Assembly: GCA_001600615.1 (NCBI GenBank)
Contig: BCKK01000008.1
Coordinates: 781,604 to 845,603 of the forward strand
Origin: Dioszegia crocea
Lineage: Eukaryota; Basidiomycota; Tremellomycetes; Tremellales; Bulleribasidiaceae
DNA: 64,000 bases
Direction of reading: 5' to 3'
The notes beneath the pieces were generated by a model. That model was not told the origin of the DNA and ran no database searches. It saw nothing but the letters and a program-made list of their open reading frames with translations. This document shows, in pieces, positions 1 to 64,000 of this stretch. Each line of letters starts with the position of its first letter. Position 1 is the first letter of the stretch. Both the position numbers and the translations under genes were made by a program.

Positions 1-499
1 GTTTCAGGAGGAACTGGTAGTAGGCGGTGTCGTTTGCAGGTGAGATCCCACTACAAACTCAGTATGTATGATCATTATGATATCGGGGAGCCACTCACTT
101 GTCCTGCAGGGTAGACACGTAAGCCTTGTATACCAAAGGAAATGCTGTAGCCCCCCTAGGTGACCGCTCGATGAGCTCGTCTACCAAGTCGAGGTCGACC
201 GATTCGCTAAATCCCGATGAAATGAGCGAGTTTGATAGGCCAGAAAGCGATGCTGCAGACAGCATTTCGCCCAGAGTCCCGTTTCGGCCTCGATCTATCA
301 CGAGCTGAGCCTCATTGAGGGCCTGTAAGAGATGTGAAAGCTGTATAGGAATGTCAACAAAGGGTCTTTGAGATTTCGTCGCGTCCCGAGCCAGACAACA
401 AGGTTCCGGGGGACTTCCTCTCACAACGCGCCTGTCAGCTTGCACACAGCTATGCACCACCGTACATACCTTGCACATATAGCATCTACAGAGCCTCAT
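1..499 (-). CDS. Probable Sfi1-like spindle pole/centrin-binding protein, 5' part, cut by window edge
   Basis: The minus-strand reading has a block DLDLVDELIERSPRG...AFPLVYKAYVSTLQD that, after a 48-bp intron (98 to 51, GTGAGT...TAG), continues NGISPANDTAYYQFLLK and leaves the window. From memory this resembles the N-terminal block of fungal Sfi1 proteins (a centrin-binding scaffold of the spindle pole body half-bridge). The centrin-binding repeats that would prove it lie outside. The start is unresolved. An ATG at 499 could give a 10-codon exon (499-470) joined over an intron (469-323, GTATGT...TTACAG) to the exon starting ALNEAQ; a later in-frame ATG is at 265. The gene is divergent to CASP, which starts about 100 bp away. 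Confidence 0.45.
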
Positions 500-602
500 C
501 CTAGTAATCTACTCTCATTATCATCGTCTGCCGTCGCCTTTCTCAGAGACTGGCTAAAGCTTGCCGGAAAGGATCGTGAACATAGTCCAGATTGCGCGCA
601 AT

Positions 603-3317
603 ATGGCCGACCATAATTTCTCGGCGGCTCTGGCTACTTGGAAGGGTAGGTCCTATTCACTAGCTGCAATTCAGGTCTGGGTATCTTGATGTAGTGTAGA
701 AGGCTGACATGGTGTCAGAGATCGGTCTGAGCGAGCTTCAGCGCACACTTGACGTGACAGCTCAAGAGCTAGTCGAAAGTCAGAAAGAGAACCTTGTCGG
801 GCGTAAGAAATTGGCGGAGCAGACCAGAGGTATGTCCCACATGATCAACAATTACTGTCTCGCTGATAAGGGCAGAGTTCAAGAAGCTTCCCGATGACGA
901 CGAAAAGTTCAACGCCATCAAGACACTTTTGAAGGCGTATCAAGGCGAGATTGACGCCTTGACTCGCCGGTCTAAACTATCCGAAACATCCTTCCTGAAC
1001 CTATACAAACAACTTGCGGATGCCCCGGACCCATACCCCCTTCTTGATGCGGCGGTTGACCAGACTGTAAAGGTCGCCGAGGCGCGGATGCTGGAGAGTG
1101 AGCTGGTCAGGTTGCGGGAGGAGAATGCGGAATTGAAGAAAAAGGCAGAGGAGGGTCGAGGTGTGGAGGAGAGGATGAAGCGGGCTGAGAAGAGGGCAGA
1201 TGGCTTGGAGAAAGAGGTGAGCAAAGCTCTATGGGGCCGAAGAAGCAACAGCTGATTTAGCAGATGGAGGACATGATCCAGGAGAGGGTGCTAGCTAAGC
1301 AGAACGAGCTGAATGCTGAGTATGATGAGAGGCTGCGGAACTACGATGAGCGGTATGTCACAGTGTCTATCTTCATAGCTCAACAAGCTGACCCCACAGT
1401 GAGAAGGACCTTCAGCGACAGGTCAAGATGCACAAAACGCAACTCCGCGACATGCACACATCGGCAGAGACGACCGAAGCAAGACTGCTGGACGCAAGTC
1501 AGCGTCAAGAACAAGACGTGCACTCTCGTCTGGCAGAGCTGGACATGGTAGCTGCAGACTTGACGAGGGCGAATGAACGAGTGGCTACGGTCGAGAGGCG
1601 AAACGTGCGTTGCCGCGGATGAGAAAGTTGGACGTGGAACTGATCTGGACAGGAGCTGCTCAGAGCGGAAATCGAGAACGTGCGCTCAGGATCGCAACAA
1701 GCTGATAGGTGAGCTGCTGCCTCTAGGTTGGGCTCGAGCAGTGGCTGATGCAATCTCAGGGTGAAAGTACTGGAGAGTCAAATCAATGATCTGGAGTCGG
1801 AGGCTTCTCGTCTTCTCGGCACTCTGGAACGGGCCAAGGAAAGCAAGAATGAGGTCGAGCGGACCGGAAAGAAGAGAGCGGATGATGCAGCCAAGGAGAT
1901 CGCGGTGCAGGTCAGCTCGCGAAGTCACGATAGTGGATAGAATGAGCTGATCCACGCAGACTGCTGAGATTGAGCATCTCCGAGCGAGAGTCAAGGAGTT
2001 TGGAGATTATGATGAGATAAAGCGAGAGTTGGAGATCATGAAAGTAAGTCGTAATCATATCCGGGTGTGCTGCAATGCTGATAGACGCAGTATGTCGAAT
2101 TTTCAGGCGCAGACTTGGACGATGAACCCTCCCTCCCCTCTCCACTCTCGTCCACCGCTCCAGGCGCAAACAAAGGCCAGTCACTCGAGAATCTCCTAGT
2201 ATCCAAGAACAGGCGTTTATTGGAGGATTTGACAAAGCTGCGAGTCGCATTTGAAGAGGTGTCTACGGCGCATTCGCGAGCGGAAGAATACACCGAGGGG
2301 CTTAAAGAAGAGGCAGATCGGCTGAAGGAGTTGAATGAGAGATTGGAGGTGGATTTGGCCAGGGTGAATGGGGCTGGCGCGGGTGGAGCGGAGACTGGAG
2401 GGAAGACTGATAAGGGTTTGGCGGGACTAGATTTGGGGAATACGAGATCGGTAAGTGACGCTTGTTCCCTTACAATTTGATCTCAGCTGATCAAAATAGG
2501 ATGGAACAGCGACGCCGACTCAATCCGCCAGTGCCGACACGTCCATCTTGCCTATTGTCACCAGTCAACGAGACCGATTCAGGCAGCGGAATGCCGAGCT
2601 AGAAGAGGTGAGCTTCTTTCTCCGACACTGAGATTCCATGAGTCTTGGCCCCATGACGGCGCAATAGCCATATTCAGGCTCTGGTGAACTGTGCTGATCA
2701 TCCAGGAACTCCGCAAACAGTTCGAAATCGTAACCGACCTACGATCCGAAATCAAATCCCTCCAAACGGACAATCTAAAACTATACGAGAAAGTCCGCTA
2801 CGTCAACTCATACCGCGATGGGCCCAACTCCGTCGCTGGTCCGAGCGGGACATCAGGCGCGAATGGAGGTGCGGGCGGGATGTTGGGTGGGGTCATGGCT
2901 GGGAGGAGGGATGAAGAGATGGGACGGTATAAGGATAAGTATGAGGAGAGTATGAACCCCTTTGAGGCGTTCAAGGGCCGGGTAAGTTTGGGTTTAGGCA
3001 GATGATAGGTGGATAAGAACTGATTTAGTAGGAGGCTCAACGGGCACTTTCGGCGCTCAACCCAATGGATAAGGCTGTGTTCGCCTTGACTCGAGCGATC
3101 ATAGGGAATAAACGTGCAAGGTCGTTCTTCGTATTCTACACCGCGGCTTTGGTAAGCTTTGCTCCATCCCACCGATTCGTAACCAGCTTACGACTCCTCG
3201 TCAATTCATGGCCATGGCTGACACCCGTAGCATGTCCTCATTCTCTTTGTGCTGTGGACCACGATGGCGGCAAGCGATACGGTTCACACGCCTATCCCGA
3301 TAAAGCCGATAGGCTGA
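603..3317 (+). CDS. COY1: CASP/Coy1 Golgi coiled-coil membrane protein
   Basis: This is a golgin-type tether of intra-Golgi vesicle traffic with a C-terminal membrane anchor. Exon 1 (603-645) encodes MADHNFSAALATWK; splicing to 719 gives WKEIGLSELQRTLD, and splicing at 829/876 gives TREFKKLPDDDEKF. That matches the start of animal CASP (WKRFDLQQLQREL...REFKKNTPEDL). The next part, KAYQGEIDALTRRSK...FLNLYKQLADAPDPYPLL, is the classic CASP N-terminal block. Long coiled coil follows in several exons (through about 2790). The C-terminus has NPFEAFKGR, LNPMDKAVFALTRAIIGNKRARSFFVFY and a single transmembrane helix (about 3130-3280, one intron inside). About ten short introns. The family is confidently identified; individual splice sites in 1550-2100 are less sure. 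Confidence 0.9.
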
Positions 3318-3808
3318 GAAGCACAACCGTCGGTGGCTAGCTCCTATCTCTGGGAGATCCATCGTTGTGCTATGTATGAGTACTCATGGACAGCCCAGTG
3401 TGAAGGTGACTGGGCAACCTTACTAATAAGCGTGTGTAATAAACGCACTCATGGTTCCACCCTGTGACGCCTGACTGGTCGGATATCAGACACATACACA
3501 CAGGCACATTAACGAAGTCTGTTCAGCTGACAGTCACGGCCGGCACATGGAAGCATGGCACGATATCGATGCGCTGGCATCCTTTGAGCCCCTGTCCGGC
3601 CCCACTTGCTGACACGCGTGGGAGGTCTGAAGCAGAAGAAAAAGCACGCCATTACCTTCCGCCCATCCTTACAATGCTTGCCCCTGAGCTAAAAGCGGTG
3701 GGGCACACGCAGCATCCCTCGCCGCCGAGCCCGGGCAACTTCTTCTCTTTGCTCTCATACCCAACTCTCCGCTGCTTTAATCCTACACAGAGACACTTGC
3801 GCAACACA
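3318..3808. other. Intergenic region, CASP to unknown gene
   Basis: No gene, RNA or repeat is recognised. The last 100 bases before the ATG at 3809 are pyrimidine-rich (TTCTCTTTGCTCTC), as in fungal 5' leaders. Upstream in-frame ATGs at 3464 and 3674 give sequence that does not look like protein. Confidence 0.5.
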
Positions 3809-4404
3809 ATGACCACCGGTGCCTCGTCCACTCTCGAACTGCCTCAAACCTCCGAGAAGGTGTCCGCGACCTTCGTATCTGGCGACACTCTGCGACTCTA
3901 CGTTTCCGATCTCAGCGGAGCGTCGTTGGACGAGCTGGCGAAAACTGCTGCCCGATTGAGCAAAGTCGACAAAGATCAGATGCACCTTGCGTCGCTGGTT
4001 GCTGCCGCACTCCGCAACGTGCAAGGTACGGAGGGCGTCTTGAGTACGAAGGACTGCTTGACAACCAAGGCTGGAAGGAAGGCGTGGTTGAAGACTGTGC
4101 GCAGGTCGCTCTTTGATTTCCTTGCTGTCGAGTACCGCTGGTGAGTTACAGCCCATTGTGTCCCCTTCGGCCGTCCCCGCAATCTGGTCTGGCTTCCGTA
4201 CTCGTACATACTGATCAGTACAGTGTGGAGGACTGCGTGGACCCCAGCTTATGCGTACACTTCCTACCCTATGACCGCCACCAGTCTGAACACAAGAGGG
4301 CGACCAAAATATCGAAGGAGTGTCTTGCGACTTTGGTCAAGGCATTGGAGTCAGAGACAGAGAAGGAGAGCGCCAACTCGGAATCTGGCGTAGAGGAGGA
4401 TTGA
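3809..4404 (+). CDS. Unknown two-exon protein, 170 aa
   Basis: I do not recognise this protein. Exon 1 (3809-4140) begins MTTGASSTLELPQTSEKV and ends at GTGAGT; exon 2 begins at 4224 after the acceptor GTACAG and gives C-VEDCVDPSLCVHFLPYDRHQ, ending with an acidic tail (ESANSESGVEED). The split restores one continuous frame of 170 residues (332 + 181 nt). The body is mixed helix-like (DELAKTAARLSK, LASLVAAALRNV, KAWLKTVRRSLFDFLAVEYRW) with no signal peptide or membrane segment. Its size, two-exon form and position resemble the next gene (5062-5676), but I see no convincing sequence match between them. Confidence 0.75.
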
Positions 4405-5061
4405 TCGAGAAATGTGCACAAGTGGCGCGTCTCCCTGGATCGACGTCGGTCTTTTGCTTCCAGTTTTTGCATCGTTATGTATGGATTTGTTCTCACTAGT
4501 AGCGTCTCGTGACTCGTCCATCAGTACAGTGTACATAATCAAGTCTGACGTTGAGGGCGCCGGCTTGGATCGTTGGGGGGGTCCTAGCAACTCCACATGG
4601 GAGTGAGGCACTGAGGGTTTCGCAGATGGTCCTCATCCGATACGCTTGTACCAATCCGCACGCACAGCGTTTCCGCCCAACCCGACGCTGTGCGTGCGGA
4701 TTGGTACAAGCGTACTCATCCGATCTGGGCAGCTGTGCGGCTCTACTGCAAGGCCCTATAAGTCCTAAAATGATTGTTGACAAGGTCAGCTGTGCAGGGT
4801 GCCAAACTCCAGTGACTCTAGAATCTCCAACTGTGTGGACCCCTTTCGACCCCTAGCTGTTCCTTTCAGCATTCGTCCCTGGCACAACCCCTGTACTCGG
4901 ACTCTCTCAGGCCAGCGGCCCGGGACTCGCCACTTTCTTTTCCCTTCTGCCATCACACTTCTTCCCACTGCGTCGATTATCCGTCCACTCCACACCCCAG
5001 ACTTACATCCTCACCAGCACGCAGCTTCAAGCAATCACTGGCAACTCACCCACCCTACGTC
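4405..5061. other. Intergenic region holding a MITE
   Basis: Apart from the 74-bp hairpin element at 4641-4714 no gene is supported. Short open frames across the hairpin (4496-4856 on both strands) are by-products of its palindrome. The stretch 4860-5060 is pyrimidine-rich and probably leader/promoter of the gene at 5062. Confidence 0.5.
4641..4714. mobile_element. Hairpin MITE with 30-bp perfect inverted repeats and 9-bp target duplication
   Basis: Bases 4641-4670 and 4685-4714 are exact reverse complements (30 bp), separated by a 14-bp loop (4671-4684). The element begins TACGCTTGTACCAATCCGCA. It is flanked on both sides by CTCATCCGA (4632-4640 and 4715-4723), which looks like a 9-bp target-site duplication. 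No coding capacity, so it would be non-autonomous. A 9-bp duplication fits Mutator-like transposases, an inference only. A related copy sits at 27088-27171. Confidence 0.85.
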
Positions 5062-5676
5062 ATGACGTCCACTCTTTCTATCGCTCCTCACTCCACCGCC
5101 GCCACCGGCCAAAGCGGCACTGCCACTGCCACTCCCGTGCGCACCTGGTGCATCCCCGGCCTCAAGTATGCCACCGCGAACTACAAGAACTTCTGCGCTT
5201 CCATCTCGACCTACGCCCAATCCGCAGAAGGCCTCTTGGCGCTCTCCGTCGCCGCCGGTCTCAGCGCCGACCCCTGGATGAGCACCGAGGGATACTCTGC
5301 CGTCAACAAGTTGCGCAACATCTTCGCAAGTGCTGAGCCCACCGAGGAGGAGTGGACTCAGTACTACAAGGCGACATACCGATTGGCGGGTGGAAGGCGC
5401 GGATTTCCGTGAGTTGTCAGACTTGCGCTTTGATGAGTTTTGGTTGAGCCGTCAGCTGATGTCGGTAGTGAGAAGTACCTGATGCCCAAGGGTCCGAACG
5501 ACGTGGATGACTGGCACCGCGTCCTTCGAGACACGGATGAGGCAAGGCAGTTCAACGACAAGTTCAACGAAGAGATTTCGGAGATCAACACCATTCTCAA
5601 CAAGTCCTATTGGGCGTGCAGGAAGATGCATCCCAAGGGGATGCCGATGAAGGCTGCGCGGAAGACTGAAGATTGA
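5062..5676 (+). CDS. Unknown two-exon protein, 184 aa
   Basis: I do not recognise this protein. Exon 1 (5062-5408) starts MTSTLSIAPHSTAATGQSG, a Ser/Thr/Ala-rich leader, then RTWCIPGLKYATANYKNFCA. It splices (GTGAGT...GGTAG) to exon 2 at 5469, giving P-EKYLMPKGPNDVDDWHRVL and ending MKAARKTED. Total 555 nt, frame continuous. The C-terminal half is charged and helical (EARQFNDKFNEEISEINTILN) with a basic end. There is no signal peptide or transmembrane segment. The leader before the ATG is CT-rich. Real-gene status rests on consistent splicing and amino-acid composition. Confidence 0.75.
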
Positions 5677-6000
5677 TGTGAAGGTTTTGTCGTCTCATGT
5701 CACTCTTCTCCCGGCACTTACCAACTCTCGGCTTTTCTAGACTATGAGTATGCATTATATTTGTCAAACGATTTTGACACCGGGCGGTCAAGTATCGCTT
5801 CGTAGTGTGGGATTTCGGGGCGATTAGCAATCAGCAATATCGGCCATCGTCAGCTTTTGCAGCCAGCTAGTCACGACCGTCTGCGGTGCGGGTCTCAGAT
5901 CAGCGACCCTTACATACAGCTATCCTTCCATAAGCTGGACGCAGACTCATTGCCCAAATTTGGCCAACCGTCTCCTCCTAATCTCATCTGCACTGTCAGC
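5677..6000. other. Convergent intergenic region
   Basis: This separates the stop of the 5062 gene from the stop of the ataxin-3-like gene on the other strand. It would hold both 3' untranslated regions; no repeat, hairpin or gene seen. Confidence 0.5.
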
Positions 6001-7752
6001 TTAACTCATTCCACTAGACCAAACAATGAACTCACCCTGCGTCAATTCCTCCGTAGGGCTATGTGGCACCTCCACCTCCACCTCCTCCTTCTCCTTCTTC
6101 TCCTCCACCTTCTTCTCCACAGCCCCTCCGGCAGGCCTCCAATTCTGCGTCTGAGCAACCACCGGCGCCGCCTGGACAGACTGAGGAGGCATCGGCAATT
6201 CCCTCTTCACCTCTCCTCCGCCAGTGGGCACAGTAGCCTTCTTGCTAAAATCAGGAGCGACCCAATCTGCCGGTACATCCTCCATACTGGCCCTTAACGC
6301 CGCCTGGAATGCCGCATCTTCATCATCGTACGCCCTAGAATGATGGGCGAAGTCTGATGCGCCAGTGTGTATATCACCCTCTTCGTCATCTTCCAAAGTG
6401 TCCATCTGGTCGTCCCCGCCGAGGTTGGCGTAGGGATTGCGCTGTTGTTGCTGGGAAGTGGAGGATTGGAGGAATGGGTCGTCTGATGGGATAACGCCTG
6501 ATAGGTCTTGTTGTCTCTTACGACGGGAGCGGATGGGTGGGGAAGATGGGCCGGCGAGTGATGAAGGGTCGACTGAGGGTTCGTCTGAGTTCGGAGCTGG
6601 GCAATTAGTGTTGGACTGACTTGTGGTAGTTGGGATATGGAGATAAGGGGCCGAAGCAAAGGCTTCTTCTTCCTCTTCCCACAACCCATCTCCCGCCTTC
6701 CCTATTTCTGCCTCTCTCTTCCGCTAACTTTCCAACTTTCGCAAAATAAAGACTCACTTCCACCACCCGCCTGCCCAAACCCTCCATTCCGCCCAACCGG
6801 CTCTCCCAATTCCACAGCCTGCCGATCCGCAAAACACTCTGGCAATTGCCCAACACCACCATCTCCCCATCCTTCCCCTTCACTCAAATCCGTATTCTTT
6901 CCCTTCTTTCCCCCATCTCCCCCTCCTCCCGCACCGCCCGCTTTCCGCACGACAAAGACTGAATATCCTTCTTGTTCAGCCTGAGAAAGGACCATTTTCA
7001 GGTATGTGGGCGATATCCATTCGGGCGCACCGAGGAAGGAATTCATATTGTACCATCTTTTCGGTGCGGCTGCGTGAGGTGGGGAAGGAGCGAATCGGCG
7101 GAGAGGTAGCCAATGTTGGGCTAGATGGAGAATGAAGGCGGATTGATCCCTTTGATGTAAGCTGACCTTTCTCTGGAGTAGAAGACGGGGGACTAGCTCA
7201 CTCTGGACGATCTTGATATGGCTTCATAGCCTCTCCTCGCCATCGTACCAAGGTCAAATCCCAGACTTGGAGAGCCCGCTCGAGAACCGATATCGAGAAG
7301 AATCCCGTATCGTCTAGGTTGTATGATTTTTTGTTCTGATTAGACGTGTCGAGTTCGGCATTTTCAGCTTGATCGAGTCTGAGCAGATCGTCAGCTACTA
7401 AACATGATGATACGGTCGGCTTCCTTCATAGCAAATGATTAACCTACTTCTGAGCAATCTCGGCAAGATCGAATTCGGTGTATGTGTGTTGTTGAAGGAT
7501 ATTATTTCTGGTCAGAGCATCAGCGTGGCCATCGACTGGGCTAACATAGCCGTGGATGCGTAAGCTTACAAGCAGTGCTGAGCGCCTAGTCACATATCGT
7601 CAGCCCTTTGTCGACAAGGAGACACAGCTGCTGATCCAACTTACAGAGCTGAGAGCCGGGCTCCTGTCGCTCAAAGTACATATCTGCGCGGGGGTCAGCC
7701 TCAGGCTTGGTATGAGACCCAGTCTAGGCTGCTTACAAGGTACGAGATCCAT
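6001..7752 (-). CDS. ATXN3: Ataxin-3-like Josephin-domain deubiquitinase
   Basis: A cysteine protease that trims ubiquitin chains in protein quality control. The start ATG at 7752 gives MDLVP, spliced through micro-exons to YMYFERQEPGSQLCAQHCL and NNILQQHTYTEFDLAEIAQ, the Josephin N-terminus with catalytic Cys in QLCAQH. Further on, FILHLAQHWLPLRR carries the catalytic His and RWYNMNSFLGAPEWISPTYL the catalytic Asn; EQEGYSVFVVRKA ends the domain. The C-terminal region (6684-6001) is disordered and acidic, with one clear ubiquitin-interacting motif (DEDAAFQAALRASMEDV) and a Lys/Glu/Val-rich tail. There is no long polyglutamine, only a short QQQQ. A Gly-rich insertion lies after the Josephin domain. 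At least six introns, all short. Confidence 0.88.
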
Positions 7753-8100
7753 CTTCTCCTATGGGTAGCTAGGATAGCAGGCAGTACTAGGTATGGTGTG
7801 TAGTGGACAGCGCTTGGGTGGCTCAAGAGCGTGGAGTGACGTGGTAATTCAGCGGTCCTTATCTTCGGACATCGCCGCTCGCCTACGTCATCTCACCGGA
7901 TGTACCCGTCGGTTCAATTCCGGCAGAATAGGAGCCGAGGAGCTCGGACCTCCACCTCCACTTTTGAATTGAGCTATGGGCGCTCCACGCGGGGACCTTT
8001 ATATAAAGACGCGATCCCCTCTCCTTCCTCTCCGTCTTCCACCTCTCACCCTTCCTTCCCCTCTTATTTATATCTAACCAAAACAAAAACTAACGCAGAG
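7753..8100. promoter_or_regulatory. Divergent promoter region with TATA box
   Basis: This region separates the ataxin-3-like gene (-) from the aldo-keto reductase (+). A strong TATA box, TTTATATAAAG (7998-8008), lies about 95 bp before the reductase ATG and is followed by a CT-rich initiator stretch (8011-8080). No other gene seen. Confidence 0.6.
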
Positions 8101-9839
8101 ATGTCTGAATCACCCCAGTTCGACCCCAAGAACATGATCGTGAGTAGCCGAAATAGCATAGATAAGGCTCCTCGGCTAACCTATCGCAGTACAGGAACAT
8201 GGGCCCGACCGGTCTCGTATGTTCTTCCTCTGCATTGTAGCTCCTGACCATACTGACGATCAGCGTGTTCCCGTCTTTAGTTACGGAGGATGGTTGACGT
8301 GAGTTCCACAGTTCAGCACTGTTTGGCCCCGGACTACAGCTGACAAGACAGCGTTGGCGGTACCCAGAAGGGTGACATTGTCAAGGACCTCATGAAGACC
8401 TGTTTCGACAACGGGATCAACATGTTTGACGTGAGCTATCTCTAGTGCAAGAGCTAGGACTCTAGCAGGATCGTAGCTGACGCAACAGAACGCCGAAGCC
8501 TACAACGCCGGAGAGTCCGAGCGCGAGATGGGCCGCGTCATCAAGGAGCTTAACTGGGTATGTTGAGTCTGCTACAATTTCCCCATCAGAGATTGGGCCG
8601 AAGCTGACACCAACAGGACCGACGAGACGTCATCATCACCACCAAGATCTTTTTTGGGACTAAGCGTACCGACACCAGCAACACGCGTGGTTTGAGCCGA
8701 AAGCACGTTGTTGAGGGTCTTAACCAGTCCTTAAAGAACTTGCAGTTGGACTATGGTCAGTTCACGGCCGCCTTCTATTGTGTGCTCAAGCTGACTCATC
8801 AGTTGACATTGTCTTTGCGCACCGACCCGACAGGACCGTGCCCATGGAGGAGGTGTGTCCTTCCTTCAAGCTTCCGGAAGAAGGTTGCTGATGCTTAAGA
8901 CTGTCCGTGCTTTCAACCACGTTATTGACCGTGAGCTCCCCTCCCTTGGCATGATACTTATCCAAAGCGTAGCTGATAACTCCCAGAGGGCAAGGCCTTC
9001 TACTGGGGTACTTCCGAGTGGTCAGCCAGTAAGCTCACCACAGCATTAAGTAGATGTCTGAACAAGCTGACACTGTCAGTGGAGATCCAGCAGGCTATCG
9101 AGATTGCCCGCCGTCTCAACCTCGTCGGGCCTTCCGTCGAGCAGCCCCACTACTCCATGATGCACCGTGAGCGATTCGAGCAGGAGTACGAAGCCTTGTG
9201 GAAGTACGAGCGATACGGAAGGTGAGTTGTGTGCAGATTTGGGAATATTTCCACTAGACGGAGTCTACATATGTTGGCCAAATATCTGAGCTGACCCCAC
9301 AGCACAATCTGGTCGCCTCTCGACTCCGGTCTGCTCACCGGTAAATACAACGACGGTATTCCCGAAGATTCCCGATACGCCACCAACAAAGAGATGATGT
9401 CTTCCAACATCAAACAGCTTACTTCGCCCGAGGGTAAAGAGAAGATTGAAAAAGTCAAGAAGTTGACTAAACTCGCTGAAGAGTTGGGTGGATCAATGGC
9501 TAGTTTGGCATTGGCTTGGACATTGCTTAACCCTAATGTGTCGACTTGTATTGTAAGTTGACCCCTGGATTCGCCCCAATGGGATGAGAGAGACCGGAAC
9601 TGACAACCACTAGCTCGGCGCTACTAAGCCCGAACAGATTCTTGAAAACTTGAAGGGTTTGGACATGTACAAGAAGATTGCGGATGATAAGGAGACCATC
9701 AAGAAGATTGAGGATATCCTAGCCAACAACCCTGGTCCTCTTGTGAGTTACCGTCTCCATTGTCGAGCGTGCAAGAGACTAAACTGACATCATGTAGGAG
9801 GGCTACGGTCGTCGTGATGCTTCTGGCAACCTTGTCTAA
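8101..9839 (+). CDS. Aldo-keto reductase, voltage-gated K+ channel beta-subunit type
   Basis: An NADPH-dependent aldo-keto reductase of the KCNAB/YghZ-like branch. [13 protein letters not shown] splices to [21 protein letters not shown], the barrel entry strand. The catalytic tetrad is visible: Asp and Tyr in [14 protein letters not shown], Lys in [10 protein letters not shown], His in [16 protein letters not shown]. Then follow [39 protein letters not shown], the cofactor-loop region [21 protein letters not shown], and [20 protein letters not shown] near the C-terminus. The end is [12 protein letters not shown]. About ten introns, all short. A TATA box precedes it and a perfect hairpin follows the stop. 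Whether it binds a channel or acts as a free enzyme cannot be told from sequence. Confidence 0.92.
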
Positions 9840-10226
9840 GGTGTGCCAGGGAGGAAGCCTAAAATCATTCGGAATCTTGCCGGAAGAGAAGTCTTGAAGT
9901 AGTGACCATTGTCAATGCAATTTATGCATTGACAATCAAACAAATGCTTCAAACAGATCTTCGGCTTTGACCTGTAAAACTCAGTATGCGCTGAAGTGAG
10001 ACGGATGAGCATTTCTCATATCTACCTCTTGACTGTATGACAGCAGGAACAATAACTAAACAGATGCAAGAACGAAAGCGCGCGATGTACAAGTACAAAA
10101 TATCTACGAACCACTTCACTCTCGCACACTAGACCCAAGTCTATGAATTGTCCATCATCACTCAATTCCCTCCAAGATATCCCCTCTACCAATCCTCCGC
10201 CCCCAACACAAACCCCATCCCTCATC
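9840..10226. other. Convergent intergenic region
   Basis: 3' regions of the aldo-keto reductase (+) and the long coiled-coil gene (-). It holds the hairpin at 9908-9936; nothing else recognised. Confidence 0.5.
9908..9936. repeat. Perfect 12-bp inverted repeat, 3' UTR hairpin
   Basis: ATTGTCAATGCA, five-base loop ATTTA, then its exact reverse complement. It starts 69 bp after the reductase stop codon. It could be an mRNA 3'-UTR stem-loop or a tiny palindromic insertion; no target duplication was seen. Confidence 0.8.
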
Positions 10227-13200
10227 CTACGGATCCACAGCAAACGGATTCCTCCTCGGCGTACTCTCAGCAAACACATTGCCCTTTCTCTCAACCCCCG
10301 TCGACCCAGTCACTCCACCTCCATGTCCCCCATTCCCCACCACAACTATCGGCCGACTATTCTCCTTAGTCTCCTTCGCTGACGAGTGCGGCGCAAATGC
10401 GTTTCGTTGCGGTGTAAATCCACCCCTGACCGGCTTCCTAGCACTCCCCGGTGGGAGCTGAACAGGCGGCAGAAGTACAGGACTTGGCGAGGGACCAAGG
10501 AGAGGCTGCATTATCGCTTCCGCTGGTAATTTTGCCCCTGCATCGTCTTCGGCCCCGTCGCGCATTCGTTTATTGCCCGTCTTGGGCGTTTCGGACGGTG
10601 TGGAGAATGAAAAGGAAGTTGGCATTTGAGATTTATCGAATACGTTTACGGAACGAAGTGGTTGACGATTGGTAGAGGGGGGTGAAGAGGGTGTTGAGTG
10701 GGTTGAATGATGGGGATGGGGGAGTGGAGCGATGGGTACGGAGGGAGGGGTGATTCGGGTCGCTGAGACCGGGGTAGAAGCTACCGAATTAGATCGAGAG
10801 ACAGGGGGTAAAGGAGGAGGTGCCATTTCCGCAGCTCTCGGCTTCATAAGTAAAAGATTCGCAGCTGTGTTTCGCGCCGTTTCTTCCTTTTCGGCCGTAG
10901 CGACAGCAGTACTGATGGTTTTTTCAAGCTTTAGGATTTTACGCTCAAGTTTCCCAATCTTTACTAAGGCTTTGTTCTTTTCGACCACAGCGGCTGTCAT
11001 GTGGTCTGTGGCCATGTCGACATCGGCGTCTTTGGCTGAACAGATGATTTGGAGTTCTGCGAATTAGCCATTAGTCCTCAGCATGTCGAGAGAGGAGAAG
11101 CTTACCTTGGAGTTGATGTTCGAGAGCTTCGATAATCTCCGGTTTGACCGGGGCCTCAGTCTGCGCGAGAAGAGCAGCCAAGTCGGTATTCTTCCCTAGG
11201 ACAATATCCAATTCTGCTTCTTTCTCCCCAAGTCGCGTAGTCGCCGAGGTGAGTTCCGCTTGAACGCCAAGGAGCTCAACACGAGCCTCGTCCATCTTTT
11301 GAGACCTACTATCGTCAGCTCCAACCGTGCAAGACAAAAGCAAGACGTACGATGCCAAAATCTCCTCTTGAGACTGCGCCACCTTCGCTTCCGCCTCAGA
11401 CAGCTGAATCTCCAACTTCCCTAAATCCTCCCTCAAGGCCAAAGCAGTTTGCTTCCCCATATCAGCCATCCCTACCGCCTCGCTCAATCCCAACTCCATC
11501 TCCGACTTCCCAGCTTCCACCTCCACCACTCTCAGCTCGGCGCCCTCTGCTCGAGCCCGAAGTTGAAGCTCCGCCTCACCCGACGCCCGAATCTTCTCAT
11601 TCAAGTGCTGCATCTCTCCATTGAGACGACTCTCCATTTCCGCCCGTTCAGCACGGGCAACCTCGAGCGCTGTCTCAGAATCGGCCAACTTCGATTCGAG
11701 CGCCTCCACCTCTGCCACCCGACTAGCATGTTCGATGGCTGACCGTTCGGTGTTTACTCGCAAGGTAGCAAGGGCCGTATTGGCCATATCGAGCGCAGAC
11801 GTCAATTCGGTTATTTCGGCAGTGGTACGTTCGAGTAATAGTCGGAGTTCGACAATTTTCGCCTTGGCGTTGGTGTCGGTGTCGGTTTCCCCTTCCTTCG
11901 CCTCCGACAAAGCAGCCAGGGCATTTCCCACCTCGACCAACTTTGTATTCAACGCCTCTTCCCTCTCCGCTGATGTACTCTTCTCCAGCTCCAGATCAGC
12001 CTGAGCCGCCGCCTTCTCTTCTGAAAGAGCTGATATCGCCGCCTCCAAACCTGCCAATTTCATCTTGGCTTCTTGCTCCTTCTCCTCCGTGAGACCCCGC
12101 TGCGTCGCTAGATCCGATCTCAGAGTATCCAGCTCCGCCACCCGCTTATTCACTTCCTCAGCATACTTCTCCTCCGCCGCAGAAAGCGCGATTTGGAGTT
12201 GGTCCACCTTAGTCGCCATGTCCAGTTGCGCCGTTTTCGCCGTCCTCTTCTCCTGCTCCAGCTCCTCATGCAGATTTTTCAGCTCAGCAGCATGACCCGC
12301 CTTGACCTCCGCCAGGCTTCGCTCCAGCTCGATCAGCCGCTCGCCCATCTGCCCTTCTTTCTCCCGCAACATGTCCATCTCCCTCTTCGCCTCATCCCTC
12401 TCTTCCACAGCCTCGGCCAAAGTAGACTCTATCTCGACAAGCTTCTCCTTCGCCTCCATTTCCCGACCATTTGCCGCCTCCAACTCTCCCCTCAAATCTT
12501 CGAGCTCAAGACCCTTCTCTCCGAGCTGAATCTGATGTGCGTCCTCCGCAGCTCCCAAATCCAACATGAGCGTCTCCAGTTCCCCTTCTAGTCCTTTACA
12601 CCTTTCCTCCAGGATCCCAATCTGACCCTGAAGCAAATCCCGCTCGTCGCGTAATTCTGCCGCCTCTTGCCCGACAGCTTGATCCGCTGATCGTGAAGCG
12701 ACAAGAAGAGCATTGTTTTCGGCCTGCAGTGACGATAGGCGGGATTGAGCATCGCTGACTTCGGTTTCTAAGCTGATGATGCGCTCAGATTGGGAGTGCA
12801 GGGTGGAATGGGCGATAAGGGAGGACGATTGGATGTTGGCAAGAGTGAGAATGAGGACAGAGGTCGATTTGCGCGAGGCGGCTGAAGCAGTCGAAGCGTG
12901 CGCAAGCTTCGTTTTTGCCGATAGGACAGCTGATTGGGCATCCGCCAGTTGAGCGTTGAGCGAGTCTGCTGCGGCTGTCGATCGAGCAATATCGTAACGT
13001 AGGTCCTCGGCAGTAGCTTCCGATTCGGCCAATGACGCCTGAGCATGCTCCAGCTCAGCCTTCGCCCCGGCAAGCGCATCAACTCCAGCCGTAATCTCAG
13101 CATGAAGTTCCGCGACTTGTTCTTCGTGTTTCTGTCGAGTCGCCTCTGCAGCCGCTTGTAGCTCTTCGGCCTTTTCGTCCGAATCGTCCCTTGCGAGCTG

Positions 13201-16200
13201 AGCGCTGAATTCGGCCTTCTCGATCCGCTGCAGCAAACCCCGAATAGAACCTGTCACAATCAGCTATAAGGCCCCGGTCACAATGGACCCTTCAACTCAC
13301 CCTCTCGTCGCTTAACCCTTTCTTGCTCAGCTACCACTTTCTCCCTCTCTTCCTTCAATCTGGCCTCCAACAACTCAAGTTTCTTGGCCTGTTCCAAAGC
13401 CGCATGATCTTGAAACGCCATCAAGCTCGATCGTCTCATATCCCTCTTCATCCTCGCTTCCGCAGCTGATAATTCACCCACCACAACACTTGTACTACCC
13501 GTCGAAGCAGCCAACGACTTGGCCGGTAACTCCGCCGTCCGTATCCCATCTAACTTCTCAAGACACTCATCCCTCTCTGCCAAAGCGACCGCACGGCTCT
13601 TTTCAGCCTCAGCGACCCGACGTTGAACATCCGAATATTGTCCCTGTAGCGCCTGGAAATGATTTGTCAATTCGGTATATCGTGCTGTTGACATATCAAG
13701 TTCCGCCTGAAGAGCATGATGCCGCGTAAAGAACCCAACGGAACTTTCACGCATATTCTCACGATCGGCTTTACTCTCCTCGAGTTCCGATTGAAGTTGA
13801 AGGATTTGTTGATCGAGCGCATCACTTTTGGCCGTTGAAACCTCTGCCATTTGTCCGCGGAGTGAATCGAGCTCGGCAGATAAGGTATGTAGCTGTTCGC
13901 GATGGGATGACAGCTCGACCTGTACCTTCTCCGTTTCGAGCACCCGGTGCTTGAGATCCAGCTTGGCCCGGTGAAGTTCTTCCACTGCCGATGCCCGATC
14001 CGCCTCTGCCGCCTGTATAGCGAACCGATGCTCGTGTTTCGAGAATGACATGGTTTGGCGTAACTCATCTCGCTCAATCCGAAGTTTTTCAATTTTGGCA
14101 TGAAGGAGATTGGCATGGGTAGGTTTTTCGAATGAAGGTTGGGTGGCAGCGGCATCCGATGCGAGGCGGGCGGCAGTGAGGACGGCTTCAAGCTCGGCAA
14201 TCTTTGTCGACGACGCCTCGACTTCTTTCCCCTTCGACGCCGATTCCACCTCTTTCGCTTCATATTCTCCCCGCAGACGTTCCAGATCCTCTTTCAGCTG
14301 GAACACCTCTTCCTGTCGGTGCTGCGCCTCCGACTCGGTTGACCGATTCGCCAACCCCTCCTCTAACTCCGCATTCCGCTGCTCGAGCTTTCCAATGTCC
14401 GTAGCGGCAATTTGTAGCTGATCCGAATATTCTTCAATCTCAAGAAGCCGACTAGCGAGCCGCTTCTTGCTGTCTTCAAGTTCGGATCGGGTAGCTTGTA
14501 CCGTAGCGCGCTCATCTTCCGCATCCTGGATGGCATGCCTACATTATCAGCTTTAGCACAGACATCGCCGGTGACCATTAAGCTCACTGTCTTTCTTGCT
14601 CTGCAGCCGCAATATCCGCCTCGACAACCTTGATCCGCTCCAGAACTTCATCCCTCTCTATCCTCGCTTGATCCCGCTCTTGTCTTGCCCCAAATTCAAG
14701 CGCCTCCATCTGGCTCAAAACAGATTTGAGCTGATCCACCTCTGCCCTTGCAGCAATCAGGAGATTCTCCACCTCGACCAACTCGGCAAGTTGAGATTCT
14801 GCGTCATCCGCCCGAGTCTGGACGGTATCGAGATTTGATTGCAGGTTCGAGACCGCTTGCTGTGCTGATTCTAGCTCTAGGCGACAAGCGGCCAGATCCC
14901 GCTCTTTCCGCCCAGTCTCGGATTGAGCGGATTGTAAGTCGGTGACGAGAGTATCGTGTGATGTTTGTAAAGTGGATGAAGCGTCAATTGCGACAAACAG
15001 CTCCGCCTCTTTGGCTAACAGTGATGCCTGAGTGGTTTCGAGGGTGGATTGAGCAGAGTTTAAAGCTTTCTGGGACACCTATAGCCAATCAGCATCGGAA
15101 CACCGTTGATTGACAGAAACACACCTCAATCTCGTTCCTCAGCTCCACCATCTCCGCTTCCCTCTCTGTCCTTTCAGTTCCGGCAGTGACCCTCATTTCC
15201 TCAAGCTCCACTTCAAGCTCTCCAATCCTTCGCTCCGCGCCTGCAAGTGCCTCCCTGGCACTGACCAGCTCCGCCTCGTCCACCCCGCTCTTCTTCCCCT
15301 TCCCACCTTCAGCAGACTTCAGCCCTTCGAGCTCTTCCTCAAATTCATCCCGCTCCTTCTCGGCCTCAGCAACCATATGCTGAGTCAAAGACAGCTCTTT
15401 CTTCAACTTCCGGATCTCCTTCCGCAGCCCACTGAGAACTTGCAGATCGTCCTCGTCTGTCGGCTCAGCGGTGCCAGATTGAGCTTTGGCCAGATCTGCT
15501 TCGAGGGTTGATATCCGCATTTGTAGAGCTTTGACCTCCTCCGACGAAATGCTAGGTGCCGAAGTCGCTGCCCCAATATGCGATGTCGATCGAACGGCGT
15601 CCTTGTCCTCCTGCCCCTTCTCCATGGTCTCCACCCTGGTCTTCAACACCTCAATTTCACCCCGAGCAGCCTCCAAATCCACCATCAACCCCTCCACAGT
15701 ACCCTTAAGCGCATCCCGACTCTTCTTCATTTGCTCCAATTCGGCTTTCCCGGCTGATAGTCCCTTCCCACCGCCACTCCCACCCTGAGACCGATAAAAT
15801 TCAAGCTCATCATTCGCCTCATCCAATTTCCTTTCAATGTCATCCGTATGTTTCTTGGTTGAGCGTTGAACGGCCATGATTTGATTCTCGGCTTTATCCA
15901 GTTTGGTCCGGGTTCCAGCTAATTGAGTCTCTAGGGCAGAGACTTTACTTTGGAGTTCGATTTCGCGTGTGTTGGATAATGATATGGAGCGGCGTCGACC
16001 TCCGTTGGATGCAGAAGCTGCAGTGGAGATTTGGGGGATCTTCGATGGGCCGGGTGAAGGGGTAGGTGCCGAGCCGAAGAAGTTGGTATTGGATGTTCGG
16101 GATGCAGGGCGTTTTAGACGGGGGATACCACTTGGCGGTTGCTAGGCTTATCAGCTCTCATCTTGTTGGACATGGTATTAACGCACCATACTGCTCTCAG

Positions 16201-16916
16201 CTGCTACTTTAGCATTTGCTGCCTTCGTCCTGATGTCCTCATTGTCCCGACGCTGCAGCTCTTGCTTCAAAGTCTTGACCTCAGTGTCCAGCTTGTTTTT
16301 CTGTTCGAGTAGACGCCGGGATGCCTCGTCGCTGTTGGAACCGGCACATTGGAGCTCTACAAGCATGTATTAGCTCTAGACTTTTGACGTCAACGTAAAG
16401 AAGCCAACAACATACCATACTCCAAGCCCTGATTCGCCTTTTCCAGCTTCTTGATAGTTTCGTTCGCGGCGCTCAGGGCAGTTTCGCGATTGATCAAATT
16501 CTGTCGCAGTATCGAAACCTCCTATGTTTGTCAGTGTCCACCTCAGTATAGGCAAGCGATTGCACCCACATTCTTAAGACTGCTCGTGTCTTTACTGGAA
16601 CTTTCAATCCCTCTTGAATCCTGCTCCATCTACAGGAGTCAGCCAAACATTCACCTAAACGCTCGGTCGCGCACGGCCACCCCACGTATCACTCACCTGA
16701 TATCGCAAAGCTTGCTTCGCCTTCACCTCCTCCGCCAGTATGTCAGACTTCTTGATGAGCTCATTCCGGACCGAAGCAAGTTCCGCATCTGAAGGCAATC
16801 AGCTTGTGCACCAGTCAACAAAATCATCAGAGCATCAAAAGCTCACCTTTGCTCTGTAGCTGACTGGTTAATTGCCGGATCTTGTGCTCTGCACCATCCA
16901 TGCCTATGAAAGCCAT
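10227..16916 (-). CDS. Very long coiled-coil protein (filament/tether-like), function unknown
   Basis: One large gene of roughly 2,000 residues in long exons (16178-16366, 15089-15900, 14584-15078, 13278-14587, 11071-13257, 10227-11015) joined by short introns. An N-terminal heptad segment (EHKIRQLTSQLQSK) is followed by a basic Ser/Pro linker (SGIPRLKRPASRTSNTNFFG, RRRSISLSNTRE; about 15900-16150). Then comes almost unbroken coiled coil rich in Glu, Ala, Leu and Lys up to about 10950. The tail is Pro/Ser-rich and basic with RNAFAPHSS and RRNPFAVDP. This resembles myosin-tail, TPR/Mlp or M-repeat proteins in composition only, and no diagnostic domain is visible. ATG at 16916; an in-frame ATG at 16901 follows a typical acceptor (TTTCATAG), so an upstream first exon is possible. 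Confidence 0.8.
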
Positions 16917-17189
16917 AGCTGTCAGCGATGGAGCACTATAGCCAGGCTCAGTGATGAGATGGAGTGATGAAGATGAATGAGGGCGAAGGAAAGTCAACCG
17001 CGTCTCTGTTTACACCGCCAAAGGCAGGTTACGGCATCGCATTAGATGTCTGATCCGATATCCGTGCGATGCCTTTGGTTGGCGAATTTTGTGGCAACAC
17101 TACCTGGAGCATGGAGAACTGGCGGGGGTTAGGCCAGGCTATGCTGGAGGCGCAGCGCATAGCTGATGTAGTCCCAAGATGAATAAAGA

Positions 17190-18999
17190 TCATGCCCCCA
17201 CGGCAGATTGTGACGTTTCTACTTCTATCGATGCCTCCTTTTCCCCTTCCGCGACCGGTCCAGCATTCGCACCGCTACCCTTCTCGGCGTCCGGCACCAC
17301 AGCCCGAGGCCTAGCCCGGGAGTGCATCTTCCAAGTCCTCATCGCCCCCTCCATATCCTTTTCGAGCGATTTCATTCTCGCCTCGGAAGTCGGGTGAGTC
17401 CTCAAGAATCCCAACTTATGCTCCATCGACTGCAAGCCCTTTCCGGCCCGAGCAACATCTTCTTCTACACACGCCATAAGTTCCCAGAGATCGAGAGCGG
17501 CGCGAGGGTCGTAGCCTGCCGTAGCCATCAATTCTAGTCCAACGGCATCGGCTTCTTCTTCCAATTTGCGGGAATAGGCGCGTTTGGCCACGACGTCGTT
17601 TAGGTAGTTGATGAACATTCCGGCGGAGTCGGTGATGCTGAAACGTCAGCTGTCGGAACATTCGCGAAGTATCCCAGTGCTGAACGCACAAGGGGAATGA
17701 TATTGTCAGGGCAAATGAGATGCCGCGGAGGACGTCGAACGCGACCGCTGCAACATTGAGAAACTGACGAGTATCAGCTTCTGATGACTGCACTACACGG
17801 ATGCACAACATAAAGCTCACCCCGAGATTCTCCACACTATGTCTCTCCATGACATGCGCCATTTCGTGTCCCAACACAGCCGCCAACATAGCATCGTCAT
17901 CCGGTAGAGTGTCCAACAGACCAGTATAGACAAACACTTCCTTGCTGGGTAGGCAGAATGCATTCACCGCCGGCTATCATGTCAGCTTTCCGACTTGTCA
18001 CCGAGCGACACAGAATCTGACAACTTACCATATCAACCACATACAGATTCCAATCTGCCGACTCAAGCCGCTTGAGCGGATTACTACTCTGCGGCCTAAA
18101 AGGCATAAAAGAGCTCTTCGCCGTCCCGCTCGGCCGGTATCGATCTGGCTCGCCTCGGCTGTTATGCCCATAATATGCTTCTCGCTCCGCCATGACTTTC
18201 GCCAATTCTTGAGATCTGGGTGGCCAAGATGCGCCGGAAATGACGTGGTTGTCCTGTTCTTCGAGTGCTGTGACGAGACGAGAGGTTACGCGTGCAACGC
18301 GTTGTGAGCGGGGGTCAGAAGGAGGGAGGAGAAGGGGTCCGTCGTGCTTCAATATCTCGGCGTGTCTAATGATCAGCTGAGTTTAAGATAGTAATTATAT
18401 CCACGCTAGCTGATGACTCACTTTCTACCTGACCAAGCCATCTCTTCGCCTTCTGTCATAAGCAACAGCCTCCATCTGCCTGTGCGAGGACTTTGGTCAA
18501 GACCCAAGGCAATGACTATGCAGACGGCGAATATCTTCCACATCAGCTTCACATTCGACTTCAATATCGCGCAAGGAGCCACTGACAGGTATTTGAATGA
18601 GCAGCCATGATGTTCGTTTGTACTTCTTCCATAATCTTTAAAGTCAGTATTGTGCTCGCCTGGATGTCTGGCCTGAAGATAGCTCAAAACTCACTTATAC
18701 CGAAATACGAATGGCAGAAACAATAAGCTGGCCCGCGTCAGAGCTAGAAGGCTACTCTTGAGTGCCGGAAACGAAGCGAAGAAGACATCCTGCCGACGTC
18801 GACTGGCATGAAAGAATCTCGTCGACAAAATGGTCGAAGGCTGATGTAGTCGTGGGCGGGCGAATGCGAATGTCGGAGTCACCCCCTTTGGCGGGCGCGG
18901 GTTTGAGGAGATAGTTCGCGTGCCAGCCAGTACCCTAGTCCCTAGCCCGTTGACGCATACCCTCTGGCTGGAGCTCGCGACGGCTGATAGGAATGGCAT
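17190..18999 (-). CDS. OMA1: Oma1-like mitochondrial M48 metalloprotease
   Basis: An inner-membrane zinc metalloprotease of mitochondrial quality control. The ATG at 18999 starts MPFLSAVASSSQRVCVNG followed by a long Arg/Ser-rich, acid-free stretch (RFFHASRRRQ), a good mitochondrial presequence; the frame extends to 19038 but only via TTG. Exon 2 has a membrane segment MWKIFAVCIVIALGL, then TGRWRLLLMTEGEEM. The next exon gives DPRSQRVARVTSRLVTALEE, and the catalytic region MNAFCLPSKEVFVYTGLL...AVLGHEMAHVMERHSVEN with the zinc motif HExxH. The third-ligand region is EEEADAVGLELMATAGYDPR, followed by LRTHPTSEARMKSLE, all typical of the family. The C-terminal tail is low-complexity. Several short introns. 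Confidence 0.9.
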
Positions 19000-19417
19000 G
19001 TCTCCCAGTCGCGTAAGAGGTTGTCGACGCTGAAGCAAAACCCCTCGCGAGTTTCCGGCTAATTAAAGCGTTGTTGACGCACGGAGTCTTGAACATCTAC
19101 CCCGCGGGGAAGCCCGAACGATGACGTCATCCACCACCTTCCCGCTTGTCCTCCCTTGCTTGATGCGGAGGGTAGATGCCAGCAGGTCCACCAGATCTAG
19201 CAGTAGGACGAGTCAGCCCTGCCACATGACCTAGCCTCCTCGCCGGCGCCGGAGTAACCGGTCAAGTGGGGACAGCCTGGACACACCTGGAAGGCATACA
19301 GGCTGGCCTGCCCACTTGAAGGATTCGACCTTATCCCTCTACTGACCCCTCCCTCCACCTCCCCAGCCTAATTGGATACTAATAAACACACTGACACGGC
19401 TGTCGACTAGCACAATC
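19000..19417. promoter_or_regulatory. Divergent intergenic region
   Basis: It lies between OMA1 (-) and the secreted glycosidase (+). No clear TATA box. AATTGGATACTAATAAACA (19370-19388) is an AT-rich island in GC-rich surroundings and could be a core promoter for the glycosidase. Confidence 0.35.
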
Positions 19418-22018
19418 ATGCTTCCGGCTAGACTCGTTCTACTGGGTCTTCTTCTGGTTGACCGACCTATTGTCGCCCAGAATACGACAGCTGGTCTTAA
19501 GTTCGGCCCAGTCAGTTTTGAGGGTTATGAGAATTATGTGTATCGGGACAATATCACTTCAGCTCAGATTGTGGTGGGAGGGTAAGTTTATCATCTTGCG
19601 AATCTACTGGTAGACTGACAAGAATAGTGCATCTAGCAACACCGCTCCATCTCGATTCATCACCGCTTTCCCGCGAGGCAATACTGGTTCTGTCGTCTAT
19701 TTCGTACCGATCACTGGGAATGGAACCAACTCGTCTACCCCACTGGGGACTACTCTCAATCTCACCTCGGTCCAGTCGTATCAGGCGGCATACAACCAAA
19801 CGGGTATACAAGGTTCCTTGTCTGTTTCTGCTGACCTCAGATTTGGAGTCACCCTTAGTGAGCACTCTGGCTCTCAAGTGTCCTAAAGAAGCAGCAAGGG
19901 CGGTGCTAAAGCTTGTAGTCGGAGGTGTAAGAACGGTCCGAGACTACACGGAATCAGGCGGGACGGTCTTCCGATCCGCATTCAACTACACTCTGGGCCC
20001 ATCCAACGCCTCCTCCGTCACCCTCATCCGGCGCTGGATAAACGGTACCACGGTCCAATACCTCTCCTTCGACGTACTTTCCAATGGAAACTTCTCCATC
20101 ATCATAAATTCCAACACTACCATCCCACCCAATATCACCCTTACCCGTCCCAACAAGGCCCAAAATGCTACACTCCGCTTCACGTCATCCTTCAACTTCA
20201 CAACTACCACTCCTTCCACCCCATTCGTTCCTCTTCAAGGTCTAGGCCGAGAACAGCTCTTCCTTACTTCCCCTCCAACCAATACCAGCACCAACACCAC
20301 ATCCCCCAATCTTCCCGCGGTGTTATCTGCCATCCAGAACAACTCGGCCATCTCCAACCAACTCGCCTTTCTCTCATACGAGTCTAAATTCCTAGCGGGC
20401 GGTTGGCGATTCTTGACCTACTTCGGCCGAGACACTCTGCTCGCCCTCCGTCTCCTCTTACCCGTCATTTCCCCCACTTCCGCCGAAGCTATCCTCGGAG
20501 CTGTAATCTCTCGGACAAACGAAACTGGGACGATATGCCACGAAGAGACAATAGGTGACTACGCCTCATACGTCAACATGCAGGAGAACAGGTCGCAAGC
20601 TGGAAATACACCGGTATACAACTATGTCATGGTCGATACCGACTTTCTCCTCCTTCCCGTCCTGGCCGAGTACTTCCTCTCGACTCCACAGGGACAAGGA
20701 CGAGCCCCCGCCTTCCTGAACCAGACCAGCACCTTGAAGAACGGAACGTACGCCCGACTTCTCCAGGAGAATGTCGATCACGTCCTTAATCTCTCTCGCC
20801 CATTCGCCGAGATGCCCCGAGCGACCAATCTGGTCCAAATCCGAGATCCGGTAGTTGGGAATTGGCGGGACTCGGCTGCTGGAATAGGATATGGGAAATT
20901 CCCATTTGATGTGAATTGTGCTCTGGTCCCTGGGGCCCTGCGAGCTATTGCGAGATTGTCAGGGGCGGGGATTATCGGTGCGAATTATACGAATGTTTCG
21001 ACTACGTATGCGGGGATATGGGAGAGGGATGCGAGTCAGTACTTCCGAGTACCGGTCAGCAACAGCGTGGCGCAAAGTCGACTGAATGACTATGTGTCCA
21101 AGGCGAACTTGTCTAGTACGCTCTTGGGTGGGGCTGGGGCGTTGAATGGGACGGTCGGAATGGGTCAGAACGGGACGACTGGGAGGGGATGGTCAGCCGC
21201 TGGTCAGACAGTGGGTGTTGGAGGTAGTTCGACGCTGTATGGCGTGTCACTCAATGCCAATGGGAGTGTTGTCGAGGTGAGTCAGATACTGTCGGCGATG
21301 GAGACTGGCTGACCCCCAGATCCAAAACTCCGACCTGGGATTTGTACTGCTGTACGCCAACAATGTCTCGCAGAGCATCATGCAGGCTACTGTAGAGGCT
21401 CTGCAGCCCTATCCAAGAGGTGAGCTGGTTGGCAACAACGTCTTGCAGGCGTGAAGCGAAGCTGACAATGGTAGGCCTCTTGACAAATGTCGGAATGGTA
21501 GTCGCAAACGCTGCTTACGATTCCAATCGGACCAACATCCAAGTAAAGCTCTGCTGTCTGTTCAGCAACTTGAGGTAGACGCTGATCAATGTCAGGTATT
21601 TAGCAACCTAGCCTACCACGGTGCAGTCTCCTGGTCATGGCAACAAGGCCTAATGGCAAGCGGCCTCTCCCGTCAATTGGGGTTATGTGGTCTATCAAAT
21701 TCGACTCAACTATCCTCTGCCCCATCTTCCAACGCAACAAGAGACACGGTACCCAGCTGGTGCTCCAACTCCACCTTCACCTCTACCGTTCTCGCTGCCC
21801 AATCCCGTCTTTGGGACTCAATAGCCGGATCATCGTCCGCTTTGTATACCGAAGTCCTCAGTCCGGTCTTCAATAACCAGACGGGCCGATTTACAATTGG
21901 GAACCTTGGCGAGCTGAGCCCAGAGGGGACTGAGGGGGACGCGATTCAGTTATGGAGTTATGGGTTTTTGGCGCAGGCGGATCCCAGGACTGGTCGGGCG
22001 GTCGCGGGAGGATTCTAG
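19418..22018 (+). CDS. Secreted six-hairpin-type glycosidase, glycogen-debranching-enzyme-like
   Basis: A predicted extracellular glycoside hydrolase. The N-terminus MLPARLVLLGLLLVDRPIVA is a clear signal peptide with cleavage near AQ. Exon 1 splices at about 19581 to GASSNTAPSRFITAF. The N-terminal half is beta-rich with very many N-glycosylation sequons (NGT, NSS, NTT, NAS). The catalytic half contains GGWRFLTYFGRDTLLALRLL, matching the FGRDT motif of the amylo-alpha-1,6-glucosidase (GDE C-terminal) (alpha/alpha)6 barrel. It continues GTICHEETIGDYASYVN, VMVDTDFLLLPVLAEYFL and IGYGKFPFDVNCALVPGALR. After three short introns near 21280-21600 it ends GAVSWSWQQGLMASG...GDAIQLWSYGFL. Substrate unknown. 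It is commoner in fungi as an uncharacterised secreted enzyme than as intracellular debranching enzyme. Confidence 0.85.
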
Positions 22019-22488
22019 ATCGGGAAAGGCGAGCCGATCTGTATCATCTCCAATTCGTAGCGCTGAGGCGGGAGGGCTCGATGTATATCTAGTCTCGAAA
22101 CAATAATGTATGATTGCTGGTTGTATCCCACCAAGCTCGGTCTTGGCGCCGGGATTTGCATCGCGGATGATCATACTATATTACTATGTCTATGCGTAAA
22201 CTGCCATTTCAGATGATCAACAATACTCTGCTGATTACATACAGTCCATTCATCAGCGCTCTCCACCCCTGTTTGGGTCTCTTTTGTATCTGGTTCTCGC
22301 GAAAGTATTAATGCACCCTGTCATCTTTGCACTCATTCACAGCATCTTCGCGGCTACATTCACCACCTCGCGCCCTATCGCATCCTTCCCAGTCATCCCA
22401 GCATCCAATCGTCCCCATGCTCAATCGGCACTGACCAACATACCTACAAACCTCCCACTGCTGGCAGCTTTTCGAGGGAGCAAGTGTA
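22019..22488. other. Convergent intergenic region
   Basis: Between the glycosidase stop and the stop of the small membrane-protein gene. Open frames here (for example 22284-22610, +) are antisense or compositionally unlike protein. Nothing recognised. Confidence 0.45.
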
Positions 22489-22935
22489 CTAGGATTGCCA
22501 CGAATACGAGTACCGCGGGTACGCAACATACCCATCATAATATGATGCGCCTCGATGTCCTGATCCTCCTAATCCCGCACGAGCCAGGGCCGCATTCTGA
22601 GAAGCGATGACCCGATTCTGAGCGGCCAAGGCAGCGGTAGAGTCGACGACGATGGAAGAGACTTGACCGACACCTCGACCGACCGTGCATGCGGCAGATG
22701 AGCACTTGCCCCAGATGGATCGGGGTGACAAACGGGATGCGACAGAGGCTGTGTTGTTGTACACTGCACTGAGCCCGAACGTCAGGGCGAGGATTGCGAT
22801 TGGGGCAATACAGGCTGCAAGTACGCCTGCCGCTTGCGTCAGTTTGGTGGAGGTTGAAGTGATGCTTGTTTGAGTGGATCTCCAGAATGGGCCGCGGGTG
22901 GGAGAGGGTTTGTCGAAGGGAATGTGAGTGGACAT
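22489..22935 (-). CDS. Small putative membrane protein, 148 aa, unknown
   Basis: Intronless frame starting MSTHIPFDKPSPTRGPFW. A Ser/Thr-rich cytosolic-type leader is followed by one strong hydrophobic segment, AAGVLAACIAPIAILALTFGLSAVY (about residues 35-59). The rest is Ala/Ser/Gly-rich (VVDSTAALAAQNRVIASQNA) and the C-terminus is Tyr/Ser-rich (YYDGYVAYPRYSYSWQS). It has two Cys spaced like a possible disulfide (KCSSAACTVG). No family recognised. A single-pass or hairpin membrane protein is the simplest reading. Confidence 0.65.
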   Translation of the reverse strand: MSTHIPFDKPSPTRGPFWRSTQTSITSTSTKLTQAAGVLAACIAPIAILALTFGLSAVYNNTASVASRLSPRSIWGKCSSAACTVGRGVGQVSSIVVDSTAALAAQNRVIASQNAALARAGLGGSGHRGASYYDGYVAYPRYSYSWQS

Positions 22936-23441
22936 GGTGGGGGACCAGAATTGAGAGATCCAGTGTATGAGGTGTTAGGGACCGGGCCGGGGTGAGGATG
23001 TAGAGAAAGCGCTTTCAAGTTGTGTAATCCGTCCTGTACATCCTAACTCTACGAGTCACCGTCCAAGCATCCCCTTTGTACTCAGGAGGTAAACAGACAA
23101 AGGAGGAGATACCTTAGAATGTCGAACGCACGTCAGTCAGGGCGTGCTTGTACAACGTCAGGGATGTTCGAAACGCGACGAGCCAAAACATCAGTTATCT
23201 TCAGCCCCGTTTGCAGTCAGCGGTCAGCACAGTAGATCATGGATATCCGCGCGCACACACTCTGTTGGTCGAGGAGCTCATATCATGCGCCTAGTGATGA
23301 GCGTACAACAACCGCGTCGTACCTCCGAATGCCACATCACCCAATCCTAAATCCCCATTATCCCCTGATTTCATTGCTCAACACCTCCACATGCCCCACC
23401 TGTACCTTGAAGCCTCCCTCAAACTCCCAACCCAAATCCGC
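22936..23441. other. Intergenic region, no gene seen
   Basis: Between two minus-strand genes. It would contain the promoter of the 22935 gene and the 3' region of the SNU66 gene. Open frames on + here (23239-23771) run antisense to SNU66 coding sequence. No repeat found. Confidence 0.45.
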
Positions 23442-25811
23442 CTATCGCCGCTTCTTCGCAGCCCCCGGAGCCTGTACACTCCCCTTATTCCCCACACTCA
23501 GGACCATATGCGCCTCTCCGGTCTTTTGCTGTCGACGAGAGAAAGCATCCGTCATTCCCGTAGGTGTATCCGACGCCAGCATTTGCTCTTGCTTTCTCTC
23601 CTCGGCAATCTTTTTGAGACGCTTCTCCGTCTTCATTCGTCCAGAGGTTTTACCACTGACACATTAGCTACACCTCCCCGATCAATCGAAGGTAAAGGGA
23701 TACGTACTGGAACTTATGCGAAAGACTCTTCCAAGCTTCCTTCGGAGTCATGCCTGTATAATCAGCTATGAACTACCAGAAAAACGGGGAAAAACACTCA
23801 CTTCGTCCAAACTCATCGGTGTATTGGATGTTGATATCCGGCTTATAAGACTCATAAGCCTGCTGCATCTCCCTCGCCTCTTGCTTCTCCCTCATCTTAT
23901 TCTCAAACTCTTTTGTCGCCTGATCCACATTCCGCCCTCTGGCCAATTGCTTCTCAACCTCTTTCCTCGCCATTCGGGCACGATGATCCGCGATCCATAG
24001 ATCGTACTTGATTTGGGTAGCTTCACGTTCCGCATCACCCGTTTCGGGCCGCTTGAGAGATCCGGACTGTCGAAGGAGGTTGAGGTAGCCTGACATACCG
24101 GACCCGGCGACTGGGGCTGATGTTTCCGGTTCCTGATCATCAGCTTCCACCTTCGGGCAAGGATACAGGAGACGTACCGCAGGATCCTCAACTTCGAGCT
24201 CCGCCATCGCTTGCATCTTCGCATCGATCTGTAGTCGATACTCGGCCAGACTCAATCCTTCTCGAGCGGCCATCTCGGCCAGCTCAGGATCTTCATCCTC
24301 TTCATCACTCATATCTTCATCCTCAACCTCGCCATCCTCCCCTCGCTCAATCTTGACTTTGACAATTGTGGGCTGGGCGGCAGCGGGTGCAGATGAGGAG
24401 GATGCGTCGACGGTGGGTTGAGCTGATGAAGCACGTTCGCGCTTGACGGGTCGTGAAAGCGAGTCGAGCGTGACGTTACGGACGAATTCAGATGTGTCGT
24501 CGAATGTAATCAACCCGTCCTCTTCGCCATTCTCACGCGGCGCCACACTCTCATCCTCTTCTCTGGCCGAAGCAACTAGGAAATCAGCATATGCCCATCC
24601 TGATCTCACGAGCCTAGACTCACTCCTCGCAGCCACATCCTCAGCCTTGACCTTAGGCTTCTTCCGAGCTGCCTCCCGCCTCGTCCTCGCCAGAGCCGCT
24701 TGCAGATCATCATCATCGACCAAGTTCTGCGGCCCATCCTCCAACTTTCTCTTCCCCACTTTAGCCTCTGAGTCAACTTCCATCCCATCCTCTTCTTCCC
24801 CATCCACCTCTGCCTTCCTCGTGGACCGCTTCGCCTTCTTCTTCTTGGGCTTCTTGAAGCCCGCCTCGCCCTCTTTGGCATAATCCCCCACCTCAAAGTC
24901 CTTGGCGTAGTCCAGGCTAAGTTTCACCCTGGACATCGGCGCCATTCCAATCATCTCATGATCCTCTTCAACTACCACCTCCTTCTTTGGTGGTGCGCCG
25001 AGCCTGAACCCTTCAGAACGGACTTTACCAGTCGCGAATTCATCATCGTATTTGCCCAAGATATCGGCTTTTTTGCCAATTCGATCTTCGTCGAATTCCT
25101 CGTCGTCGTAGCCGGTGTACGCCTCCTTGGCCTTCCGCTTTCGTTCCTTTGCGGCGCGCAGAGCTTCATCTTCGATGAGGTTAACATTCTGTAGCTCGTC
25201 CTCTTCGCCTGTAAGAACACGGGAGTCCTTAAGCGTCAAGATGACATCCTCGCCAGTTTCGAAGTCGTCGACACCGTGGTTGACTTTGAGTCCTGTGATA
25301 TCTCCTGTTTCTCATCAGCGCCAGGTCTTGGGACAAAGGAGATGGGCACTTACTCTCATCATAAACGGCCGCATCTTGCTCCTCCATATCCCTCGCTCGC
25401 CTCAACGCCATCTTTTTGGAATTTGCCGCCGCTTCCTTCTTCTGCTTCTTGAGCCACTTCTTCGTATCAAGTGAGTCGTCGGCATTTGCAGATCCCAATG
25501 TCGAGCCTTTGAGCTTGGAATTGAGGGCAGACTTATTTCGAGCCCTAATATATTAGCACATACCCTGAATCCCAAGCTTGAAAGTAGACTTACTTTTCTA
25601 TCCGCTCTTTAAGATCACTCTCCTTCTTAGCCGCAACCATCTCTCGTCTCCTCTCTCTCATGTTCTCTTCCGCAAGCAGGTCCGTATCGACAGGGGCATC
25701 TTCACCCTCGACTGCCTCACCTCCAATTGGCTTCATACCGAGCGAGATTCGGACCCTGTTCGTTTCCTCCAGGGTCATGGAGTCGGAGTTGGTTGGGATA
25801 TCGGACGACAT
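23442..25811 (-). CDS. SNU66: U4/U6.U5 tri-snRNP component Snu66/SART1
   Basis: A spliceosome assembly factor of the tri-snRNP. The N-terminus MSSDIPTNSDSMTLEETNRV with RISLGMKPI is the SART1 family start. Exon 2 has KKWLKKQKKEAAANSKKMALRRARDMEEQDA and exon 3 has DITGLKVNHGVDDFETGEDVILTLKDSRVL, a highly conserved SART1 block. Then come a long acidic/basic low-complexity centre (KKPKKKKAKRSTRK, EVEDEDMSDEEDEDPELAEM) and STEFVRN-like FDDTSEFVRNVTLDSL. The C-terminus reads YKPDINIQYTDEFGRGMTPKEAWKSLSHKFSGKTSGRMKTEKRLKKI...SDTPTGM, the signature end of the family. At least six short introns. It is divergent to SPT4. Confidence 0.92.
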
Positions 25812-26108
25812 GATGAGGATGGCTCTAGTGGCCTTTTAGATAGGTAATGTATGATAGAGGATGTATAGCAAGGCTGGTGTGGTGTTGGGTGGCAAATGTC
25901 GGAAAGCGGCGAACGCCGAGTAGGAGGGGGAATGCCGTAAACCCCTTCTGGCTGGTGTCAACCTCTGGCAATGCCTGATGATTCATGTTGCATTCGCTTT
26001 ACCTTCAACACCTACTAAAACCCACCCCCCACCTATCGAACAGAGGTGAAGAGACGCTATCGAGAATTTGCAGCAGACTAGCGAAAAAATAACCACTGCC
26101 CATCAGCG
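25812..26108. promoter_or_regulatory. Divergent promoter SNU66/SPT4
   Basis: A 297-bp spacer between two outward-facing mRNA-biogenesis genes. No TATA box. A run CCTACTAAAACCCACCCCCCACC (26009-26032) is the only notable composition. Confidence 0.4.
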
Positions 26109-26568
26109 ATGGCACCCAAAAAGAGCGATCTTCGAGCTTGTCTCATTTGCTCCGTACTGCAACCCGTCGGCGAGTTTATGGCTGGAGGATGCCCAAATTG
26201 CGAGGATATCGTTGAGGTAAGTTCAAGATCATACTGTACACTCCCCTCTTCTCTGTCCATGTGTGTATATGGATCCCACTGACCGTACAGATGAAAGGCA
26301 GTCAAGAACGCGTGGTGGAATGTACGAGTGTGATGTGGGATGGGATGATTTGCGTGATGGAACCACAAGAGAGCTGGGTCGCGAGATGGCAACGAATAGG
26401 TAAGTACGGAGTATGAGCTGAACGAGGTACATTAATGCTGACTCGTTAGATAAGAAGGTGCGAGGACTTTACGCCGTCCGAGTGACGGGTATACCACCAC
26501 CGGACGTCATGGATGCTATCAGATCAAAGGGCGGAGTGTACCGGTCGAGAGATGCAGTGGAGGATTAG
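26109..26568 (+). CDS. SPT4: Transcription elongation factor Spt4
   Basis: The small zinc-binding subunit of DSIF (Spt4-Spt5), which promotes RNA polymerase II processivity. Three exons (26109-26216, 26291-26399, 26450-26568) give 111 residues, the usual family length. The four zinc cysteines are C11, C14, C28 and C31 in RACLICSVLQP...GGCPNCED. Next come [47 protein letters not shown] and the end IPPPDVMDAIRSKGGVYRSRD, all conserved. The start was chosen because MAPKKSDLRACLIC leaves the normal short N-terminus. Confidence 0.96.
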
Positions 26569-26690
26569 TAAGGGGAGCACGAGTGACCATGAGGTGGAGG
26601 GCGAGGTTCGAGACTTCAATCCAAATTGTACTGCATGTATACACATCATATTCTGCTGCGTCCACCCATGTCTTATAGCCTGACATAGAC

Positions 26691-27848
26691 CTACATGTAC
26701 ATACTAGATATCTCTTCTTTCCCCAGACCAGCAGCACCGCCCCTCCCAGCATACTTCTTGCCTCCACCCATTCCAGAGGCCGAGAATGGCTCATCATCCG
26801 CCTCATCCCACCTTGTCTCCCGGGACGCAGTCTTGGATTTCTCAGCGAGAACGGATGATAAAGCTGGCGTGGCGCTAGAAAGAGTAGAGACGAGATTCGA
26901 TGTATTGAGGCTGGATATCGGGAGGGGGAGGATGAGGGTTGTGAGGGATGTTGAGTCGAGAGGGGATGCAGGGTGAGCGGCCTAGAAATCGTCAGCATTC
27001 GTCTCTTAGTCAATGTTATCGAGGTAGCACATAGTGCCCACAGACGTCCGTTGTTGGAACAGAGTTGGATCAGAGTCAGGGAAGGGGTAGGCTTGTACCA
27101 ATCCGCACCGTTCGACTGAGCCCAGCGAGTCGTGTCTAGCTGCAAGAAACGCGAGGACTGGGACGGGCCTAGGGAAGGGGAGGAATGACGGAACTCTACG
27201 CACCAGAGAAGCAAAAGCAGCAGCGACACCAGTGAGGTAATTCGGAGAGTCCCAAGCTGCGATTTCGCCCTGCTTCGACCTAGGTGCTGACAAGACTCGA
27301 ATGGGAGTGTCTAGCTCGGACTTTTTCGGTTGTTCCGGATCAGGTATGTACATGGCGGGCACGTATGCAGTCAATATAGTCCTATCAACATCAGCTCGAG
27401 CCACCGACCAGAAAATGTCTGCAATCACAAACTTGCTGCCAACTTACCACTTGGCATCCTGGATTTCCTCGACTAGCTTCTCAGACACCTTCCAAGCCTC
27501 CTCTCCTTCTGCTTCCTCCAATTGGATGACCAGACAGTCTCCCATGATCCATCCCCGCCCAACCTCTGTCTCCCCAATCAATATCCTGACTGCCGCGCCC
27601 TCCTTACTGCCACCACTCCCTGTCTTCCTAGATAGATACCTCCCGACTTGGTCTAGTCCGACTATCACCTCCTTCACGCCTTCCTGACCAGGTGCTGCCC
27701 ATTGCAGCTTGACAGCAGGAGATTCAGGTCGAGCAGGCCGACGAGACGATGACGCAGCGTACTCCCCCTGTCCTTCTTCGTCCGACGAATCCGATTCGAG
27801 AAGGTATCGTGGCGGCGGAGCTTGTAGCGCTGAAATGGGGTCGTTCAT
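26691..27848 (-). CDS. Unknown protein, possible proteasome-assembly-chaperone-like
   Basis: Three exons. Exon 1 (27848 to about 27446) begins MNDPISALQAPPPRYLLESD, with an acidic linker (DSSDEEGQGEYAASSS), then beta-rich sequence (VKEVIVGLDQVGRYLS, AAVRILIGETEVGRGWIMGD). Exon 2 gives WTILTAYVPAMYIPDPEQPKK...DSPNYLTGVAAAFASL. A 222-bp intron (27203-26982) follows, then exon 3, AAHPASPLDSTSLTTLILPLPISSL and a Gly-rich tail GMGGGKKYAGRGGAAG. The layout (beta-strand core, then helix, then LILP) reminds me of proteasome assembly chaperone 1, but I cannot confirm it. The intron is unusually long for this genome because a MITE sits in it. Confidence 0.7.
27088..27171. mobile_element. Second MITE copy, inside an intron, with 9-bp target duplication
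   Basis: It begins TAGGCTTGTACCAATCCGCAC, which matches the terminus of the 4641-4714 element at 20 of 21 positions. The other end is the imperfect inverted repeat (about 13 of 17 bases: TAGGCCCGTCCCAGTCC read on the other strand). GGGAAGGGG flanks both sides (27079-27087 and 27172-27180), again 9 bp. Unlike the first copy the interior is not palindromic. It lies within the 222-bp intron of the 26691-27848 gene without touching its splice sites. Confidence 0.75.
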
Positions 27849-28169
27849 AACAGATATCGCTAGTCGAAGATGATATAATGATAGCTTGAGAGAGATGTGA
27901 TGAAAGTCAGAGCTCTGTACGCGCGTTCCTCATATCTGCCGAAATTCGACCGGAGGATGAAACAGCGCTTTACGTAACGCGTTTCAAGCATCTCAACTTT
28001 CGGCCCCAGCCAAAATCGTACGATGTACAACGTTGGGGGCTCAGATATCGGCCACTTTCACGCTCGCGCTCGGACACATAGTGAGTCAATGGCATGAGAA
28101 TAAGGCTGATTGCAGGTCATCCGACAGTCTTGTCTGTAATTGAGCCACCGTCAGGCACAGTCCCCGACC
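27849..28169. promoter_or_regulatory. Divergent region before the F-box array
   Basis: Between the unknown minus-strand gene and array member 1. It contains the shared array motif at 27971-27986. No other element recognised. Confidence 0.45.
27971..27986 (+). promoter_or_regulatory. Shared array motif TACGTAAC-GC-GTTTCA, copy 1
   Basis: The 16-mer TACGTAACGCGTTTCA lies 183 bp before the ATG of member 1. The same sequence recurs before members 5 and 6 and the member 7 remnant, with only the two middle bases changing. The core is palindromic TACGTA and this copy also contains ACGCGT. Confidence 0.55.
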
Positions 28170-29530
28170 ATGGTCCATTTCCCCATCCCTTTCACCGCCC
28201 TCCTCCCATTCCTCTACTACGCCTCCCTCCTCGTCTTATCTTGGAGATTACTCCGATGTACTCCCGCGATTTATACCTATATCTCCACCAAAATTATACA
28301 CCTAACTCGCAAAGCAAAAAACTTCTTTTTGCGTCCGAGCGTTATCCCCTCTCCCCCGAATGCCTCACCATTACCTATCCTGAACGACGACATCCTACCT
28401 CTCATCTTCACCCATCTCCACCGACCGGATCTCTCTCTCATTGCTGCCGTGTCAGCCGGATCTTCCTCGAGCTTGCCGGGAAGGAATTATATGGGGATCG
28501 GAATGGCGTGCTGGTGGGCAAAGAAAGATACTACCACTGGGCGGGCACATCATCCGCAGCGAAAAGGCACGTCCTCGTCCCATCAGCCAAGAGATCACTC
28601 TTTGCTGGAGTACACCAACCGGGAGAGTATGATCTATACGACCTAGACGTCTGCTCTGAGATCAATGCGATCCGTCCACCGCCTTGGCCCTTCAGCTACT
28701 TCAGCTCTGCCACTCGCCGTCCCTTCGCACCATCCCCACTCAAGCTAAATCTCATGCGAAACATCACCCATCTGGTCTATGCCACTGATTCCTTACGAGG
28801 GTACGACGATATCGACTCCACGTCCCTCTTCCCTTCCCTCCAGACACTCACGATTCAACATGTCGAAAACGAGGCCCATTGGGATCGTCCTTTCCTCTCC
28901 AATCTCCGTCCCAAGCACATTCGGCTCATCCATAATACTGCCGTGCATGATATCGAGCCAAATCTCTGCATTATCGTCGCATCCCAGGCGGAAAAAATCA
29001 CTTACCATGTCTCCGAAGGAGACGAGTGGGACAAAGTCGAGATATGCCATTCTGAGCTGCCCCCACTGCTCAAACAGCTCGACATTGTCTTTATGGCACC
29101 AATAGTCGACAATCGATCTGGCGCCGAACGAGATGTACCCCTCCCATCTTACGCCGACGTTCGCCCTCCTCACTTCTCCCGTGCACAGCTGGACGGGATC
29201 GTGACATCGGTGGCGGGAATGATCGTTTCAGCTGCGATCTCATCGGAGCCCGAGGCGAAGGTGCGGATCATTGGACTGGGGAGGAACGCAGACAGTAAAG
29301 AGCGGTGGAGGATGGAAGCAGAGTTCACGGCCGTCGGCGGACTTAGGGCAAAGTTTCCCAATGCCTTGAAGCTCCAAGATCGGCTTTTCAATCTCCTCCT
29401 GAGGAAAGAGTATGCGGTCTTTTCTGGCCAGCTGGGTTTGGGGAAGGAGCAAGCGGCGCGTTCGTGGCGAGCTCTGGACTTTATCACGCTGGAGGAGTAC
29501 AGGGCTGAAGAGGACTATTTGCCGTTCTAG
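28170..29530 (+). CDS. F-box-like array member 1, frameshifted in a TC repeat
   Basis: The start at 28170 (MVHFPIPFTALLPFLYYASL) gives the hydrophobic N-terminus and an F-box beginning DDILPLIFTHLHRPDL. The frame then breaks at 28429-28441, where a (TC)5 run is two bases longer than the paralogues need. From 28442 another frame continues CCRVSRIFLELAGKELYGDR and runs without stops to EEYRAEEDYLPF. Everything after the break is well preserved (PSPLKLNLMRNITHLVYATD, HWDRPFLSNLRPKHIRLIH, LLKQLDIVFMAP). It may be a recent pseudogene, a sequence error or a slippage-controlled gene. A long ORF starting at 28094 in the second frame is an accident upstream of the break. Most like members 5 and 6. Confidence 0.7.
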
Positions 29531-29951
29531 TAGTACGTATTGTACGGCTGTATATAGAGTATGAATGAAACGCATGACGACTCTTCGCAAAGATCTCGGG
29601 TACGCCCCGTATGGGATGATTTGGAGCGCGGCGGAGCGTATGGACCGACCTGAGGCTTAGGCTGGAACGAAGTTACGTTCTCATCGACTCCAAACGCTGT
29701 GACTATCGTACGAAGCGGGTTTCTGGCCTTGAGAGGAGGCGGACTCAAGTGGATGATTCTGCCGAGATTCCACCGAGTGCGAGGGAAGTGACTTAACAAG
29801 CTTGAGCGCTTGAGCCTTCACTGCAGCTTGGACGTTGATTGATGTCTATGGTCTTTTGTTCATCATCCATCGCTATATCATATTGTGTGACCCCCGCTGA
29901 GCCAGGCGTCAGACAGACTGCCTGTGACCCGTCACTTTCGCTCCATATGCG
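29531..29951. other. Array spacer 1/2
   Basis: No gene seen. TGTATATAGAG lies at 29549-29559, just after the member 1 stop. The shared 16-bp motif is absent; only a partial TTACGTTCTC occurs near 29673. Confidence 0.4.
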
Positions 29952-31193
29952 ATGATATACGAAACCACAGCGATAATCTCCCCCATCACCATATCTCTCG
30001 TCAGCCTCTGCCTTCTCGCCATCTACCTGCTGTTCCAAAAACACAGTCACTCCTCCCTAACCCGCCCACGCCCATCCATCGCCATACCCGATATCCTCCT
30101 CCAGATCTTCCCTCTCCTCTCACGGGCAGACTTGGCCAGATGCTGCCTCGCGAATCGACTATTCTTCGATCTCGCCTGCAGGGAACTGTACGGTTCCCGC
30201 GATGGCGTCCTGGCCGGAGTAGAGCGCTTCTACGTATGGTCGGGCGACGTTGTATCACCTCCGAAATACGTTGTCATCTCCAAAAACAAACGCTCCCTTT
30301 TGGCCGGCCGTGACCGGCCAATCGAAACGGATACTACCAATCCCGAAATCATGGGTATCGTTTATCTACTCCACCTCGAGATCCCCCCTCACTATAATTT
30401 CCGCCCTTTCCACCCCTCACCTCTCAAACTGCACCTACTCCGTCGAGTCACTCACCTTGTCTATGTCACGGATAAGCGTAAAGAGTATGACACGCTTGAT
30501 TCTACGGGATGGTTTCCCGCTCTGGAGACCCTCACCATACAAGTGGTCCAGCCACAATATGCGAAGCCTAGCTGGTCCCAATCCTTCCTCGCGAATCTCC
30601 GTCCACGTCACATCCGTATCACTCAGCTATGTGCTCTTGACAAGCAATACGGCGCGACGCTTCCCTTCCTCCTCGACTCCACTCTGGGTTCGCGCGTCGA
30701 AAAGGTCACTATTCACTTTCTCGATTGCGATATGAACGAGGACGATCGGGCAACGGCTGTTAAAGTCGAATGGCCGGTTTCGCTGAAGCGTATTGACCTT
30801 GTCTTTCTCGCTCCCATCACCGATACCCGCACGCGTCCCATCGAGCGTGTCCCCCTTCTCGACTTCTCCCATACGCACCCACCCCCCATCATTCCCTCTA
30901 AACTCGACGAAGTTGCTCGGACAGTCGCCGCGCTCCTCATATCGGCGAAAGAGCTTAATCCAATCATTCGCATCGTTGGTATGAGCGCCATAGAGGCCGT
31001 TCACGTGGCGGCAGGGATGGCGCGGGAAGAGGATGAGGCCAAGACTTTCCCGAGGCGTTTGAAGTTATTCTACTGTCTTGGCTTGGAGCGCGGAGGGATG
31101 GTGAGAGGAGCGGCCGAGATCAGGGCGTTTGGTCTAGGATTCACGACAATGGAGGAGTACAAGCAGGAAAGGGATTATGCGCCATTTGCGTGA
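29952..31193 (+). CDS. F-box-like array member 2, 413 aa
   Basis: Intact intronless gene. A transmembrane segment at about residues 9-28 (IISPITISLVSLCLLAIYLL) is followed by a basic stretch. The F-box core is at 43-81 (IAIPDILLQIFPLLSRADLARCC), then GSRDGVLAGVERFYVWSG. The body has PIETDTTNPEIM, shared with members 3 and 4; LKLHLLRRVTHLVYVTDKRKEYD; SFLANLRPRHIRITQ; and TLGSRVEKVTIHFLDCD. The C-terminus is TMEEYKQERDYAPFA. F-box proteins normally bring substrates to SCF ubiquitin ligases through Skp1; the membrane segment suggests tethering to an endomembrane. Function is inferred from domain only, and Skp1 binding is untested. Confidence 0.85.
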   Translation: MIYETTAIISPITISLVSLCLLAIYLLFQKHSHSSLTRPRPSIAIPDILLQIFPLLSRADLARCCLANRLFFDLACRELYGSRDGVLAGVERFYVWSGDVVSPPKYVVISKNKRSLLAGRDRPIETDTTNPEIMGIVYLLHLEIPPHYNFRPFHPSPLKLHLLRRVTHLVYVTDKRKEYDTLDSTGWFPALETLTIQVVQPQYAKPSWSQSFLANLRPRHIRITQLCALDKQYGATLPFLLDSTLGSRVEKVTIHFLDCDMNEDDRATAVKVEWPVSLKRIDLVFLAPITDTRTRPIERVPLLDFSHTHPPPIIPSKLDEVARTVAALLISAKELNPIIRIVGMSAIEAVHVAAGMAREEDEAKTFPRRLKLFYCLGLERGGMVRGAAEIRAFGLGFTTMEEYKQERDYAPFA

Positions 31194-31525
31194 GGTTGCG
31201 GGTGGCGGAGGGGACTTTTACGCGTTTAGGGAGGACTCCGCCTGGGTGGGGTAAGGTTTCTTTTGTATATAGGAGTGTCCACGGGCGCGTTGTATATATG
31301 GCCAAGTGTCAGCGTCATACCATCGTGATAGCAGCTCAGGTTGCGAATCTCAGAGAGGATCCCCTATCCCAGGCAAGATAGAGTAAGAGGTCAGTTTACG
31401 TAAACCTCCTGGCAGCTGGAACGAACCAGAGCGAACTGCAGCTCCTTGTGCCATCAGCCATCATCTATCCCCAACATTATCGCCATCAGCGAGCACAGCG
31501 CAGTCAGCTCTCAGTCCAAAACGAT
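31194..31525. other. Array spacer 2/3
   Basis: No gene. It holds TGTATATAGG at 31264-31273 and a palindrome TTTACGTAAA (31395-31404) that resembles the core of the shared array motif. Upstream in-frame codons from 31448 begin with GTG and are not used as the start. Confidence 0.4.
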
Positions 31526-32857
31526 ATGGGCAAATTTAGAGAACTGGCTCGCCGCTCATTCTCCCAATTATGGGCCCCATCCGCCCTCCACATACTCTTG
31601 ATCCTCTGCCTTTCCGATGATTCAATTTGGTTGAACGGCCCCATCATCGCCCTCTTCCTTTTCCTCATCATCAGCGACGGTATCCAAACATGGTCTCTTT
31701 TACCTCCGACGAGACCTGCGCACCTCCCTCCTTATCTCCAAATCGCTATCCCCGATATTCTCATGCACATTATCCCCCTCCTTTCACGGCCCGAGCTCGT
31801 CCGTTGCTGTCGAGCAAATCGGCTCTTCTTCGAGTTCGCGTCCAAACCGCTCTACGCAGATCGGAATGGCGTGTTAGCTGGGAGAGAGCGCTATTATGCT
31901 TGGTCTCCGGGCTCCCCCGGAAAGCACTACATGATTGAAAAGAGCAAGCGTACACTCTTTGCGGGCTTTAACGAGCCCGCTGATTTCAACACCACAAATC
32001 CCGAGATCCTACAAATCTACCTTGACAATCCCCCTTACAAACCTCTTCCGCGGTTCCAGCCGTCTCCGCTCAAATTGAAACTCCTACGTCACGTCACCCA
32101 CATCATTTACGCTACCGATATGACGAAAGAGTACGACACGCTGGATGCGACGGGCTGGTTCCCTAACCTCCGTACCTTGACTATCCAAGTCATCGGACCC
32201 GTCTACGCTCAGCCCCTATGGGCACTCCCCTTCCTCTCCAGTCTTCGACCCAAACATGTCCGTATCACACACGTCCGCACTCTCGGCACCAAATACGGCT
32301 CTGTCCAACCCTACATACTCGACTCCCCTCTAGGCTCGCTCGTCGAGAAAGTCACCATCCACTTTGTCGATTGCAATGTCGAGAATCTCTTACTCGGCGC
32401 GATCGATGTCAAATGGCCAGGGTCGTTGAAGAGCATCGACCTAGTTTTTCTCGCTCCAAGCCTTGACACGCGCACGGGCACGGCTCGTAGTGTCCCTCTC
32501 CACGACTTCACCCAAACTCACCCTCCTCCCTTTCCTGATCACAAGCTCATTCACATTACACAGAGTATCGCGACACTGCTCGTTTCAGCTGCGAAGCTCA
32601 ACCCCAACATCCGGATAATTGGGATGGGTCCGAATGATGCAACGGTCAATATCCCGGCGCAGGTCTTGGTTGCGCGAAAGGAGGCATGGGGGACGGACGA
32701 GGCGTCAAGATTTGCGGCGGATCTGAGGTTTGCTTACGGGATTGAGCTGGGGATCGAAGAAATGGACGGGAAGCCGGCATCTAGTCGGATGGGGAAGCTG
32801 GAGTACACAGCGATGGAGGATTACAAGCAGGAGGAGGATTATGCGTCATTTGAGTGA
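31526..32857 (+). CDS. F-box-like array member 3, 443 aa
   Basis: The start is ATG at 31526 (MGKFRELARRSFSQLW); the frame is open from 31448 but only through GTG. Two hydrophobic stretches (residues about 18-30 and 36-50, GPIIALFLFLIIS) could form a hairpin anchor. F-box at 73-110 (IAIPDILMHIIPLLSRPELVRCCRANRLFFE), then ADRNGVLAGRERYYAW. The body has FNTTNPEILQI, PLKLKLLRHVTHIIYATDMTKEYD, LRPKHVRITHVRTLG, SPLGSLVEKVTIHFVDCN and KWPGSLKSIDLVFLAP. The C-terminus is AMEDYKQEEDYASFE. Closest relatives here are members 2 and 4; the 3' flank also resembles that of member 4 (GCATGGCGGC). Confidence 0.85.
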   Translation: MGKFRELARRSFSQLWAPSALHILLILCLSDDSIWLNGPIIALFLFLIISDGIQTWSLLPPTRPAHLPPYLQIAIPDILMHIIPLLSRPELVRCCRANRLFFEFASKPLYADRNGVLAGRERYYAWSPGSPGKHYMIEKSKRTLFAGFNEPADFNTTNPEILQIYLDNPPYKPLPRFQPSPLKLKLLRHVTHIIYATDMTKEYDTLDATGWFPNLRTLTIQVIGPVYAQPLWALPFLSSLRPKHVRITHVRTLGTKYGSVQPYILDSPLGSLVEKVTIHFVDCNVENLLLGAIDVKWPGSLKSIDLVFLAPSLDTRTGTARSVPLHDFTQTHPPPFPDHKLIHITQSIATLLVSAAKLNPNIRIIGMGPNDATVNIPAQVLVARKEAWGTDEASRFAADLRFAYGIELGIEEMDGKPASSRMGKLEYTAMEDYKQEEDYASFE

Positions 32858-33116
32858 GGCGAAAGGGGAGAGGACGGCATGGCGGCTCAGATTATAGGGC
32901 AGGACTTGAAATTGGGCTGGGTGGGATAGTTGCGCGGTGCTAAGTGCTTGTGACATATCAGGGAAGGTTGTATATAAGGTAAATATTTGGACAGAATCCA
33001 GAGGGGGTACTGACACGTGCTGACCAGCCCGGTATTGGATGGAGCGCCATCTCAGATATCTACGTAACCTACCACAAACTTTCCCATGGATCCTTCGCTG
33101 AACTCTAGTCATTATT

Positions 33117-33444
33117 GATCATCATTCATCCTTGGACGACCAGTCCATAGCAGGTGAGTCATCATTTCATATCCGCAGTGCTGCAATGCTGATAATGCTG
33201 ATAGATCTCGATACTAGCTTGGCGCTTCGAGACAATCTTGCGAGACTCAAATCCCCCTCGATCCCTTCCCAAACGCCACTCTGAACCTTTAGTCGTCTCT
33301 TATCATCATCCATTCCTTGGGCGACTAGCCCATAGCAGGTGAGTCATTACCCGACATCCGGATTGCGACAATGCTGATAAATCCCGATACTCGGCGCTAC
33401 GATGCAGTCTTGCGAGACCGAAATCTCCCTCCATCCCTTCCCGA
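33117..33444 (+). repeat. Imperfect tandem duplication of the member 4 leader
   Basis: Copy A (33117-33273) and copy B (33301-33444) share ATCATCAT..ATTC.TTGG.CGAC, CCATAGCAGGTGAGTCAT, AATGCTGATA, CTTGCGAGAC and ATCCCTTCCC in the same order. Copy B contains the ATG at 33402; the matching bases in copy A (CGAGACAATC) lack it. Each copy has a GTGAGT donor and a GCTGATA branch-like motif, so the duplicated unit probably includes a 5'-leader intron. If the CAG after ATG 33402 is used as acceptor, translation would start at 33453. Confidence 0.7.
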
Positions 33445-34739
33445 CCTGCACGATGATCTTCAAATTATCCCTTACGAAGATGTTCGGCGATCCCCTTTGC
33501 ATCCCCATATGCGTCGGCGCCTTCATCCTCCTCATGGCCACATACTTCCTCTTGGATCGTAAGCGAAAGTGCCTCGCTCGGTATCGGCTATACACCACCC
33601 CCGATATCCTCCTCCAAATCTTCCCCCTCCTCCCACGCGCCGATCTCGCAAATTGTTGCCTTGTAAATCGCCTATTCTTCGATCTGGGCTGTACAGAGTT
33701 GTACGGGTCTCGGGACGGCATTTTGGTAGGGATTCGCCGCTACTATGGGTGGGGCGGAGACCATCCATCCCACCACCTGATCACCAGCAGCAAGCGTACC
33801 CTCCTGGCGGGCGCCGATCGGCCGATTGAGACAGATACTACGAACCCTGAAATTATGGAGATCGTCCACGATCTTTACATATGCGCGATACCCCCTTATC
33901 GCCTCTTCCGCCGATTCAAACCCTCCCCCACAAAGCTGCGGCTATTGCGCCACGTCAGGCACATAATTTACGCCACGGATCGGAAGAGGGAGTATGACTC
34001 CCTTAATTCGACCGGCTGGTTTCCCATCCTCGAGACTCTCTCCATCCAGATCACTGGTCCAAGGTATGCCAAGCCTAATTGGTCTGACCCCTTCCTCTCC
34101 AATCTCAGGCCGCGACACGTCCGAATCACCCACATCTGCACTCTCTGCACCCTCGGCAGCCGATACGGGGGAACGTTTTCATTCTACCTCGACTCCCTTC
34201 TCGGCTCCCGCGTCAATAGAGTCACCATACACTTTATCGACTTTGCTATTCACCCGCAGGTGGATCCTACCAAGACGAAAGTCATCGACGTTAAATGGCC
34301 GCCGTCAGTGAAACACATTGACCTCGTCTTTCTCGCGCCTACTTCCGACTCACGCGACGGCGCCTTTTGGTCCGTTCCCCTTCACGACTTCACTCATACT
34401 TGCCCGCCCCTAATCCCAGCCGGAAAGTTTGACCAAGTCATCCGGACTATCGTTGCGCTCCTCACGTCTGTGAGCAAGCTTGAGGTCACCATACGGATCA
34501 TCGGGATGAGCGCGTATACTGCCGATATTGGCCATCCGTATCCTTGGTCTGTGGCAGGGACGGAGCAATGGGGTGAGGCTGAAGCGGAGAAATTCGAAAG
34601 GACTTTGACATCTGTCTACCTTACTGGATTGAAGAGGGGAGGAGTGGCGGAAGAGTTGGCAGGGGAGCGTGTGAGGGAGTTACGGTTCATGTCCATGGAG
34701 GATTATAAGCAAGAAGTGGCTTATGCGCCCTTCGCGTGA
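33402..34739 (+). CDS. F-box-like array member 4, 445 aa
   Basis: Intact frame. ATG 33402 (MQSCETEISLHPFP) is possible, but ATG 33453 or 33480 would also keep the transmembrane segment PLCIPICVGAFILLMATYFLL (residues 31-51). F-box at 65-101 (YTTPDILLQIFPLLPRADLANCCLVNRLFF), then GSRDGILVGIRRYYGW. The body has PIETDTTNPEIMEIV, TKLRLLRHVRHIIYATDRKREYD, NLRPRHVRITHICTL, LLGSRVNRVTIHFIDF and KWPPSVKHIDLVFLAP. The C-terminus is SMEDYKQEVAYAPFA. A TACGTAAC half-motif occurs at 33061-33068. Subfamily with members 2 and 3. Confidence 0.85.
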   Translation: MQSCETEISLHPFPTCTMIFKLSLTKMFGDPLCIPICVGAFILLMATYFLLDRKRKCLARYRLYTTPDILLQIFPLLPRADLANCCLVNRLFFDLGCTELYGSRDGILVGIRRYYGWGGDHPSHHLITSSKRTLLAGADRPIETDTTNPEIMEIVHDLYICAIPPYRLFRRFKPSPTKLRLLRHVRHIIYATDRKREYDSLNSTGWFPILETLSIQITGPRYAKPNWSDPFLSNLRPRHVRITHICTLCTLGSRYGGTFSFYLDSLLGSRVNRVTIHFIDFAIHPQVDPTKTKVIDVKWPPSVKHIDLVFLAPTSDSRDGAFWSVPLHDFTHTCPPLIPAGKFDQVIRTIVALLTSVSKLEVTIRIIGMSAYTADIGHPYPWSVAGTEQWGEAEAEKFERTLTSVYLTGLKRGGVAEELAGERVRELRFMSMEDYKQEVAYAPFA

Positions 34740-34938
34740 GGTAGTCGGGGACATGGAAGCGCATGGCGGCCGGGGGATTTCGGTTTGACTTGTGGCAATC
34801 CTTCGTGGAGTCGGCCGTATGTCTGGAGATGTTGCTTGGAGTCGTATATGAGAGTCCGGTATGCGTACCGTGACTCGTCTCTACTGTAAGTCTATAGCTT
34901 CAATAGCTTGGCCGGTGGCAAATCCAAGTTGACACTGT

Positions 34939-34954
34939 TACGTAACACGTTTCA
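34939..34954 (+). promoter_or_regulatory. Shared array motif TACGTAAC-AC-GTTTCA, copy 2
   Basis: Ends 83 bp before the ATG of member 5. Identical to copy 1 except for one base of the two-base spacer. Confidence 0.55.
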
Positions 34955-35037
34955 GAACCCAATTGTATCCCAATTTGCCCTTCGCCGTGTCAATCAACCA
35001 GACTGTACCTCTCTAATCGCTAAAGATTGGACACAAG

Positions 35038-36411
35038 ATGCTCACAGTCATGGTACTGCTCATTTGCACACTCAAAAGTGTCTTCTACCCCCTCCTCTCC
35101 TTTATTTCAATCATCCTCTACGGTCGAATACAAGACCGGATCGATGCCCGAATTGAGGCCTTCCTTTATCCCAAAATGCACCTCGCCTCCTTATGCATCC
35201 GGCTACATCTCATCCCCTTCTACCGCACTCATATACTCCGCCGTCCAACCCCACTCAGTATCGCCACTATCGACCTCTTACCCCATATCCTCTCCCAACT
35301 TACCCGCTCGGACCTCGTGCGATGCTGTCGCGTCAGCCACATCTTCTTCGAGCTGGCTGGCAAAGAGCTCTACGGCGATCGGAAGGGCGTGCTCGTTGGG
35401 AAAGAGCGATACTATCACTGGCTGGGTGGTGGCAATCCGGATACACCCAACATACACATTGTTATGCCCGTCATCAGACGGTCGCTCTTTGCTGGCATCA
35501 AACAGCCGGAAGAGTTTGACGTCAGCGATTTAACTCTCCGCGCAGATATCCAAGCCCTCCGTGCTCCCCCGTGGCCCTTTCACTATATCGACGCTATCCC
35601 CATCCGTCCCTTCACGCTTTCCAAAATGAAGATCGGATTGTTGCGGAATATTCGGCACCTGATATACACAACCGATCTCTGCCGAGAGCTCGACACTATT
35701 GATTCCATCTCCCTCTTCCCCCGCCTCGAAACTCTTACGGTCCAGTACATTGACTACTACGCTCAATGGGACCATCCCTTCCTCTCCAACCTCCGCCCGA
35801 AGCACCTCCGCCTCATTCATCTCCACATCTTCAGCCCGACCGGCCCGTACCCATGCCCCCTCACCTCCGCACTAGGGTCCAGGGCAGAGAAAGTGACTGT
35901 CCACTTTATGAGCTGCCATGGAATGAGCGGTGTCGGGACGTCACATATCAAATGGCCAGCGTCCCTCAGACAACTCGACGTCATCATTGCCGAACCCGCT
36001 CTTGATACCAGATCACACTCCCCCCGACACGTTCCTCTTCACTCCTTCACGACCGTACGAACTCCTCTCATCCCGCCAATTAGCTTCAACAGCATCGTGG
36101 GGTCCTTCCTCAATCTGATGCTGTGGGCTATGCCACCAGGAGAGGGCGTCTGTACGAAGGTGCGTCTCATCGTTGGGCGAGGGGATGGGGTGGCGTCTGG
36201 GCCAGGAGAGGAAGTTGAAGAGGCTGGGCGCCCGTCAGATCAGGGTGCTGCATTCTCAAAGGCAATGAAGGAGAGATATACCGGCGTGGTCGATGGCCTC
36301 ATGGCGGAGTTGGCGGAGTTGGCGGTGGAGTTGAGGGCGGAATACTTGGCAAAGATGGAGTTTGTCACCGTAGAGGAGTATATGAAAGAGAAGGATTGCT
36401 TGCCGCTCTGA
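35038..36411 (+). CDS. F-box-like array member 5, 457 aa
   Basis: Intact intronless gene. The protein starts directly with a hydrophobic helix (MLTVMVLLICTLKSVFYPLL, residues 2-28), a signal-anchor pattern. F-box at 76-112 (IATIDLLPHILSQLTRSDLVRCCRVSHIFFELA), then YGDRKGVLVGKERYYHWLGG. The body has RRSLFAGIKQPEEFD, LRAPPWPFHYI, SKMKIGLLRNIRHLIYTTDLCRELD, HPFLSNLRPKHLRLIHLHI, LGSRAEKVTVHFMSC and KWPASLRQLDVIIAEP. Before the C-terminus (TVEEYMKEKDCLPL) is a short in-frame repeat (AELAELAVEL, from GGCGGAGTT units near 36304). Closest to members 1 and 6. Confidence 0.87.
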   Translation: MLTVMVLLICTLKSVFYPLLSFISIILYGRIQDRIDARIEAFLYPKMHLASLCIRLHLIPFYRTHILRRPTPLSIATIDLLPHILSQLTRSDLVRCCRVSHIFFELAGKELYGDRKGVLVGKERYYHWLGGGNPDTPNIHIVMPVIRRSLFAGIKQPEEFDVSDLTLRADIQALRAPPWPFHYIDAIPIRPFTLSKMKIGLLRNIRHLIYTTDLCRELDTIDSISLFPRLETLTVQYIDYYAQWDHPFLSNLRPKHLRLIHLHIFSPTGPYPCPLTSALGSRAEKVTVHFMSCHGMSGVGTSHIKWPASLRQLDVIIAEPALDTRSHSPRHVPLHSFTTVRTPLIPPISFNSIVGSFLNLMLWAMPPGEGVCTKVRLIVGRGDGVASGPGEEVEEAGRPSDQGAAFSKAMKERYTGVVDGLMAELAELAVELRAEYLAKMEFVTVEEYMKEKDCLPL

Positions 36412-36807
36412 GTAGAGACTTGGGGATATGATGCATAGAATCAGGGTCGGCCTGGAGCACCCTCAGTCCAGACGATGAGGACAGGCTCGTTGGGAGTGGA
36501 CGGAGTAGAAGCAGCAAGTGGAATTTGCCGAATTTTACCCCAGCTCGATATACACGCTCCTGCAATGGGCTCTACTTGGCGCTATCGGTGTATTCATGCG
36601 GCATGTGGACTTCCTCAGCGTATGGCTTCCACAGGCTAAGCGAGGGTGCACCTGTATAAGGTCAACTTTGTCATGCTGCTTACTAGTGTACGTAACGCGT
36701 TTCAAGTTCTCGTGCCTCTCGCTGTGCCCCTTCACATCGCCAATCCGTCTCAACATCATCCTCAATAGTGGCCAGACACATCATAACTGTCGAGAACTGG
36801 GCACACG
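36412..36807. other. Array spacer 5/6
   Basis: No gene supported; the only feature is the shared motif at 36689-36704. Open frames here on both strands do not resemble the family. Confidence 0.4.
36689..36704 (+). promoter_or_regulatory. Shared array motif TACGTAAC-GC-GTTTCA, copy 3
   Basis: Identical to copy 1; it ends 103 bp before the ATG of member 6. Confidence 0.55.
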
Positions 36808-38126
36808 ATGTTCAATCCCATCAGGACCCTCACACGAATGGTCGTGTTCGTCATCGACGTCTTCCTCGATCTCATAACCGAACCCCTCCATGACTTCCTA
36901 CTATGGTTTAACGCCAAGCTCGATGCAATCAATCACCCCCGCCTCCACCTCATCCACCCCTTCTTCCGACCCTACCTCATCAAGGAGTATCGCGACTACC
37001 TCCTTCACCTCCGTCCTCCACCCGATATCGCCACAATCGACATACTCCCTCTGATCCTCTCTCAACTTCCCCGCTCGGACCTCGTACGGTGTTGTCGCGT
37101 CAGCCAACTCTTCCTCGGGCTCGCGGGGGAAGAACTGTATGGCGATCGAGAAGGCGTGCTAGTGGGAAGGCAGAGGTACCACCATTGGCTAGGTGATGCC
37201 CCTCCTCATTTGTCAGAAAGGCACGACATCAGACACAAGAGAAAGCGCACGCTTCTAGCTGGCTTTTCCCAGCCGGAAGACTTTGACGTGAACGACCCCG
37301 AAATCGTAGCATGGGTAGAGGAACAGCGCGCTCTGCCTTGGCCACTCAATTACATCTTCCACCCTCGAGTCCATCCCTTCCAACCTTCCAAGCTCAACTC
37401 GAGCTTCTCCACAATGTTCGCCACCTCATCCTCATCAGCGATCTACGTCGCGAATTCGACACCATAGACTCCACCTCCCTTTTCCCACATCTCCACACTC
37501 TCACGATCCAACTCATTGCGGATCTACCCCAATGGGACCAGCCTTTCCTATCCCACCTTGGTCCAACCCATATCCGGCTCACCCGCCTCTTCACTCCCGG
37601 CATAGAGTTTCCTCTCGATGGCGGTATAGGATCGGAGGTGAAGATGATCACACTGCATTTCACCGAGTGCAGCGAAGTGAGCGAACTTTCCGTCCAGAAG
37701 TTCAAGTGGCCACCGTTGCTCGAGCAACTCGACCTCGTCTTCGCGACATCCACTTCCAATCCCCCGTCATCCACATCACAGGACGTGCCCCTCCAGTCAT
37801 TCTCAACCGTCCGACCCCCTCATCTACATGGAGGAGAGCTGGACCTCAGGATTTTGGCTCTGGAAGTCATACTCATCATACTGTCGGCGTCGATGCGGAC
37901 GAGAGCCTTACGAGTGCGCTTCATCGGTCTGGCGGGAAAGGATGTGAATGAGGATAGGGAGGATGGGAATAACGAGACGATTATGGAGGGGCCAGAAGAG
38001 CAAGGGGCCGTCTTGATCAGGATGCTGAGGAAGTCTCACGCGAAATTGTGCTCTGAGGAGCTCCGGAAGGTGGATTTCGTGACATTCGAGGAGTATTGTA
38101 ATGAGAAGGATTATGTGCCGCTCTGA
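36808..38126 (+). pseudogene. F-box-like array member 6, broken by a 1-base deletion
   Basis: The first frame (36808-37467) encodes MFNPIRTLTRMVVFVIDVFL (hydrophobic start), an F-box at residues 74-111 (IATIDILPLILSQLPRSDLVRCCRVSQLF), YGDREGVLVGRQRYHHWLGD and RALPWPLNYI, as in member 5. At 37396-37398 one base is missing relative to paralogues (SKL-K/N-xELL). The family sequence continues in another frame (LELLHNVRHLILISDLRREFD, DQPFLSHLGPTHIRLTRL, KWPPLLEQLDLVFA) to FEEYCNEKDYVPL at 38126. No intron can explain it, since the sequence on both sides is conserved family sequence. A pseudogene or an assembly/sequencing error are the two readings. Confidence 0.75.
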
Positions 38127-38591
38127 CCTCAGTAGCTAGATATGTAGCTGTGTACGTACGTATAACCTTTCTCACCAAGTCCGACTGAAGGGGCCACGGG
38201 CCAAACGCACCGGCCAAGTTGAGGCAAGCGCTACGTATTCAGTCTAAAGTGTCACACTCACTGGAAACGCTTTACGTAACTTGTTTCAGAGTTGACGCGT
38301 CGCGTCGCGTCCGAGAGTTCCAGGGTCAAAACCTTGAATTCTACTTTCAATTTCCCCTCATCGTCCTCTCAACACCTACTCTAATCTTATACGTGTCTTT
38401 GCGCTTCATGTCTCTGGAACATCATCACCGGAGGAGGTGTGTGAGCACAGACGTACTAAACAGCTGACCGGAGGACGAAACTCACACGCGTATAATCTCC
38501 GAAAACGATACAGGCGTCGAAGTAAACGCGTCTCTGCTCCAGACTAACATGCGCGCTTCGCCTTGCTCCCCCATCCAACCTGGCATTCAAG
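38127..38591. other. Array spacer before member 7 remnant
   Basis: It contains the shared motif at 38273-38288 and a short GCGTC triplet tandem (38297-38315). No gene seen. Confidence 0.4.
38273..38288 (+). promoter_or_regulatory. Shared array motif TACGTAAC-TT-GTTTCA, copy 4
   Basis: The same 16-mer with spacer TT, about 300 bp before the remnant gene of member 7. Its retention in front of a decayed copy supports duplication of the whole promoter-gene unit. Confidence 0.5.
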
Positions 38592-38880
38592 ATGATTTAC
38601 GACTACGACCTGTACTTGGACCCCTCTGTCAGGTACCAGAGCGGTGGCTACCACATCTCGATCAAAACTTCGCTCGGAGTGGATTTCCTCCTCCCACTCA
38701 GTTTACTCTACCTCACATTCTCCTTGGTCTACCTCTGCATCGTCACCACACACTACATCATACTGGCCGCTGGGGCCAGAGTCACCTCTATTACCACTCG
38801 TCAAAGGGAATGGCGTACATCTGAGAGCTGATCGAGTGAGCCGGCGGGGCAAATAGGGATGGGAATGGCGTGAGCGGAGA
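38592..38880 (+). pseudogene. Array member 7, truncated N-terminal remnant
   Basis: An open frame of 79 codons (MIYDYDLYLDPSVRYQSGGY) contains a strong transmembrane stretch, VDFLLPLSLLYLTFSLVYLCI, placed as in family N-termini, then stops at 38831. Just after, GGGATGGGAATGGCGTG (38856-38872) nearly matches the bases encoding GDRNGVL in member 1 (GGGATCGGAATGGCGTG), in the expected order but with the F-box lost. Beyond 38880 no family sequence is seen. Together with the upstream motif copy this reads as a deleted paralogue. A short expressed membrane peptide cannot be excluded. Confidence 0.5.
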
Positions 38881-39173
38881 TTCGAGGAGATCATACGTGG
38901 GGGTGGAGAAGGTTAGGGGGATGGAGGCTTGGAGGCAGTCTCGTTGGGGGGTCCGAGCACATGATGTCGGGGTATGAGGGCTAGACGGACAATTTAGAGC
39001 TTCATTCATCTGACTGGTTGTATCAGGCGTAGTCGCCGCCATATATAGTCCTCCGAACAACTAGTATATATATCTAGTCTCTGTGTGATCTGTCTGCTGT
39101 AGGGAGGGCTGGCTCCATCGAGTCTGGAAAAGCGTACGACCGTTGGACCAGCTTGCGCTGTGAATCATCTATC

Positions 39174-40671
39174 ATGGCACACGGACTCCCCACTTTCAGG
39201 CACGGAAGCGAAGGCGTCCAAGCCAAACGCAACGCGCAACATCGTTCAGCCTTTTCATCATCCTTCAGCCCATCCTCCAGCACTCAGCACGGAGATCCCT
39301 TCCGACGATGGCAACCCTGCGCCAGACACTCCACAGTCTTGGTTGAACATCTCAGCCGAGCGCTGGGCCATCAGCATCAGCGTCGTAATCCTCTATGTCC
39401 TCTTCGGCCCGAGAATGATCGCCGCCATCATTATCCCAATCCGTCGCGCCTATCACCGCTCCCTCGCTCGTAACCGCGGCGTACAGCTCTTTCCCCTCCT
39501 ACGAAGCACTCCCACTCGCCAGTCCCCCAAACTCACGTACGACATCCTCTCCATCATTTTCTCTCACGTTAGCCCCCGAGATCTCGCCAGCTGCAGTCAG
39601 GCGAATCAACTCTTCTTCGAGGCGTCCACCAAAGCCTTATATGGCTCAAGGGAGGGCGTGCTGGCAGGAAGGCAGCGGGTGTATACTTGGGCTGGGCCCA
39701 AAGATCCTGACCTTGGCGGGCGCAATGTAACCAATACCCGGGAGGCGTGCTCGGTGTTTAGCGGTCTCGACTATCCCGCCAACAACGACACATCTAATAT
39801 TGATGTACGAAAGCGTCTCGCTAGGGCCTACACACAAACTACCTTCTTCCCTCCCTCCTTCGTGCCATTTCAACCATCCAAATTGAAGCTCAGGCTTTTA
39901 CGACAAGTCAGGCATATCACGTATCAAACCGACCGTCCTATGGAGTTTGACGGCCTGATCTCTACCGACTACTTCCCCCTCCTCGAAACACTTACCGTCC
40001 AGCAGGTCGAGCTAGAAGCGTACTGGCACCACCCCTTCCTCCGCAACTTGCGTCCTAAACACATACGCCTCACCCACATCCGCAATCTCGGCAGCAACTT
40101 TGCCGACCCCCCTTATCCGCTCGATACCGAGGTTGGATGCCAAGCCGAGAAAGTGACTCTACACTTTCTCGACTTTGATCTAGCTACTCCGAACGACGGC
40201 GACGTTATGGATGTTCAATGGCCCGCTAGGCTAAAGCAAGTCGACCTTGTCTTTATGGCGTCAGCCTCCCCCAACGATCCAACCACTCAGCGCCGCGGGC
40301 CCGTCCTGTCCTTCTCCGATGTGATCACGCCTCCCCTCCTCGATTCTGAACTCAGCGATGTCGCTGAAGCTGTCGGTAAGATCATCTCGTCTGCCTGCAA
40401 CACAGACGCAAAGGTCAGGCTGGTGGGTTTAGGCGGGGGGATGGAGGCGGTGACAGGGTTGAGGAACAGGGCGGCGGATGGGGGTGTACAGACAATACAG
40501 CTCAGGACGCTATTGGAGGCAGGTGTCGGTCAATCGGCGATGCTGGGAGGGAGGGGACGAAGCGAGGCGCAGGCAAGGGTAGATGGAATGGAGTACGTGA
40601 CGTTGGACGAGTACAGGGAGGAGCAGGATTTCTTGCCGTATCGATCCGGTTTTCCCAAGCTTGCCACGTAG
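39174..40671 (+). CDS. F-box-like array member 8, N-terminus uncertain
   Basis: The family frame is open from 39160 to 40671, but its first in-frame ATG is at 39415, inside the hydrophobic anchor (ERWAISISVVILYVLFGPRMIAA). An ATG at 39174 lies in another frame (MAHGLPTFRHGSEGVQAK), so a small intron or frameshift near 39200-39330 is needed to include the anchor. The F-box reads KLTYDILSIIFSHVSPRDLASCSQANQLFFEA, then GSREGVLAGRQRVYTWAG. The body has SKLKLRLLRQVRHITYQTD, HPFLRNLRPKHIRLTHIRNLG, VGCQAEKVTLHFLDFD and QWPARLKQVDLVFMAS. The C-terminus VTLDEYREEQDFLPY has an extra tail RSGFPKLAT, shared in part with the edge fragment at 63750 (PGFPKLDR). Confidence 0.78.
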
Positions 40672-40925
40672 CTCCATAGGACGCATATTATAACGCCTGA
40701 GGCATAAGACATGTAAAATCAGATCCTTTGCCAGGGCTACCTGGCCTGCTAGCCACATCCCAGCGCCCGTCGGCAATATGGATGCTTTGGTGCCTGAACG
40801 CCATATCAGCAATCGCCTATTCGCATGCCATCTATCGTCTCTCTTTCACATCACCATCTATTGGCTCTACGACAACCTAGCTGGGAAGCATCGACTCGTG
40901 CACGCAGCTGCTCTCCAGAGCTGAG

Positions 40926-42338
40926 ATGCCACCCACCATCACTCGAAATGACTTCGATGTGCTGAACGTCTACACTTCCACCATGCAAGTCGACAACGCC
41001 ACAGCTCTCGACACCCCACGTCCCGAAATAACCATATTGGACATACTCTTGCTATCGTCACCAGTGCTCGCGCCGTTGATCCTTGTGATGATCGCGTTGC
41101 TTGTCATTGTCCTCTACAAAATACTCCTCGAGCTCATATTCGTTACCCCCCTATTGCTCAATCGGCTTCTCCTCCCAATTCACACTCGTCTCGTCCCGTC
41201 CGCCAAGAAGTACATCCTGCTTCGACCTACTCCCTCGGTCGACTTCGAGCTTATCCTCCCTCTCGTCATCCCTTATCTACCAAGGCGAGACCTCGTCAGG
41301 TGCTGTCGAGTCAACCTGGGATTTTTGGAAGTCTGTGGTAAGGCGCTATACGGCTCAAGCGGCGGCTTGGTTGCTGGAGAGGAGCAATACTATACCTGGC
41401 AAGGAGCTAGTAGTCCGATGGGAAGATATCTACCAAAATCGGTACGCTCCAAGCCGTCGTTATTCGCTAGCGTCGACCGGTCGAAGCGGTACGACACGTC
41501 CGAGCCGATCCTCCCACAATACTTTGATAGGCTACTTGAAGTCAAACATCCAGCACGCCCCTCACAACTAAAGCGCGAGCTTTTCGGCCACGTTCGACAC
41601 CTCACATTCGGTATCGACATCTGCCAGTACAGCGACCACGATCACCTCGATTCCCGCGACATGTTCCCCTCCCTGATCACCCTCACCCTCCCCTCCATCC
41701 ACATGTCCACATCTATCTGGGAGCTTCCCCTCCTCGCTAATCTCAGACCTCGACATATCCGTCTCACTCTCATACGGGCTCTCGGCATCAGCCTCAGCAG
41801 TCCTCGTTATTACCTCGGTTCCGGTCTCGGATTCAAGGCGAAGAAAGTGACGCTCCACTTTGTCGATTGCGAGTTGGCAAGACCTCCAACTACGCAAAGT
41901 CTCGTCGTCGGTTGGCCAAAAGCTATGAACCAGCTCGACCTGGTCTTTATGACTCCTACCCCAAGTACGACATTACCCTATCACTCTTTCGTCCGCCCCC
42001 AAACACTCACTATCCCCGAATCGGACCTGCGCCTCGTCGCTATTACCATTTCCACCATCATTGCGTCGGCATCGGCGATGACCAGTGGCGGGAAAATTCG
42101 CATTGTTGGCTTGACGGAGACGCCAGGTTACACTCTGGATGACGATGAATTGTACGGGGATGATTTAGTGGAAGATGAGCTGCAGACCACGAGGTTCTCG
42201 GAGATCTTGAAGGAGGAGTATACGACTTTGCTCAAGGGTAAGGGGGTGAAGCAAGAGAGGGCGGAGATGCGGGCTGGGAGCTTGGAGTTTGTGAGATTGA
42301 AGGAATACATGAGAGAAGGGGGTATGCCTCCGTTCTGA
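40926..42338 (+). CDS. F-box-like array member 9, 470 aa
   Basis: Intact intronless gene. About 35 N-terminal residues precede a very long hydrophobic region (41-78: SSPVLAPLILVMIALLVIVL continuing), enough for one or two membrane passes. F-box at 106-142 (FELILPLVIPYLPRRDLVRCCRVNLGFLEV), then GSSGGLVAGEEQYYTWQG, where the usual RxGVL is GGL. The body has LKRELFGHVRHLTFGIDI, NLRPRHIRLTLIRALG, YYLGSGLGFKAKKVTLHFVDCE and GWPKAMNQLDLVFMTPTPS. The C-terminus is RLKEYMREGGMPPF. It pairs with member 10 on many shared residues (LIRALG, YYLGS, MTPTPS/MVPTPS, the MPPF/VPPF end). Confidence 0.87.
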   Translation: MPPTITRNDFDVLNVYTSTMQVDNATALDTPRPEITILDILLLSSPVLAPLILVMIALLVIVLYKILLELIFVTPLLLNRLLLPIHTRLVPSAKKYILLRPTPSVDFELILPLVIPYLPRRDLVRCCRVNLGFLEVCGKALYGSSGGLVAGEEQYYTWQGASSPMGRYLPKSVRSKPSLFASVDRSKRYDTSEPILPQYFDRLLEVKHPARPSQLKRELFGHVRHLTFGIDICQYSDHDHLDSRDMFPSLITLTLPSIHMSTSIWELPLLANLRPRHIRLTLIRALGISLSSPRYYLGSGLGFKAKKVTLHFVDCELARPPTTQSLVVGWPKAMNQLDLVFMTPTPSTTLPYHSFVRPQTLTIPESDLRLVAITISTIIASASAMTSGGKIRIVGLTETPGYTLDDDELYGDDLVEDELQTTRFSEILKEEYTTLLKGKGVKQERAEMRAGSLEFVRLKEYMREGGMPPF

Positions 42339-42820
42339 GCTGGAGTTGGGGCGAGTCATCAGGGTCATGAGCGGGCGGTCTAAGGCAGGCGAGAAGGGTG
42401 TGGCGGCAGGTCATGAGCGGTGTATATAAGGGAGTAGATCAGGGAGCTAGGGAATCGGGGGTTAGGCTTGGACTGGTTGTATATACTTACGTTGGAATTC
42501 TTATGATAGTGCAAACATGTATGCTCTGGGCATGCTCTACGGCCGAGGAGCTGTTGTCCTGTGTAGGCAGGCTGCATCCTGTCTAGCCACTCTTCCAGCT
42601 TATTCGTAGCTTGAGATGGCATATATATATATAGTGCCACACAGTCCAGCCATTTCGAGCTCATCTGACATCATGTGGCTCAAAATTCCCAGCTTCTGCT
42701 GTGCCTTTTGCATCATCATCATCATGACGCTCAATATCCAAAAGAGGCCAACATTCCGTACCGCTGAAGATCCACTCTCATCAGCTCTTCACGCTCGTCG
42801 ACTGTTGAGTTCCAGTCGAC
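42339..42820. other. Array spacer 9/10
   Basis: TGTATATAAG at 42421-42430 and a short (TA)n run at 42620-42631 (CATATATATATATAG). An ATG at 42673 opens a frame with a hydrophobic start (FCCAFCIIIIM) that overlaps the start of member 10 in another frame; it is probably a leader or uORF. Confidence 0.4.
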
Positions 42821-44299
42821 ATGCACGAAATCGCCGTAACTCCCTCGGTGCCAACGCCAACGATACTGATGGGGGATTTCACCTCCATCGTCACTATCTT
42901 AGCCACCATCACGGTCGCCTCTGTCGAACCGAAGGCTGCTACCCAGGATGAGGAGGTACCAGCTCCAACAATAATCCTCTGGTTTATAGCGGTACCAACG
43001 GTTATCGCGACAATCGTCACGATGATCGTTTACTTTAGCAGTATCCTTCGGACGGCTTCCGAGCTCATTTCCATCTCTATCCTAATCCTCAACCACCTCC
43101 GTCGGCAACTTCGCACCCACATCTCTCCCTTCATCCTCTACAGTGTGCTTCGCCTAACTCCTCCTCACAATCTTGCCACGTCCGAGACACTCGTCACCCT
43201 CATGGTCGGGCACCTTTCGCGGCATGACCTCGTCCTCTGCTGTCGCGTCAGCAGGCTCTTCTTCGAGGTGGCGGGTAGGGAGCTTTACGGATCAAGCACG
43301 GGCTTGATTGGTGGGAAGGAAAACTTCTACTCCTGGCTAGGAGGAGATTACCCGCTGGAGTGGTATCTTCCACTATCGGTACGCACAAGGCCGGCGCTGT
43401 TTGCTGGAATCGCCAGAGCCGAGGCGTACGATGTTTCTGGACCGATCGTTCCACAGTTGGGCTCAAAGCTCTGGAACGCTTGGGCGGGATATACTCCTCA
43501 ACCTCCTCAGCCATCCAAGCTCAAGCGTGCCCTCCTTCGTCATGTCCTACACCTGACCTATGGTCTGGATATTCTACAAAACCCAGACTATGACCATATC
43601 CCTTCGCGCGATTTATTCCCATCTTTGGTCACTCTGACCCTCCCATACATCCGCATGTATAAGGTCTACTGGGAGCTCCCCCTCCTCGTCAATCTTCGGC
43701 CCCGTCACATCCGGCTCACCCTCATCCGGGCTCTTGGGACTGAGTTGGGCCACCACCCATACTACCTAGGCTCGGACCTCGGTTCGAGAGTAGAAAAGGT
43801 CACACTACATTTTGTCGATTGTCGAGTGCCGGTTCCTTTCACTCTGCGCACTCTTACAATCGGTTGGCCGAGGTCGATGAGTCAAATCGACCTTGTCTTC
43901 ATGGTTCCCACCCCCAGTTCCGCACTCGGATACCACTCTTTTGCCCATCCCTTACCAGTATTGCTCCCGTTTATGGGTACTGAGATTCGTCTCGTCGCCC
44001 TCACGGTTTCTTACATCCTGCCATCGGCGTTCGCAGTAATGTCTGCCGGCGGATGTATCCGGATAATCGGCCTGGGCGAGAGGTCTCTCGTGGATGTAAC
44101 GTCGGCGGAGAGTACGGGGTCAGTCCAGGCAAAAGGAGAAAATCTGGACATCAGATTTGCAGCAATGCTAGAGGAGGAGTATGCGAAACGGCTGACTACG
44201 AAGGGGGTCGCTGTGGGCGAGGCGGGGTTGCTAGCGGGAAGGCTAGAGTTTCTGGGATTGAAGGATTACATGAAGGAGAAGGCTGTGCCTCCGTTCTAA
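42821..44299 (+). CDS. F-box-like array member 10, 492 aa
   Basis: Intact intronless gene. Two hydrophobic stretches precede the domain: residues about 20-34 (FTSIVTILATITVAS) and 50-73 (TIILWFIAVPTVIATIVTMI). F-box at 120-157 (TSETLVTLMVGHLSRHDLVLCCRVSRLFFEVAG), then GSSTGLIGGKENFYSWLGG. The body has LKRALLRHVLHLTYGLDI, NLRPRHIRLTLIRALG, YYLGSDLGSRVEKVTLHFVDCR and GWPRSMSQIDLVFMVPTPS. The C-terminus is GLKDYMKEKAVPPF. Sister of member 9. The F-box carries QWV-like substitutions (LVTLMVGHL) and may bind Skp1 less canonically; this is inference. Confidence 0.86.
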   Translation: MHEIAVTPSVPTPTILMGDFTSIVTILATITVASVEPKAATQDEEVPAPTIILWFIAVPTVIATIVTMIVYFSSILRTASELISISILILNHLRRQLRTHISPFILYSVLRLTPPHNLATSETLVTLMVGHLSRHDLVLCCRVSRLFFEVAGRELYGSSTGLIGGKENFYSWLGGDYPLEWYLPLSVRTRPALFAGIARAEAYDVSGPIVPQLGSKLWNAWAGYTPQPPQPSKLKRALLRHVLHLTYGLDILQNPDYDHIPSRDLFPSLVTLTLPYIRMYKVYWELPLLVNLRPRHIRLTLIRALGTELGHHPYYLGSDLGSRVEKVTLHFVDCRVPVPFTLRTLTIGWPRSMSQIDLVFMVPTPSSALGYHSFAHPLPVLLPFMGTEIRLVALTVSYILPSAFAVMSAGGCIRIIGLGERSLVDVTSAESTGSVQAKGENLDIRFAAMLEEEYAKRLTTKGVAVGEAGLLAGRLEFLGLKDYMKEKAVPPF

Positions 44300-44878
44300 T
44301 TCCGACTAGCGTACCGTTCTGGGGCGCGGTGATAGCTGGGTGTTGGTTAACAGCAGCGAAGAGCGGAAGTCAGCGGAATTCATCGGAGGAGGAGGAGACA
44401 GTGGGACCTTCAGAATCATCAGTGTTAGATGGAGCCGGTGTATCTGATGTAGCAGACTTCCACATCCTCGTCTTCTACACGGTAAAGATACGGCATATGT
44501 ACCTACTACGATTGGAGTCGATGGGCGAGAGCGCAGCCTCTCACATATATGCCTCACCTAAAGGCGCAAAGAACCGACTGGGATTCTAGGCCAGATTTCG
44601 CCCTAGAGTTAAAAACGGGCTGAATCCTGATTCGAGCCGGAGATTTGCGGCGTTATCGACGTGGCTAGGCTGGGTGTTTCGGAGACCGGGTCTATCTCCG
44701 AGCATTCCTCATTCTGCTGCACTTTCAACGCCGACCTCTTTCAGAGTGCAGAGCATTTGTATCCCTCCGCCCTTAACATCAAATTGACAATAATATCCAC
44801 CATAAGAAACGCTCAATACCCTCGACCAGAACCCGAAAAACTCCTCCGCCAGCGCCCAACTTGAAGCTCTCCACCACG
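44300..44878. other. Array spacer 10/11
   Basis: No family remnant found on either strand. Open frames (44053-44589 +, 44306-44557 -) lack family motifs. TTG at 44861 is in frame with member 11 but is not a start. Confidence 0.4.
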
Positions 44879-46171
44879 ATGGCGCAATTCAACAAGCGCC
44901 TCATCCGGCGCAACGTGGGCTTCATCATCATCATCATGTTGATTATACCCCTCGCCTTCCTGTTCTTCGTCCTGTTTCTCGGCGTTGCAACCTACGAAAT
45001 TATCATCAATGTAACCCACCGCTTCCTTCGCTACTACCGTAGTGCCACCCGACCCTGGCTAGACTCCCATATCCTGCGAACAGACCCACGTCGCACTATT
45101 TTCACCGATGATTTGGTCCCCCTCATCTTCACCCATTTAGAAGAGAGGGATCTTGTCCGTTGTTGTCGGGTCAGCCGACTTTGCTTCGACGTTGCTGGGA
45201 AGGCGGTATACAGCTCGAAGCGGGGAGTGGCTGTAGGAGCGGAGAAGTGCTACCGCTGGGCAGAATGCTCTTGCGGAGAGGAAAGATGCCGGAGGGACGG
45301 GCATAAGGGAAACAAAACGGAGCAGGAACGGACGAGCTTATTCAATGAGCAGACATTGTGGTCACGGTTCAGACACACCTTCGAAGTCCAATGGCCTTAC
45401 CTCTCACCAAACCTTCTTACGACTCCCCTCCTTTCTCAACGCAAATTGGCTTTGCTACAACGGACACGCCATCTAGTCTATACGGCTGATCGCTCTACCC
45501 GCGAATATGACAACTTCGATTCGTCAATGCTATTCCCACGCCTCGATACCCTGACCATTCAACATTCCCAACGCACAGTCCAGTGGAGTAGTCCATTCTT
45601 GGCCAATCTCCAGCCCAAACATATCCGACTCGTCCACATCCCCTCCATCGCTCGCCCCTCTCACATCAGCTTCATCCTTCCAGAACCAAAGCTCGGAAGG
45701 AGGACGGAAAAAATTACCGTGCACTTCTCTTGTCAAAAGCTGGGGGGGTACGATGATCTCCCAATCCAAATCAAATGGCCCCCACTGGTCAAATTCATCG
45801 ATTTCGTCTTCCTTCCCCCTCTCGTCGGGGTACCAACGCCTAGAAACCGCCTGACTCCCATCCTCGATTTCACTCATCTCCAGTCCCCCTTCATTCACAG
45901 CCCAGAAGTCCCAAGCGTAGCCGCAGACGTCGGGCGGCTTCTATCCTCAGCAGCAAAGACTGGGGCGACCGTGCGAGTCGTCGGCTTGCACGAGGGGATG
46001 CGTGACTCCGGCATCGAAGCGGAGTTTAGAAGCATACTGGGCATAGAGTACGCCTTCCAGTTGCGGTCCGTCCAGGGGCTGAGTACGGATGAGGCAACGG
46101 AACGGGCGGGGCAGCTGGTGTATGTTGCGTTGGAGGACTATAGGGAGGAGAAGGATTTCCTGCCATTCTAG
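44879..46171 (+). CDS. F-box-like array member 11, 430 aa, with Cys/His insert
   Basis: Starts at ATG 44879 (MAQFNKRLIRRNVGFIIIIM); six more in-frame codons upstream begin with TTG. A strong transmembrane helix at residues 13-36 is preceded by basic residues, which favours a cytosolic N-terminus. F-box at 75-111 (FTDDLVPLIFTHLEERDLVRCCRVSRLCFDVAG). After GVAVGAEKCYRW comes a compact Cys/His cluster (C130, C132, C137, H142), shared in reduced form only with member 12. The body has RKLALLQRTRHLVYTADRSTREYD, SPFLANLQPKHIRLVHIPS, GRRTEKITVHFSCQ and KWPPLVKFIDFVFLPP. The C-terminus is ALEDYREEKDFLPF. Confidence 0.87.
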   Translation: MAQFNKRLIRRNVGFIIIIMLIIPLAFLFFVLFLGVATYEIIINVTHRFLRYYRSATRPWLDSHILRTDPRRTIFTDDLVPLIFTHLEERDLVRCCRVSRLCFDVAGKAVYSSKRGVAVGAEKCYRWAECSCGEERCRRDGHKGNKTEQERTSLFNEQTLWSRFRHTFEVQWPYLSPNLLTTPLLSQRKLALLQRTRHLVYTADRSTREYDNFDSSMLFPRLDTLTIQHSQRTVQWSSPFLANLQPKHIRLVHIPSIARPSHISFILPEPKLGRRTEKITVHFSCQKLGGYDDLPIQIKWPPLVKFIDFVFLPPLVGVPTPRNRLTPILDFTHLQSPFIHSPEVPSVAADVGRLLSSAAKTGATVRVVGLHEGMRDSGIEAEFRSILGIEYAFQLRSVQGLSTDEATERAGQLVYVALEDYREEKDFLPF

Positions 46172-46559
46172 GCGATGGCGAGGTGGAAGGTGGAGTTCGA
46201 GGAGGGCGAGAATGGCGGACTAGAAAGTAGGGCAGAGAGGCGTTATGGAAATCCACCTCCTGCATGTACTGAGGCTGGAGGCGGGATGATGGTCGAGGAT
46301 GAGCAGGGGCGACTGGTGTGACCTGTGTGGGCAGAGGGGAGAGCAAAAGACCAAACTCTGACCGGGATGTTTTCGTAGGTTTCGGCATGCAAAGCTGTCA
46401 TGAGCACTGCTGATTTGCTGATAGAGCGATTCGTGCGCCTCACATGGGCAGCTTCTAGACTCGTGATACACCTAGCTGAACAGCCAGATCGATCGGCCAT
46501 AAGGCGACCTCGATTGCCGGTCTGCCGTAAGCAGCCCGTCGCGTCGTCGTGTCGAATTA
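46172..46559. other. Array spacer 11/12
   Basis: No gene or shared motif recognised. Confidence 0.4.
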
Positions 46560-47909
46560 ATGAGTGTTTTATTTCTAACTCCTCCAACTATCCGTCCGTC
46601 CACTACTCCGATCGCCATGAGCCAGCCCCAGAAGAAAGGATCCTTGAAGGTTACTGCCATTATACTCGCCTGCCTTTTGATATTCATTCCCTGCGCCATA
46701 TTTCGGCTGGCCACTGTCATCTTGGGCAGCCTGTATGGCAGGCTAAACCTCCTCCGTCGCTATTTCCGCCTCTCCATCGCCCCCTGGGTCCGCACTAGCG
46801 TTCTTCGACAACCTCTACCTACCTCAGCCGCGATTGCTGACATCCTACCCCTCATTTTCGCGCATTTGGACGACCCGGATCTCGCCCGATGCTGCCGCGT
46901 CAACCGACTTTGCTTCGAGGTGGCTGGAAGAGCTCTGTACAGCTCAGCCAAAGGCGTACCTATAAGCGGCGAGAAGTACTATCGGTGGCAGAAATGTACT
47001 TGCGAGGAGGCGTGCGAACATGCAGGCGTACTCGTAGCGCAGAGGAGGCGACGGCTGCTGGCTGAGTGCGAGAGATACGACTCGGATAAGCAGGATTTAA
47101 AATCCTTCGTCAAGGCGGAGTTCGCTCTCACGCTGGGAGCCTTCGCCAATCGCCCTCCCTACCCCATCTCTAAACCCAAACTATCCTTACTTGAACACAT
47201 CCGTCATCTGCGATATACGGCCGAACAGATCAAACGTCACCACAACACGGTCGATACGACCCACATGTTCCCGCACCTACACACCCTTACCATGCAACTT
47301 GCGGAGCCCTCTGTCAATTGGGACGACCCATTCTTGTCCAACCTCCGTCCCTCCCACATTAGGCTCGTCCACCTCCCCTCCCTCCAAATCCCTACCCCCG
47401 AAATACCTCTTCTATGCAACTCGGCGCTCGGCCAGCGAGCGGAAAAGATCACAATCCACATCATGTGTGGTGAGTTAAGATCGGTCTACAAGGACTTTTT
47501 CAAGGTCAACTGGCCATCCTCGACACGCCAAATCGATATTGTCTTTATGGCTCCGAATCCCGCTGTCGGTTCAGCCTCACCGGACGAGCGGATCAGCCCT
47601 TACTACAACTTTACCCCTGCTCAACCACCCAACATGCGTATGCAGAACATGACGGATGTTTCGCTAGAGATTGCGCAGCTGCTAGGCTCTGCATCGATGA
47701 CCCAGGCGACAGTGCGGGTCGTCGGGCTGCACGAGAGTCTGCCGAGCGCGGCTGAGGATGAAATGTTTAGGGAGTTGTTGAAGGAGGATCTCGTTGCTGA
47801 AATGGAGGATGGTCAGGTGGAAAGGCAGAGAGCAGAACAGCGGGCTGAGGAGCTGGTGTATGTTTCGCTGGGCGACTATGTTCAGGAGGAGGGCTTCTTG
47901 TCGTTCTGA
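46560..47909 (+). CDS. F-box-like array member 12, 449 aa, with Cys/His insert
   Basis: ATG 46560 (MSVLFLTPPTIRPSTTPIAM); ATG 46617 (MSQPQKKGSLK) is an equally good start just before the transmembrane helix (residues 31-55, VTAIILACLLIFIPCAIFRL). F-box at 90-127 (AAIADILPLIFAHLDDPDLARCCRVNRLCFEVAG). The insert after KYYRW has C146, C148, C152 and H154 followed by a basic run (AQRRRRLL). The body has SKPKLSLLEHIRHLRYTAEQ, DPFLSNLRPSHIRLVHLPS, GQRAEKITIHIMCG and NWPSSTRQIDIVFMAP. The C-terminus is SLGDYVQEEGFLSF. Sister of member 11. Confidence 0.87.
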   Translation: MSVLFLTPPTIRPSTTPIAMSQPQKKGSLKVTAIILACLLIFIPCAIFRLATVILGSLYGRLNLLRRYFRLSIAPWVRTSVLRQPLPTSAAIADILPLIFAHLDDPDLARCCRVNRLCFEVAGRALYSSAKGVPISGEKYYRWQKCTCEEACEHAGVLVAQRRRRLLAECERYDSDKQDLKSFVKAEFALTLGAFANRPPYPISKPKLSLLEHIRHLRYTAEQIKRHHNTVDTTHMFPHLHTLTMQLAEPSVNWDDPFLSNLRPSHIRLVHLPSLQIPTPEIPLLCNSALGQRAEKITIHIMCGELRSVYKDFFKVNWPSSTRQIDIVFMAPNPAVGSASPDERISPYYNFTPAQPPNMRMQNMTDVSLEIAQLLGSASMTQATVRVVGLHESLPSAAEDEMFRELLKEDLVAEMEDGQVERQRAEQRAEELVYVSLGDYVQEEGFLSF

Positions 47910-48564
47910 GCAGCTAGATGTAGGTTGTTTTATCTTGGGACGGGGCAAGGCTGACTATTCTAGGTTAATCGCCTCAAATATTCTCAAATGTTCTCGATTC
48001 CTATATTTGTCATCCATCTCTCTTGTACTCGATATCTCTCTTTGTCTCCCTTCGGAAAAGCTCAGACTGTACGTGTTTGGATTCGCGATCTCCGTTCGTG
48101 GTATGATGCTGACCCTGCTTAGAAACATGTCGCCATTCTCACATACCCATATCCTTGCCGCACGGCCACTTTCCCACCGCAACCCTCAACGCTTCATGCC
48201 TTCCCTCGTGGACCGTCCCCGGACATCGGCGCCCTTGACCAAGATCGATTTTTTGGTTCACCCTTCCATGCTCTTCTTCAGGTGAGCCTTTGACTGTGAC
48301 CTTGCGGACGCCCCACACTCTCAACTTGAATGCTGATCACAGCAGACTCTTCTTCACGATATACCATTTCGACACTCGCGGTGTACGTAATCGATGTTTC
48401 ATCCGCACGGGCTTGTTCCGGTCTCGGCCCGGTCGGCCGGCCGAGCGTCACTCGAATTCCTCCCGCACCGCCTTGCAGTTTCGTCGTCATTCCTATGAAT
48501 TCATGTTTGATCCAGTTGCTCACCTAACCTATCCCCGCCAAAGGTGAAGAGAAAAGACGGCCTC
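47910..48564. other. Array spacer 12/13 with a possible small spliced gene
   Basis: An ATG at 48103 (MMLTLLRNMSPFSHTHIL) runs to a GTGAGC donor at 48282. An acceptor at 48342 (CTGATCACAG) leads to another open stretch ending at 48547. This could be a lost anchor exon of member 13 or a small gene, but I cannot join it in frame to member 13. Confidence 0.3.
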
Positions 48565-49683
48565 ATGGGCCGAAACATCAAGGGCTTGTTGAGCCTGAAA
48601 GTCGGACGCTTCTTCGCTCGTCGCCCCCGAGGCAAACCTGCCCCAATCCTCATTCCCGATGTCCTCATCCTCATCTTTGCCCATCTCAGCCGATCCGACC
48701 TCGCACGCTGTATAGCTGTCAATCATCTCTTTGCCGATATCGCCAGCGAGGCACTCTACTCTTCCCCTACCGCAGTGGAATTTGGCCGAGAATGGCGGTA
48801 CCCGACCGGAAAGAACCACGAAATCATCCCTCGAAACATCTTTTCAGGAATTGATAAACCTCTATCGATAGCCAATGGCTCTCCTCTACCTCCCACGAAA
48901 AGAAGACCGAAATACACGGCGTTTTACCCCTCCGCCCTAAAGTTCAAATGGCTAGAACATGTCCGACACCTGGCGTATCACAGTCATCCATTCGAGGAAT
49001 GCGATGAACTCGCCGCACCTACCCCTTTCCCTTCCCTTGAGACTCTCACCGTCTATCCCCTCTCCATACATAAGATCCTCTGGCGATCATCCCTCCTCGC
49101 GAACCTTCGGCCTACACATATCAGACTCGCCCAGATTCCCAATATCGGTCAATCACCGTCATCATTCGCGCTGGACAAGGAGATCGGAACGAAAGCAACG
49201 AAAGTCACCGTCCACTTCTTACAGTGCCTCCCTCCTAAATCCTCTAAGGCAGGCGACGAGCCTATCTTAACTGTCAAATGGCCACCGAAGATCAGACAGC
49301 TGGATTTGGTCTTCATGGTGCCGACATCGTCATCGAGCGGGGTAGTGGGACAAGGCGGAACTGTGTCGGTGCCACTGTGGGACAATGAGATCGAGGAGAA
49401 CGCGAAGGCGGTAGCAAGATTTATGGCAACGGCAGGGATGAGATGTGGTTGTCGGGTGATTGGGTTGGGCAAGAGCTTTAAGGTGGCGGCAAATCACGAG
49501 TTGTTTTCCGAGGCGAGTCAGGCGGAATGGGAGACGACCTTTTCTGAATCGTTACTTTCCGAGTATCGGGATGCGCTGGTGCGGATGAAGATGGAGGTTA
49601 CAAAGGCGGCTAAGATGGCTGAAGAGGTGGAAATGTTGACGTTGGAGCAGTATTGGCAGGAGAAGGGCACTATACCGTTGTAG
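48565..49683 (+). CDS. F-box-like array member 13, 372 aa, no membrane anchor
   Basis: Starts at ATG 48565 (MGRNIKGLLSLKVGRFFARR); the frame opens at 48544 with GTG. It has a basic N-terminus without a hydrophobic helix, so it would be soluble unless an upstream exon is missed. F-box at 28-66 (ILIPDVLILIFAHLSRSDLARCIAVNHLFADIA), then SSPTAVEFGREWRYP instead of the GVLxGxExYY segment. The body has SALKFKWLEHVRHLAYHSH, SSLLANLRPTHIRLAQIPN, EIGTKATKVTVHFLQC and KWPPKIRQLDLVFMVP. The C-terminus is TLEQYWQEKGTIPL. It pairs with member 14 (NLFxGxxKP region, missing anchor). Confidence 0.84.
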   Translation: MGRNIKGLLSLKVGRFFARRPRGKPAPILIPDVLILIFAHLSRSDLARCIAVNHLFADIASEALYSSPTAVEFGREWRYPTGKNHEIIPRNIFSGIDKPLSIANGSPLPPTKRRPKYTAFYPSALKFKWLEHVRHLAYHSHPFEECDELAAPTPFPSLETLTVYPLSIHKILWRSSLLANLRPTHIRLAQIPNIGQSPSSFALDKEIGTKATKVTVHFLQCLPPKSSKAGDEPILTVKWPPKIRQLDLVFMVPTSSSSGVVGQGGTVSVPLWDNEIEENAKAVARFMATAGMRCGCRVIGLGKSFKVAANHELFSEASQAEWETTFSESLLSEYRDALVRMKMEVTKAAKMAEEVEMLTLEQYWQEKGTIPL

Positions 49684-50085
49684 TTCTGGCTTGTTGTTCT
49701 CAATCTGTTGTATTATGCTCGTTGTGCGAATACGTAGCTCGGGCACTCGGATATGAGTCAGGCGTTCATCGTGCAGCCTGCAGACGTGAGCCAGCTTGCC
49801 AAGTGACTATAGGATGCAGAGGCGCAAGGGTGAATCCTCCGAGAATCCGCCGTTGTGTCTCGCCATGTAAGCAGCATCTCCTCCATCACAATCTCTAGCT
49901 CATTTAGCGCTGGGGCTTCTCATATCGTGCTTGTCAGAGTGTAGTGAGTGTTCTGTAACTGGTGAATTACCCGTCGCTGACCCGGATCCAGGGCTGGCAC
50001 GACGGCGACGTCAATGACCTAGTCATCAATCCAACGACCAGGGGCTTCCACTTGGGCTTCCACCACACCAACGACCAGCAGCCCA
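49684..50085. other. Array spacer 13/14
   Basis: No gene, motif or repeat recognised. Confidence 0.4.
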
Positions 50086-51381
50086 ATGGGCAACCAAGTC
50101 CGAATCAAGCGCGCCTCGCGTCCACATTCCCTGCCTCCACCTCCATCACCTCCAAGCCCCGGCTCCTTCGTCCTAATCGATGACATCCTTCCTTTAGTTC
50201 TCGTCCATCTCTCCACTCCCGACGTCCTCAATTGCCTATACGCCTCTCGGCTCTTCTTCGACTCCGCCACACGGATCCTATACTCCACAGTGGTATATGG
50301 GCGAGAGTGGGAGAAGATCCAGAATGGTCGATCCGGAAAGCCCATCTCTATCCCTCGGAACCTATTCCAAGGGGTGGAGAAACCCCCACTTCCTAAACCT
50401 GTACCTCCCAGATCACTCGTTCGCCGAATTCTACATTTCTCCCCAACCCGCATACTGCAGGAGTCAACGGGCGGTCCACGTCGACTTGTCCTCTCCTCTA
50501 TGAAGATCCAGGCCCTCAGCCATATTCGAGATTTAACATACTACGGTCATCCCTCCACACAGAGCGACTTCATCCCCCTTCCCAACCTCCTTCCCTCCCT
50601 TGACACTCTCACCATCATATCCCACCGGCTACCCTCTCGGCGCCCACATTATACAGAGGTCAAATGGGGCTTAGCCGACCCCGAGCCCCACTTCATCGAC
50701 TGGACTTCTCCACTCTTGCGTAGCCTCCGACCAAAGCATCTCCGACTTTTACATATACCCGCCGTTTACAATCCGGAGTATAACCATTATCCCCTCCAAG
50801 AGACATTCGGATCGTCGGTCGAAAGGCTTACTATCCACTTCATGACTTGCGTTACGGACCGGTATGGTCGCCCTCCATTGTGTTATCATCGTGGGTATCC
50901 CGTTACCTTCACATGGCCCATCCCCTCCTGCATCGACACAGGATGGGCCTCAACCGCCGGTCTGAAAAGATTCGATCTGGTATTCATTTTGGAGGATGAA
51001 CCTAGTCTTACGGAAATCGGGGCAAGTCGGCCAGTGTTTCACAGTATGACTCCTCCGTCAATACGAGAAGAGTATATCGGAGACACGACAGCTGCAGTGG
51101 CGGAAATACTGGTGTCGGCTGTAGGGAAGGGAGATCGGGCATTGGAGATAAGGCTCGTAGGTCTAGGAGCGGAGTTTTTCGGGTGTAGGACGGACGGCAT
51201 GTTCATGAGGCCGAAGCAATATCAGCTTGAAGAGATGTTTGATGCCCAACTAAGGGCGAAGTACATCGATGGGCTGGTGAAGACTGGGATGGCGGAGACG
51301 GAGGCAGCGAACTGGGCAGATGAGCTGGAAGACGTCTCGCTTTGGCGTTATCGGGCGGAGGAGGGTTGCCTGTCATTCTAG
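50086..51381 (+). CDS. F-box-like array member 14, 431 aa, no membrane anchor
   Basis: Intact intronless gene closing the + array. A basic, Pro-rich leader (MGNQVRIKRASRPHSLPPPP) replaces the hydrophobic helix. F-box at 29-66 (VLIDDILPLVLVHLSTPDVLNCLYASRLFFDSA), then STVVYGREWEKI and IPRNLFQGVEKPP, as in member 13 (IPRNIFSGIDKP). The body has SSMKIQALSHIRDLTYYGH, an insertion around SHRLPSRRPHYTEVKWGLAD, SPLLRSLRPKHLRLLHIPA, TFGSSVERLTIHFMTC and GLKRFDLVFILE. The C-terminus is SLWRYRAEEGCLSF. It is one of the most diverged + members. Confidence 0.86.
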   Translation: MGNQVRIKRASRPHSLPPPPSPPSPGSFVLIDDILPLVLVHLSTPDVLNCLYASRLFFDSATRILYSTVVYGREWEKIQNGRSGKPISIPRNLFQGVEKPPLPKPVPPRSLVRRILHFSPTRILQESTGGPRRLVLSSMKIQALSHIRDLTYYGHPSTQSDFIPLPNLLPSLDTLTIISHRLPSRRPHYTEVKWGLADPEPHFIDWTSPLLRSLRPKHLRLLHIPAVYNPEYNHYPLQETFGSSVERLTIHFMTCVTDRYGRPPLCYHRGYPVTFTWPIPSCIDTGWASTAGLKRFDLVFILEDEPSLTEIGASRPVFHSMTPPSIREEYIGDTTAAVAEILVSAVGKGDRALEIRLVGLGAEFFGCRTDGMFMRPKQYQLEEMFDAQLRAKYIDGLVKTGMAETEAANWADELEDVSLWRYRAEEGCLSF

Positions 51382-51681
51382 GGATGTGGATGGGTGGATG
51401 GGTAGGAGAATCTATCGTCGATACCACCCATCACCTTTCTCCGATCCGGATTCAGTATCCCCTCACTCATCTCTACCATCCGACGTCGACAAGCTACAAC
51501 ACATTCTTAATCCCGGAGTACATGGGGAGTGAGGCTTACATGCCGCTCTCCTCCAGGCCTTTGGGCTCGTAACTGCACGAGACATGGAAGCGTGTCCTTA
51601 TCAGGTAGTATAGTTGTATGTGTTGTATGATTTAAATGGTCGATAGAAGTCTTGTACAGGAAACACCATACATGACACACA

Positions 51682-53908
51682 CTAAAACTTGAACTTTTCC
51701 GCCTTGCCCTTATCTTTTCCACCTTTACCTTTCGCATTACTCTCCTCTTTCCTCTGCCTCTTCTTCATTTCTTCATTCCGTACATCCTCAAACCCACTCC
51801 TGTCCACATCCGCACCAGGCACATGTACCCTCTGTGCCGAAGCCCGACTAGCATCATATTTCGCCTTGAGTTGTTCTTGTGTAAGATCGTCATCGCCTTC
51901 AACGGATATATCAACATCTCCAACTTTACGCTGTGGTGTCAGTCTAAGATCGTCCTTCCCAGTACAAGGAAGACTAACCTTATTGCCCCTGTCGTCCGCA
52001 CCCAACACCGCCGCCCCTCTACCAGGCGCCTTGCCCAAATTAGACATATCATACGCCGTCGAACTACCCATGAAACCCTTAGCCGTAGTCTCCCTCTCCG
52101 GAATAACCTGATACAGCTCCCTAGGTCCACTATCCTCTGATTGCGCCGCGGGCTTTTTGCGCAGATCGACAAAGTCGGGAGTTTCCAATCCGCCCGGAAC
52201 AGTAGATGTGACGGAGTTGTAACCGGAGGGCGTGGCGAGGCCAGAGGGTGTTTCGGTGCCGCCTGGTGGGACGCGAGAGCGGTTGGCACTGGGGATAGGT
52301 TCGGGTTCGGGGGCTGCTTCTTCCTCTTCCTCCTCATCTTCCTCTTCTTCGTCATCTGCAAGGTCAGTTGTGCTTCGGACGCCATGGGCGATGGGTGAAG
52401 GGAGTCAACTTACCATCTTCTGCTGGTTCGATTTCGCCCCATAGTTCTCGGTTGATTTCGTTTTGGTGCTGGAAGGAGGGTCAGCACATGTGTAAGGCTC
52501 GAGGCTGAGTAAAGACTTACAGCAATCTCGGCACCCTGTAGAACGCCAAACACATCTCCGTATAAAGGCCGGTTGAAGTCGTCCATTGGCGGTTTACCCC
52601 AACCTCCGGGATGGAAACCCCATTGCGCCCTGAAGTGTAAGCTAATCTATACATGCAAGCCATAGAGCAAAAGATAACTCACCCTGGCGGGATCGGCGCA
52701 TTCAAACCCTTAATCCGCAGGTTGGGATAACTAGGCGGCGGCCCGAATCGCTGCATGGCGATCAACCACGGTGGCGGCGCAAGCGGCGGGATACTCAACG
52801 CCTCCACGAGCTCATCGGACAGCTCTCCAGGCTTCTTCGTCCGCAGATCCGTCTCCAATTCCTTCCCCTCATAATACGCCTCGCCAAATTTAGACATGCT
52901 CGGCTTGCCCTGGAATTTGAAGAAGGCATCGTGAAGCTTTTGATAGTCGATGTCGATTTTACCCATTTTTGGCTGAACGCGCTCTCTAGTCTTTTGGCGC
53001 AGAGATTGATCGGCCTCTTTGGCTTTGACTGCATCTCGTTGTTCGCCTATACCCGTCTCGGCAATCCATGCTGCGTTTGTCAGTGAGGAACCAGGGGTGA
53101 AGAGGGTAGGGAGGATCTTACTTGGTAGTAGATACGGAGGCTTCTCAATACCTCGCTTGCCCGCCAGGTAGTCTCGCTTGGCGTTCCAGTGTGCGGGAAC
53201 GGGTACGGTGTTTCGGTAAGATTTGAGCGTCACGAGTAATCGAGGATCCCGAGCATCGCAATCAAACCACTCGACGACTTCTGGTCTCTCCACCAATTGT
53301 TTCAATTCCGCAACGGAGAGTTTCTGCAACCTGTCAGCTTTGCTCTGTACATCCAGTGTGAGTGAAAAACTCACTGCTGCTTTCCTCTTCTCCCGCCTCG
53401 TCATCCCGCTCTCATCCGCCGCCTTTTTCCTTCGCTCAGCCTGCTCTTCATCCTCATCCTCGTCATCTGAGTAATACACCTGTCCTTTTGTCGGAGCGCC
53501 ATCTACTGGAAATCCCTCCTCGTCCTGTTCTTGGAAATGGGCAAAAACACTGGCGAATGCTGCGTAGGCTGGATCAGAGGGGTCAATGGGAGGACCAAGG
53601 TCGATTGAGGTCGCTGCTGTAGATACCGAAGCGATAGACTGTGGGATTAGATTTTGCGCCAATTTCGGCTTCTTCGCCTGTTCATATGCGCCCTTGCCCA
53701 GCCTCCAACTCACCTCAACATCACTCTCCGTCTCTGCCTCACTTGCCGTGTCCGCTCCCGACACACTCCCACCTTTTCCCTTCTGCTTCGCCTTCAATCG
53801 CTTGAGGGCTCCTCGGGATTTCGCCGCTGACGATTTCACTTTCGCGCTGTCTCCGTTGACGTGCCCGTTTGGGGCTGAGCCATTCGGGGCTGCGACAGAG
53901 GTGGACAT
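51682..53908 (-). CDS. CUS1: Splicing factor SF3B subunit 2 (Cus1/SAP145)
   Basis: A U2 snRNP SF3b component that stabilises U2 at the branch point. The N-terminus MSTSVAAPNGSAPNGHVNGD is low-complexity, followed by basic RGALKRLKAKQKGK and acidic VYYSDDEDEDEEQAERRKK. The conserved core begins KLSVAELKQLVERPEVVEWFDCDARDPRLLVTLKSYRNTVPVP AHW (DUF382). The PSP motif region is PPPWLIAMQRFGPPPSYPNL, then IKGLNAPIPPG spliced to AQWGFHPGGWGKPPMDD and FNRPLYGDVFG. A long Glu run and Pro/Thr-rich tail end in FVDLRKKPAAQ, LYQVIPERE and a Lys/Gly-rich C-terminus. Six or so short introns. Divergent to MEX67. Confidence 0.93.
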
Positions 53909-54296
53909 GGCCTCTGTATCTGGCGAGTCAGAAGCAGACAGCTATATGTGAATAAGGAAGAGGTATAATTGGCAACAGATATACTATAGGCTTGTGAGTG
54001 TGAAGGCTGCAGCAAGCCTATTTTCGGCTCGAAGTAGTTAGGCGCGGAGGAATCCGGGGCAAACTTGACCGGAATTAAGCCGGACGACCATTCCGGATGC
54101 ATTTGGGTGGCGGCGTTCCCACCATAAGACCATGCCCCCTGCTCTTGTACTCATACATCTACACCATCTCACACCTAAGAGATACATACACAGCCTCCTA
54201 CTGAGGCAAGCGTCTCATATCAAAGAGACACACCCGGCGCAATTGCCATACGACCCCCTTCGCCTTCTTTCCTGAGCTAATTCCAAGCTCTCGAAG
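53909..54296. promoter_or_regulatory. Divergent promoter CUS1/MEX67
   Basis: A 388-bp spacer between two outward-facing mRNA-processing genes. No TATA box or repeat seen. Confidence 0.4.
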
Positions 54297-56989
54297 ATGT
54301 CGGCTTTCCAGCAGGCTCTTGCCAACCCCAATCCTCCAAATGGAGGTGGCGGGAATGCCTTCTCCATCCGTGGAGCAGCAAACGGTGCCCCGTCTGCAAG
54401 ATCCGCTATCAACGCGCTTCGGTCGGCGGGTATTCGCAAAGATAGTCCAGGGATGGATGTGGATGGCGGAGGAGGCAGACCCGATAGGACGGGTGGCGGG
54501 AGAGGTAGAGGACGAGGAGGTGGTGGGGGAGCAGCCAGGAGCTCGGGTCCGCTTGATCAGGTATGTTTATTAATGTTCTAGCTTTCAACTTCTGGCCCCT
54601 TTCGAGGTGGAGGAGAGGCGACTCGAGGTGTCAATCCTTTCTGGGTCGATTCCTTTCTAATTGCGCCACCGGTCCGTCGAGGGCCCAATCGATCGCCTCT
54701 CCTGCGCCGCGGTGGCGTTCCCTCCCTCCTAGCGACTGCAAGATGAATATGGATCGTACGCTTACACCAATCTTTCCCGACAACTCATACACTACTCGCC
54801 CTTCATTCCGCCCACCTCCCACTCAACCGCGTTTCCATCCTATTCCTTCCCGACCCCGTCTTCCTCTGTACCCAACCTATCAACCCACCCATCACTCATA
54901 TCGACAGTCCGGCCGACCCCCACGAGCGCGAAACGATGCACCCTACAGTCGACCGCCGCGACCCCAATACGACCGGGATACCCGGAACAATGCACCCGGT
55001 CCATCACGAAATAGCGACGCTGCCCGGCCATTGAGCCTGGCCTCGCGATTAGGTCGTGGCGGTGCCGCTCGACCCAATACGAACCCTCGGCGTCAGGCCG
55101 AGGGCACACCCCCTATGCTCCGAACCCACACACCAGCCGATGACGAGAAGGCCAAGAAGGAGCAGGCCAAGATCCTCAGTTCGAAATTGAGGAATGAAAA
55201 GATGAAGGAGTGGTTGAGGAACAGAGTCATCAGTCCTGGTGTGATGGATATGTCGGTAGGTCATATACTGGATTTAATTGAGAAGAGAATCCAAGCTGAT
55301 ATTTAGAAACTACCCCAAGATGAATATCTCAGAAAAGAAGATATCGTCGCACCAGGTCATCGCAATGCGTCCCCAGTTGTCGGGACGGTATTCTGGAGGC
55401 TGATAGATGTGGATGTGCAAAAGGTGAGCTGATCCACATTTGAAGAGGGAAGTTGCTTACACCAAGGCAACCGGTATCAACGTCCACACCCTGTCCCTGG
55501 CCAATAATGAGCTATCGGATTTTGGACCCCTGGACAAACTTGCCTATTCCCTTCCGCACATCCGAGCGCTGGACCTGAGCAACAACCCCGTTAAAGACAT
55601 CAACGAGCTGGATATCCTGCTTGCTCGAGGTGAAAAGAAGGGGAATGCAATGGCGGGCAATGGAAGTTTGAAGTCTCTCATCGAGCTCAAGTTGAATGGG
55701 TGCGAGTTCAGAGAGACGATGTTGCAGCAGGAAAAGGGCGACGAGAAGTATCAACAGTGAGTCATTGCCGGTCTAGAGACGTACAAGGGGCAAAGCTGAT
55801 CATTCTAGCGAAATCTTGCGTCGTTTCCCGGGTTTGCTCATCCTGGACGGCGTTAACCTAAACCGAATCATCTTCCCAATTGAACGCAAACCCAAAGTCT
55901 ACCTACCAGACGACATCAAGCGTCAATTCCACTCTCAACCTCTTACATTCCCCACGGACGTTCAGGGCGGGTTTATCGATAATGAAATGGTCAATAAATT
56001 CGTTATGGCCTTCTGTGCCAAGTAAGCTTTCTGATCTATGACTTGAAGTAAGCTGACAACAAGATTTTTCCCATTGTTCGACACGAGCCGTGCAGACCTC
56101 CTGCAAGCATACTCCCCCACCGCAACCCTTTCTGTCGGCTTCAATCCCCTGAAGTCCCGATCCCACCTCGCTCTATCAAAAATCGAACCATCCCGCCTCG
56201 AACGCACCAATGTCCCCTACAATCCTTGGACAGACCTGCCCGGCCGAAACCTCTTCCGTCTATCTACGATGGAACAGCGATTACATACCCTGAAATCACC
56301 GGTAGATGGGGATGATCTCAGTCGGTGGTGGCATTCCATACCCGCCACCAAACATCCGCTTACCGATCCAAGCAAGTGGTGTATCGATTCTTGGGTCTTG
56401 GATGGGGAAGGGGTCGATACGAAGTTGTGCGCGATGATACAGGGAGAATTCTTGGAGAGTGAGTTTTTTATGCCTTTTTGATGGTCAAGAAGTAGAAGCT
56501 GACATTTTAGTGCCTTCTGGATCTCATCGTTCATTCTCACGGACCTTCATCTTGGCCGATGCCTCTCAGGGTACGGCGTAAGTTTAATCGCCCCCGTATA
56601 TGATGGGATCAAGCTTACACCCCAGCGCACACGCAGCAGGCTGGCCATGTCAAGTCCTCTCCGATACCCTTATCGTACACCCCTATCTATCCACAGAGGC
56701 ATTCGACCATAACCGGTCCGTGGCGATTGAGGGGGTAACCATTGTACCTCCTCAACCTGTCGCCATTCCCGCGGAGCTCCAACCTACACCTACCGATTTG
56801 AACGCCAGCACAAATTCAAATACTGGCAATACCAACCAAGATGCTTTGGTTGCCCAATTGAGGCAGGCGACGGGGATGAATGTCGCTTTTGCGAAATTGT
56901 GCTTGGAGCAGAATGGGTGGGAGTTTGAGGTGGCAAGGCGGAACTTTGAGGAGATTAAGGGGACTATCCCGCCTGAGGCGTTCCAGTAG
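54297..56989 (+). CDS. MEX67: mRNA export factor Mex67/NXF1 (TAP)
   Basis: The large subunit of the bulk mRNA exporter. Exon 1 (ATG 54297) is MSAFQQALANPNPPNGGGGN with an RGG-rich region (GGGRGRGRGGGGGAARSSG). A later exon has SKLRNEKMKEWLRNRVIS, spliced at 55255/55312 to KLPQDEYLRKEDIVAPGHR. Leucine-rich repeats follow: HTLSLANNELSDFGPLDKLA, LPHIRALDLSNNPVKD, LIELKLNGCEF, FPGLLILDGV. The NTF2-like domain covers GFIDNEMVNKFVMAFCAKFF, LLQAYSPTATLSV and SWVLDGEGVDTKLCAMIQGEFLE. It ends with a TAP-C UBA-like domain (QDALVAQLRQATGMNVAFAKLCLEQNGWEFEVARRNFEE). The region 54600-54990 is the least certain for splicing; an RRM is not obvious. Confidence 0.9.
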
Positions 56990-57682
56990 GGTGGCTGGGT
57001 GGGATTAGGAATTGGGAAGGGGGAAGAGTAGGGATGGGAGGAAAGAGGAGAACAGGCGGGCGAAGGATCAAGGAAAGGAAGTCTGGGTGGTTAGGAATTT
57101 ATCGAGGTGTACCATATTGTTGGAAATCAGGGGGGCCGAATGAGAAAACCCAAAAACACACTCTTCATCATTCGTATATCTCCCCTTCCCCCTCTATCGA
57201 TCAATCAATTAATCAACTACCCCATCGCACCATATCAGATCATCGTCACCACCCCAAATATTCTTACATACCTCTCAGGCATCATCATGACCCGATCGAA
57301 CGGCATTCGACAATCAGATATCACAACCAAACTTCGTTCGCGACATCACCCCCACTCTACCTTTATGTATAGGCCCAAACGGGCATTCTTGCTCTGTAGA
57401 TATGCGCCTAGCCTAGCTTTCTTCTCTGGCCTGAGGGTCTTGTAGTTCTATGTATTAAATCCCATGTCGACTCTGGAGCCTGGACTCTGGAGCTACATAC
57501 CCCACTTTACCCCACTCTACTTCGTGGTTCCGGGGACCAATCGTCAAAAGGTCCAAACTATTAGTGTCTTCACAATTGGACCCTTATACCATCGCCGGTC
57601 GAAAGGCGCTCAGCGTGTATATAAAGAGCTGTCCAACGAAGCAGAAGTCCAGTCCACCTAACCGACTACAGCGACACAAATC
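56990..57682. promoter_or_regulatory. Intergenic region with TATA box of the aldehyde dehydrogenase
   Basis: TATATAAAG at 57618-57626 lies 57 bp before the ATG at 57683, a good core promoter. The rest (56990-57600) is the 3' region of MEX67; open frames there look non-coding. Confidence 0.6.
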
Positions 57683-59889
57683 ATGCGCACTTCAGTCCTA
57701 AGTCTTGTAGGCGCGAAACGCGCGCAATCGATAACACGAAATCATCTCCCGAGATACTTGTCGACTACCATCACTCGAGCTGCCTTACCTCGGATCCCAC
57801 TGTACATTGGAGGGAAAGACGTCGATCAGTCTTCAGGAGGGACGGTGACGAAGCATCATGCCAAAACAGGGGAACCGAGCTGTGAAGTCGTCGTTGCTGG
57901 CGAGGAGGAAACGTAAGTTGATTTTGGCCTGGACTTGTCTCTCAATTGTGCGGAGTCTGGAGGTCCCTGATCATTTGCTGATGATATAGATCCAATGCTA
58001 TTATGTCTAGTAAAGAGGCTTTTGGGATATGGAGAGATACCCAGCCTTACGAACGGCGGAAAGTGATCTTGAAGGTGTGTACAATGCCCAAATTCTCGGA
58101 GACCTTTCAGCATTGCGCGATCCTGACGCGACCTAGGCTTTAGACCTTCTGAAAGATCGCTTCGACGATCTGCGAACAGCTCTTCTGGCCGATGTCAGCA
58201 TGTCTGAAATCAGTATAGCGATGGATAGGAAATCATCAGCGGCTTTGGTAGAGGGAGCAGCTCAAACGTGAGTTCCGACCACCCGATCTGATAGGGAGCA
58301 CGAGCGTGTAATGGGTCATTGCTCATATGCATAGGGTACTATCGATCAGAGTGAGCAGTATGGATACTCAATTTGAGCTCAAGCTGATGGTATAGGGTGT
58401 GATACCGCCAACAGCTGATGGGGCTGAGGTGATTACGACTCGGGAACCCTTTGGACCAGTGCTTAGTATTCCCGCTTTCAACTTCCCAATGACTCTAGGT
58501 CTGAGATCGATCGGTGAGTTCCCCTTGCTTCCGTGCCCGGTGCAATGTAGAGTGTATAGCTGACGTTCATAGTCGACCCCCTCGCTTGCGGTAATACGGT
58601 CATCTTCAAATGTGAGTCAATCTCCCTCCAGCACCTTGCGCGAGAGCAGGCCTGTTCCACGTTCGCGATCAGCGGTCTTATAGGACATCTCGGAACGCAA
58701 ATCATCGAGGGACTACGCTGATCTCTCAGCCTCCCTACACATCCCTCAAATGCACACCCTCTTCCACTCTATATTCGCCGATGCGGGTCTACCAGCCGGT
58801 GCTCTGCAAATACTGCATTGCTCGGAGAAAGACGTGGCGGGGAGGGTAGAGCAGATGATTGCACATCCTGAAGTTCGGGTATGTAATGGAATTGATGGCG
58901 GGACTTGTGCTGACCGAGATAGATGGTCAACTTTACTGGATCTACAAAGCTTGGCCGGATATTAGCGGCTCAATGCGGGAAACACCTGAAGTGAGTCATG
59001 ATATCCAGTCCAGTAGGGATAAGCACGATCGCTGATCTACAGACCATCTATAATGGAGCTAGGCGGTAAATCAGCCGCCATAGTCCTGGAATCTGCGGAT
59101 CTGAAACTCGCAGCCAACAATGTAAGCTTGCAACATGCCCTTCCTACGCGATTTGCTCGCCGCAGCTGATACCATTCAGATCCTCTTTGGCGCACTGTTC
59201 AATTCGGGACAGGTCTGCATGTCGACAGAACGAGTGCTTGTCCACGAAACCATCGCGCCGGCTTTGGAGGCGGAGATGATGCAGCAATGGAATGAAGTGA
59301 AGGACAAGACGTTTGATGTTGTACGACAGGAGTCTATCGGGGAAGTTGAGGGGATGGTGGAGGAGGCAGTGGGACAGGTACGTCCATTCCTGAACCTGAT
59401 CTGTTCCATCTCACCCCGCCCCTACCCATCATCGCCTACATGGACACTCACATACTTTTGAGATCAGTGCTGAAATACGAATAGGGGGCCAAACGTCTCA
59501 CACCAACATCAGCTTCTTCCCAAATCCTCACCAATCTCACTCCCAATTCCTCAATCTGGGAGAATGAGACCTTCTCTCCCATGCTCACCCTCACTTCCTT
59601 CTCAACCCAATCTGACCTCCTATCCAAGCTCAACTCCGTCCCCACCGGATTATCCGCATCGATCTTTGGCGAAACCTCATCCGCAGTCGCATTGGCGAGA
59701 CGGGTCGATTGCGGAGCGGTACATATCAACGGCATGACGATTCATGACGAGGCGTCTTTACCTTTCGGTGGTGTGAGAGATAGTGGATGGGGGAGGTACA
59801 ACGGACAAGGAGCTGTTGAGGGTTTCACGTGGATGAAGCATGTGAGAATAGTGAGGGACGCTCACGCGCTACCACTGGGGGCGCTGTAG
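57683..59889 (+). CDS. NAD(P)-dependent aldehyde dehydrogenase, probably mitochondrial
   Basis: ALDH superfamily, closest in feel to salicylaldehyde/vanillin-type enzymes. The N-terminus MRTSVLSLVGAKRAQSITRN...RYLSTTITRAAL is Arg/Ser-rich without acids, a likely mitochondrial presequence. Then come IPLYIGGKDVDQSSGG, SKEAFGIWRDTQPYERRKV, REPFGPVLSIPAFNFPMTLGLRSI and DPLACGNTVIFKTSE (cofactor fold). The Trp of the usual PWN is Phe here (AFNFP), Asn kept. Next is VNFTGSTKLGRILA, catalytic Glu in IMELGGKSAAIV and catalytic Cys in FNSGQVCMSTERV. The end is ENETFSPMLTLTSF, CGAVHINGMTIHDEASLPFGGVRDSGWGRY. About nine short introns. Confidence 0.9.
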
Positions 59890-60045
59890 AGCTCGAGAGC
59901 CAACTGATGTAGGACTTGCTGAAGGATATGAATAGCCCAGTATTATCATGCTATGACCTAAACGAAACGCCGCATCGGGTGCTCTACTATACTACAATCG
60001 TGGTGGCTATACAATGTCCAGAGAATGTTTTTACAGGTATATTAC

Positions 60046-61161
60046 TTACAACGGGGAAAAGTCCTGCTCACGCCCATAATCCACCAGCCCCACAAACTCC
60101 AGACCATCCACCTTGTCCTGTATACCCTTCTTCCACTTCTTCCGCGCCTTTGTTGACATACTGTGCTTCCTGAACTGATACACTTTTTGCAGCTGCTCTT
60201 CCATCGTCCGCCTCAGCGTCTGGCTAAACCCCGCTCCCTGTTCCTGACCCTCTACCTCCAATCTATCCCCAACTCTTCCATCCCTGCTCATCCCACCACC
60301 TAAACCGATCACCCTTACGTGCACACCTCGGTCCACATTTGCGGTGACTAGGTAGAGGCATAGCATTTTAGACCAATGCTCATACAGCTTCGATGACATG
60401 CAGACTGGTTTGATGTGCATTGGCAAATGGGGGAGGCCTTTGTGGATGTCAACCTTACGAGTGGGGGTGGGCTTCCCGAAGAGGATGTCGAGCTGTTTGA
60501 GCCCATCTGGCCAAGTGGCTTTGAATGCCAGGATGGGATCACAGCGAATAAAGTGGAGGATTATGTGCTGAAGCCCGTGAAATGTCTCGGCGAAGGGATG
60601 TATGTTCGTGACGAGGCCCATAGGTAGGTTATCGAGGTGAGTGAGACGGATGACTCTAGGTTGGAGGTTGGATAAGAAGGGGAATTCGTAGTTGGGATGG
60701 AAGACGTCGTATGACTGAAGGGTGAGGGTTCGGAGGTGAGGGAATAATGTAGAGGAGTCGACCATGTCAAATTGTCGTGGTTCGTCTGTGATGTAGATGA
60801 GGTGTTTGACATAGGAGAGTTGTTCTAGCTTTTTAGGGGAGAGGGATAGGGGATGGTAAGGGAGTGGCTCTCCGCCTGGCGACGAACTGGTAGGCTGGGG
60901 CGAGTCCACACCGCCGAGCAAGTAATGGTAGTACGATGGGTCCGCAGCATTATGGTTGCTCCGCTCCTTCCTGACCGGGACACCATCTGATTGACCATAC
61001 AGAGCCTGGCCGGCCATCTCCAGCAATTGTCGACTGGTACGACATAAGCGTGCAAGGTCGTCAATGTTGAGTGATGGTAGGATATGTTCCGGGAAGATAT
61101 CGGTCCATCCTCTGTCGAGTACTTTGGCTTTATTGGAAGCGGAAGAAGGAGTAGGGGTCAT
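60046..61161 (-). CDS. F-box-like family member 15, minus strand, 371 aa
   Basis: Intact intronless frame, MTPTPSSASNKAKVLDRGWT. No hydrophobic anchor. F-box at 20-56 (TDIFPEHILPSLNIDDLARLCRTSRQLLEMAGQALYG), the clearest canonical F-box of the set. Then comes SDGVPVRKE and a relaxed YYHYLLGG. The body has SPKKLEQLSYVKHLIYITDEPRQFD, LFPHLRTLTLQSYD, FPFLSNLQPRVIRLTHLDNLP, HIILHFIRCD, TWPDGLKQLDILFGKP and VHVRVIGLGGG. The C-terminus is FVGLVDYGREQDFSPL. It is separated from the main array by CUS1, MEX67 and the dehydrogenase, and inverted. Confidence 0.86.
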   Translation of the reverse strand: MTPTPSSASNKAKVLDRGWTDIFPEHILPSLNIDDLARLCRTSRQLLEMAGQALYGQSDGVPVRKERSNHNAADPSYYHYLLGGVDSPQPTSSSPGGEPLPYHPLSLSPKKLEQLSYVKHLIYITDEPRQFDMVDSSTLFPHLRTLTLQSYDVFHPNYEFPFLSNLQPRVIRLTHLDNLPMGLVTNIHPFAETFHGLQHIILHFIRCDPILAFKATWPDGLKQLDILFGKPTPTRKVDIHKGLPHLPMHIKPVCMSSKLYEHWSKMLCLYLVTANVDRGVHVRVIGLGGGMSRDGRVGDRLEVEGQEQGAGFSQTLRRTMEEQLQKVYQFRKHSMSTKARKKWKKGIQDKVDGLEFVGLVDYGREQDFSPL

Positions 61162-61407
61162 GACTGACTGGTGAGTGATGCTGTATCAGTACTGGGGGGT
61201 GATTGTAGACGCAAGAAGGTGCTCTTGATGTGACCGAGCGGAAAGTTATTAAATTAGCTTTGAGTTGAAGCCCGTGCGTAGGAAATTCAGATGAAACATT
61301 GACTCGATTCAGCTGTGGCGCCACAGACGTGCCACATTTCCCGTGCCATACATAATTGACTGAGTCAACCCAAAGCCTGGGATCAGTATCATACCAAGCA
61401 TACATGA
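61162..61407. other. Spacer between members 15 and 16
   Basis: A 246-bp gap between two minus-strand family genes. CAGCTGTGGCGCCACAG at 61310-61326 is a small imperfect palindrome; nothing else. Confidence 0.4.
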
Positions 61408-62733
61408 TCAGAACGCTACATTACCTCCTTCTCGCCAATATCCATCGGAGCTGATGATCTCCATGTCATCCGCTCTATGCCTTGCCTCCTGCATTTCTAC
61501 TCCCCGCTCAATGAGAGCGCAGACATAAGCTTCTCGCAGGTCACCGGGGAAATCGGCTCCAAGCTGCTGATACATCACGTCTCCGTTCATCATCCGTAGA
61601 TGTTGCAATAATGCAAAGGTTGCCGTTGGGGGCTCCTCCGCATCGCCGAACCCAACCACGCGAATCCGCGTCTCATTGGCAAATGCGGAAGCCGCCAAAT
61701 AGGCAATATTTGTCACAGTCGTATTGAGACAGCAGCGATCTACCTCGCGGTCATTGTAATTGTGATTGAGGATTGAGTCGAAAAGCTGCTCCTGGCCCGT
61801 ATCGTCATCCGAAAGATCCGAGCAGTCGTCGTCTGCTATGGCCGTCCAGGCGGCGGACGTTTCTCCTTGCGCCGGTATCTCGCCCGGAATTACGGACCGG
61901 ACCCGCGAGCAGTTGAAACCGACGACCGAAAAGACCAGATCGAGCTGACGCATGCTCCCGGGCCAAGCGACACAGGGTGTCTGCCGCTGCAATGGCCAAC
62001 GGCAATATCTCGTCGCATCTCTGAGCGATGTGCTGAAATGAAGGGTGACTTTTTGAGCTTGAGCCCCAATTTGGGAAGTCAAACGGAAGAAGAATGGACT
62101 ACCCAAGTCTCTGATGCGGGTCAACCGAATATGGCTCGGTCGGAGATGTATGAGAAATGGCGCGCTCCGCTCGAAAAGGTAGCCGCTTTCTGCTAGTCCG
62201 AACGTGAGGATCTGCAGGGATGGGAATAGGTTGCGAGCTGTGGGTGTCTGGAAAGAGGGACTATGGATACACGGATGGAAGGTGAGGTGTTGAACTCGAC
62301 CGAGAAGATCTCTTTTGAAGGGGGACATGTCATCGAGTAGGGCAGGAGAATTAGGAGGGGGACCTTCCGTTTGCCATTTGGGGGTGCCGAACGGAAGGGC
62401 GTCTGCGGCTGGTGGGAAGATGCTTTGCGGAAAGACTTGTCCGCAGTAATCATATTCGTCGATCCCATACTCGACGCCCAGCTTTGTTCCGTACAGCCAA
62501 TGACCGGCCACCTCGTGGAAGAGATGATTCACGCGCAAGAACCTAGCGAGGTCTTGCTGCGAAGAGTGGCGAAAGACCTCAAAGAGGATGTCAGGGATGA
62601 TGATAATGGGGGTACATGGGGGAGCAGCAAGCTCGTCGATAAGGTAACTGAGGAGGTGATCGATGGTAGCGGTCACCAAGCTCATCCCTAGACTGACGAA
62701 GGATCGGATAGGACCGGGGCGTATCGACGACAT
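61408..62733 (-). CDS. F-box-like family member 16, minus strand, 441 aa
   Basis: Intact intronless frame, MSSIRPGPIRSFVSLGMSLV. The N-terminus is only weakly hydrophobic/amphipathic. F-box at 44-82 (IIIIPDILFEVFRHSSQQDLARFLRVNHLFHEVAGHWLYG), then TKLGVEYGIDEYDY. The body has SPFKRDLLGRVQHLTFHPC, LFPSLQILTFGLAE, APFLIHLRPSHIRLTRIRDLG, QIGAQAQKVTLHFS and AWPGSMRQLDLVFSV. A long acidic insert (DDDCSDLSDDDTGQEQLFDS) not found in other members precedes IAYLAASAFANETRIRVVGFG. The C-terminus EIISSDGYWREGGNVAF keeps the pattern loosely. The most diverged full-length member. Confidence 0.84.
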   Translation of the reverse strand: MSSIRPGPIRSFVSLGMSLVTATIDHLLSYLIDELAAPPCTPIIIIPDILFEVFRHSSQQDLARFLRVNHLFHEVAGHWLYGTKLGVEYGIDEYDYCGQVFPQSIFPPAADALPFGTPKWQTEGPPPNSPALLDDMSPFKRDLLGRVQHLTFHPCIHSPSFQTPTARNLFPSLQILTFGLAESGYLFERSAPFLIHLRPSHIRLTRIRDLGSPFFFRLTSQIGAQAQKVTLHFSTSLRDATRYCRWPLQRQTPCVAWPGSMRQLDLVFSVVGFNCSRVRSVIPGEIPAQGETSAAWTAIADDDCSDLSDDDTGQEQLFDSILNHNYNDREVDRCCLNTTVTNIAYLAASAFANETRIRVVGFGDAEEPPTATFALLQHLRMMNGDVMYQQLGADFPGDLREAYVCALIERGVEMQEARHRADDMEIISSDGYWREGGNVAF

Positions 62734-63749
62734 GAGTCACGCACACGAGGAGTTTATTTCGCTGAATCACGAAGATGGGGATGAAAGATGGTGTGAGATG
62801 GCTAGCCAGGCCTCTACACTGAATCAGCACATGACTGGAGCTACGTTCTCACTTCGAGACTCAAAACTCACCAGTGACCGCACTAAGTACGATATGAATG
62901 ACAAGTGTTTTATGGCTTGGGAATTCCAGTCATGTGACTATGATAGATTTGAGGGGATGAGAGCAGACTATAATGGGCTGGAGACATCAGCTTCACACCT
63001 CGACAGCGTCTTTGGATGGAGACGAAACTCACCTGCGAAGATTCGCGATACTTATGGCCCTGGGTCCGATTCGTACAGCACCTTGCGCGACGGGGGTCAC
63101 CAGGAAGCCTCAAGTAGCCTTGGGGGAAGAACAGCTTCGTCGGGAAACTGATGATTAGCTGGGGTAGCGTTGGTTCCAGATGATAGGAGGGAAGAGGGGC
63201 GTGAGAAGGCTGAATAGGATGAAGAGGCGGAAAGTATGCTCACAATTCTGGAAACACTGGCAGATCTTGTCCTGCTGCAAATTCCGCTGTTGAGAAAGTC
63301 TAGACCAGGTCGCCAATGCAGTGTATGATGATGCTTTTTCTGTGTAGGAAGGGAGAGGGGCCCTCTTGTGGTCGAAATGAAGCATGTGATCTTGCATTGG
63401 CGCATGATGTCAATGCAAACACTGTGCCTTGAATGGGAATCGTCGTCACCATGTCTCACATGCCTCAAATTACCTGTTCATCGATTGTAGGGGTTTTTAC
63501 AGCATGTACTGAGAGGACAAAGGCATGCGAGACGCGACACCCCGGCGTAAAACCTATATGAAGCCATCTCAGCTGGAAGTGGATCGAAAACCGGCCAGTA
63601 CTGTTGGGTCGCCGACTCACAGATGAGGTACTATAGTATACCGCATCTGCTCATAGTGACGTCGTCTATTACAGTAGAAGGATGTGATTATGATGACTAG
63701 AAACTGCACTATCGACAACAGTAGCAAGGCACGAAGAAGCCCTAGCTGT
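62734..63749. other. Long stretch with no supported gene
   Basis: About 1 kb between member 16 and the edge fragment. Several open frames (62663-63151 +, 63097-63468 -) exist, but their composition is not protein-like and no family motif was found. It probably holds the promoter of member 16 and decayed DNA. Confidence 0.45.
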
Positions 63750-63929
63750 CTACCGGTCCAGTTTTGGGAACCCAGGCGTGAACGGCAAATACTCCTCCTC
63801 GCTCCAGTACTCGTACAACCTGACATACACCAACTCATCCACCCTTTTTTCCGCCTCCCTCGTCCATAAGCCTCCTTCTACCAAATACTCCTGATATCGG
63901 TGCCTCAGCCCAAGAGTGAAGCGTAGATC
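63750..63929 (-). CDS. F-box-like family member 17, C-terminal fragment at window edge
   Basis: Read on minus, 63929-63750 encodes DLRFTLGLRHRYQEYLVEGG, then WTREAEKRVDELVYVRLYEYWSEEEYLPFTPGFPKLDR and stop. This is the family C-terminal pattern (compare RAEELVYVSLGDYVQEEGFL of member 12), and the tail PGFPKLDR matches SGFPKLAT of member 8. Upstream in frame there is a TAA, but CTAACAACAG just before position 63929 looks like branch point plus acceptor. So either this is a spliced 3' exon, unlike the other members, or the gene is broken. The rest lies beyond 64000. Confidence 0.6.
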   Translation of the reverse strand, partial: DLRFTLGLRHRYQEYLVEGGLWTREAEKRVDELVYVRLYEYWSEEEYLPFTPGFPKLDR

Positions 63930-64000
63930 CTGTTGTTAGAGCTGTATGATATGCATGAATACCAACAGAGAATGTTCTAGACATCAAGAAGGCGAGAGAC

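Follow-up and report, generated by a model that had tools for sequence, protein, structure and literature searches.

The window analyzed here, a stretch of 64,000 nucleotides of Dioszegia crocea DNA, contains an array of genes predicted to encode an old, decaying and diversifying set of mostly membrane-anchored F-box receptors, set inside a genome-wide F-box expansion. ORF analysis and a six-frame search of the genome identified 15 family genes in the window: M1–M13 on the forward strand at 28170–51381, and M14 and M15 on the reverse strand (Table 1). The original prediction of 13 head-to-tail paralogues and a remnant in this region was borne out, as were its three further loci on the reverse strand, which correspond to M14, M15 and the C-terminal tail of another gene, M16.

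Table 1. Family genes and exact sites of the promoter element in the window.
Feature	Position	Strand	Description
Element TACGTAACGCGTTTCA	27971..27986	+	199 bases before M1
M1	28170..29530	+	N-terminal hydrophobic segment; frame break in F-box
M2	29952..31193	+	Intact; N-terminal hydrophobic segment; F-box over Pfam cut-off
M3	31526..32857	+	Intact; N-terminal hydrophobic segment
M4	33402..34739	+	Intact; N-terminal hydrophobic segment; F-box over Pfam cut-off
Element TACGTAACACGTTTCA	34939..34954	+	99 bases before M5
M5	35038..36411	+	Intact; N-terminal hydrophobic segment
Element TACGTAACGCGTTTCA	36689..36704	+	119 bases before M6; preceded by G, hence not a full TTACGTAA
M6	36808..38126	+	Borderline N-terminal hydrophobic segment; mid-body frame break
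Element TACGTAACTTGTTTCA	38273..38288	+	About 320 bases before remnant
Decayed family-gene remnant	38592..38900	+	N-terminal part kept; sequence read directly
M7	39415..40671	+	Intact from first ATG
M8	40926..42338	+	Intact; N-terminal hydrophobic segment
M9	42821..44299	+	Intact; N-terminal hydrophobic segment
M10	44879..46171	+	Intact; most hydrophobic N-terminal segment in the family (3.34)
M11	46560..47909	+	Intact; N-terminal hydrophobic segment
M12	48565..49683	+	Intact; no separate hydrophobic segment; F-box over Pfam cut-off
M13	50086..51381	+	Intact; no separate hydrophobic segment
M14	60046..61161	-	Intact; no separate hydrophobic segment
M15	61408..62733	-	Intact; no separate hydrophobic segment
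M16 C-terminal tail	63759..63881	-	Remainder lies past a masked stretch, beyond the window

When M7 was used as the query against the genome (20.57 Mb in 17 contigs), 23 matched stretches were found and grouped into 19 genes: 18 on C8, the contig that holds the window, and one (M19) on C7. M17, M18 and most of M16 lie on C8 beyond the window. The reading frame is open from the F-box to the C-terminus in 13 of the 15 window genes. In M1 the frame breaks inside the F-box and in M6 in the middle of the body; an intron would not fit in either place, and we therefore count the other 13 as intact single ORFs. A masked stretch of ≈4.5 kb (L009, about 84–4630, adjoining the M16 tail in the window) interrupts M16, and the letters that border this stretch on both sides look repeated, like the ends of a mobile element.

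Several other features were seen in and around the array. A 67-base direct repeat (81% alike) precedes M4 at 33129–33380, with TGAGTCAT in each copy, and the region upstream of M17 contains a tandemly duplicated stretch (L009, upstream of the reverse-strand ORF at 6234–7697). Neighbours of the housekeeping type are present, namely SART-1, DUF382/PSP (SF3b subunit-like), Josephin and Peptidase M48, at 23773–25311, 52679–53908, 6702–7223 and 17190–17645. The window contained no Rfam match at gathering thresholds. The assembly has a single 5.8S rRNA match (L039, 1501–1626), which looks degraded by eye, so the rDNA may be missing from the assembly.

Hydropathy analysis, in which a hydrophobic segment was defined as a stretch ahead of the F-box with a 19-residue Kyte–Doolittle mean of at least 1.6, detected such a segment in 12 of the 19 family genes (M1–M6, M8–M11, M16 and M19), ten of them among the 15 in the window. 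The values are borderline for M6 (1.67) and M19 (1.61) and very high for M8–M11 (2.48–3.34). The frame of M7 is open upstream to 39103 and includes a hydrophobic segment, but no ATG, and this segment counts only if translation starts upstream of the first ATG. M12–M15 have no hydrophobic segment apart from the F-box itself, and M17 and M18, which reach 1.6 over the F-box alone, were not counted as anchored. The array proteins are thus predicted to be mostly membrane-anchored; an N-terminal hydrophobic segment is found in most members, as originally proposed, but not in all.

The presence of an F-box is supported by Pfam matches in most members: with an E threshold of 1, the F-box-like model matched 14 of 16 members, the best of them with E 8.7e-06, and in a separate scan of ten members, three were over the curated cut-off and two had no match. 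Profile searches of the PDB gave weak matches (best E 0.034), four of five to F-box proteins, aligned over the F-box only. A search of the PDB with M7 alone gave a single match, to a gibberellin receptor (E 0.75), which we took as chance. A Skp1 match is present in the genome. The C-terminal EYxxExDFLPF signature, originally described as common to all members, is retained in form, but not letter for letter; in the 16-row alignment (A2, which excludes M1, M6 and M16), one Y and one E are invariant.

No credible Pfam domain could be assigned to the body in any of the 16 members at E up to 1, in keeping with the original statement that it holds no named domain. The predicted fold, however, is closest to F-box/LRR receptors. 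The model of M7 (pTM 0.72, mean pLDDT 71.2), a structure prediction of the kind proposed with the original prediction, has the three helices of the F-box, followed by a body in which the first five strands are 24–30 residues apart. In a structure comparison with this model, F-box/LRR receptors made up seven of the top eight rows, with middling scores: D3, a plant LRR-F-box ligase, the KDM2B chain of PRC1.1, KDM2A, Skp2 (twice) and FBXL5, with the chain presumed for some rows. Most of the 50 rows were LRR proteins, either by title or presumably. An LRR-like fold of the body is therefore moderately supported by the model. LRR families were absent from the Pfam matches of the 16 members at E up to 1, and because of this result at the sequence level we do not claim membership of the FBXL class; an FBXL-like mode of action is still the reading that we favour.

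The family has diverged strongly: in the first alignment, the other 19 rows match M7 at 26–43% identity. In the tree, M1 and M6 were represented by their downstream parts and M16 by its N-terminal part, and five of eight ORFs from another array, on contig C6 (see below), served as the outgroup. Neighbours were grouped with strong support in three cases (M2/M3/M4, M8/M9 and M10/M11), while M1, M5, M6 and M14 formed one group with the C7 copy M19. M12, M13, M15, M17 and M18 fell outside a 14-member group that contains all 12 anchored members, although the fork that separates this group is weak (80/55). M14 lies inside it, yet has no hydrophobic segment. A search of the protein collection with the 16-row alignment (8000 candidates scored) found no homologue of the window branch at E up to 0.01, and neither did M5 alone at the same threshold (7052 candidates). 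A query with a member of the C6 array had two protein matches, one with 74% identity over 99% of the query and the other with 55% over 74%.

Genome-wide, a six-frame search with the Pfam F-box-like model gave at least 148 matches (E up to 0.1) and at least 107 over the cut-off, three of the latter together with in-frame neighbours; these counts are lower bounds, since the scoring covered 150 of 172 candidates and not every window member is among the matches. The same search matched weakly in two of 14 control genomes at E up to 0.1 and in none of the 14 over the cut-off, which makes 107 the safer number. When gaps of up to 15 kb are allowed, 87 of the 148 matches fall into 14 clusters with at least three matches each, and ten of the clusters are on one strand throughout. 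The array on C6 (1505307–1562945, covered in part by L040 and L041), with 22 same-strand matches, is larger than the array in the window. The eight ORFs read there (one of them truncated at the locus end) are likewise single-ORF F-box genes. In hhalign, their profile and that of the window family align across 324 columns with a probability of 98.3% (E 2.4e-14), indicating homology from the F-box to the C-terminus. These eight differ from the window array in having neither anchors nor the promoter element described below: no hydrophobic segment was apparent by eye apart from the F-box, over which windows reach up to 1.97. Cluster pieces on C10, C3 and C9 contain other kinds of F-box-like or related ORFs. 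The family does not stand alone; it is one branch of a genome-wide F-box expansion that includes a homologous, anchorless array.

A subset of the members appears to have a promoter element in common, within which lies a bZIP-type site or a close variant of one. The sequence TTACGTAA, the YRE-A site of AP-1/Yap factors (PMC3111461), occurs four times in the window (0.22 expected), always in intergenic regions of the array, before M1, M3, M5 and the remnant; it is also found before M16 but is absent from most of the remaining members. A longer pattern, TACGTAACNNGTTTCA, has eight exact sites in 20.57 Mb, five of which precede family copies (M1, M5, M6, the remnant and M16). The other three are on C1, about 0.5 kb before the first ORF piece of a P450, and on C7, one beside a Mak10-like gene and one with no assigned neighbour. 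With up to one mismatch, 25 sites were found, compared to five for the reversed pattern. Compared across the five sites in the array, the 16-base core shows 92% identity and the flanks show 25% and 28%, with no 10-mers in common. Of the 20 family upstream regions, the remaining 15 have no exact site, and none of the eight C6 regions has one; M2 has a weaker element upstream (11 of 14 positions; 3% of shuffles). Of the copies that bear the element, M1, M6 and the remnant are broken, M16 is split and only M5 is intact, which weakens a functional reading of the element.

Genes near one-mismatch sites outside the array, some perhaps there by chance, include a second P450, an aldo-keto reductase alongside an F-box gene, a zinc alcohol dehydrogenase and a short-chain dehydrogenase. 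Ten ORFs near non-array element sites were scanned with Pfam, three of which gave no match, and the others were read by eye. The two P450 genes adjoin each other (L012 and L020, C1:1606203–1611759), with the exact and the one-mismatch element upstream, respectively. A search for PF08601, the Pap1/Yap1-type factor, found no match in this genome or in any control genome, and TGAGTCA sites were at chance level (15 versus 11.0 expected; 15 of 100 shuffles reach 15). The TGAAAC half of the element is a pheromone-response motif. A pheromone-response reading found no support, as the STE3 and STE12 matches are far from all 25 element sites. One STE3 and two STE12-like places lie within about 13 kb on C2 (1182302–1195543), a region that we take to resemble the mating-type locus of Tremellales, and a second STE3-like match is on C11.

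We consider it somewhat probable (about 0.55) that the array encodes substrate receptors of SCF ligases, tethered to a membrane and carrying a divergent LRR-like body, which arose by old tandem duplication and decay and of which a subset is co-induced; Skp1 binding, topology, organelle, substrates and induction are the parts that we infer. The array products would be the F-box substrate receptors of SCF ubiquitin ligases, with most members tethered by their N-terminal hydrophobic segments so that the F-box and the LRR-like body face the cytosol. The F-box would recruit Skp1-Cul1, the body would select proteins in or near the membrane, and these would be marked by the ligase for degradation. 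The array would have grown by tandem duplication long ago, with some copies decaying, as a membrane-anchored branch of the genome-wide expansion, and a subset of copies would probably be co-induced via a composite element with an AP-1/Yap-type bZIP site or near copy. A more far-reaching version, which we regard as doubtful, is a stress-inducible, membrane-bound protein-disposal repertoire, in which diversified tethered SCF receptors are deployed in part together with detoxifying enzymes via the 16-base element. The originally suggested roles in ER/Golgi quality control and self/non-self control are conjectural.

The array could also be the product of genomic drift, a birth-and-death by-product of a runaway F-box superfamily in which most copies do little or nothing that is under selection. 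The frame breaks in two of 15 window genes, the remnant, the split in M16 and the poor state of the element-bearing copies would all fit, and expansion by tandem duplication is described in Caenorhabditis (PMC8665587). Full frames are nevertheless kept in 13 of the 15 window genes despite their low identity to M7, which we take as a sign of long selection on the reading frame, and the 16-base element is kept within promoters that cannot otherwise be aligned. Drift seems to us an unlikely explanation.

Two other readings are less likely still. High hydrophobicity is a criterion that separates membrane helices from amphipathic presequences. The N-terminal segments might be mitochondrial or other targeting sequences rather than stable anchors, with FBXL4-like action at mitochondria, and the net positive charge that follows several of them (M1, M2, M4 and M11) is consistent with this; the segments of M8–M11, however, are so hydrophobic that they are nearer to membrane helices, and we find this reading distinctly improbable. 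A self/non-self or anti-parasite role has been proposed for some plant and nematode F-box families, and here the variable bodies might recognize foreign or rival proteins at membranes. The array layout, the long tree branches, the decay and the masked stretch inside one copy are in line with such a role, but none of the 25 element sites is near a STE3 or STE12 match, and we give it equally little credence.

Among known systems, the FBXL receptors (Skp2, FBXL5, KDM2B and D3/MAX2) have an N-terminal F-box followed by a body, and the predicted fold of the array proteins matches theirs best. The array proteins differ in having no LRR Pfam match and an N-terminal hydrophobic segment in 12 of 19, and the structural scores are middling. 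FBXL4 is an SCF receptor at the mitochondrial outer membrane that needs its N-terminal targeting part (PMC10308361). Action at a membrane and an N-terminal part are features that the array proteins are predicted to share with it, but no sequence relation was found, and the array proteins form a large set.

In plants, lineage-specific F-box expansions show tandem duplication, decay and strong divergence. The same three features, also seen in the window array, characterize the Caenorhabditis expansions (PMC8665587). Here, in contrast, the expansion is in a 20.6-Mb fungal genome. Table 1 of PMC7991009 gives 11–95 F-box proteins for the fungi it includes (19 in Cryptococcus neoformans, 95 in Laccaria bicolor), compared to the 107 six-frame matches found here by different methods, and F-box genes are among the orthogroups specific to complex multicellular fungi (PMC8893723). 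In our literature search, no description of such a fungal array was recognized. A lineage-specific F-box expansion is of a known kind; what is new is the predicted anchored branch and its shared element. Most known cases of large F-box expansions come from plants and nematodes, and a compact fungal genome with more than 100 F-box-like loci would offer a small system in which the function of such expansions may be studied: a membrane-fixed branch would narrow the search for substrates, and the shared promoter element would allow a search for the inducing condition.
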